From Thamnaconus septentrionalis (lineage: Eukaryota; Chordata; Actinopteri; Tetraodontiformes; Monacanthidae): 64,000 nt of DNA. Within the stretch, counting starts at the first letter, position 1. The number at the start of each line of letters is the position of its first letter. Location of the stretch: contig CM020501.1 in NCBI GenBank assembly GCA_009823395.1, positions 21,691,861 through 21,755,860 of the forward strand, read 5' to 3'. Shown here piece by piece: positions 1 through 64,000 of the stretch. Under the pieces are notes generated by a model, which saw only the letters and a list, made by a program, of their open reading frames with translations, ran no database searches and had not been told where the DNA came from. The translations under genes and the position numbers were made by a program.

Positions 1-1168
1 CTGCTCACGTCAAGCAGTTGTGCAGACGTCAACTGTCTTCCTTGAAGCTTCCTGAGCTGCTTCAAACACACTGAAATCGGTCACTAAATTTTATTTTTGA
101 TCGCAAATTCCTTTTCAAGTGTTTATGGAAGTAAACAAAGAGTAAACTCGTGTCCCAATGCTGTGAGTTAACAAGCACTTATCTCATGGGTATTTGCATT
201 GTACATTGTATTATGCATTGCAATTGTGTATAACGTTTGAAACTCATTTTGAAACCATTGTCAAATTAATAGTTTGTGCCCAGCTTTAGTGTGCAGCTTC
301 AAGCACAAGGATCTGTTTGGAACAAGGGTGAGCAGCCGATCAAACAGAGAGCAAACATGCCCCCTCCCTCGCATCAGGTGACACTTTGGGAGACAGTGCG
401 ATCCGGCGTTAAAGAAGCAAATAAATCAGTGTGTGAAAAAACAACAACTTACGACATCAGAAACTTTCCTGATGCATCTTCAATTGATCGCCGTGTGACT
501 CACCAGCCGGGGCCATTGTTGACAGAACAAAGAGCTCCAGTGTCCTGCTACTGCTGCTGCTGATCATGATGATGATGAACATCCTGCGGATTAACTGCAT
601 GACAGTGCAAATATTCGGCCGGTCGAACAATCAAGACGGAGACCAACAAAGTTGTCAAATTTATCCTTTCAACCTGAAGATTCAAAGGAAGCCTAAAAAA
701 TACAGATATAATAGGTTGATAAATAAAAATAACCCACCTGGGGTTCAATTATTGATGGGGTTTATTATAATATTGTTTAATATTTTTGTAAGTGAGAATT
801 TCCACTAAGAATGATTTTGAAGAACTCAACAATCATCAGTTAGCAAAGAGCTGCTATTTCACGTGCTTTTGTGTTAAGACATAACAAGAAGTTACTTGAA
901 ATCTACCAGAGGCCAAATTTTCTAAGAAAAAAACAACAACCCTTAAAAATTAAATCTTAAAAAAAAGTTGAGAAACGCAAGCATGACAGTCATCTGAACT
1001 TTCGTCCCGTTTCTTTTTCTCAAACGTCAACGAGTCAAAAGACTCTGCAAGCTGAGAGTTGACAGTGTTTGACGGATCAGCTACATTGTTGTTTTTTCAA
1101 AGAAAAACGGAGAAAGACTTGGTTTGTGTAAACTCTGATGACTTTGCTTGATAAATTGAGTGTGTGTG

Positions 1169-1199
<31 letters not shown>

Positions 1200-1920
1200 T
1201 TGTGTGCGTGTGTGTTGCCCATCCAAGTGCTCACGCAAGTCATACGACTGATGATCAGAGGTCAGGTTTAAACCTGAAGTCCGGACTAATTTGGGGAGAT
1301 TTGACGGCACTGACAGAATAAAACTCCAAAGTTTAAGGCATTATTAGTTGAACCACCAAATGTGGCTTTTGCGTTGCAGTTTGCACAGCATTAAGCTTGA
1401 GCCAAGGAGCTGCGCGTGGCTGCTGGAGGATGTGAGTTCCTCTTGGATGCGACCGGGGCGTTTGCTCAGATTACCCTTGGGATCAAGTGTCGGGCCGTGT
1501 CGCGACGGCCTCACTCCACTTATTGTTCCTGCTGTGTGGAAGAATTAAACCAAAGTCCACAAGATGTTCCCCTCCTTTTGTTTCTCACAAGCCAGGTGAG
1601 ATCCAGAGGACAAGTTTGTTTTTTTTTGATGACAGATTGAAACGTGTGTTTCAGCAGTGACGCAGCAGAAATGAGACAGAGGCCCCTGAGCCGAGTTTTC
1701 CCGCTAAACCCCACACGAGCCAACATCTGAGACTCAGAGGTCACTGGGATAAGGATGAAAAATAAAGAAAGACTGATTGCAGGTTTCCAATGGAGAATCA
1801 GGAAGTATTCGGCAACCTATTTCATGACACATGAGTTACATTCTGAGACGCACCTGTTGAAAGTATGTAGGTAGGCGTCACAAAATGCAGCAACAGGTTG
1901 ACCTCGTCAAAAAGCCCAAC
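1..1920. other. 5' flanking sequence, no gene seen
   Basis: I see no conserved coding exon here. The open frames are short and lack recognisable domains. It holds a TG-rich microsatellite at about 1161-1218 and AT-rich sequence. Its right end is the upstream flank of the first unknown secreted-protein gene. Confidence 0.6.
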
Positions 1921-1924
1921 AAGG

Positions 1925-1969
1925 TATAAATACACACATTGGTGCCTCATCCATCCAAACTGCCTGCAG
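1925..1969 (+). promoter_or_regulatory. Candidate TATA promoter and short non-coding first exon of gene A
   Basis: TATAAATA at 1925-1932 is followed about 40 bases later by CTGCCTGCAG|GTAAGA, a strong splice donor ending at 1969. The next acceptor in a sensible place is CTGATAG at about 3860, just before the ATG of gene A. Paralogs B and C also have a TATA box followed by a donor-terminated leader upstream. I infer a non-coding exon 1 with transcription starting near 1950-1955; the start itself is not visible. Confidence 0.45.
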
Positions 1970-3875
1970 GTAAGAAATCTCTTCTTCATCTTCATAATCG
2001 TCTTCTTCTTATTATTATTCTTCCTCTTCTTATTCTAACTGTTGCAATAAAGCCGTATCCGCTTATGCATCATGCATTATGCATGATGATAATAAAAATA
2101 AATAAATAAATAATAATAATAATTCATCACTAAATTTCTAAATTTTGCTTCCGGGGAATTTCACTATACTAAAATCTTCTTCCTCCTCCTCCTCTTCTTC
2201 TTCTATAGCATTTTGTAAAGTCTGAGGGACTTCGCACACACACGACCATTTTACACTTTTCTCCCAGGAAATATTGTCCCTTTACTTCAGGAATGATTTA
2301 AAGTGGAGACCTTTGAATTAAGACTTATCATTTAAAGTTCGACTTTATGGATTGAGGACGGACGTTTGAAGATTCTATGCAGTGAACAAACAAACACACT
2401 GACAAATGAAGTGGAGCAGTTTCGCCTGATTAAATATGACAAAACACCAAAAACAGCCAATTTAACCTATTGGTTTCGTCTCCTTTATCATCGGACGAGG
2501 AGGATCGGAGATGAGTTGTCATACCTTGAAATGTTTCGACCGGAAGTCTACGTCTTCCGCATAGCCCTCAACGGGGACCCGTTGTAACGCGTCCTATCAG
2601 CTGCCGCCACTGTGGCGTAACGGCGACACCTGCCGTCCGTCCGTTGGCTCCAACAGGGAGTCGCTCCAGGGGAGCGAGAGCACACGCGCTCCCTCTTTTT
2701 TTCTTTTTTTTTTTTTTGCGACGTAGCACCGCAAAAGAAGAATCCACGTCGCAACAGCCCGACAGGACGCTACAGTCACAACAAGCTGGGGAAAAACTAA
2801 CCACAAACTGATAAGACACGTCACACCTCTACGCCACTAGGTGGCAGTTTTGAGAGAGACGGAAGTTCTCCGTTAAAACATGAGACATCTAAAACATAAT
2901 ATCCAATTCCAAAAAAATCAACGACAACAACAACAACAAAACAGTAGGCTATTATAAATCTAATGACCAATGTGTGACACTGGACCACTATTTTAATATC
3001 TATTTAAATTATATTTTAATATCTTAACTGTGACCTTAATTCATAATTTATTTTGCTGGTCTTTGCTTTGAGCATATATTCTGTCTGTACTTACAGTGTT
3101 TGTTAAATTTGTTCAAAATGCACACCATTTGTGAATGGCATTTGTGCCATTTTTGTATAGCACGTTGAGCTCCCTATTATTTCAGCTTTATTTTACAATT
3201 TATTAAGTGCATCATCCAGATGGCAAAGCATAGTAATTGTAATATGAATATTAGAATAGTTCATTATTTATTAATTAGATTAAAAACAAAGCAAAAAAGC
3301 AACAATTTTATTTTAGAATATCTCTCTACTGTGGTATCCCGCACACATACTCTTTGTCCTACATTTGGTGGGTTGGGATCTGGTCACCCTAGAGTTAAAT
3401 TATACTGCTACAGCATAATTTAACTCTCTGTTTACAGCCTCCTGCTAAAATACTCCTCTTTTGGACCTTCCTTAAGTTTGGAAGGGCAGAAAAAGCACAT
3501 AGTAGTGCAGAGAGCAGAGAGGCAACACCAGGCTGGGGGTACTGCCACAAACCTGGGAGAGGCACCGGTGCCCTTTGTGACATTACAAAATGCCCAAGGC
3601 CGAGCTGCTTTAGCTCACACTAGCTGGAAAGTGAAGCAGTAGAAGAAGTAAACAATGGACTTTTCTCTGCGGCCTGAGTCTACCCATTATCTTTAGCTGC
3701 GTTTGCCACACAGCTAACACTTGCATTCCACTGGTGGTTCCAAATTCTTAACAGGACATATCAATCAGAATTCATGCCAAACAACAACAACTGTGCGCAC
3801 CGACTGGCTTTCTGAACACACTGCCCTCTTGTTTTTTTTTTAATTGTCTTCTTGCGTCTGATAGAAGACCTCATC

Positions 3876-5476
3876 ATGAAGTTGGGACTACTGCTGGTCT
3901 TGGCCCTATTGGTCACGGTTCCCAGTCTGTCTGAGGGACTCAGACGCCGTTACCGTCATCGACGATGCACAGCAGCGCGCTTTGCCGCCAGGGCCTACTA
4001 TCAGCTATCATTTGGACAAAGACAAAGGTTCCTGCAAAAGGGTGAGTTCAATAAACCGACATGCTCTCCAGGGGGAGCGACACGGTGGCGCAGTGGTTAG
4101 CGCTGCCGCCTCACAGCAAGAAGGTCGTGGGTTCGATTCCGGGGCCCGGGCCTGGGACCTTTCTGTGTGGAGTTTGCATGTTCTCCCCGTGTCTGCGTGG
4201 GTTCTCTCCAGGTTCTCCGGCTTCCTCCCACACTCCAAAAACATGCATGTCAGGTCAATTGAATATTCTAAATTGTCCATAGGTGTGCATGTGAGTGTGA
4301 ATGGTTGTCTGTCTCTATGTGGCCCTGCGATGAACTGGCGACTTGTCCAGGGTGTCACCCTGCCTTCACCCTAAGACAGCTGGGATAGGCTCCAGCAGAC
4401 CCCCGTCACCCTGAAAAGGAAGAAGCGGGTATAGAAGATGAATGAATGAATGAATGCTCTCCAGGGGCCACCGCCACCGGGGAACAGGAGTAAAAGATTC
4501 CGGCCAATACTGCCAGCCATTCCCTAAAAATTTCTGTCCTCCTAAAACCTCCGATCATGTCCGTTCATGGGTCTTCTTCTCTTCCATCCTCCCCAGTCAA
4601 ATATTGTTTTGGCGCCAAGCCTCCGATGACAACCTCTGCACCAACCACCACTGAAGCGACCACAACACCACTACCACCACCACGATCCACCTTGGCCATC
4701 GCCACTGAACGGCCCACCGCCAGCCTGACCCCGACTGCCATGTCAACAGCTGGAACAGCACCACCACCAGCCAACTCAACTGGACAGACCACCGTCAGCC
4801 AGACCCAAATGGCCATGGCAACAGCCGAAACACCACTACCCAACTCGACTAGACAGACCACTGCCAACCAGACCCCAACTGCTGCATCAACAACTAGAAC
4901 ATCATCATCACCAACACCATCCACCTCGACAGGCACCAGTGAACAGACCCCAGTAGCTACTGGCGGATCAACGCCATCCGGAGGAGATCTGGCAACCTCC
5001 CCTGTTGTAGCAGCAAATGCATCCACGTCTGATAAAAGAAGACGCCGCAGTGCTACTCAGTCTGACGAAAGTGACGGCAACGATAACGAAGAGGAAGAGT
5101 TTGAGGAGGACGAGGACAAAGTCAACATGGAGGATGACATTGAGGGACTCGAGGAAGACTATGACGGTATTGAGGAGGATGAGGAAGACGAGGAGTACAA
5201 AGATGATGTCGCGACAGAGGGTGATGCTGAGGAAAGTGAAGGTGGCCACCACCGAGAGAAACGACATGTCCGTCGCTACAGGTCTGTTCAGAGTTCATCC
5301 CTTTGAAGCTAACTACTAAAACAAACCCATCTTCGTTTTCATACCCGATGTTCAAAGTGCTTAAGAAAATTTTAAGGCTTTAATTTAACTTTGGTCTGGT
5401 TTTTTCATTCAGGAAAATATCCAGAAAATGCCTCAAGCAGTGGAGATGTGTCAAATGGGTCATTCGCCAGTTCTGA
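3876..5476 (+). CDS. Secreted mucin-like cationic-peptide precursor, paralog A (unrecognised family)
   Basis: I do not recognise this gene. Three coding exons fit (3876-4041, 4597-5281, 5413-5476) and give 304 residues. In order: a signal peptide ending SLSEG (about residue 21); a very basic segment with one Cys; a second Cys just after the first intron; a Thr/Pro/Ser-rich mucin-like stretch (about 66-200); RRRR at 203-206; a highly acidic Asp/Glu region; EKR ending at 278; and a 26-residue C-terminal peptide with ten Lys/Arg, no acidic residue and a C-x5-C motif. Exon 3 is too short to stand out as an ORF. It is supported because B and C also have an exon at this place encoding C-x4-R-C-V-K/R, in the same phase. 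The exon 2 donor (AG|GTCTGT) is weak; without splicing the protein would stop at 5306. A role as a secreted defence-type precursor is inference only. Confidence 0.7.
4075..4453 (+). mobile_element. tRNA-derived SINE in the first coding intron of gene A
   Basis: The left end is tRNA-like, with an A-box-type stretch (TGGCGCAGTGGTTAGCG) and a B box (GGTTCGATTCC). The body is the widespread teleost SINE sequence, and the tail is a GAAT repeat. It is flanked by a perfect 14-base target duplication, ATGCTCTCCAGGGG, at 4061-4074 and 4454-4467. It lies wholly inside the intron. The length and intact ends suggest a fairly young insertion. Confidence 0.85.
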
Positions 5477-5482
5477 GAAGCC

Positions 5483-6756
5483 GCTGGACGAGGGGCTCCA
5501 CCTACAAGACAAACTGGAAAGGCGCACCGTCCCCGTCTCATCAAACACTGCCAGCCACGTTCCACTTCTCTTCCTCTCTTAATGATCAATACAGACTGCC
5601 AGTTTGTTGTTAATTTGTACCAAAAGTGCCTTTGACAATAAATTTGACAGAAGTCATTAATTTCTAAAGAGAAAAGAAAGAAAAGTATCCTTGTGTTTCA
5701 GGTCTTTTCTGTTTTCTATTCTATTTTCTGTACTTGTAAAATAAAACAGACTGAACATCTCCGGTGTTGCTGTCTTTCCTCCGCTTGTCTCTCTCCAGTG
5801 CTCCCGGTCCTTTTACCACAGAGGGAGTCGCAGTGCCCGAAGTTTATATTTCAGCTGATGAGAGCTCAAATGAATTGAACTCTTACCTACTTTTTGCCAC
5901 TGGCCTTTTCGAAGTGCAAACCATCATGTTATAATAGTGGGCATGTTTACATGGATCGTAACGTCCGGCAAATTAAACCCATGTGGTTCCAAACATTACG
6001 TTCGAACTGACTCTATCAATCCATTGAAATTTTGGTCTGATTGGAAGAGGTGGTGTCACCTTGTTTTTGTTCACAGTTTTGCAGCACGTCAGCTGCTCGT
6101 TTTCCACGCGGCACATCAATGGCACAACATGGAATGTGTAGGTACCCTTTGCCATTCAAAAAAATAATAATTCTCTCCGGTTGCTTGTAGAGGTTGGTTT
6201 GATGCGTGAATAATGATGGATGTATTCAATGGCTAAGTTCTGACATAATTCCGATTTATTCTATCAAGTTCAAATAGTTCCAAAAAACATTAAAAAAAAA
6301 AAATAAAAAAAACGCCAAACATCGACTTCCTCAATCAATGATTTACAACCAAGGACTGTGTTGGAGCTATTTCTCATTTTTGTAATATTTAATTATTTAG
6401 TTTTGTTTGGCTTGATTATAATACATGTAGTTTGATCATAATGTTTAGCATTATTTGAGTTCATGTGAATACTTATCAATAATTTTATTTTAAAGTTATT
6501 TTAGTTACAAGAAGATTTATATATATGGGTCTGCCAAGCATAGGGGGCAGCACCGGGAAGGGTTATGGTTTTTTACCAGGGCAAAAGAGGCAGCAGCAGC
6601 CATTGTTTGTTTGTTTGCTTGCCAATAGAAGAATAAATCAAGAAAAAATTCAGTTCTTTGCCTGGACAATGGACTCTGTCGTATCAATGGGTAAATTAAT
6701 TCCCTCAGTGCCTTAGTCGCCGTTTGATTTGATTTTGATTAATTTGATTTTGTTTG
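5483..6756. other. Gene A 3' flank and intergenic sequence
   Basis: A polyadenylation signal AATAAA at 5637-5642 follows the gene A stop by about 160 bases, and a second AATAAA lies near 5740. The rest is AT-rich, without a recognisable gene or element. Confidence 0.5.
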
Positions 6757-8144
6757 TTAAGATTGGACATAATGGACAAGATCAATGAGAAGGACAAATG
6801 GCCACTACAAACTGATTTCATATACCTAAAAAAAAAATCCTTTGACAATCCAATGGTACATACGTGTTTGAAACCTGTCTTTGGCATTGCAGTTTCAAAG
6901 AAATGCAAAAATAAACACGCCAAAGCTCAATTAGTCTGCCTGATGACTCTACTCTAGAAATTCCTCAGGCTTTAGCTGCTCAGCGCAACCAGTGACTATA
7001 CGTCACAAACCGCCTAAATCACATTGCACGGCATTTTCGGAACCCACTAATCGATCCAATCACTTTATTCAGCTTCCGCCTGACCAGGACAGTCTGATTC
7101 CTCAGTTTGAAACAACAGAAGTAAATTCACCAAATGTTTCCCCTACGAAAATTTTTCTCTGCTGATGTTTTTTTTCATAAATGAGCGTGGCAAGCTACCT
7201 CTTTTGTCAAAGTAGCTAAATTAAGTTAAAAAAAAAAAAAAAAAAAAAAAAACAAAAAAAGAATTCCCCCCCATCTCGACTTAATCTCAGCGTCACTGTT
7301 ACCTGGCAACTACGAAAGGCAGCTCTCAATTCGCTAGCGCAGACACGCCCGCTTGGCATTGGAACTCATGGTCATGTGACAAACCAGGATGGAAAATTGT
7401 TGCCAACTGTCACTATCTGTTTGTTGAGGGATCTCTCGAAACAAGCAGGGAATTAGATGCACTTGGCCATGGGCGACACAAATTGGAACATTAAACATTT
7501 GCTTCCTCGCCTTTGTCTCACTAGAAAAAAAAACAAATAGTAAATCAGAAATCTAAAAAGCTTTTTCAGATAGGTGTGTTAATATGTCTATTATTCCTTA
7601 TTATTGTTATTATTATTATTATTATTATTATGCACACTCACTTTGCTCATGTGTGCTCATTGCTCATGTTTTCAACATGCAACCCATTTTCCTGGTGCTA
7701 CTCTAAAAGTCCAGCACACCAATTTCACCAAGAGGAGGAAACAGAAACAGAAACAGAAAGGCTCCTCGACTGTCACGGACATCCTCCTTGAATCTGTGAC
7801 TCTCCTGGACAAAGATACAGATGAAAAATCAAGAGCTCGTCTGGTTGCGGGCCAGCTTGCTGTCATCATTGTGTTTGATTTTGCTGAGACGACGTGTGCA
7901 CACAAGGCTAATTACTGAAGAAAAGAGTTGTGCCATTTGTAGGCAGAGGGCTTTAGTTGAAAATCATTAAAATATTTGCCGTTGTGATGTCACTCCCCTG
8001 GAGTTTCTACATGTCTAATCCGTGAGCTCACACGGATGAGCGCAGCCTTTTGTCCAGATGCAGTTGCTTACTTCAAGGATGAAGGCGGTGAGCGGCATAA
8101 GCAGTTGTTGGCGGTGGGAGGAGCCATGGCCTCTGCTCATCAAG

Positions 8145-8264
8145 ATATAAACACTGAGGTTGGCTTCATGCAGACATCGACAGTCCAACGTCCATCGAGA
8201 GGGTGATCTTCTTAAGGAACTTCTTCTTCCTCCTCTGGTGCCATAAAGTCAGAGCCATTTACAG
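8145..8264 (+). promoter_or_regulatory. TATA promoter and non-coding first exon of gene B
   Basis: ATATAAAC at 8145-8152 is followed by a leader that ends at a donor, TTTACAG|GTACTG, at 8264. The next likely acceptor is CCATCCAACAG at about 9770, eleven bases before the gene B ATG. The same arrangement occurs in copy 2. I infer a 5' untranslated exon starting near 8172. Confidence 0.5.
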
Positions 8265-8495
8265 GTACTGGTGACAAGTTTTCTTGCAGGGAGAAAAAAA
8301 ATATAGCATGAGCGCTGGATACATTTTTAATGATTTATCAGTAGAAGGTTTAAATGGTTTGAGCTGAGTGTCTCAAAGTCTGAGGTCGAAAGACTTTTTT
8401 TTAGACGTTTCGCTCCAATGAATGGTTATTATTGTTGTTTTACTTCAAGAGTCATTTTTCCAGATTACTGTAGTTACTATTTACTTTTGAACCAA

Positions 8496-9310
8496 AGTTG
8501 GCCCCTCTTGGGGCCCATCCAGTCCCTTTACCAATGGACTGCGAGTACATGTGGCTAGTAGTAAGTTGTAAATCGTTTCCAGAAGAAGTTGGCCTCTGCC
8601 AGGGCTCCCCTTTGTCACCGGTTCTGTTCATGCTTTAAATGGACAGAATGTCCAGGTGCAGCTGGGTTTGCAGAAGGGGTCTGATTCAATTACCTGAAGT
8701 GCCCATCGCTGACTACGATGTGGTCTTTTTGGCTTCATGAAGCAGGCACCTACAGCTCTCACTGGAGCAGTTCACAACAGAATGTGAAGCAGCTGGGATG
8801 ATGATTAGCACCACCAAATCTGGGGCCATGGTCCTCAGCCAGAAAAGGGTGGAGTGCTCACTCTGGGTCAGCAGGGATGTCCTACCCCAGTGGAGGAGTT
8901 CAAGTCTATCTCAGGGTCTTATTCATGAGCGGGGTTCAAATAGAGCGAGAGATTGGATTGGATTAGAGTCGGCAGTGATGGTGCTCTATGGTCAGAGCTT
9001 TGGGTCATGGATACAATTAGCCAAAATGTGGTGGCCGGTCATCCTCGAGGAGTTTGGAGTAGAGCCACTGCTCCTCCCCATCAAGAGAAAGGAGTTGAGG
9101 TGGGTCAGGTATCTGGTCAGGATGCCCCCTGGACGTCTTACTGGGGAGGTGTTCCAGCCACGTCCAACTGGGAGGAAGCCCCAGGGCTGATGCAGGACAA
9201 GCTATGTAGGCCTGGGAACACCTTGGGGTGCCCCTGAAAGAACTGGTGGAAGTGGCGTGGGAGAGGGCGGTTTGGGTTTCCCTATTAAGGACACTGCCCC
9301 CGCAATGAGG
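8496..9310 (+). mobile_element. Degenerate non-LTR retrotransposon (Rex1/Babar-like), 3' part of reverse transcriptase
   Basis: Translations in shifting frames give a reverse-transcriptase C-terminal region: EVGLCQGSPLSPVLFM, then a relic of the catalytic-loop neighbourhood (DYDVVFLAS), then ECEAAGM and EFGVEPLLLPIKRKELRW. These resemble fish Rex1-type LINEs. Stops and frameshifts make it dead. It is carried in both copies of the block, so it predates the duplication. Confidence 0.75.
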
Positions 9311-9781
9311 TACGAGGCATGAGGTATCGGGTTCTATTTACGTTACTTACTTATTTCATTTACTTTTTAGCATAACATATTTTTCACAGATGCCAGCGGG
9401 ATATGTCCTCTCGACATAGACAAAACCTCCTACTAAAACTGATGCTTTGTTAGATCTTTCTTTGGAAGGGGACAAAAAAAACATGTGTGGTTCCACAGGG
9501 CAGAGCTAACACATTGCTGGGGATGTGGCCAATAGCCTGAGAGAAGCATTGGTGCTGTGGGTTGAACTGGTGAAACAGAAAACTGAAAGAAAGTGTTCTT
9601 CTTTTACCAGTCCACATGTTATCCTTAGCAGTGTTAGCCACAGAGCTAATTCTTGCATTGTAATAGTAGATAAAAATCAAAAAGGACATTTCACTCTGAA
9701 TAAGTGGCAAATAACAACTGAACAATGGCCTGCTCAATGGAAAAAAACCAAAACTTTGTCCATCCAACAGGAGACGTCATC

Positions 9782-11052
9782 ATGAAGTTGGGACTCCTGC
9801 TGCTCTTGACCCTGTTGGTCATGGTTCCCAGCCTGTCTGAGGGACGGAGAGTTAGGGTTTGTTGGAAGGCCAGGTGGGTGGCAAGAAAGTTAGTATACCG
9901 GTTCGGGATGCCTCGTCCTCAAGTAGAAGCTTTTAAGCAGAGGGGTGAGTTCAACAAAACGACAAGCTCTTCAGGAATAAATGATGCTGGCACATATTCC
10001 CGGCTGTACCCTTTTGAAAAATTTCCATCTTCCCCCAACTTGACTTTGTTGCTCCTCCTCTCTTTCACCCTCTCCAGTCCTGGTTAACTGTCTCAACATG
10101 AAGCCCCCCACCACAACCCCGGCACCGACCACCACTACAGCAACTACAACAACACCACCACCACCGCCATCTACCACAAGTGTGGTGCAGACTACCACAC
10201 AACCTACCACCACCACCACAGCAGCGGCCACCACCGCGGCGGCCACCACACCGGCCGGCCACCGCGGCGCCACCACCACTGGCGGCCACCACCACGCGGC
10301 GGCCACCACACCGGCGGCCACCACCGCAGCGGCCACCACAGCGGCAGCCACCACTAATGCGGCCACCACCGCAGCGGCCACCACTAATGCGGCCACCACC
10401 GCAGCAGTAACTGCTCCGTCGATGGCTGCGGCTGCCGTTAACACCACAACTACACACTCGTGTGGCAACAGAAGACGCCGCAGTGACGAGAGCAGCAGCA
10501 ACGAGAGCAGCAGCAACGAGAGCAGCAGCAACGAGAGCAGCAGCAATGAGGCCAACGTCACCGAGAGCAACAACAGCAGCGGAGAGGACGGCCGTGGGGG
10601 GAGCAGTGAGGACAGTGAGGGGAGCAGTGAGGACAGTGAGGGGAGCAGTGGCAACAACAGCGGCGGCAGGTCCAGTCGCAGCGTCAGTGGAAGGGATCGG
10701 GGCAGCGAGGAAATCTGGGAATGGGGATGGGACAACAGCAGCGGCAGGGACAGAAACAGCCGCAGCATCAGCAACAGGGATTGGAGTGAGGGGGACTTGG
10801 ACTGGGACAGGTTCAACCGCAGTGCCAGTCGCAGCAGCAACAGGCGGGAGAAACGACACAGGAGGTTCACTAGGTCTGTGGACTTTGGTTCTTTGGCATC
10901 ATGTTGTAATTACCTGTTACTTGAACGTAATTCACAATTTTAGGTATTATTTCTTTTACTTTTTTTTTTTACTTTGGTCTTTTTCATGTCGTTAAAGGTG
11001 GTGTAAAAAACTGGTCCGGTGTGTCCGGAAGCAGTTCTACCAAAGGCCCTAA
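9782..11052 (+). CDS. Secreted mucin-like cationic-peptide precursor, paralog B (unrecognised family)
   Basis: Three coding exons (9782-9944, 10078-10873, 10998-11052) give 337 residues. The signal peptide is nearly identical to those of A and C. The mature N-terminal segment is strongly basic with one Cys and ends in KQRG. Exon 2 opens VLVNC and continues with Thr-rich repeats (many AAATT units, a His/Gly-containing insert), SCGNRRRRS at about 183-190, four SSSNE repeats, Ser/Glu/Asp runs, and EKR at 312-314. The last 23 residues carry nine Lys/Arg and no acid, with WCKKLVRCVRK at the core. Compared with C, exon 2 has more AAATT and one more SSSNE unit. If the intron after 10873 were retained, the protein would instead end at 10943 with a two-Cys tail. 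The Ser-x-Glu runs could be secretory-kinase phosphorylation sites. Function is unknown. Confidence 0.72.
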
Positions 11053-12192
11053 GCAGCTGTCGGACCAGAGGCGCGACCGGCAGGTTGACACGCAGCGTCT
11101 CGTCTGGTGGATCAGCAACTTTCTCTTCTTCAACTTAATCAATGATGAACAGTCACCTCCCTTCGGTTTGCTGTTGATTTGATGCGGGTTTTTTTTAAAC
11201 AGTATAGATGTTTAAAAAAAATAGCAACTACTCTCTTCTTCACCTGGTCCTTCAGTAAACCTGTCTGAACATCTCTGTGGCTGCTGTGGTTTTCTTGAAC
11301 TTCTCCAGGGTGACATGGCAAACACAATGTTTCCCCAAATTGCTCAGACTTACTTCCCAAATCCATCTGCGGAGTGTTACAAATAGAACTGCCCTTTTAA
11401 TCACATTGCATGGTGCTTCTGTTGCACCGTCAGTGGTAGGTAAATTAAAGAGAGTCGTCTGAGTGATATCTGAGTGATGTCTGCCGCTGCTGTAACCTTC
11501 AGTCACTACATTAAGTACAACCACACCGCTGCTGAAATTAGTCCTTCAGAATGCAATGCGATGCAAGTGTACTTTTTATATCCAACATTTTTCTGTTAAA
11601 ACTTGCGCAAGCCTAGCACCAGAAAATTTTAATGTGCTGGACTAGAAGGGCTGGGTTAAAATTGTGTTGAAACGGTCTCCGCTATTGAATAGCCAGTGGT
11701 GGTAAAAGTAAAAATAAAAGTACAGATATTTGTGTAAAAAAAAAATAAATCTGATACTGATATCTGATAGGTAAAAGTTAGTACAGTAAGAAAGTACAGG
11801 TTCCAAAAATGTACGAAAGTAAAATGTAAAAATGAAAATGTTAATTGAAAAATACGATATTGGATGTTTACTCTTTTAACATTATTTTCTAGATGTTAAT
11901 TTTTCTCTGTACTAAAAAACATACTGAACAGTATCCCCAAATGCAACGTACTCTAAAAGAATCTCCCTCCAGAATATCAAGCAAGAACAACTAGCAAAAG
12001 TAATAAGTGAATTACTTTGAAGAGAATTTGTATGTTTTTAACATTTTCAAACACAGAAGCAAACAGCTCGTTTTTCCAATATAAGGAGTAGAAAATATTG
12101 ATGTTCAGGGAGTAAAAGTAAAAAGTCGCCAGAAAAAGAAAAACTCAAGTAAAGTACAGATACCTGAAAAATCCACTTTAAGTATTTGTACT

Positions 12193-12934
12193 TTGGCTGT
12201 GTCTCAATTCAGGGTCTGCAGCCTTCGAAGCCTGCATTTGAAGGCCAGTTACATCATAACACTGAGCGAAGGCTTGTCCCAATTCATTCATTCATTCATT
12301 CATTCATCTTCTATACCCGCTTATTCCAATTCAGGGTCACGGGGGTCTGCTGGAGCCTATCCCAGCTGTCTTAGGGCGAAGGCAGGGTGACACCCTGGAC
12401 AAGTCGCCAGTTCATCGCAGGGCCACATAGAGACAAACAACCATTCACACTCACATGCACACCTACGGACAATTTAGAATGTTCAATTGACCTCACATGC
12501 ATGTTTTTGGAGTGTGGGAGGAAGACGGAGAACCCGGAGAGAACCCACGCAGACACAGGGAGAACATGCAAACTCCACACAGAAAGGTCCCAGGCCCGGG
12601 CCCCGGAATCGAACCCACGACCTTCTTGCTGTGAGGCGGCAGCGCTAACCACTGCGCCACCGTGTCGCTGTCTCAATTCATTGAAATTCAAAGGATGCTC
12701 CAAATCCACCCTTCAAATGTGTTCTAAATCCTGCACTGCTACTAACCTTCGCGGCCTCCCGTATCACATCTGCAAATCCTGGAAAGTCAGCTGAAATGGT
12801 GGCATCTACTGGCAAAGACACAACATATAAATTTAAGTATTCAAATTTCGGATAAAATATTAAGTGTTTACCGTAGGGTTTTTACTTCTTTGAACATCCA
12901 ACTGGCTGCAGACCCTGAATTGAGACACAGCCAA
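12193..12934. mobile_element. Terminal-inverted-repeat element (MITE-like), copy 1
   Basis: The two ends are a perfect inverted repeat of about 31 bases, starting TTGGCTGTGTCTCAATTC and ending with its reverse complement. There is no coding capacity. The same element, 423 bases long and without the internal SINE, occurs in copy 2. I could not fix the target duplication, so the superfamily is uncertain (hAT-like is my guess). Confidence 0.7.
12289..12668 (-). mobile_element. tRNA-derived SINE inserted into the MITE, copy 1 only
   Basis: This is the same SINE as at 4075-4453 in reverse orientation, with the GAAT tail reading ATTC and the tRNA-like head at the right end. Flanks share CAATTCATT on both sides. 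Copy 2 (near 43036) has the uninterrupted site TTGTCCCAATTCATTGAAAT. The insertion therefore happened after the block duplicated, or was absent from the source allele. Confidence 0.88.
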
Positions 12935-13196
12935 TGTTACTTACCACTTCATTGAATAGCACACTGCTTAACTTGGAAATGAGGTCATCTGTCCTAAATT
13001 CTGATCCACGATGAAACCCTGTCCCAACATTGATGTGATATAATTTAGTCTTATGCACGCACACATGCACGCAACGCAATATTGAAACAACGTGAGAACT
13101 GTTACACCTGAGCTTATTTTCAAAGCCTCTTTTTAAAAGGCGTGGAGGGCGTAAACCAACTAAGAAGAAAGAGGCTCTCCACAGTGGCTGGATCGT

Positions 13197-13433
13197 TTTT
13201 CTTCCTCTGACCTCTTTCAGGGCCCCAGAATGGGCGAGACGCTGTCAGGCTCAGTGTCTTGCATTTGAAGTTAGCGAGGGAGTGGCATTTTCTCTCAGCA
13301 GAACAAAAGGTGTTCCATCTCTGTCACACACACACACATGAACACACACACACACACACAGATATATATATATAGAGAGAGAGACAGGTATCCCATCTCA
13401 GGGCTTTTGGGAGTTGGAGGCAAAGACTTTGAG
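13197..13433 (+). promoter_or_regulatory. Proximal upstream region of the lysozyme-like gene
   Basis: A compound microsatellite, (CA)n-(TA)n-(GA)n at about 13326-13384, lies only 50 bases before the start codon. Its ATATATATA core is the only TATA-like stretch close by, so it may serve as the TATA element. This is inference; no transcription start is visible. Confidence 0.3.
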
Positions 13434-13895
13434 ATGAGGACTCTCCTGCTGGTTCTTCTGGGCTTAGCCGTGGCTGAAGGTCTCCTGTCCAGGTGTGATC
13501 TGAGGAGGCACCTTTGGAAACAGGCCCCACAACAGTTCGACGACAATCTGGTGGCCAAGAGTGAGTAATTCTCACCGATGCACAGCTACGCCACAATCGC
13601 TTGGCTCCTCTTCTGTTGTGATTTGTATTTGAATCACCGCTTAAGTTAAACTATGAATTCGATTGCAGTGAAGTCACAAATGGACAATAACTTAATGTAA
13701 ATGTACATGGAGAAGATAAAAGGGGAGGAAAATGACCCTTTTGTTTGTTTTCAAAATGGTAAGTAAGACAAGCAGATTTCCTAAAAAAAAATGCAATTAT
13801 CATCTGATATCATTAGATCTGAATGTATTTGCCAATCTAACGTCTACAAATACATTTCTATAAGATGATATGTTGTACATGTAGAATATTCACAG

Positions 13896-13969
<74 letters not shown>

Positions 13970-15347
13970 CGCAGTTGAAATGTTGTTCAATGGACCGGTG
14001 CACTGGATATAGTTGAGGGATGAGGATTCAACCTTATTCAGTCTTTTTCAAGTACCTGAATGGCAAGTAGGTCAGCATGGGATGGGAGGCAGGCTTGTTT
14101 AACACAGAAGACTTCAACCAAACAAGATGGAATTCATCTAAACATTAATTTCAAGCAACATGGAATCTGACTGGATTAAACACAAATCTGGGAATATTAC
14201 TTCCTGGAAACAATTCAACCAATATTTGAATAAAGAAACTTACTCAGACACAATCAAATGCATCTAAGAAGTTCAACCAAAATGGATGGATGGGATAGAT
14301 GATAGATGGATGATGGATGGATGTTTGCATCAGTCCCTCTCCATCTCCTGCAGTTGTGTGCAGCTCTGAGTCGATGACGGCCTTCAACAGAAGCGCATTC
14401 AACCTCAGGACCCCCCAGAAAGGAGGTGGGGGTGTCTGGGCGCTCTATGGCGTCCTGCAGCTGCCCAACCGCCTGGCCTGCAGTGACGACACCAGCTCAG
14501 CACCCAACATCTGCCGGCAGAGCTGCAAGAGTATGTTCCACTGTTTTACACATGCACAACACACACACACACACACACACCTATATATATATATATGCAT
14601 TTTTTTTTTTTTTAAATCGGTGTGTGTCTGCAAGTACGAGTACATTGATCTTTCACCTCTTTGTGTTCCTGGTTTATATCATATTGATTTCTTGTCTCAT
14701 GCGCATGAGGAATGTTGATTGGATGCTTTTTTTTTCTGGAGAAAAGAGAACTGGACTTTCTGATTTATTTACCTCATTTATTTTAATGAGCTCATCCTCA
14801 TCAGTTGCTGCTGACATGAGCTAATTCATTCATAAACAAATGAATCTTCAGCCTTAATGCTGCGCAGGATGCAATGGCTGTTTTTGTTGTATGCTTTTAA
14901 CCTTTTAATAATTATACTTGGAAAAAAATACTCAATATATATATGTATATATTTTTTAAATCAAGGATTTATCGATGACGACTTAGAAGACGACATAAAG
15001 TGCATGTGGAAGCTCTTTACTGAACTGGTGTAAGTACTTGTAAAATTTCCCCCCAAAAATTATCCATACATGTTGTTGTGTACAAATATCGTTGAGTGCC
15101 CTGCTGTGACGCGTCTTTGCTGTCCTCCCACAGTGAGAGCGGCTTCAGCGGAGTTTACTTTGAGCAGCTGAAAACCATGTGAGTCTCAGATGTCTGACAG
15201 CCTTTGAATCGTCCTTCAGTAAAAACCCCTCACGGACTCCTTCCCTTCCTCTGCGTGCCTAACAGGAGCGGCCTGGTCTTCCAGGAGGACTGCAAGCTGG
15301 TCGAGGCCACCGCGTACTTCGCCGGATGCTCGGACTCGCAGGGCTGA
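13434..15347 (+). CDS. Alpha-lactalbumin-like C-type lysozyme relative, non-catalytic
   Basis: Five exons (13434-13560, 14354-14530, 14966-15029, 15134-15178, 15266-15347) encode 164 residues: signal peptide MRTLLLVLLGLAVAEG, then a domain with the eight lysozyme cysteines in order. Aligning Cys to Cys with hen lysozyme puts Met at the Glu35 position and Leu at the Asp52 position, so both catalytic residues are gone. The calcium loop of alpha-lactalbumin and calcium-binding lysozymes is present as FIDDDLEDDIKC, with aspartates at the 82/84/87/88 positions. YGVLQL matches the YGILQI core. The family usually has four exons; here the third is split by an extra intron after TELV. Polyadenylation signals lie at 15783 and 15830. 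Likely secreted, binding calcium rather than cutting peptidoglycan. A partner-modulating role like alpha-lactalbumin is speculation. Confidence 0.85.
13895..13967. repeat. (TA)n microsatellite
   Basis: An uninterrupted TA tract in intron 1 of the lysozyme-like gene. Confidence 0.95.
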
Positions 15348-15669
15348 AGCACGAGTCGAGCGCGAGGACGCGGCGGCAGTAGCTGATTTCCTCTTCTTTT
15401 TTTTTTTTTTAAACACACCACAGGTCATCACACGTCATTCATGCTACTCCTGCTGTTATGTCTTTTCGCCACTAGAGGGCCCCGCCCATCGCTTCGCTGT
15501 TATTTGTACCTCTGTTTTTCCGCTGTGCCCTCGATCCTCACGTGAACAACTTCACACTTAATGCAGATTTTTTCGATGTTTAGTGAATGTCCAACACCGC
15601 TGACAGGTGGTGGTGGTGGTGATGATGATGTGATTGAGGTGATGATGTTGATGTTGATGATAAGGATAG

Positions 15670-15704
<35 letters not shown>

Positions 15705-15713
15705 TGATCTTGG

Positions 15714-15757
<44 letters not shown>

Positions 15758-16765
15758 CCTCCCCCACTGACAGCTGCCGTTCAATAAAGCCAGTGGGCTG
15801 CAATCTCACAGTTGTTGGTGTTGTGTGCAAATAAAACAACATGGCTCATCATCATCATTGTTAGAATTTTGTGCACTTGCTTTTATTGATGTTTGAATAC
15901 GACAGGACAGGGGAAGACACCCAGGTAACAAACGGAGCATTCCATTCCACCTTATGACTAATCCCGCGCCCCCTTGAGGAAAATGCAGGGGGAGATTTTC
16001 TGAATTGATCCCAACCTTTGCATGTGAGCCCTCCCTTGAGGGGAGGTAGGGAGGGTGGGAGGAACTACCTTGTCGTGCCAAGTTTTTGAGGCATTTCAAA
16101 TTTATTTTTGGAGGTGATGTCACTGGTGGTGAAAACTCTCTGCCTGCGTTCTGATTGGTTCTGATTCTGACTGGTTGTCGCCAGATGCCGTTGAATGCGT
16201 CGGGTTATTTGATGTATCGTTGATCGCCATCGTAAATTCAGCCTGGCGCTAAAAAAAACAACAGGATGAGGTGAAAGAAGCTAAACTGCTCGACAAAGCT
16301 GTAGACCTGATTAAAAATGAAAGCCCACTCCCTGTGTATGCCCACCTTCAGTTCTTTTTTTGTTCACATTATCAATAATCAAAAAAACCTTCTCTAAGCG
16401 TCCGTAAAACAACACGTTCAGCTCTCTGCTTGCAGCGTTCCAATGAAACACTTGGCTAGTTGGCTCCCTAGTAATGCCGACACTTTCTTGGACCTCACAC
16501 ACATTTCAAATTGGACAGAGACGAGGCGGTCTTAGGGGGCAGGGCCAACACCTAGTTGTGGGCGTGGCCACTAAACTAGGAGAGACGTGCGTGAAAAGTG
16601 GAGCAGCAGAAGACGTGAAGGACGTAAACAGATACAGGAAGTTAAAGGGATTGTTTGGGTTTTTTGTTATGACACGGGACTCTTAACAAAAACAAAAACA
16701 AAAAAAACACCACTTGTTGTTGCAGTTGTCATGTCTTTTTTTTCCCCCGCTGGGCACTGCCACCA
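15348..16765. other. Intergenic region between the lysozyme-like and smim28-like genes
   Basis: It starts with the lysozyme-like 3' untranslated region, which contains an imperfect (GAT)n repeat at about 15609-15756 and two polyadenylation signals. The rest presumably includes the 3' untranslated region of the convergent smim28-like gene. No other gene is seen. Confidence 0.55.
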
Positions 16766-19700
16766 TCAGACAAAGCGGCCGCTGGACCTGAGCTCTGGAC
16801 ACAGCTTGGCCTCCAGGTCCTCAATCTTGACCGACTCGGCGTCCCTGGAGCTGGAGAGGCTGGCGGCACGCGTGATCTTGGTGAGCGTCTCCTCATAGGG
16901 CGGCGGCAGGTAGACCATGACGAAGACGCCGTCCGAGCCGTCTGAGCTGGTGCTGGTGTGGCGCTCGGCGTTCCTGGTGAGCGAGGAGAGGAACTCAGCG
17001 CTGCCCTCGCCATCCTGCAGGTCAAGGGCGATGATGTCGGCCAGCCTCAGCTTGTTGCGGGCGCAGCAGTACCAGCAGGAGCGGCCACCACAGCGGCAGG
17101 CAACGGCAGCCAGTAGCACCACCAGCAGGACGCAAGCCACCGGCAACACCACATAGACCAGTAGCTCCGCCCATTTCCTGTCGTCGGCCAGCTCCAGGCC
17201 GTCGCTGCTGCCGTCGGCCTGTGGACAAAACCACGTTAGCGGATCAGCTGGAGGCTTTAGATCAGATTTAGCATTCAGGAAAAATCAACCAAACACAATT
17301 CACGGGTTCTCCAGTTTACTCCCACAGTCCAAAAACATGCATGTGAGGTGAATTGGAAACTCAAAATTGACCGTAGGTGTGTATGTGAGTGCAAATGGTT
17401 GTTTGTCCTGGTGACTTGTCCGGGGTGTCACCTTCACCCTGTGACAGCTGGGAGAGGCTCAAGCAGACCCAAAGACCAAAGATGGATGGATACTGCCGCT
17501 GATTTTTCAAGTGGCCACTCATGGTATTGCAAGAAAACAAAAAAACACATGGGGCCCAAATATCATTTTTCACTCTAAGCCGCAATACAACAATGAACCC
17601 CTGTAAAACGACAGGACTCCTCTGACCTAAACCTTGGTAATAAATCTTATGAACTTTCAATCTTTCTAAAAAATATATTATAAAGGCCAGAAAATCCACA
17701 GACAAGACTTTTATTGTATGACTTCAAAGCTTTCTACTTGCTGTGTCTTGGCTTTTTCTTTTTGGCTGATACAATCTGATGCATCACGTTAGTTACAGAG
17801 GCACGATGGGAAATGACACTACTGCTACGTGCTCTATGGGGTCACGTAATGCAGAGGTTAATTCAAGATGTTGGACTTTTTAGGCATCATGCGCCAGCAG
17901 AGCTTCTATCAACACAAAAGTTATGAGCAGAAAAAGGTTGAAGTTTAACTTTTCTGAATGTTCCGTGTGTGTTTAATTTTCCTCCCACCTTCCTTGTCTC
18001 TGGTACACTAACAATAACGACGACTACATCCTTCATGCACCTCCTCACATCTGTTTGGAGGATCAAACGTGTGACGGCCGGCGGGGAAAATGTGTCAGAG
18101 GAAATCAGCTGGCGGCGACGGGTGATGGTGGCGGTGGGGGAAAAAAATGTAAAAATCTGCGTCGTTGCCCAGAACGACTTACAAGTCTGCATTTGATCCA
18201 GACAAGAAGGTCGATCCAGCAACATGTGGCGCCGCTGCTCAGCATCAGCTCACTGGCCCAAATTCTTGCCGTCTCATCATTTCTTCTTTTTTTTCTCCCC
18301 CCTTGCTGACAATTAGTTAATGCTGCCCAGACGGGGACATGTTTTAATTGTCAGCCTGTTCTGACCTCAGCGGGTTCTCTCCTCACACCGCTGGGGCTTC
18401 ACTCGGACGGTTTGAGTGTCACATGTAGCATCTGCCACTACAGTTCTACTTGACTTTTGCAAAATGAAAAGAAAAAGATTAAAAAATAGAATTTTACTTA
18501 ATTGCAGAGTTTATAACTTTTACATACTTTATTTACAACTTTATATAGTAAAATTCCATTGGTGCTACAACAAATGTGGGCGTAAACAGGAAAACACCAA
18601 TGTGCAGCATTGTGGCTGCGTTATGTGGAACAGCTCTGACACGTTGGCTCTAAGCCGCTTGACTCAAACAAAAATACTGTGAGAGTTTTAGCGGCAAGAT
18701 CGCTAAGTGACGCGCTCAAGTGATAAAATTAGAAATGTGGCTTCCTCGTAGTTGAGACTGAAATAATCCCAGTCTGCTCCAAATTTTTTCCAGAGCTCCG
18801 GAGGACAACTACAAGAAGAGCCATTGGATGAAGCTCAGACATCTCCTCAGAGCTTTGACGTCAGCACTGTTAAAACATGTCCAGACTCTGATCACTTCCT
18901 ATATCTGTGTATCCTTTATCTTAAATGTGCCTCCAAAGATAAAGAAACTTTCTAGGAATAAAAGATAACGACAACCAACCATGCAGGTGGAACCAGTCAC
19001 AACAACACCAACTGTAGCCGACAACAGAGAAAACCAGAAGACAAATACAGGAAGTGACTGAGAGCCTAGCTGCTGCTAAAGAGATTAGCGTGGACACTGC
19101 CGTAGCGATACTTTGTATTTGCTTCTGTTTTTTTAAATCAGAATTGGACACACTTTTTTATATGTTGATAAAGAAATAAAGAACAAGAGTGGTGGGTTTT
19201 TTTCTTGGTGGAAACATTTTTTCCTTCAGCAGCTGCCCTCTGTCCAAACAAATACACTCAACAGAAACAGGAAATGGCATCATGCTGCACTAGTTCAACC
19301 AAAAAGCCAACAACACCACTCTCTGCTGCATGTGTAGAAAACTACAAGTACTTACAGCTAGCCATCCCCTTCCGTGTCATTATGTGTAGCTGTGTATCAG
19401 TGGTGGTTTTGGTGAAACAAAAGTAGTGAAAACTTTTCCAATTCAAAAGCACCGCCAATTTCTTCTTAAATGAATGAAAGCAACAGAGAGTGGGAGTTTA
19501 CGACAATCAACAGTACGGAAGTGGCTTTGCTGTAGCTGTCAAATGTAAATAAAAGTGGGAGTGGTTTAAAGCCAAAAGAGACTTATGTTATACACCACTC
19601 TCTCTACTGGGTGTTTTGGTTCTGTGCTGCACATCCACCGAAACAAAGTGGCCCCCTGTAGGTTGGCGGCAGTAGTGGAGCTCCGGAGCAGGTGGAACTG

Positions 19701-20385
19701 AATCGTCTGTGTTTAGTGGGTGGAGCCAACTGATGAAGTGAGTCCAGAATAGTCCTGCCAGAGGGTGGCGCTCTCAAAGTTTCTGCTGCAATTGCTTTCA
19801 TGCAAATTAACAGTTTGGGCTACTGTCTTAGCATCTAATGCTACGGTTAGCATCAAGCGCCGTCCGTTCACTTCTATGTGTTGTTTACTGACACGAGAAG
19901 GAGGAGCCAACAGTTCTAAAGGCAGTGGACAAGGAGCGGGGCTGTGACGTCACCTCCTGCTCCAGATGTCCAACAATCCTGTGCAGAGCAACAGTCTGTT
20001 TTTTCTGAAAATCTTTAAAAAAAAAAAAAAGTTAACACATGGCTGCTTTCAATTTAAATATAAGAAATCTCACCAATGTTTTGCCTGAACACAACCAAAA
20101 AGTCTGAAACAAAGTCAATCCCTAGAGAAATTCATGAAAAGAAATTGAAGTAAGTCACTCAAGGGAAGACAAACAATAATTCTCCTCTGTCTGAGGAAAC
20201 TGGGGGGGGGGGTCAATACAAAGCAATTCACTTCCAACTGATACGAATCATTCACCAGATCAGTGGTTGCCCAACTCGCCACATACCTGCTTCTCCTGCG
20301 GGGAGGGCGATCCCGTCACCCAGTCGTACGACCCTCGGCCCGCCGGTCCGAACCTCATCCAGCTGCTCTCCAGGAGGGCTCGCAT
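16766..20385 (-). CDS. smim28: Small single-pass membrane protein, SMIM28-like
   Basis: Two exons on the minus strand (20385-20287, then 17218-16766) join in phase 0 into 183 residues. The N-terminus, MRALLESSWMRFGPAGRG followed by SYDWVT, closely resembles my recollection of human SMIM28, which begins with the same Leu-Leu, Ser-Ser-Trp, Ala-Gly-Arg-Gly and Tyr-x-Trp pattern. Then come one hydrophobic segment (about residues 49-72, LLVYVVLPVACVLLVVLL), a Cys-rich juxtamembrane stretch, and a cytoplasmic tail with LPPPYEE, a PPxY-type motif that can bind WW domains of NEDD4-family ligases; human SMIM28 has LPPSYEE at the matching place. There is no cleavable signal peptide. The fish protein is about 30 residues longer than I recall for the human one. 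Function is unknown. Confidence 0.72.
17290..17490 (+). mobile_element. 5'-truncated copy of the tRNA-derived SINE
   Basis: It matches the body of the SINE at 4075 from GGGTTCTCC through GACAGCTGGGA to the tail, with many substitutions and internal losses. It lacks the tRNA-like head. It lies in the intron of the smim28-like gene and looks older than the two full-length copies. Confidence 0.75.
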
Positions 20386-20656
20386 GGTGCTCAGGTGATC
20401 AGGTGCTCAGGTGCTGCAGATCAACTCCCAGCGTCCACCACTTGTTGTCGTCTGGCGGAGTGAAGAGAGCCGAGGGCAAGGAGGGGATGGTCGCTTGGCT
20501 CGGAGGCGGGGCGCAGTGGGTGAGATGGGCGGGATGCGAGGTCCTGATGGGCGGAGCCAAAGGCTAAGCATCTGCTCACATGCACACACATGCAGTGGAG
20601 CGACAGGATTCAGGCCAATGATGGGATTTAACATCGGCCTATATCATACTCTGTTG

Positions 20657-20715
<59 letters not shown>

Positions 20716-22702
20716 CAAAGTGAAAGAAAGGGGCGGGGCCTCTCTTTAGATCAAATCTCTGGCACGTGGAACAAACTTGAGAAAGAAACACACTGACAAT
20801 AACACAGATGGTGTGTGTGTGTGTGTGGGGGGGGGTTCTGTGGGTGCGTATGAGACAGAAACTAATAGATTTTCTCAGCTTAAGCTGACTTAAAATGTTT
20901 TAAAGTAATTTTGACATTTTCTCTGAATAAACTCCCTTATTTCAGGATGAAAACAACGAAATTAAATCTTGTTCCAGAAAACTTTTTCTGTTTGTCTATA
21001 TGAAACCTACTGTTTTTTTCTGCAGAGGAGCAGCTACTGAATAAATGTGGGCTTTCACGGTTGAATGTGTGTGTGTTGTGTTGTGTTGAGTTGAGTTGAG
21101 TTGAGTTGAGTGGAGAAAATACCTGGGGTGTTTTCTGATGAAATATCTTTAGGATGGATTAGGATGGGAGATTTATCAGCAGGTGGTCGTTGAGCCAAAA
21201 ACCCGATTCCATCACAGGTTGTTTTTTTTTGCACTGCTGCCAAAATTCACCTCTACACATTCACATTTGATGTAATGAGCCAAAGTCGGACGGCATCGGT
21301 GACCAAAAGCTGCATCTTTGTTCAACAACAACAACAAAAACAACAATAACAATAATAATAATAAATCTGTCAAATCTTTACTCACTCTGCCTCAAATCCT
21401 CGACACGCCTCCAATCAAAGGATTTAAAGAAGCTACATGCCTGCTGCTGCTTCTGATGATGAAGACCAGACATTCGTGCAAACACACCACACGCATGGTG
21501 TATGGGTGCAAAGTCTGAAGCCAAGGTGACATTATCTGGATGAAAAGCAAACCCTGAACTCTGCTTTTAAGAAGAAGAAGAACAAGACAAAGAAGACGAA
21601 TAAGAAGAAGAAGTGTTTTGTTATAGCTGCATTTTGAAGCTGCTTTTTCTGCCACAAGGTGATTCAAAACAGTGACGAGGCAGCGCCTGGCCGGCAACCA
21701 GCTAACGCCAACAGCTAACGGTAGCTTCCTGGCTGTGGCTCTGCCCCTTTTCCCCCTACAGGGTATACGACCATTGGCCATTGTCTCAGTCTGACTGACT
21801 GAGAACAGTTTCTAAGTAGCATCTCTGTGCACTAACAGCAGCAACCTGGCCTCCTCTTTTGGGTGTGTAAGCGCTGCTTGGAAAGAAAACTGACAGCAAA
21901 ACTGCGGTGAGAATGATCCCAAAGAGGACACTGAGTGGGTCAGAGGTCACGGTGAATCGCGAGATAGAGTCGAACTGCTCTTCTTCCTTGTGCTTTCCCG
22001 GTCGTTCCCTCGAGGACGGGACGTCCTCCGCAATGAACCTTTTTTGCGGTCAATGGCATTAATTAATTAAGCAAACAGCATCAGGCCGAGCGGCCAGCTG
22101 TGGTTGGGAGGCCGTCACAGCGGCGGCGGCGGTGGCAAAGCTCGACAGCTGCCGGCAAGCGACCCAGCGGGACGCCACCGCTGCTGCTGAAAGGCTGGGA
22201 TTTGTCCCTGCAGGATTAGTGGACTGGCGGTCGGCACGCTCCAGCTGTGATTACTCCTCACGTGGCCATCTGAGTGGACCCGGCCGAGTACGAGGAGGAG
22301 GCTCCGTGAGGCATCGTGGGTAAACGCCGGGACCTGCCGTGACACCGCACACGCTGTGTGGATCATCACAAGAAGTGATCATGCAGATTAGTTTGTTGTA
22401 TTCGCAACAACTGTAGGGCAAAAAAAGTGGTAAAAAAAATATCGAGAAAATGATATTTCAAGGACACAAAAAAATTGTGTGTTTGTTTCATGTTTCAACA
22501 GCCACAAAACATGTTATTTCCCCTTCACCCTGCATTCTACAATGGAGAAAGTGTTGAAACGTGGAACTGAAAGTGTGCCTATTAATTTGGCCGGCACGTC
22601 TGACTGACTCCTGCTTCAGAGTTTCTCTGACAGACATCAGCGATGAGTGAAAGACGCAGCAGGATCTTCCTCAGAACTCCCGCAGGACCGCCCGGGAGTG
22701 GC

Positions 22703-22704
<2 letters not shown>

Positions 22705-22755
<51 letters not shown>
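22705..22755. repeat. (CTG)17 trinucleotide repeat
   Basis: An uninterrupted CTG run with no coding context that I can support. Confidence 0.95.
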
Positions 22756-22756
<1 letters not shown>

Positions 22757-23189
22757 CGTGCTGGAGTCGTTGACTCAGTAAAAGACGGACGGCAGCTGTA
22801 ATCCCATAAGAGGCTTTTGCTTTTTCACTCTGCTGAGGTTGGATGCTGTTGGCACGGTAACACGCTTTGTCACAGCATCTCACTGGACAGCAGCAGCATG
22901 TGAGGCCACAACGCTTTGTTGTTTTTTTGTTTTGTTTTCCCCCAACCCCTCTCTCCCAGTGGAGCAGTTCGGGGCAAACCTTTTAGTAACATTTCAGTAA
23001 CGTCCCATATAAACAAAACTTGCCCTTCAAAAACCAAACAAAACTGACGACGCTGAAGTTGGCACCACATCCGCCGCGGTGCTTCTTAGGTTTCGATTCC
23101 ACCTTAAAAAAAACATACGCAATTTGACCGCTACATGGCTGTGCTTATCCCAACACTTTTCAACATATAAAATTCAGCGAATCATTATG

Positions 23190-23995
23190 TCTATGTTGAG
23201 GTGGATTTTTTCCAAAATTATACAGTAGAAATGGACATGTGAGGTATCATTGTAAAGCCTAGGAGCTCTACTACCACAATCAGTTGACATATTTTATGGG
23301 AAATCATTTTTGGCCTTTTTGGGGGGACTCCAATGTTGACAACTTTGCCATTGACATCACAGTATTTTTCAGTTTTTCAGGTGGATTATTTCCAAAGTTA
23401 TACAGTAGAAATGGACACGTGAGGTATCATTGTAAAGCCTGGGAGCTCTACTTTTTATAATCAGTTGACATATTTCACAGGAAATCATTTTTGGCCTTTT
23501 TGGGGGACTCAAAGTTGACAACTTTGCCATTGACATGATATTTTTCAGTCATTATTTCCAAAGTTATACAGTAGAACTGGACATGTGAGGTGTCATTGTA
23601 AAGCATGGGAGCTCTACTGTCACAATCAGTTGACATATTTCACGGGAAATCTTTTTTGGCCTTTTGGGGGGACTACCATGATGTCAATGGCAAAGTTGTC
23701 AACTTTGGAGTCCCCCAAAAAGGTCAGAAATGATTTCCAGTGAAATATGTCAACTGATTATAAAAGTAGAGCTCCCATGCTTTACAATGACACCTCACGT
23801 GTCCATTTCTACTGTATAGTTTTTGAAATAATCCACCTGAAAAACTGAAAAATACCGTGATGTCAATGGCAAAGTTGTCAACTTTGGAGTCCCCTAAAAA
23901 GGACCAAAATGATTTCCTGTGAAATATGTCAACTGAATATAAAAGTAGAGCTCCCATGCTTTACAATGATACCTCACATGTCCATTTCTACACAG
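23190..23995. repeat. Foldback array: three direct and two inverted ~175-base units
   Basis: A unit containing TACAGTAGAAATGGACA, a GGAGCTCTACT segment and TTGACAACTTTGCCATTGAC occurs three times in direct orientation (starting near 23197, 23378 and 23550). It then occurs twice inverted (about 23669-23856 and 23857-23991), with the turn near 23669. A transcript could fold into a long imperfect hairpin. I cannot assign it to a named element. Confidence 0.85.
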
Positions 23996-24328
23996 ACTGA
24001 CTTTTAAAACTGCTCCAGTGAATGAAATTGTCTTCACAAAATCAACAGATTGAGGTAACAGATAAGATTGAGGCCAAGACATTCAGTGGGAATCATGCTT
24101 ATGCTTATTTATTCATAATTAGTCAAATGATACATCTTTAAAAAAAAAAAAAAAATCCAATAATTAAATATAAAAACATCTGTATATACACACACAACAG
24201 ACCAACAATGAAATTAAGAGATTTACTGGAACATAAACTGTAGGTGGTGACAAACCGTTTTATGGGAGATCCAACCAACAAGGAAATGGAATACTTCATT
24301 TACATTTATCCGTCCACTCGGGATAATT

Positions 24329-24461
<133 letters not shown>

Positions 24462-24758
24462 GGAAGAACGCACTGAGAGCCATTAAGGTCTATGGCGAGA
24501 ACCGCCTCACCTTCGCTGACGTCAGGTCAGGTGTTACAATTTTAAGTAAGAGTGTGGGCAGGTCCGTCACACACACCACACACATACACACACACACACT
24601 GAGGAGTTCCGTGGTTTGCTGTTTCCGGCCAGTTTTAACCATGAGTCGAATGAAAAACGTGGAGCCGGAGTAGAAGAAAAAGAAGTTCAGGTGCGTTCAT
24701 GAGGAAGTCGGTTCTCACCTGGTCGCCGCTGCTGACGGACCGAGGGGCCGGGAGAGCC

Positions 24759-30185
<5,427 letters not shown>

Positions 30186-31470
30186 GGAGGGAGGGCTCCG
30201 TCGCCACTGCCAGAAGCCTTCCCCTGGTTCCTGTGGCCTGGAAGGAAGCTTTCTGGACACTAGACCTCCAGGAACTTGACGGAGGAATAAAGAAGAGTCA
30301 GCTGATGGACTGAAGGCTGCCTGAATTTCTTTTCTTTTTTTTAATTTTTCATTGTAAACGTTTGTGTAACTGCACATTTTCTTTGCATCGTCTTTGTTGG
30401 TCTTTAATGTGTGGAGAAGCTGCTGGCAGCTCGGTTTACCGCCAGTGCAGAAACCACCAGCGTGTCGTTTAAGAAAAAAAAAAAAAAAAGAAGACGATGA
30501 TTCACCTTCAGGTTCATCCAGTCTCGTCAGTTTCCAAAGCCAGAGGTTCAAACATCGACTCAACGGGGATTTGAAGATTTTAAGGATTTTGAGGGTTTTG
30601 TATTTCTAAATCTATTTATATTATGGAATTTTTTTCCAACTTCAGAGCGTATACTATGTGCTGTAAAAAATGTTTTCACCTCAATACATCTGGACTGTGC
30701 ACTGCTACGGCCAGGGAACTTGAAGAACCGGCTCGGCGTAACGCTGCTGGAGGAAAACAACGTGGAATGTTTTCTTTGTTTTAATTTTTTTTTTTTTATA
30801 AGTGCCAAAGTTCACATGATTGTAATAAAGGCTGTGTAAACCGACTCCGCTGTTCACTCTGAGTGGAACTATTCATCTGAGGAAATTCTGCCTGTGTTTA
30901 AAACGACGAGAAGCATGTGAGAATTAACCCGTTCTGCTGTACAACCATAGAGGTTTCAAACCTCAGGAGCATCCTCTGGCGGAAAATGTAGTTGTAAAAC
31001 CAAGACGATCTTCATACACACACACACACACACCTTCACACACAGCAAATACTTTAATGGAACTGTGAGAGAAGATAAATGTTTTCTTTACAAAAATCTG
31101 TCTTTTCTTTTTTTCACTTTTACAGGAAAAACTGTTGTTTTGTTCTACATATAGTTCAAGTGGCTGCTTTGATATCAGAAGGGAAAAAGTTTCTTTCCAA
31201 ATCCATGATGGAAAATAATCCTGCAGGTAATCCCCTTGGGCATGTCTCAACTGATGTCGGGTTGACTTCAGCTGATACCGGTTGGCCTCCAGCGGGAAGG
31301 AAGTGAGGGGAAAAAAAATAAACAAATGCCGCACTTCACCAGTAAATCCAGAGGAGAACCAACTCCCAGCCAGCAAAGCGGGCACTGCCACACGGTGAAG
31401 GTCCAAGTCTATTCGGGCGTGGCTCGACTCAGAGGCCGACCTCTGACCAGTGGGAGGGCCACGGCGGCCA
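30186..31470. other. ifngr1 3' untranslated region and spacer to convergent ltv1
   Basis: AATAAA signals at 30286 and 30824 mark likely short and long ifngr1 3' ends. The rest holds no recognised gene. The convergent ltv1 3' end lies to the right. Confidence 0.6.
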
Positions 31471-37176
<5,706 letters not shown>

Positions 37177-37628
37177 CCTGCGTCCCGTTCTCTGGCGGCT
37201 CTGCGATAGATTTCAAAGCATCCACAGAAAACACGGAAACTACGGTCGCAGAAAACAAACTAGACCCGAGAACAGAGGCTGCTGTTGACCCACGTTGGAC
37301 ACCCCTCCACCATGCTGCTCCTGACACAACCGGAAGGAACCAAATCCCGAGGAGAAAAAAAGTAACGAGGGGGTTTGATACGACGTTAACACGCCCAAAT
37401 ATGATGTTGGAATGGAATAATTCATAAATCAAATGTGCTTTTAAGTGATAAAGTTAAAAAAAAAAAACAAAAAAAAACAAAAACAATATCTGCATATGTC
37501 AACGCGATGTAATCCAAACAATTTTACACATTTTGTTGTTGGTATAGTCCAAACGCGAGACGGGACTTCCTGGAGAGTATCGCCTCCTGCTGGCCCGGAA
37601 GTGCCTCGTGTACTCATAGCTGTAAACA
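37177..37628. promoter_or_regulatory. ltv1 promoter region
   Basis: This is the stretch from the ltv1 start codon to the left edge of the duplicated block. No TATA box is evident at the ltv1 start, as expected for a housekeeping gene. I infer that the promoter lies here from position alone. Confidence 0.35.
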
Positions 37629-38466
37629 TTAAGTTTGGACATAATGGACAAAATTAATGAGAAAGACAAATGGCCACTACAAACTGATTTCATATACCTA
37701 AAAAAAAAATCATTTCACGATCCAATGGTACATACGTGTTTGAAATCTGTCTTTGGCATTGCAGTTTCAAAGAAATGCAAAAATAAACAAGCCAAAACTC
37801 AATTAGTCTGCCTGATGACTCTACTCTAGAAATTCCTCAGGCTTTAGCTGCTCAGCGCAACCAGTGACTATACGTCACAAACCGCCTAAATCACATTGCA
37901 CGGCATTTTCGGAACCCACTAATCGATCCAATCACTTTATTCAGCTTCTGCCTGACCAGGACAGTCTGATTCCTCAGTTTGAAACAACAGAAGTAAATTC
38001 ACCAAATGTTTCCCCTACGAAAATTTTTCTCTGCTGATGTTTTTTTTTCATAAATGACCGTGGCAAGCTACCTCTTTTGTCAAAGTAGCTAAATTAAGTT
38101 AAAAAAAACAAAAAAAAAAAAAAAAGAATCCCCCCCCCCCCATCTCGACTTAATCTCAGCGTCACTGTTACCTGGCAACTACGAAAGGCAGCTCTCAATT
38201 CGCTAGCGCAGACACGCCCGCTTGGCATTGGAACTCATGGTCATGTGACAAACCAGGATGGAAAATTGTTGCCAACTGTCACTATCTGTTTGTTGAGGGA
38301 TCTCTCAAAACAAGCAGGGAATTAGATGCACTTGGCCATGGGCGACACAAATTGGAACATTAAACATTTGCTTCCTCGCCTTTGTCTCATTAGAAAAAAA
38401 AACAAATAGTAAATCAGAAATCTAAAAAGCTTTTTCAGATAGGTGTGTTAATATGTCTATTATTCC

Positions 38467-38527
<61 letters not shown>

Positions 38528-39047
38528 GCACACTCACTTTGCTCATGTGTGCTCATTGCTCATGTTTCCAACATGCAACCCATTTTCCTGGTGCTACTCT
38601 AAAAGTCCAGCACACCAATTTCACCAAGAGGAGGAAACAGAAACAGAAACAGAAACAGAAAGGCTCCTCGACTGTCACGGACATCCTCCTTGAATCTGTG
38701 ACTCTCCTGGACAAAGATACAGATGAAAAAACAAGAGCTCGTCTGGTTGCGGGCCAGCTTGCTGTCATCTTTGTGTTTGATTTTGCTGAGACGACGTGTG
38801 CACACAAGGCTAATTACTGAATAAAAAAGGGTTGTGCCATTTGTAGGCAGAGGGCTTTAGTTGAAAATCATTAAAATATTTGCCGTTGTGATGTCACTCC
38901 CCCGGAGTTTCTACATGTCTAATCCATGAGCTCACACGAATGAGCGCAGCCTTTTGTCCAGATGCAGTTGCTTACTTCAAGGATGAAGGCGGTGAGCGGC
39001 ATAAGCAGTTGTAGGGGTGGGAGGAGCCATGGCCTCTGCTCATCAAG

Positions 39048-39167
39048 ATATAAACACTGAGGTTGGCTTCATGCAGACATCGACAGTCCAACGTCCATCG
39101 AGAGGGTGATCTTCTTAAGGAACTTCTTCTTCCTCCTCTGGTGCCATAAAGTCAGAGCCATTTACAG
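39048..39167 (+). promoter_or_regulatory. TATA promoter and non-coding first exon of gene C
   Basis: It has the same TATAAAC element and donor (TTTACAG|GTACTG, ending at 39167) as gene B, so the duplicate kept its own promoter and may be expressed. Confidence 0.5.
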
Positions 39168-39395
39168 GTACTGGTGACAAGTTTTCTTGCAGGGACAAAA
39201 AAATATAGCATGAGCGCTGGATACATTTTTAATGATTTATCAGTAGAAGGTTTAAATGGTTTGAGCTGAGTGTCTCAAAGTCTGAGGTCGAAAGACTTTT
39301 TTAGACGTTTCGCTCCAATGAATGGTTATTATTGTTGTTTTACTTCAAGAGTCATTTTTCCAGATTACTGTAGTTACTATTTACTTTTGAACCAA

Positions 39396-40210
39396 AGTTG
39401 GCCCCTCTTGGGGCCCATCCAGTCCCTTTACCAATGGACTGCGAGTACATGTGGCTAGTAGTAAGTTGTAAATCGTTTCCAGAAGAAGTTGGCCTCTGCC
39501 AGGGCCCCTTTGTCACCGGTTCTGTTCATGCTTTAAATGGACAGAATGTCCAGGTGCAGCTGGGTTTGCAGAAGGGGTCTGATTCAATTACCTGAAGTGC
39601 CCATCGCTGACTACGATGTGGTCTTTTTGGCTTCATGAAGCAGGCACCTACAGCTCTCACTGGAGCAGTTCACAACAGAATGTGAAGCAGCTGGGATGAT
39701 GATTAGCACCACCAAATCTGGGGCCATGGTCCTCAGCCAGAAAAGGGTGGAGTGCTCACTCTGGGTCAGCAGGGATGTCCTACCCCAGTGGAGGAGTTCA
39801 AGTCTATCTCAGGGTCTTATTCATGAGCGGGGTTCAAATAGAGCGAGAGATTGGATTGGATTAGAGTCGGCAGTGATGGTGCTCTATGGTCAGAGCTTTG
39901 GGTCATGGATACAATTAGCCAAAATGTGGTGGCCGGTCATCCTCGAGGAGTTTGGAGTAGAGCCACTGCTCCTCCCCATCAAGAGAAAGGAGTTGAGGTG
40001 GGTCAGGTATCTGGTCAGGATGCCTCCTGGACGTCTTACTGGGGAGGTGTTCCAGCCACGTCCAACTGGGAGGAAGCCCCAGGGCTGATGCAGGACAAGC
40101 TATGTAGGCCTGGGAACACCTTGGGGTGCCCCTGAAAGAACTGGTGGAAGTGGCGTGGGAGAGGGCGGTTTGGGTTTCCCTATTAAGGACACTGCCCCCG
40201 CAATGAGGTA
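39396..40210 (+). mobile_element. Degenerate Rex1/Babar-like LINE, copy 2
   Basis: This is the copy-2 counterpart of the relic at 8496-9310, nearly identical, with the same interrupting stops. Confidence 0.75.
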
Positions 40211-40677
40211 CGAGGCATGAGGTATCGGGTTCTATTTACGTTACTTACTTATTTCATTTACTTTTTAGCATAACATATTTTTCACAGATGCCAGCGGGAT
40301 ATGTCCTCTCGACATAGACAAAAACCTCCTACTAAAACTGATGCTTTGTTAGATCTTTCTTTGGAAGGGGACAAAAAAAACATGTGTGGTTCCACAGGGC
40401 AGAGCTAACACATTGCTGGGGATGTGGCCAATAGCCTGAGAGAAGCATTGGTGCTGTGGGTTGAACTGGTGAAACAGAAAACTGAAAGAAAGTGTTCTCT
40501 ATTACCAGTCCACATGTTATCCTTAGCAGTGTTAGCCACAGAGCTAATTCTTGCATTGTAATAGTAGATAAAAATCAAAAAGGACATTTCACTCTGAATA
40601 AGTGGCAAATAACAACTGAACAATGGCCTGCTCAATGGAAAAAACAAAACTTTGTCCATCCAACAGGAGACGTCATC

Positions 40678-41811
40678 ATGAAGTTGGGACTCCTGCTGCT
40701 CTTGACCCTGTTGGTCATGGTTCCCAGCCTGTCTGAGGGACAGCGAGTTCAGTTTTGTGGAGAGGCCAGGAGGGAGGTATCCAATTTAATAAGCAAGCTC
40801 AAGTTTCGTCCTGAAGCAGCAGCTTTTGTGCAGAGGGGTGAGTTCAACAAAACGACAAGCTCTTCAGGAATAAATGATGCTGGCACATATTCCCGGCTGT
40901 TCCCTTTTGAAAAATTTCCGTCTTCCCCCAACTTGACTTTGTTGCTCCTCCTCTCTTTCACCCTCTCCAGTCCTGGTTAACTGTCTCAACATGAAGCCCC
41001 CCACCACAACCCCGGCACCGACCACCACTAGAGCAACTACAACAACACCACCACCACCGCTATCTACCACAACTGTGGTGCAAACTACCACACAACCTAC
41101 CACCACCACCACAGCAGCGGCCACCACTGCAGCAGCCACCACCGCAGCAGCCACCACCGCAGCGGCCACCACCGCAGCAGTAACTGCTCCGTCGACGGCG
41201 GCGGCTGCCGTTAACACCACAACTACAGACTCGTGTGGCAAAAGAAGACGCCGCAGTGATGAGAGCAGCAGCAACGAGAGCAGCAGCAACGAGAGCAGCA
41301 GCAACGAGGCCAACGTCACCGAAAGCAACAACAGCAGCGGAGAGGACGGCCGTGGGGGGAGCAGTGAGGACAGTGAGGGGAGCAGTGAGGACAGTGAGGG
41401 GAGCAGTGGCAACAACAGCGGCGGCAGGTCCAGTCGCAGCGTCAGTGGAAGGGATCGGGGCAGCGAGGAAATCTGGGAATGGGGATGGGACAACAGCAGC
41501 GGCAGGGACAGAAACAGCCGCAGCATCAGCAACAGGGATTGGAGTGAGGGGGACTTGGACTGGGACAGGTTCAACCGCAGTGCCAGTCGCAGCAGCAACA
41601 GGCGGGAGAAACGACACAGGAGGTTCACTAGGTCTGTGGACTTTGGTTCTTTGGCATCATGTTGTAATTACCTGTTACTTGAACGTAATTCACAATTTTA
41701 GGTATTATTTCTTTTACTTTTTTTTTTTTACTTTGGTCTTTTTCATGTCATTAAAGGTGGTGTGAACAACTGGTCCGGTGTGTCCGGAAGCAGTTCTACC
41801 AAAGGCCCTAA
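40678..41811 (+). CDS. Secreted mucin-like cationic-peptide precursor, paralog C (unrecognised family)
   Basis: Three coding exons (40678-40837, 40971-41631, 41757-41811) give 291 residues. The signal peptide is identical to that of B. The following segment (about 22-53, one Cys, ending VQRG) differs from B at most positions, is far less basic and is one residue shorter. Exon 2 again opens VLVNC. It has a shorter AAATT array, SCGKRRRRS at about 142-149, three SSSNE units and the same acidic region. After EKR at 268 come 23 residues with WCEQLVRCVRK at the core; B has CKK where C has CEQ, so charge is lower. Introns and third exon are otherwise almost identical to those of B. Intact frames in all three exons argue that the duplicate is functional. 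Function is unknown. Confidence 0.72.
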
Positions 41812-42945
41812 GCAGCTGTCGGACCAGAGGCGCGACCTGCAGGTTGACACGCAGCGTCTCGTCTGGTGGATCAGCAACTTTCTCTTCTTCAACTTAATCA
41901 ATGATGAACAGTCACCTCCCTTCGGTTTGCTGTTGATTTGATGCGGGGGGTTTTTTAAACAGTATAGATGTTTAAAAAAAATAGCAACTACTCTCTTCTT
42001 CACCTGGTCCTTCAGTAAACCTGTCTGAACATCTCTGTGGCTGCTCTGGTTTTCTTGAACTTCTCCAGGGTGACATGGCAAACACAATGTTTCCCCAAAT
42101 TGCTCAGACTTACTTCCCAAATCCATCTGCGGAGTGTTACAAATAGAACTGCCCTTTTAATCACATTGCATGGTGCTTCTGTTGCACCGTCAGTGGTAGG
42201 TAAATTAAAGAGAGTCGTCTGAGTGATATCTGAGTGATGTCTGCCGCTGCTGTAACCTTCAGTCACTACATTAAGTACAACCACACCGCTGCTGATATTA
42301 GTCCTTCAGAATGCAATGCGATGCAAGTGTACTTTTTATATCCAACATTTTTCTGTTAAAACTTGCGCAAGCCTAGCACCAGAAAATTTTAATGTGCTGG
42401 ACTAGAAGGGCTGGGTTAAAATTGTGTTGAAACGGTCTCCGCTATTGAATAGCCAGTGGTGGTAAAAGTAAAAAAAAAAGTACAGATATTTGTGTAAAAA
42501 AAAAAAAAAATCTGATACTGATATCTGATAGGTAAAAGTTAGTACAGTAAGAAAGTACAGGTTCCAAAAATGTACGAAAGTAAAAAGTAAAAATGAAAAT
42601 TGAAAAATACGATATTGGATGTTTACTCTTTTAACATTATTTTCTAGATGTAAATTTTTCTCTGTACTAAAAAACGTACTGAACAGTATCCCCAAATGCA
42701 ACGTACTCTAAAAGAATCTCCCTCCAGAATATCAAGCAAGAACAACTAGCAAAAGTAATAAGTGAATTACTTTGCAGAGAATTTGTATGTTTTTAACATT
42801 TTAACACAGAAGTAAACAGCTCGTTTTTCCAATATAAGGAGTAGAAAATATTGATGTTCAGGGAGTAAAAGTAAAAAGTCGCCAGAAAAAGAAATACTCA
42901 AGTAAAGTACAGATACCTGAAAAATCCACTTTAAGTATTTGTACT

Positions 42946-43368
42946 TTGGCTGTGTCTCAATTCAGGGTCTGCAGCCTTCGAAGCCTGCATTTGAAGGCCA
43001 GTTACGTCATAACACTGAGCGAAGGCTTGTCCCAATTCATTGAAATTCAAAGGATGCTCCAAATCCACCCTTCAAATGTGTTCTAAATCCTGCACTGCTA
43101 CTAACCTTCGCGACCTCCCGTATCACATCTGCAAATCCTGGGATCCTGGGAAGTCAGCTAAAATGGTGGCATCTACTGACAAAGACACAACATATAAATT
43201 TAAGTATTCAAATTTCACATAAAATATTAAGTGTTTACCGTAGGGTTTTTACTTATTTGAACATCCAACACCATATATGTTAAACCAAAACCCCAAAATT
43301 CAGTTAAAATATGTGACTTCGAATTCGTGCCGACAGAGGCTGCAGACCCTGAATTGAGACACAGCCAA
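42946..43368. mobile_element. Terminal-inverted-repeat element (MITE-like), copy 2
   Basis: This is the SINE-free form of the element at 12193-12934, with the same 31-base inverted ends. It keeps about 70 bases near 43268-43337 that are missing from copy 1. Confidence 0.7.
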
Positions 43369-43637
43369 TGTTACTTACCACTTCATTGAATAGCACACTG
43401 CTTAACTTGGAAATGAGGTCATCTGTCCTAAATTCTGATCCACGATGAAACCCTGTCCCAACATTGATGTGATATAATTTAGTCTCATGCACGCACACAT
43501 GCACGCAAGCGCAATATTGAAACAACGTGAGAACTGTTACACCTGAGCTTATTTTCAAAGCCTCTTTTTAAAAGGCGTGGAGGGCGTTAACCAACAAAGA
43601 AGAAAGAGGCTCTCCACAGTGGCTGGATCGTTATTAT

Positions 43638-43935
43638 GGGGGATACTTATTATGGCAGCCCGTCCTTACAGTCTGATATAATAAGTATCCCCCCTGTAAC
43701 TTCAGCTAGGAGAGAAGAATCTTCTCCATATTGACCAGTGTGACTAGTCATGACCTGAACTAGTCACAAAATAAAGCACAAGTTGATAGTGCAACATCTG
43801 TTTGTTTAGGAGGGGGTGGGGGGTACTTATTATGGCAGCCCGTCCGTACAGTCTGATATAATAAGTATCCCCCCTGTAACTTCAGCTAGGAGAAAGGAAT
43901 CCTCTCCATATTGACCAGTGTGACTAGACATAGTC
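43638..43935. repeat. Tandem pair of ~180-base units, each led by a hairpin
   Basis: The first unit begins with a perfect 16-base inverted repeat: GGGGGATACTTATTAT at 43638-43653 and its complement at 43678-43693, with a 24-base loop. The second unit, 180 bases on, has a slightly imperfect version. Both continue with CTGTAACTTCAGCTAGGAGA and CCATATTGACCAGTGTGACT. The pair starts six bases after homology to copy 1 ends. Confidence 0.85.
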
Positions 43936-45257
43936 ACACCTGGTCTAAGTGCCTTTATGGTTTTGTGCAGTGAAAAACACAATAAATACAAACGGGTATA
44001 TGATGAAATGTTTTATGATTATTTTTTGGAGAGGAAATTCAGAATCACTTCCAAGAATATTTTGATGGTGATTTCACAGTGTAAGTAATCGTCTAGCCTA
44101 CGTGGTACATTATAACATTGGAGGAAATAGACACGACATTAATGCAGTACACTGAAAAGCCTGAAAAGCCTAATTCTTTATTAATGTCTAATTTTACCGT
44201 CGTATAGCGTCGTTGATTGAACACATATAAGTTTCAACACCACGTAGAGGACAGCGGAATAAAAACATTCTGGAAAACTGTCTGTGTCCGTAGCGTGACG
44301 TCATTGACAAAACTATAATATTTACAATTCAACAACACGTCGGAAAGAGCAGAATAAAACATTCTTGATAAATGTCTAATATGTCCGTAGCGTAACGTTG
44401 TTGATAAAACTAGAACACTGAAACGATGAATTACACATTGCGCATGTACTTCGTTGAAACCGAAGCGTAGAAGTGTGTGCGCGCTCCCGCGGACAGGGGA
44501 TACAAATTCTATCGGGGATAACTGCCTTGGCACGACACCGGCCTTCTGGTTGCTCTGCTGCGTTCTGTGCGGATGGGTACACGGCTGCATTGTTGCTTTA
44601 GCTCTCAGTTGCTTCATTTTGTATTTTTTTTTTTTTTTTATTATTTTTTAATCTTCGTTTAGTGGTCCATTGTGGTCAACGGGACACTGGCCAGCTGCTT
44701 TGTGTGCCCGAGTTTTAAGAGGATCAGGTGCGGACATTTTAGTATTTAAATTATATTATGGCTTATTAGCATAGGTGCGGAGTGCCTCACCTGTCCGTTC
44801 TTTTTACAGTGTTTCCTGAACACTTCACCGGCACACTACAGACGCCTGCTAGCACGAAGCTGTGCAGAGCCTCCTCGTGGTTTTCCTCACGCCTGGTGAG
44901 CGAGACTTGTGGCCCAAAACTCGGTCCAGCAAGATAAGTACAGGAACACTGCTGCTTCGCCCGCACTTGACTGTGCTAGTCGCCCCGTACAGACGGTCGA
45001 CGGTGCATGTCGCTTCCATCTCGCCTTGGTTTTACTTGTTGTTTTCCTTTCTCGTTGTCTTTTTCTTCGTTTTGTTTACGTCGCCTGCTGATGCCGTTGC
45101 ACTGACTTTTGTGACAGTGGGTCCGAAAGTTACGGCTCATTCCGCTGGCCCTCAGATAGCAGACTTTACTATCAAGTCGCCGGTCCAGCTACAGTTACGT
45201 GCGTGCGGGTGTGTGTGCGTGTGCGTTTGTTTGTGTGTGTGTTGGTTGGTGGGAACG

Positions 45258-45336
<79 letters not shown>

Positions 45337-47598
45337 CGGGAGGTGGGGGGGTCATCTTGTCTAAGTCTTGTACTATCAGTTTGTTTTGTTTAATGTTAGT
45401 GTCTTTTATTGCTTGGGTTTATTGATTAATTATTTGGCTTTTATATCAATTCAATGATTATTTTGGGTATTTCTGGTTAGGTTACTAGTTATTCTGATTT
45501 CCAACTCATTTGCCTCCAACACCTAATTGCTTGGGGTTCTGTTGTGTGTGTGTGCGTGGTAAAATTGTATTGTTTATTTTTTGCTATTTTAGTACATATG
45601 ACTGATTTTAGGGAACTTTTGTCAACTAACGGTTTATCTTTTCTTTTGTAGTCACTGAGAGCTGCTGCTGCTGGTGGTGTCCCGGGTGGTGGGCCCCTTC
45701 GAGTGCTGTGATCCAAGATTGTGGTTGTTTTTCTTCTTCTTTTTTTTTACACTTCACTTTCGTTGCAGGTGTGTCACGTGTGAGTGGGGTGTTCCTTGGT
45801 TTTTTTGGCTCCTCCCCCATCTGGCCCCCGTCATCGGTAAGCCTCAGTTTCTACTGTAGAATAAGGAGCTCAGTAGCTCCGTTTTAAATGAATGTTTGTT
45901 TGTTTTGTTTTTTTATTTTCAATGTTGAATAAAAGTTGGTTTTATATGTTACACATTCTGAACCACGTCTCCTACTCCTTCCTCGTATAACTTACCTGTG
46001 TGCCTATTTATTACCTTTGTGTTTAGTTAGAATTCCCTGGGCGAAATTCCCAGGGTGACGTTGTCGGTTCTTTTCACTTTTTTTTTTTAATTCACCATAT
46101 TAAATCTTTCTTTATCAGATAGTTAAAGCCACTCGCATCGCCACACAATGTTGAACCCCATCGTGAAACGATCGAAAATCGTCAAATAATGAGGTTCATG
46201 CGTTTGGACGTGAGCCCTGCAAATTGTTGGGCATGGTTCTAAACGCTCTGTTCAGAGATTTTTTCAACACAGGGAACGCAATGACGTAATTGTGTGCCGG
46301 AGCTCCTTTCATGGCCAAGCTCACGCACACTCTCGGACTGGTTCCGCTCCCTGCTCTGCCCCGCAAGTGATGTCGCAATGCGCTGCTTAAAGAAAATGTT
46401 TTTTCGGTGTCAGGGAAATGAAAAAATATAAAATAAAAAATACCGAGCGACTACCAAGGCACCAAGGACCACAACCGTGGGAGTGGAACGAACAGAGAAA
46501 ATGTTGGAAGTTTGTTCAGCCTAATGTGGATGCGATGGAACGCCGGTCCGGTCAGCAACGGGAGGGAGACGGGCTCGACTCGGCCGGTGGACGACGAGAG
46601 AATAGTCAGACACGGCAATATTTGAAGACATGTATGATGACTCAGTGTACTGTGACCTCAAGCAACATTAGTTTTAAGACTACTTGCAACGTACAACCGC
46701 TGAATCGTGTTGATGAACTGTTAGACACCACCGCTAACTCCGTGCTCTGCTTGTTATGTGTGTTGTGTTCGCTGGCAGCGAAACTGAAGAGGCAGCGATT
46801 TTGACTTGCAACTTTCACTCCTTATAGCGATGTTCACGCTGCCAGCATGTTAACATGGGTTGTATAGAGCTCTTCCTGCTTTGTGCTTTGTGTGGACTTA
46901 AGTTGTGCAGATATTCTTGTCTAATAATAAACGACTCTCTGACTGAAGTGATCGTTTCAGCGTACATATTTTCTCCAGGGACCTTCGGTTCGCCTTGCAG
47001 CCGTAACTCAGCCAGCGCTGGGTCCGTACGAAGCTGGATTAGCCGGTAAACAGCTGCTAAAGGGTGAAGCCTTCACGACGGTAAGTGTTTAAATTGTGCC
47101 TGTTTCGTAAACTTTGCCATTTACTCTTCACTACTGCACCGGCAAACTATGGAAGTGAGGCTCAGCAGCGACGAGAGTGTGACCAATCACAGCGGAGTGG
47201 ACCGGGCGGGGGCGTACACCGGCAAGGCTCGGGGTGGAGTGAAGTGAAACAGACCGTTTTCGCGGGATGCAGTAAATACGAGGAAACGAGCCGCGAGATA
47301 CGCGGATCAAATCGCGGATCAAATCGCGGATCAAATCGCGTGTTGCTGCTCTGGAGGGGCCAGACATCAAATACAAAAGCCCGAAAATTAGTATAATAGG
47401 TGACCTTTAATGTGACCTAAATTGTTGAATAAATGTACAATGAATTTCAATATATCCTTCATTATATTTCAAAACGGAAATATATAGACGTCTTTAGATT
47501 TATGCATTTGTAATGTTATTGTCCAGTTATAATTAAGTTTCAAATCTTTATTTTCATCTGTGGTTCTTCCTCCTCATGACTGTTTTGTCAGAAGTATG

Positions 47599-47644
<46 letters not shown>

Positions 47645-47956
47645 CGCGTGCGTGTATTCATTGAAGTCGACACTTAAACCTGAATTCAGAGGGTTTTATT
47701 TCCCATTTTATGTCAGAGTGCAGAGAAAAAATACAATGATCAATACAACAATGTGTTTTGAAATTTGATTCCTTTTAATTCTTTTAATTTTAGAAAATTT
47801 TAACGTGCTCACAGGAAAAAAAAAAAGATCCGACAATAAAACGTGCCCATGTTCGCCACTCAGGACCTAAATTTCGCCATTGCTGCTGGTCAGACTGGAG
47901 AAGACGCTGCTGCTCCTTATTCTTCCGGCGTCTCTAGTTGGGGATCCAGCTCCTCC
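43936..47956. other. Gene-free region between block C and capn9
   Basis: No conserved protein is recognised. Visible structure: a tandem duplication of about 110 bases near 44235-44420 (GTCCGTAGCGT repeated); a (TG)n at 45260-45334; a possible transcribed unit with splice-like sites near 44897, 45650 and 45768 and AATAAA at about 45929; a short palindrome CCCTGGG-CGAAATT-CCCAGGG near 46035; a (TG)n at 47600-47638; and a 12-base minisatellite (GCGGATCAAATC, three units) near 47302-47340. Part of this is probably unclassified mobile DNA. Confidence 0.5.
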
Positions 47957-50900
47957 TCAGACGTTCATTGCCATCAAGATGAACTGTACGTAGGGAGAAT
48001 ACACAGTGACCAACCACATTGCAATGACAGTGAGAGCATGGTGATGGAGCCCAACACAGAAGAAAGAATTCAGCCGAGTCTACCTGTGCCAAGTTGATTT
48101 TGGCACGTCCCCTCTTGGATCCATCCAGAGCCTGGAAGACTCCTGGCAGAGACATAGAGTTTCACTCAGCAACTTTTCGACTGCCAGATTGTCATGTGCA
48201 ACGCCACTGTTACGTACGGAACATGTTCTCCAGACGGACAATGCAGGTGAGGTAGTCGTCAAAGTCGATGTCGTAGTTGGCGTCGGCGAACCTCAGGCAG
48301 ATGAGCTGCAGGAGCTGGTTGTTCAGGCTCATTCCTTCAGCGGGGCGAGCAGAAAAACTGTCAGACTCCGCCATACACATCTGCGTTACAGACATCTGCC
48401 TGTCTGAAACACAAATGCCTGGGGGAACCCAATTTTACTACGTGGACTCTCACCTGCGGCCTTCAGAGCGCTGCGGAGTTCGTAGGACGACATCTTACCC
48501 GAGCGGTCGGTGTCGAAGGACAGGAAGAGCATCTGCAACCAACGACAGCAGGTCACCGTCGACACCCCCAAAGAAAAAGCCTCTAACACAGCTAATGGCA
48601 TTTCATTTTACCATTAATACTATCAACAATTAGTTGTTGAATAAGAAATACATTTATGTTTTTCTTATCAACAGTTTTACTGCTGGGCGAAATTTTTGTT
48701 TCTCTTGATTTTTTAAATCCAGCTCTCTGAAGCTGAGGAGGCGTTTTTTTTCTCCTCTGTTCATTTCTGATTTTTTTCCTCTCCCCTTTTCATTTCATTT
48801 TCTGAGCTAAATCAAACACGTACAATCCACTTCTTCATCTTTTCCCAGAAGACTTTGAACTCTTGGAACTCCAGCATTCCGGTGTTGTCCACCTGGTTCA
48901 CATGTCAAGGAAAAAAAATGTGGCACTGCAGGTGTTTTCAAGCACCTTTTATCACAACAGTTTTGAGTCCCAGTAAGGATTCTATTCTATTCTATTCTAT
49001 TCTGAGTGAGTAAAGAGGAAGGATACGTCCATCAGGTTGATGATGCTGTGGCAGGTGGCGAGCGTCAACCCGTCAAACTTGATCTCTTTTCCTGGGGGAC
49101 AGAAAATCAACAAAAAAAAATGTTTGACTGACTCCGACTGAGCGGCAAACAACAAACAGGAAGTTTTGAAACGGGGCGGCGGGCTCACGTCTGCTGAGGA
49201 CACCGTTCAGCATCTGCTGGAGCTCCCGAGCGGAGATGGCCTGGTCCTGTGGAGGCGGCAGGAGATGTTAAAGAGACAAAACAGAAGACAAAAAAAGAAA
49301 ACACACCCACCGCCGACATCCAAACCAAATGATTCCATTGAACTTGTTGACATTGTCAGATTAATATCTTGTTTGCACTTGTGACTTTCCTCTTAAACAA
49401 TTGTATGTAGCAAAAAAGGAAATATTTTGTTTGTACACTGTTGAATTGTTTTGTACTGTAATTAGTTGATAAAAAAAAATGTTTATATGCCTAAAATCTT
49501 TGTCTTGTGTTTCACCATGATGATAATCAACTAACACAAGGCAAATCACAAAATCATTCGATGATACGAGCCCAGTGTTAACTTAATATCGGATTGATAC
49601 CAAATTTCTTAGTATTGCCCATCCCTAGTTTTTCCATCAAACATGTTCCATCCTGTACTCCAGTGGAGTCATGTCACATGATTAATTATCAAAGACTTAG
49701 CCCTTTGTTTGCATCCTCCTTCAAAGAAAGTTGGATTTGTTGGATCTTCTAGGTTAGGAAGATGGCAAAAGAAAAACAAAGGTGTCCTCAGGGGATCAGT
49801 AACCTGCAGTAGCTAACAGTTTCAGCAACGACAGGCAGGTGGGCATGTGACACTTTGCGCTGTCTTACATCTCCAGCAAGCTGCTCAAACAATCTCCTCA
49901 GGCCTTTCTCCTCCTCCGTCTCCTCTTCTGGAAGGCTGGGTGGTGGCGGCTGTTGGGAATGATGGGCCTAGTTCAGTAAAAGCTCACAGGATTGGCCGGT
50001 TTAGCCGCCTGGTTTCTCTACTTACATCCGGGAGGTCGGCGTCCACCGTGGTCCCCATCTCCCTGTTTGGACAGAAAGCACAGCGTCATGACAAAGCTTC
50101 TTTTCCTCCTCCTCTGCCTCCTCGTCTTTGTTCATGTCGACCTCCCGAGTACTAAACAACTCGCTAAACACTTACAGAGCCCCGGCTTTCTTCTCGCTGA
50201 AGACCCGCACCAGGAAGTCGGCCTCATGATGCGGCTGGAAAGTGGTGGGGACCAGCAGGTAGTCTCCGGGCGCCAGCGTGAAGCGCTCTGAGATCTCCCG
50301 GGTGTTTATGTAGGTGCGGCTGCGAGCCTTGGAAGCGTGGTAGCGGAAGAAATCCTTGCTGGCCTGGTCTTCTTTTTCTGGAGCCTGGATGCAGACAAAT
50401 TGAACCAAACATGATTGACCTCTAGATCGGTAAAGGAGTGTTTGGAGAAAAACAAAGAGAAGAAACAGATATTCAACTAATTGCTTTCTGCACATGTTGT
50501 GGGTTGGTTTTTTTTGTCAAAGCTTTAAGTTGTCGTGGAGGCGTTCAACAGGGATCATCGTTCGGCCCATTGTTCTCCACTAGAATTTGAATTTAGTCTT
50601 TTTTTTTTCAAGCAATCAGCTACAGTACATATTAATAAACACTTTCATGTAAATATGCTGGATTATAGCTTGTGGCTGTGATTTACACACTCTGTCGCTG
50701 GCCGAGATGATGTTCAATGTACCATCAACGAAACTAATAAAAGGGTTTGACTACCGACAGACCGACAACATGCCACGTTTCTCATGATGGAGTGACTGCA
50801 AGAAGGTGCATCATTAAAGTGTATTAGTGTTAAGATGAAAGAGAAATGAGCGAAATGGCATCACAGGGTCGAAAGGAAAAAAAAAGAAGCTCCCCCCTCT

Positions 50901-53900
50901 GACCTCGTACACGGTGAAGCCGATGGTCTCCATGTCGAGCCCCTCCTTCCTCTTCTCCCGCCGGTTCTTCTGCATCAGCGCGATCACCACGCTGCACATG
51001 TCGTCGTCATCGTCGGCGTCCTGCAGCCTCAGCTTGAACTGCGGGTTGGTCCAGAAGGTGTCTGCACATCCGAGGGGTTCAGATGACGGTTTTCATTTGG
51101 AGGTTCGAAACTCTTTGGGGTTTGAGTCTAGCGACAGATTAAGTCACTCTCACCGATGTAGTTCCTGCAGCCTCCAGCGGTGGAGCCGCGGATCCAGCTG
51201 CCCTCTAGCATGTTGACCTCCCAGTGGCGCTGTGTGCTGTCGGTCAGCGAATCCGGCGTCATGTTGCAGATCTCCACCCTGCTGTAGTTCCTCTTGAAGT
51301 CCTCAAACTCCATCCTGGAGTCCCAAGAAAAAACACACACACAATCGCACACAGTCACACAGAGTCACACAGTTCCAGAGGTTCAGGAGCTGAGGCTCCA
51401 CCTCCTATTGGGGGTTGACGAGTGGGTGACACTCTCTGCAACTCACCAGAACTCTCCGTCGTCTTGAGAGTTCTGCATGATGCGCCTTTTGTCCGCCGCA
51501 TCCACGTAACTCCACTCTCTGGAACTGATACACACACACACACACACACAGAGCTCAATAAGGCTGCGGTTTGGATCAAATTTTAACTCCAACCTTCAAC
51601 GTCAGCTGATTGGTCACATCAGGACCTCGAACGAGTGAAGAAGGTGTCGAGCCATTATCAACCTTCTCCAAAGATGCTTTGTGTTTTTTATTTTCTTCCC
51701 AGTGATCTTCAGTTAAAAATGAGTGTAAATTTATCCCTTTTTTTTTTAGATTTAGATTAATCCTTATTGTTACCTGACATGGAAACACTGAGTTGCAGTT
51801 TGACAGATGGACACGGATAAAACACACAAAACAAATGTCAAATAGATGAAAGATGATGTTGAGCTTTCAACACAAGACAACACAACATGTTGGCTGGTCA
51901 CCTGCTTTGTATTACTGCTTACTTGTCACTCCAGTCACCGTTCCACTCCACTTGGCCCCAGGGGTTCCTGATCCGGATCAGCTGGACCTTCCTTCCTCTG
52001 ACAGTCACCTGGAGGTAGAAAAATGTATTTATTTATTTGTTTGTTTGTTTGTTTGTTTGTTTCAGAAATAATAAAGATACCCTACAAGTCCTAGAGTTCA
52101 AGTACAAGTAGCCAAAGCAGTTGGTGCAAGGGGTGCCTTGTGACGCAATGCTGGGGGCGGAGTTCAACTATCCACAGCCAATCAGCTGCAGAGAAAAGCC
52201 TTCAGTTGCTCTTCTTCTACTGAGAAAATGTCGTCTGGCTGTGATCAGACTGACTGTTCCTGTCACAGGTTCAGCCCTGGCCATAGCTCCACCCCTTTCT
52301 CCTTAAAGGACTCTGATTGGTCCGGTCATATTTTGACATTAGATAGGTTATTGTGGGTTTTTTTTTTTCAGAGGATTTAAAATAAGCCAGCCTTGCAGTT
52401 GCTACTGCGTCATAACCACGACGATGAGGAAGCTTGCAGACGAGCGGACTCACCTCCTCCAGGTCTGTGACAGAGTAGGCATGTCCCTTCACCAGGCCAG
52501 TGGAGGTCTTGGCCTCTGACTCTGCTGAGCTGGAGACCTGCAGAAACCACCCATACACACAGACACAGAAACACACACACACAAAGCCGGTGTTTGTTTG
52601 AGACTCTGGACGGTACAATAACAAACCAAATCAAATGATTTTCCTCTTTTCGCTTCTGCTTACGTCGATGGAGCAACCCATCATACAGCCTCGGTCCAAG
52701 GCCTTCTTCATGACAGTGAACATGTTGTCCGGAGCCTTGGCGGTCTCGTACACCTCGCCCACGCCGCCAGTGAAGTCCTCCATGGCCTCCAGCGTGCTGC
52801 CACCCTTCAGGGACTCGTAGCTGCTGTGCAGCCTGACGGAGGAAGGAGATGAGAGGCGGTGAGAAGCCGCCGAAGAGAGATTCACGTTTAGTGTCCGTCC
52901 AGGCGTCGCGTCACTCACTTGGCGTAGGCCTTCTCCAGCAGGCGCTCCAGAACTCGTTGTTGGAGGCCGAGTGGAGCAGGATGAGCTTGTCCCTCACCGT
53001 CGGCAGCCGGTCGTCCACCACGATGTCCAGCCACTTGTTGTGGTGCCAGAACTGTCAGCAGAGGTGGGAGGTAACAAAGTACATGTACTTCGTTACTCTG
53101 CTTAAGTAGATTTTGCAGGTATCCGCACTTTTTCACATTTCTCTCCCAACATTTGTTCACAAAAATCTGTACTTCCTACTCCTTATATTGGAAAAAGGGT
53201 TAGGGTTATGGTTCGGCTATTATTACTATCGCTGTTGTTGCTCAGAGTGGAGCTATTTGAATTATGTAGTTGTGTAATTAAATATACAACTGGATCATAT
53301 TTTAAAGGGAAAAAATCCAGAGTCTCAACGTATTGTTTGATTAATTGCAAAAAAATACTTTTTCACTTTTTACTTAAGTACATTTTAGAACCTGTACTTT
53401 TTACTTTTACTTGAGTAAAATAGTTGAAGTGCTTTTCAAGTACAGAATGTAAATACTTTTGCCTCCTCTCACTGTCAGTCACCCATAACGTGCTTTTCAA
53501 AGGCACGGCTCGTCCTCTGTTGTGTTGACGTTTGAGTGAACAACCTCAGAAATGAATCAATTTGCGAATGAATCGTTCATCAGTTGCCTCTGTGGTTGGT
53601 GCAGAGTGGAACTTCATCTGAGATGGATGGAAGACCTGCTTGCCAATCACCACCTCCGGTTCAGCCAATCAGCTGACCCGGACCGTACCTGGAAGTGAAA
53701 GATGCCAGCATATCTGTGGTCAAAGTCCTGGTCCGGGGGAACAACTCGGGCCAAGGCTTCTTTCTTGAGGGTCAGGGAAGCGATGGCCGCCAGGAGCCAG
53801 CAGTCGCCTGTGGTGCATTGTGGGTAAATAGGTAATGAAACACACAAGAGCAGCAGCGAAACGCATGGAAAGTGAGACTGGGTGCGATGGGACCGACCCA

Positions 53901-54875
53901 GTTGTCCCTGGCAGATGTCCGTCCTGTCGGCGTTGCCCACAATGAACTTTGGTTTGCTGCAGATTTCCTGTGGAGCAGGAAGAGCATGAAAGGTAACTGT
54001 TGCGAAGTGACACACGTCCCAGATGGGTGTGTGCACATTCCAGGCATATTAATCTGCCGTAACACACACAACACAACACAACGCAGGCATTCAACTCCAA
54101 TCAAGGAACGCCCAGTGCAGAAATGTGTCCTGTTTGTGAAATTTAAAATGAAGGATGAACCACTGACTGGGTCATCATGCTAACAGGTGGACAGAGATGC
54201 TAACACAGGTATCATCTGGTGGATGAAGCTGCAGACGGTGCATCTAGGAGGGGGAAAATCAAACGGCCAAAACCCTCGGCTTTGTTTACAGTCAGTGGCC
54301 CAGCAGAACTGGTTCTGCAGCAGTGGCTCATCTGGGCTGTTGGTAGCGGTTGGGAAAATCAGTGCACTAGGCGTTAGACTCTGCCTAGTCTTGCAGTTTG
54401 GCGGCAGGTAAAGGTGAAAAGCAGAGCTACCCGAGTGTTTCAGGGTGTCTGAAGGACCTTCTGGATCGCCAGCTGCAAAATCAATCAATTTTTAACTAAT
54501 ATTTTAGAGCACTAAATCACAAGTAAAGGCATCTTGAATTGCTTTGCACAATCAAGAAGAAACCAGCTGAAACTCAGAAACCCCCCCAGAGCTGCAGGTC
54601 GGGCAGAAGTTCCTTGAACAATGTCTCTAATAGACCTGCAGGTGTGATTCCGCTGGGTCTTAACTCACCGTGGGCCTCTTCCATTCGATCTGGACGGGGA
54701 CACTCTGGCTGTAGTAGAGTGAGGAATCCACGGCGGGGAAGTCGGGGTCCTCAAACAGAACCCCATTCTGCAGACATTCGGACCGGAGCTGCTCGAAGGA
54801 TTTGCCATTTGATTGTGTGTTCTCAGCCTTGGTGGAGCCGGAGCCCCGGCCGGAGAGAGTGGAATTGAGGGGCAT
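47957..54875 (-). CDS. capn9: Calpain-9-like calcium-dependent cysteine protease (with one-base frame break)
   Basis: Twenty exons run on the minus strand from ATG at 54875-54873 to the stop at 47957; sizes such as 70, 119, 169, 84, 86, 78, 161, 209, 37, 58, 65, 69, 79, 117, 59 and 27 follow the classical calpain pattern. The expected product is 688 residues, close to human CAPN9 (690). Order: short N-terminus ([20 protein letters not shown]); protease core with Cys95 in [12 protein letters not shown], His252 in KGHAYSV and Asn276 in [12 protein letters not shown]2-like domain ([18 protein letters not shown]); and a penta-EF-hand domain ([15 protein letters not shown]). Exon 4 (53051-52919) has 133 bases instead of the usual 134: one base is missing after residue 169 (junction 52941/52940), which breaks the frame within [12 protein letters not shown]. 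As written the gene would be null. All other exons look intact, so an assembly error or recent allele is likely. In mammals CAPN9 is a digestive-tract calpain. Confidence 0.9.
53059..53470 (-). mobile_element. hAT-type MITE abutting the capn9 exon 4 acceptor
   Basis: It starts CAGAGGTGGGAGGTAAC and ends GCCTCCTCTC, with internal ACTTAAGTA/TACTTTTACTTGAG-type sequence common to non-autonomous fish hAT elements. It is flanked by a perfect 8-base duplication, ACTGTCAG, at 53051-53058 and 53471-53478. The left duplication contains the CAG acceptor of capn9 exon 4. A fragment of the same family may lie near 62560-62635. Confidence 0.8.
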
Positions 54876-57028
54876 CTCGCGCCTCTTCCTGCTGGTTCTA
54901 CTGCTGGGGGAGTGGAGGACAACCTTGGCGAGAGGAGCTTCAGCAGCAGCTGTGAGCCGTGTGAGTGTGTGTGTCTGTCGTGTGTGTGTGTGTCTGTGTG
55001 TGCCAGCAGCGAGTGACAAGCCCGTCGGGCTGGTTGAGCTGGGAGACACACACCCGCCCAACAGACTCAAACTGGTTTGGCCTCCTTCAGCGGTGAACCT
55101 CACCCACCCTGTCCACCAGTCTGCTGCTGTCCTCAACCCTGGATTCATCACTGCTCTCTTTCTCTCTCACTCTTTCACCCCCTCACTCCCTCTCTGAGGA
55201 ATTCATTCCTGATGGCTCGCCCACTCAGCACTCAGGTGGAGATCTCCAGGTAGCAACACTGAGGCCAGCGATGACAGCAGGAGCTCTACATTTCCAACAG
55301 ACTTGGAAATAGATCAGAAATATTTTAATTGCAACTTATAATATTACTAATCACAATTAATATCATATTATAATAATAAAAACCTGTGAGCTGATGCTTC
55401 AGTTGCTTTGAAAAGGAGCCTGGGGGAAATTAACAAGTAATTAACATGTAACACATTTATACATCTACAAGGTTGAAGCCAAAAACACCACAGGGACACC
55501 AGGGGGAGGGTCTCAGCTGTCAATCATGAAGGTGCCGCCCTGAACTTGAACTTCTCATTATGCTGAGGGAACGTACAAGTGCAGTAAAGACGTTCTCCGG
55601 CACAAATATGCATCTCACAGGGACTTGGATTCGTCAGTTTCACTTATTATCAACAGACATTACCACCAACAGCCACCAGGGGGCCAACCTTATGTTCCTT
55701 CCTGCTCCATGCACCTGCACGGGAATACAGGGCTCAGTACCTTAGCAGTGTCACCAAGCTCAGTTCTGTCTGCACCTGTCAAGATGAAGTGTGGTCCCGC
55801 CCTGTCATCAGACAGATGAGTTGTGGCCCTGCCTACTTTCCACCGCACCCTCAACTCCGACACATCCTCGTTCCTGCCGCAGCGTGACCGGGATTCCTCT
55901 CATAGCTGAGGATTGGAGTTGTGTTTATATTCACTGCGACAGATGTCAGAGTCACACCTGTGCGTCCGGTTCTCCTGCAGCACATCCACACCTGCTGATA
56001 CCAACAGCAGGACTCGGCTACTGTTGCTCCAGTCCAGCAGGGTGTTTTCCTGGGGAGAACTGATGAATAACTGGTGGGTCTGGTGGGCCCGAACTGCAGA
56101 AACGATGGTAAAAGTCAGTCATTTAAACACGGCAGCCAATCACGAGGAGGCAAAAGGACTCAGGCAAGTGTTGTGCGTAAGCTTGAGCTTAATTAAATTT
56201 ATTTATTTCTTTGTTGTGCCGGACAACAACAGCAACAACATGGATGAAACCAAAACCTTATGGACACAAGGAGACGCTTAGAGCCGTGTTACAAAAATGG
56301 AAAATTCCCAAAAGTGTTCAGGATAATAAAAAAAGGAAAAGAAATATTAAATCATCTCGTATGCAGTCAATTCAGCCGTCGTTAAGTTGTATGTCGGCTT
56401 TTGGTAGCTGAGGAAAAATACACAAATATTTACACTTTGAACCACTCCAGAATCCCAAGATAAAAAACTAGCCTGAATTTCTAAGAAGTCACAACTTCCG
56501 GGATTTTTTTTTATATATATATATATACTTGGAGAGCCCCCTACAGGCCGTTAGGAGAACAACCCAAGACCTACTTTCAGTCAAGGTGTTTGCACAACAA
56601 GGTCGTATTTTCTCTGTCAATTCTTAGAATATCTGAAATGGCTGCTTTTTTTTTTTTTTTTTTAACTGCAAGACACAACAGTGCCCTCTAATGGACAAAC
56701 ACCATCGACTGGACAACCAGAAAGGAAGTACCTCAGTCTCCACTAGGGGGGCGCGTTACACGTTACAAAATGTATTACTTTGGAGAGCAGGTGGCAGAGT
56801 AAACTAGTCATCACGTTTTCATCCATCCCATAATACTTGAAGATGACACGAAACAGTTCTGGCCTGAGTTTTTAAAACAAAACCAAAAGAAATCTGGGAA
56901 AAATGGAGAAGTGGAAAATAATACTGACATCCAGAGAAGGAGGAGAAAAGTGACCAGAAGTGTGTAAACATCAGCCAACATCGTCCAGAGGGGGGCGAGA
57001 GAGAGTCTGGGAGAACTTTGGATCCGAC
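54876..57028. other. Intergenic region between capn9 and taf5l
   Basis: It should contain the capn9 promoter and 5' leader on its left and the taf5l 3' untranslated region on its right, since both genes run leftward. No additional gene or clear mobile element is seen. Confidence 0.5.
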
Positions 57029-60220
<3,192 letters not shown>

Positions 60221-61503
60221 GACCTGAAAGCAAACGGCGGCGGCAACAAAAAACACACCTGAGTGCAACGCACCTGCGCATCACATCATCTCACTGCCAG
60301 TAGTTGAATTTTTCTCCCCGGCAACGTTACAAAGCCACGCGCGGCATGCATGCAACATGAAGATTGTTATATCTTCATGCTGTATATTTGTCGCAATCTA
60401 AGATACTTATTTCCGATGGCTAGATTTTTTTTTATATTATATATATATTTTTAAAGTAATTTTTAATGGACCATCTTTGCAGAGTCCGTGAGCTAGCAAG
60501 GAAGCGGGCTGTAATTACTCAAAGTGAAACAAAATGCACCTTTATGAATTTCAAATTCATTAGTTATGTCAGAACTAACGTGAGAGATTTGTGTAACTAT
60601 AAACAGGAAACAATCTCCTCTTCTTTTGGTATTCTAAGAGGATACCTGGAGTTAGCTTAGCTAGCCGGCTAACAGACCACTAGTGGCAGTAGGCCTTGCG
60701 GTTGGAAAACTTTTAGCGCCACTAGCGAGATGACGCCTCGCTACTTACTTGCATACCGTCCCTTGGCCTTCCGTGCTGACTCTGTGCAACCTAGAAAAAA
60801 AGCAGATCTCAAATGCAACTTGGTTTTCCACTTGGAGCTATGGAGCCGTTGCCTGTCGCTGGCGCCCCATGGTCGCTTCACTTTCCCCCGGTCCGCCTCC
60901 GTGCAACCATGCTAGCTTAGCTAGCTTAGCTTGCTATCTCGCAGTTGCTGTTCATATGCAGCAGCTATCGACTATCTGCTGACTACCCTGGCGCCCCATG
61001 TCCCAAGGTAGCGACATCGGAGTTCTACTACTCATGCCATGGTCATCGACTTGAGGACATTTATGTGCCTTAAACATTTAAGGCACATCAATATACTAGT
61101 CGTTAGACAAAGTTGGGACATGTAATTTGAAAACAAAGCAACTAAACAAACAAAAAGACTAAAATAAAACAAAACAATAAACCATTTAACAATGAGAGGG
61201 CCTCACTCCAAAAGTGAAAATAAGTCTATTAATGAAAACAATTTCTGAGCCTTTTTAGTCTTTATCAATTTCAAGGCATTCTTAAATAACACTAAATTGT
61301 TTTTCAAACCAATGATTTGGGGTCTAATGTTCAAATATTTACATCTATGAATAAAAAAAAAATTACAAAGAAGAATTAAATTGTTCACCAAGAAATCTGT
61401 ATTATTCTCCATGTACAGCGTGGTCACTTGACCACTAAGTGGAGCTAGTCCACTTAGTCAAAAGTCTGTCTCTCTCTCACACACACACACCTTCTTCTTC
61501 TTC

Positions 61504-61582
<79 letters not shown>

Positions 61583-61805
61583 CTTAAAGAACTGTCGCAC
61601 TTTATCGGCATCTTTTAGAGAGGAGGCGGGGCTTCCCATGCGCCGCTTGTTGATGACGCAAATATGAAGCGACACACTGTCACCGCGCGCTGTTTGGAGA
61701 GAGCATTTTCATAGCGCCTTTTTTTTTGTTAGGTGTAGTCGTGATAACTGAAGCCGTTTCGGAGCGTTTAGTCGTATTCGGGGCGAAGGTCGACGAGGCA
61801 GAGGC
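60221..61805. promoter_or_regulatory. Divergent taf5l/nup133 promoter interval
   Basis: The start codons of taf5l (minus) and nup133 (plus) are about 1.6 kb apart. Next to nup133, 61613-61700 holds a GC box (GAGGCGGGGCT), a CRE-like TGATGACGCAA and CpG-rich sequence, consistent with a TATA-less housekeeping promoter. A taf5l leader exon should lie somewhere in this interval but I cannot place it. An (ATT)n repeat occupies about 61505-61582. Confidence 0.4.
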
Positions 61806-63943
61806 ATGTTCAGCCCTCGCACGGCGCCAGGCTCCGGCCGCAGGCAGCCGCCCAGGACCGCCGGGAGGAAGAGCCTCTCCGGAGCGGCCAGCAGTCTGCT
61901 CTTCTCCCCGCGCAGAACGCCTGCCAGGTAAGCGACATGACACGGACAGGACAGGGCGACGTGTCGGCGTCACCACGACGGTGCAAAAAAAACCGACCAC
62001 CGACACACACACACACACACACACACACAGAGGTCGGCGAGGAGGGTTTTTGTATATTGTTTTATTCCAGCCCTGGAAGCTCACTGCGAGCTTTTTCTGA
62101 GCACCAGGGGCTTTTCTTCAGGCTCCATTGCTGCTAAACGTGTTGTTGTGGTTGTTGTTGTTGCTCCTGGTGAGACCAACAGGTGCTCCTGGGAATGAGT
62201 CAGTTAGTTCTCCCCTGACGACAACGTTCCTCTTTTTCTCTTCCCGCGGAATCTTAGTCAAATAAATGACCAGCTCGGTCACCTTCGGTCTTTATTAGCC
62301 AATGTCGCAATTCCACTATGATGTTTGAGAATTTGTCTGTTTTCTCTCATACGTTTAACATTGTTTGCTAAATGTAGCTTGGCAAAAAAAATGTTGTGCC
62401 TTAATCTGAATAAGTCACATTATTCCATCAGAACTTTTTCATTCATGGCATAAAACATTTTTTTTATTTTGCAAAATTATCAACCAATGTATTGTTTGGC
62501 AGAAAACGGAAACTGCTTTTTAGTTGAATCAGTACTTTTACCAGAGTATTTTTTATTTATTTATTTATTTATTTTTTACTCAGGTGCCTATACTTTTGCT
62601 TAATTACAGAATGTGAATACGTTTGCCACCTTTGCTCATTCAACCTTTCCACTGTGTTGTGTTGTCATTGTTGCTGAGGAAACTCCCTCTCTCCCTCCGA
62701 CAGGTCCACACCCAGCAGGGCCCAGAGCCACGCAGCCGCAGAATCCATCAACTATGACGTGCAAACCTTCGGCTCCTCGCTGCCGGTCAAGGTGATGGAG
62801 GCGCTGACAATGGCCGAGGGTACTGAGGATATTCTCTCTCTTGCTCATGTCTGACCGGTGTGATAGATCCGGCTCACCGAGCTCGTGCGTGTCTTTGCTT
62901 CCTCCTCCAGCCGACGACCAGATCTCGGTGAAGGTGAACGAGAGCGGCTGGGCCTGGATGGTGTGTGGAGAGCGACTCATCATCTGGAAGATCTGCCAGA
63001 CGGCCGTGGCCAAGGTACGGGTCACCTCGGGGAGCTGGAGCTGAACGAGAGCCGTCGTCGTCCACAGATGAATCAGAATGACTCTTTTTCGCCCGCTCCT
63101 TACAGCTCTCGGTGTGCAAGGAGCTGCAGCTTCCTGACCGCGAGTGCAAGTACACGGCCGACCTCGTGGTCGTGTCGTCGTCGGCGGGGCCTTTGGAGAT
63201 GGTGAGCGTCCAGGCCATCTCCGTGCTGGCCGTGTCTGATGAGGGACTGGCCCGCCTGTGGCCCAGTCTGGCCCAGGAGGGCAACTACACCGACACGGAA
63301 GTGGACCTCGGACATCTCTGCAACTTTGTTGTCGCTGTCCAGGTCTGTCATGAAGATTTAATTTTGCCCTTGCTTGGTTGTCACAAGGCCCTTTTTCTCA
63401 TTTTCAGAACATTTTTTCTTGCCTTTGCTGAAACAAATTTGCTCCTCTGATCTTTCTGTTCCGCTTCTCGTCTCCTTCTCTTCCCGTCCACTGTCAGGGC
63501 GGAAGCTTCATCATATCCTCGGTGAACAACCGACTGTTGAGGGCGAGCGCCGACTCCTCTGGGAAGCTGCAGTATCGAGCCGTGATGCACGGCCAGGGGA
63601 TGCTCTCCGGAATCGGACGCCGTGTCTCCAGCCTGTTTGGCATGCTCTCAGCACCGGCCAACGACACAGTGAGTTGGGGGTGGCTGGACTTCCTTCAAAA
63701 AATACTGAAATAAACCATGTTCGCTGTCGCAGATTCATTTGGAATGAAGGACAAATGAAATTTGGATTTTCTCCACCGCCGCTGCAGCTCCACAGTGTGC
63801 TGTGGGCGGCCGAAGCCTGCAGCCTGTACACGCTGACCAGCTCCAGTCTCAGCAAGTGGAGGGTGAACGACGACGGCGAGCAGCAGGTCCTCAGCTGGGA
63901 CGTCCAGCGAGCGCTGAGCGAGAGCATCGCCGACGCCATCTGG
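61806..63943 (+). CDS. nup133: Nucleoporin NUP133, 5' part (runs off the window)
   Basis: Six exons are visible (61806-61927, 62704-62819, 62911-63014, 63106-63342, 63498-63668, 63787-63943); the last ends at a GTGAGC donor and the gene continues to the right. The N-terminus is a basic Ser/Pro/Arg-rich leader ([26 protein letters not shown]), followed by the start of the beta-propeller: [39 protein letters not shown]. Exon 5 encodes [19 protein letters not shown], matching the membrane-curvature-sensing ALPS motif of human NUP133. NUP133 is a scaffold component of the NUP107-160 Y complex of the nuclear pore. Only about 300 of an expected 1,150 or so residues are present here. Confidence 0.95.
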
Positions 63944-64000
63944 GTGAGCGCCAGGACACTCGGTCGGTCTGTAACGCAGGTGTATGTGTTGGTGCTCAGA

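Follow-up and report, generated by a model that had tools for sequence, protein, structure and literature searches.

Putative two-site secreted precursors encoded by three clustered genes of Thamnaconus septentrionalis, with a first exon resembling that of teleost lysozyme-like genes

C-type lysozymes are built with a beta domain that carries catalytic residues, and have eight cysteines. Fish antimicrobial peptides such as piscidins and hepcidins are cationic peptides released from secreted precursors and encoded by duplicated genes, while in granins and in two-chain prohormones of the insulin/relaxin type basic cleavage sites flank an acidic or connecting region. Positive selection has been reported for hepcidin (title of PMC3325200), and fragments of lysozyme are described as killing bacteria without catalysis (PMC8698798, in extract; reference titles in PMC1933452). 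According to an extract of PMC10256766, the antifreeze glycoprotein genes of notothenioids consist of a signal exon and a Thr/Ala-rich repeat exon, and originated from, and lie beside, a secreted-protease gene family. Among titles and opening lines of abstracts, no work was found on a precursor family such as the one described below.

The window, i.e. the whole stretch of 64,000 nucleotides that was analysed, contains three genes for predicted secreted precursors, termed A, B and C (Table 1). The first-pass annotation had proposed that they share one precursor plan, and this is borne out by the gene models: all three are intact three-exon genes, all 6 introns are of the GT-AG type, and in every gene intron 1 is in phase 1 and intron 2 in phase 2. 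The order of elements is likewise constant, namely a signal peptide (21 residues, assigned by eye), two cysteines near the N-end, a Thr-rich region, RRRR, an acidic spacer, REKR and a basic C-x5-C peptide. The second site had been described as Lys-Arg; a cleavage motif is indeed present, but it is really a complete furin-type R-E-K-R before H. Four cysteines, two towards each end, are common to all three mature proteins, which have 4 (A) or 5 (B and C) in total, the fifth lying directly ahead of RRRR (SCGN/SCGK). Across its 83–140 residues the Thr-rich region comprises 41–46% S+T and 11–14% P, a mucin-like composition. No TATA box was found in the 276–282 bases ahead of the three start codons, an interval set from the start codon and not from the transcription start. 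A SINE lies inside an intron of gene A.

Table 1. Coordinates of the genes, motifs and segments discussed, given as positions in the window
Feature	Position	Strand	Description
Gene A	3876..5476; exons 3876-4041, 4597-5281, 5413-5476	+	304 aa secreted precursor (predicted)
Gene A exon-1 segment behind signal peptide	3939..4041	+	basic, one Cys
Gene A RRRR, first furin-type site	5037..5048	+	sequence
Gene A REKR, second furin-type site	5253..5264	+	sequence
Gene A exon 3	5413..5476	+	C-terminal basic peptide KISRKCLKQWRCVKWVIRQF, C-x5-C
Duplicated block with B	6757..13197	+	partner 37629-43632
Gene B	9782..11052; exons 9782-9944, 10078-10873, 10998-11052	+	337 aa secreted precursor (predicted)
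Gene B hypervariable exon-1 segment behind signal peptide	9845..9944	+	30/97 aligned bases differ from C
Gene B Thr/Ala-rich array	10213..10399	+	15-base unit, 12.5 copies
Gene B RRRR site	10470..10481	+	sequence
Gene B REKR site	10845..10856	+	sequence
Gene B exon 3	10998..11052	+	amphipathic C-terminal peptide, C-x5-C
Neighbour D, lysozyme/alpha-lactalbumin family gene	13434..15347	+	Pfam Lys E 2.3e-14
D exons, read by hand	13434-13560, 14354-14530, 14966-15029, 15134-15178, 15266-15347	+	sequence
Duplicated block with C	37629..43632	+	partner 6757-13197
Gene C	40678..41811; exons 40678-40837, 40971-41631, 41757-41811	+	291 aa secreted precursor (predicted)
Gene C hypervariable exon-1 segment behind signal peptide	40741..40837	+	compared with B
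Gene C RRRR site	41243..41254	+	sequence
Gene C REKR site	41603..41614	+	sequence
Gene C exon 3	41757..41811	+	C-terminal peptide; KK to EQ versus B, two replacement changes

The proposal that basic peptides are kept apart by an acidic spacer between two cleavage motifs agrees with the predicted charges, which are -34, -13 and -12 for the spacers of A, B and C and +10, +9 and +6 for their C-terminal peptides. The N-terminal segment is basic, as had been claimed, in A (+12) and B (+10), but only weakly so in C (+4). Apart from this low value in C, the sequences show the layout of a cationic-peptide precursor, with a signal, a protease site, an anionic pro-part and a cationic peptide. The C-terminal peptide is more amphipathic than its shuffles in B (p 0.001) and C (p 0.003), with p 0.09 in A. 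An amphipathic N-terminal helix was also considered but found no support, as A, B, C and P0001, a relative from another sequence set, did not exceed shuffles (p 0.10–0.79; 0.29–0.79 for A, B and C alone).

B and C are, from the alignment of their surroundings, products of a recent duplication of ~6 kb, and their coding indels are multiples of 3 in 3 of 3 cases, versus 3 of 21 for the non-coding ones. The family proposed earlier as three-membered thus has three intact genes but two old lineages only (A; B/C), and B and C, as they sit in the duplicated block, do not provide independent evidence for the precursor plan. Between A and B, conserved islands in the DNA alignment are short (the signal, the start of intron 1, the start of the Thr region and RRRR), and alignment fails over the spacer, intron 2, exon 3 and the greater part of intron 1. 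Across the whole genome (474 Mb), a query from the promoter of B to the start of its exon 2 matched at least three places (B, C and A), and one with bases 10640-11300 (exon 2 end, exon 3 and 3' flank) at least two (B and C). Searches of 140 kb of flanks by tblastn with family and lysozyme queries produced no convincing match (best E 0.086). Other sequence sets contain further exon 1 sequences of this family (P0001, P0002, P0004 and P0005), those of P0004, P0005 and P0001 on contigs of 2922, 2484 and 2364 bases. The first-pass annotation had passed over the hypervariable segment, the recent age of the B/C duplication and the lysozyme-family neighbour D.

It had also recognised no named family, and no Pfam family matched whole A or B at cut-off, the subthreshold matches lying mostly on Thr-rich or acidic stretches, where most of the NCBIfam matches of A, all below curated cut-offs, also fall. 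Pfam Lys (PF00062) had no match in whole A, whole B, the N-terminal 65 aa of A or the N-terminal 64 aa of C, and the matches listed in a genome search with this family include no stretch of A, B, C or D. The beta domain with catalytic residues of the C-type lysozyme/alpha-lactalbumin family (PF00062) is absent, the middle of A–C being Thr-rich and acidic, with 4–5 cysteines in the protein. Exons 2–3 had no convincing match; the first 68 residues of B as a query retrieved nothing, probably since the candidates were proteins of like whole length only; Rfam gave nothing at gathering scores, and a search of viral contigs with the lysozyme-like protein P0007 found no relative. A single PDB match of A (E 0.51) was dismissed as not meaningful.

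Yet exon 1 groups with a teleost lysozyme-like subfamily. A profile made from A, B and C alone drew in two proteins of the family itself and, in third place, the lysozyme-like P0003 at E 0.066. A second profile that included P0001–P0003 drew in 19, comprising 4 of the same family and 15 with SKCEL or SRCEL after a similar signal peptide; the presence of P0003 in this profile eases the finding of lysozyme-like hits. Two of the 15 bear the UniRef name Lysozyme, and Pfam Lys matches both slightly below cut-off (E 7e-6 and 8.6e-6). The signal peptides of A and B are identical to those of 4 of the 15 at 11–17 of 21 positions, and in all 8 pairs the shuffle p lies at its floor of 1e-5; 8 pairs with segments of D and of the ordinary lysozyme of this genome, a rough control as these were cut to 21 residues despite shorter signals, gave p 0.01–0.12. 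When A, B and C were compared with 9 of the 15, all 27 pairs lay at the floor of 5000 shuffles.

The distance from the first cysteine to the end of exon 1 is 26 residues in C, in P0005 and in 8 of the 10 lysozyme-like sequences examined (10 of the 15 hits), 27 in B, P0001 and P0002, and 24 in A; for the relatives, exon ends and the intron phase are deduced from read-through proteins. The intron 1 read-through GEFNK is identical in A, B, C and the lysozyme-like P0009; its GE is what a common donor yields. With P0007 as the query against the whole genome, B and C ranked 1 and 2 (E 0.006 and 0.007) and A ranked 4 (E 0.23) among four hits. The mature part of exon 1 showed no profile similarity to lysozyme-like exon 1 (hhalign E 0.18). 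Given this, and a last exon equally devoid of similarity, the link to lysozyme rests on the signal, the exon length, the cysteine and the intron start, and on these features a shared origin of exon 1 and that of the lysozyme-like subfamily is fairly well supported.

B and C diverge sharply in one place, a hypervariable segment that follows the signal peptide. Non-coding differences between the two copies amount to 52 of 4488 bases, those in this segment to 30 of 97; the segment of A cannot be aligned with that of B as DNA, though the flanking signal and intron start align. Among six members, the segment is more divergent than the intron read-through in 14 of 15 pairs, which are not independent of each other. 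Such a sharp N-terminal difference between copies would be as expected, by analogy, for a host-defence peptide (antimicrobial or immune-recognition). Replacement changes between B and C greatly outnumber synonymous ones by count (26.5 versus 3.5), although the difference between dN (0.486) and dS (0.18) is by itself not significant (p 0.065); in A/B and A/C dN is 0.86 and 1.04, and, with dS saturated, these pairs do not argue for dN > dS.

A serious alternative to diversification, if one that we consider rather less than probable, is that exon 1 carries segments of ancient types, either alleles or paralogs, around which gene conversion homogenised B and C, selection perhaps merely keeping the types apart. 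The preponderance of replacement changes between B and C argues against it. In its favor, synonymous changes too run above the non-coding rate in the B/C segment (p 0.002), and dS between A and B, saturated in the segment, is 0.19 in the signal. The one pair of the 15 that differs less in the segment than in the intron also fits: P0004 has the type of C (1 of 32 differ), yet its intron start is farther from that of C than is that of B (2 versus 1 of 26).

Our preferred reading, which we hold tentatively and at a little below even confidence, is that A–C are a gene family of young age in fish, started from the lysozyme-like first exon, whose products are furin-cut cationic defence peptides. This exon, with its signal peptide, single cysteine and phase-1 intron, would have been the foundation, to which a new, repeat-grown middle was added with the Thr-rich mucin-like stalk, the acidic spacer and two furin-type sites; the last exon would supply the basic C-x5-C peptide. 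If the genes are expressed and their products secreted, furin-type proteases in the secretory pathway may cut at RRRR and REKR and split off the charge-neutralising spacer. What is left would be an N-terminal chain bearing glycans and, perhaps disulfide-linked to it, the basic C-terminal peptide.

In keeping with the preferred reading, a gene of the lysozyme family, the neighbour D, lies 2.4 kb from B; LTV1, a receptor-like gene and calpain are further neighbours of the cluster. D carries a calcium-loop-like FIDDDLEDDIKC and has neither catalytic residue in place in a PDB alignment, so that it looks non-catalytic. Descent of A–C from a whole lysozyme-like gene, its catalytic middle replaced and its chains still held by old lysozyme disulfides, appears doubtful to us. 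On this view cysteines 1 and 2 would correspond to C6 and C30 of lysozyme, the phase-2 intron to its intron 3 and the last-exon cysteines to C115/C127. The first and last intron phases do match those of the genome's ordinary lysozyme (1, 1, 2) and D (1, 1, 2, 2), all read by hand, but chance agreement of two phases would be ~1/9 if phases were equally common. The second cysteine lies 3–4 residues past the phase-1 codon, against 2 in lysozyme, and in A as in lysozyme 14 residues of the last exon follow its first cysteine. The last exon of the family, however, shows no similarity to those of lysozyme or D in 12 of 12 pairs (shuffle p 0.19–0.92), and C-x5-C stands against C-x11-C in lysozyme. The most far-reaching version, which we regard as unlikely, would be that in a fish lineage a lysozyme-like gene came to encode a two-chain cationic effector that is no enzyme, in which a mucin stalk and self-neutralising acidic spacer replaced the catalytic middle, old lysozyme disulfides kept the ends joined, and selection diversifies the N-terminal chain within a birth-and-death defence family.

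Two further functions seem improbable. A two-chain secreted signalling molecule of hormone or cytokine type, disulfide-joined after removal of the spacer, would account for the furin-type sites on both sides of that spacer and for the shared pairs of cysteines, but B and C differ most in the N-terminal segment, which is unusual for a hormone, and no family matched above cut-off. We give just as little weight to a reproductive or pheromone-like variable protein (egg/sperm coat, seminal fluid) shaped by sexual conflict, with which the variable segment, the mucin-like stalk and the few copies in a single cluster are consistent and against which nothing specific speaks. That A–C are decaying or untranscribed copies and the pattern a relic is very improbable, for although the stretch GHRGATTTGGHHH in the Thr/Ala array of B appears locally frame-shifted and no poly-A signal was found in the 349 (B) and 340 (C) bases downstream (A has two), the three frames and six introns are intact, coding indels stay in frame, 108 codons of the spacer and exon-2 end lack any replacement change between B and C, and relatives exist in other sequence sets.

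Should the preferred origin on a lysozyme-like first exon be true, A–C would be a worked example of how a new gene family for secreted proteins is assembled, a case to set beside antifreeze glycoproteins with their trypsinogen-related origin, and related gene types and a lysozyme-family neighbour of A–C remain for comparison. The genes would also be a source of candidate cationic peptides from fish, and population data on the sharply bounded hypervariable segment could separate selection from gene conversion.

The closest described relatives belong to the teleost lysozyme-like subfamily, e.g. UniRef A0A3P9QA10 (Poecilia reticulata) and A0A3B3WIS8 (P. mexicana); the 'uncharacterized' A0A671TMP3 of Sparus aurata has a similar exon 1. 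A–C resemble this subfamily in the signal peptide (up to 17 of 21 residues), exon-1 length, first cysteine and start of intron 1, but no lysozyme domain was found behind exon 1, the mature segment is not alignable, and in place of the domain stand mucin-like and acidic regions with furin-type sites. With piscidins and hepcidins they would share a cationic peptide cut from a secreted precursor and gene duplicates; they are set apart by a far longer precursor with two basic chains, a pair of furin-type sites and the Thr-rich stalk. In the placing of basic cleavage sites on either side of an acidic spacer A–C are like granins and insulin/relaxin-type prohormones, from which they differ in their cysteine patterns. 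As far as the extract on notothenioid antifreeze glycoprotein genes describes them, A–C are similar in having a signal exon and a Thr/Ala-rich repeat exon, clustered with and putatively derived from a secreted-protein gene family, and differ in a five-residue repeat (15 bases) as opposed to Thr-Ala-Ala, in furin-type sites and in cysteine-bearing basic ends.

Rebuilding all three models from sequence reproduced the gene plan that the first-pass annotation had proposed for the precursor genes A, B and C; the three are a genuine gene family, and the precursor they encode is unusual. In each, a signal peptide of 21 residues (length assigned by eye) is followed by a short one-Cys segment, a phase-1 intron and a second Cys 3–4 residues past it; then come a Thr-rich region (41–46% S+T), an RRRR site, an acidic spacer, a REKR site, a phase-2 intron and a basic C-x5-C peptide. 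The net charges of N-terminal segment, spacer and C-terminal peptide are respectively +12, -34 and +10 in A, +10, -13 and +9 in B, and +4, -12 and +6 in C, with the spacer owing its acidity to Glu/Asp runs in A as against Ser-x-Glu/Asp repeats in B and C. The sequence letters vary among the three genes, yet the charge plan and both cleavage motifs are kept. Inside the Thr/Ala array of B, positions 10240-10330 read out as GHRGATTTGGHHH, resembling a frameshift and then its restoration, and this stretch could be genuine or an assembly slip.

B and C lie in the two copies of a duplication spanning about 6 kb, whose non-coding parts (introns and flanks) differ at 52 of 4488 aligned bases. They have the same signal peptide, and over 108 codons of spacer and exon-2 end they differ by one synonymous change and by no replacement. 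Between signal peptide and intron 1 lies a sharply bounded hypervariable segment, differing at 30 of 97 aligned bases (binomial p 4e-34 against the non-coding rate), with counts of 26.5 replacement and 3.5 synonymous changes. Its two candidate causes are that replacement changes were driven once the duplication had occurred, or that older segment types were retained while their surroundings were homogenised; dN exceeds dS at p 0.065, which is not significant, and synonymous changes too are above the non-coding rate (p 0.002). The DNA alignment of A with B comprises 16 rows, none of which covers the segment. In the promoter it picks up two stretches, of 102 bases (73%) and 137 bases (68%); within the genes it recovers the signal region (77 bases, 90%), the start of intron 1 (39 bases, 85%), the point where the Thr-rich region begins (75 bases, 79%) and the surroundings of RRRR (27 bases, 85%). 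Most of intron 1, the spacer, intron 2 and exon 3 likewise fail to align, so that the contrast is limited to the segment's immediate neighbours. In the codon comparison the A–B segment has saturated dS and dN 0.86, against dS 0.19 and dN 0.07 for the signal; it is unlike its neighbours, and this pair lends no support to dN > dS. Across B, C and the relatives P0001, P0002, P0004 and P0005, the segment differs more than a conceptual intron read-through in 14 of 15 pairs (not independent of each other), C/P0004 being the sole exception.

A profile of exon 1 from A, B and C matched P0001 (E 8e-20) and P0002 (E 3.5e-12), which plainly belong to the same family and share its intron start. It also matched P0003 (E 0.066), where a signal peptide like that of A continues as RIVSKCELKRKL; a CEL close to the start is a mark of lysozymes. 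A second profile incorporating P0001-P0003 recovered 19 proteins, four of the A/B/C family and 15 with SKCEL or SRCEL behind a similar signal peptide. Two of these 15, from Poecilia, are named 'Lysozyme' in UniRef, and Pfam Lys matches them slightly under its cut-off (E 7e-6 and 8.6e-6). The signal peptides of A and B against four of the 15 reached the 1e-5 floor of the shuffle p in all eight pairs, whereas control segments from D and from the ordinary lysozyme of this genome, cut to 21 residues although both have shorter signals, gave 0.01-0.12 in eight pairs. From the first Cys to the end of exon 1, as inferred for relatives from read-through proteins rather than their DNA, there are 26 residues in eight of ten lysozyme-like sequences examined, 24-27 in the A/B/C family, 22 in ordinary lysozyme and 21 in D. 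Queried against the whole genome, the lysozyme-like P0007 gave four matches, with B first (E 0.006), C second (E 0.007), a place with two stops third and A fourth (E 0.23). G000:C1:8399022-8399411 weakly matches the Poecilia lysozyme P0018 (E 0.2, 27% identity, two stops), possibly a relic or chance. In their mature halves, the A/B/C family and the lysozyme-like proteins cannot be aligned with each other (hhalign E 0.18). On these exon-1 comparisons, A, B and C are related in that exon to a teleost lysozyme-like subfamily.

A rival is descent from a whole lysozyme gene, only its catalytic middle having been replaced. The first and last intron phases agree with lysozyme, Cys residues flank intron 1 on both sides and the last exon has two Cys, but none of 12 pairs of last exons is similar in sequence (p 0.19-0.92), and whole-gene descent therefore remains a rival. 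By-hand reading gave intron phases 1, 1, 2 for one of three ordinary lysozyme genes seen on another contig, and 1, 1, 2, 2 for D, a gene that an exon-by-exon Lys family search of the genome did not return. In the PDB alignment D has L where lysozymes normally carry the catalytic Asp52 and M in place of the catalytic Glu35; since both are changed, D looks non-catalytic. It retains a calcium-loop-like FIDDDLEDDIKC.

Other neighbours in the window include LTV1, calpain and a WD40 protein, all above the Pfam cut-off. Inspection by eye identifies the WD40 gene as TAF5L and the gene with cytokine-receptor-like exons as IFNGR1-like, and places NUP133 at the window end, its tested exon having no Pfam match. 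The sole match of the 172-aa frame is FAM163 (E 0.044, below cut-off). As the C block has a 394-base gap at the place of the SINE-like repeat behind B, that copy was inserted after the duplication or lost in C; parts of the repeat recur elsewhere in the genome.

Features of the window and the evidence for them
Feature	Position	Strand	Evidence
Gene A	3876-5476	+	
Gene B	9782-11052	+	
Gene C	40678-41811	+	
D, lysozyme/alpha-lactalbumin family, five proposed exons	13434-15347	+	Pfam Lys E 2.3e-14; PDB lysozymes E 1.4e-12
SINE-like repeat, two copies	4076-4456 (A intron 1), 12289-12669 (behind B, inverted)		96.9% identical
Open frame, 172 aa	16769-17284	-	Hydrophobic, transmembrane-like stretch; PPPY motif
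Local cluster, direct and inverted repeats	23196-23991		About 108-316 bases, 87-94% identical
Class II cytokine-receptor-like exons	27379-30182	+	Pfam Tissue_fac E 8.3e-4, one exon, below cut-off
LTV1, calpain (two exons), WD40 exons	34360-34851, 50175-50516, 52634-52993, 57032-57919	-	Pfam
NUP133 by eye, at the window end	63432-63710	+	No Pfam match for the exon tested

We infer that A, B and C would be expressed and secreted, their precursors cut by furin and the products O-glycosylated and disulfide-bonded, setting free basic peptides that may function in defence. Passages of a review (PMC8698798) describe the N-terminal helix of lysozyme as bactericidal and report that those who studied mice with a muramidase-deficient lysozyme concluded that its killing is independent of muramidase activity; on those passages, lysozyme is a precedent for killing without enzymatic activity. 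The Thr/Ala-rich repeat of B has a 15-base unit, and such a repeat behind a signal exon, beside enzyme-family relatives, recalls by analogy only the genes for antifreeze glycoproteins, which have a trypsinogen-like ancestor (PMC10256766).
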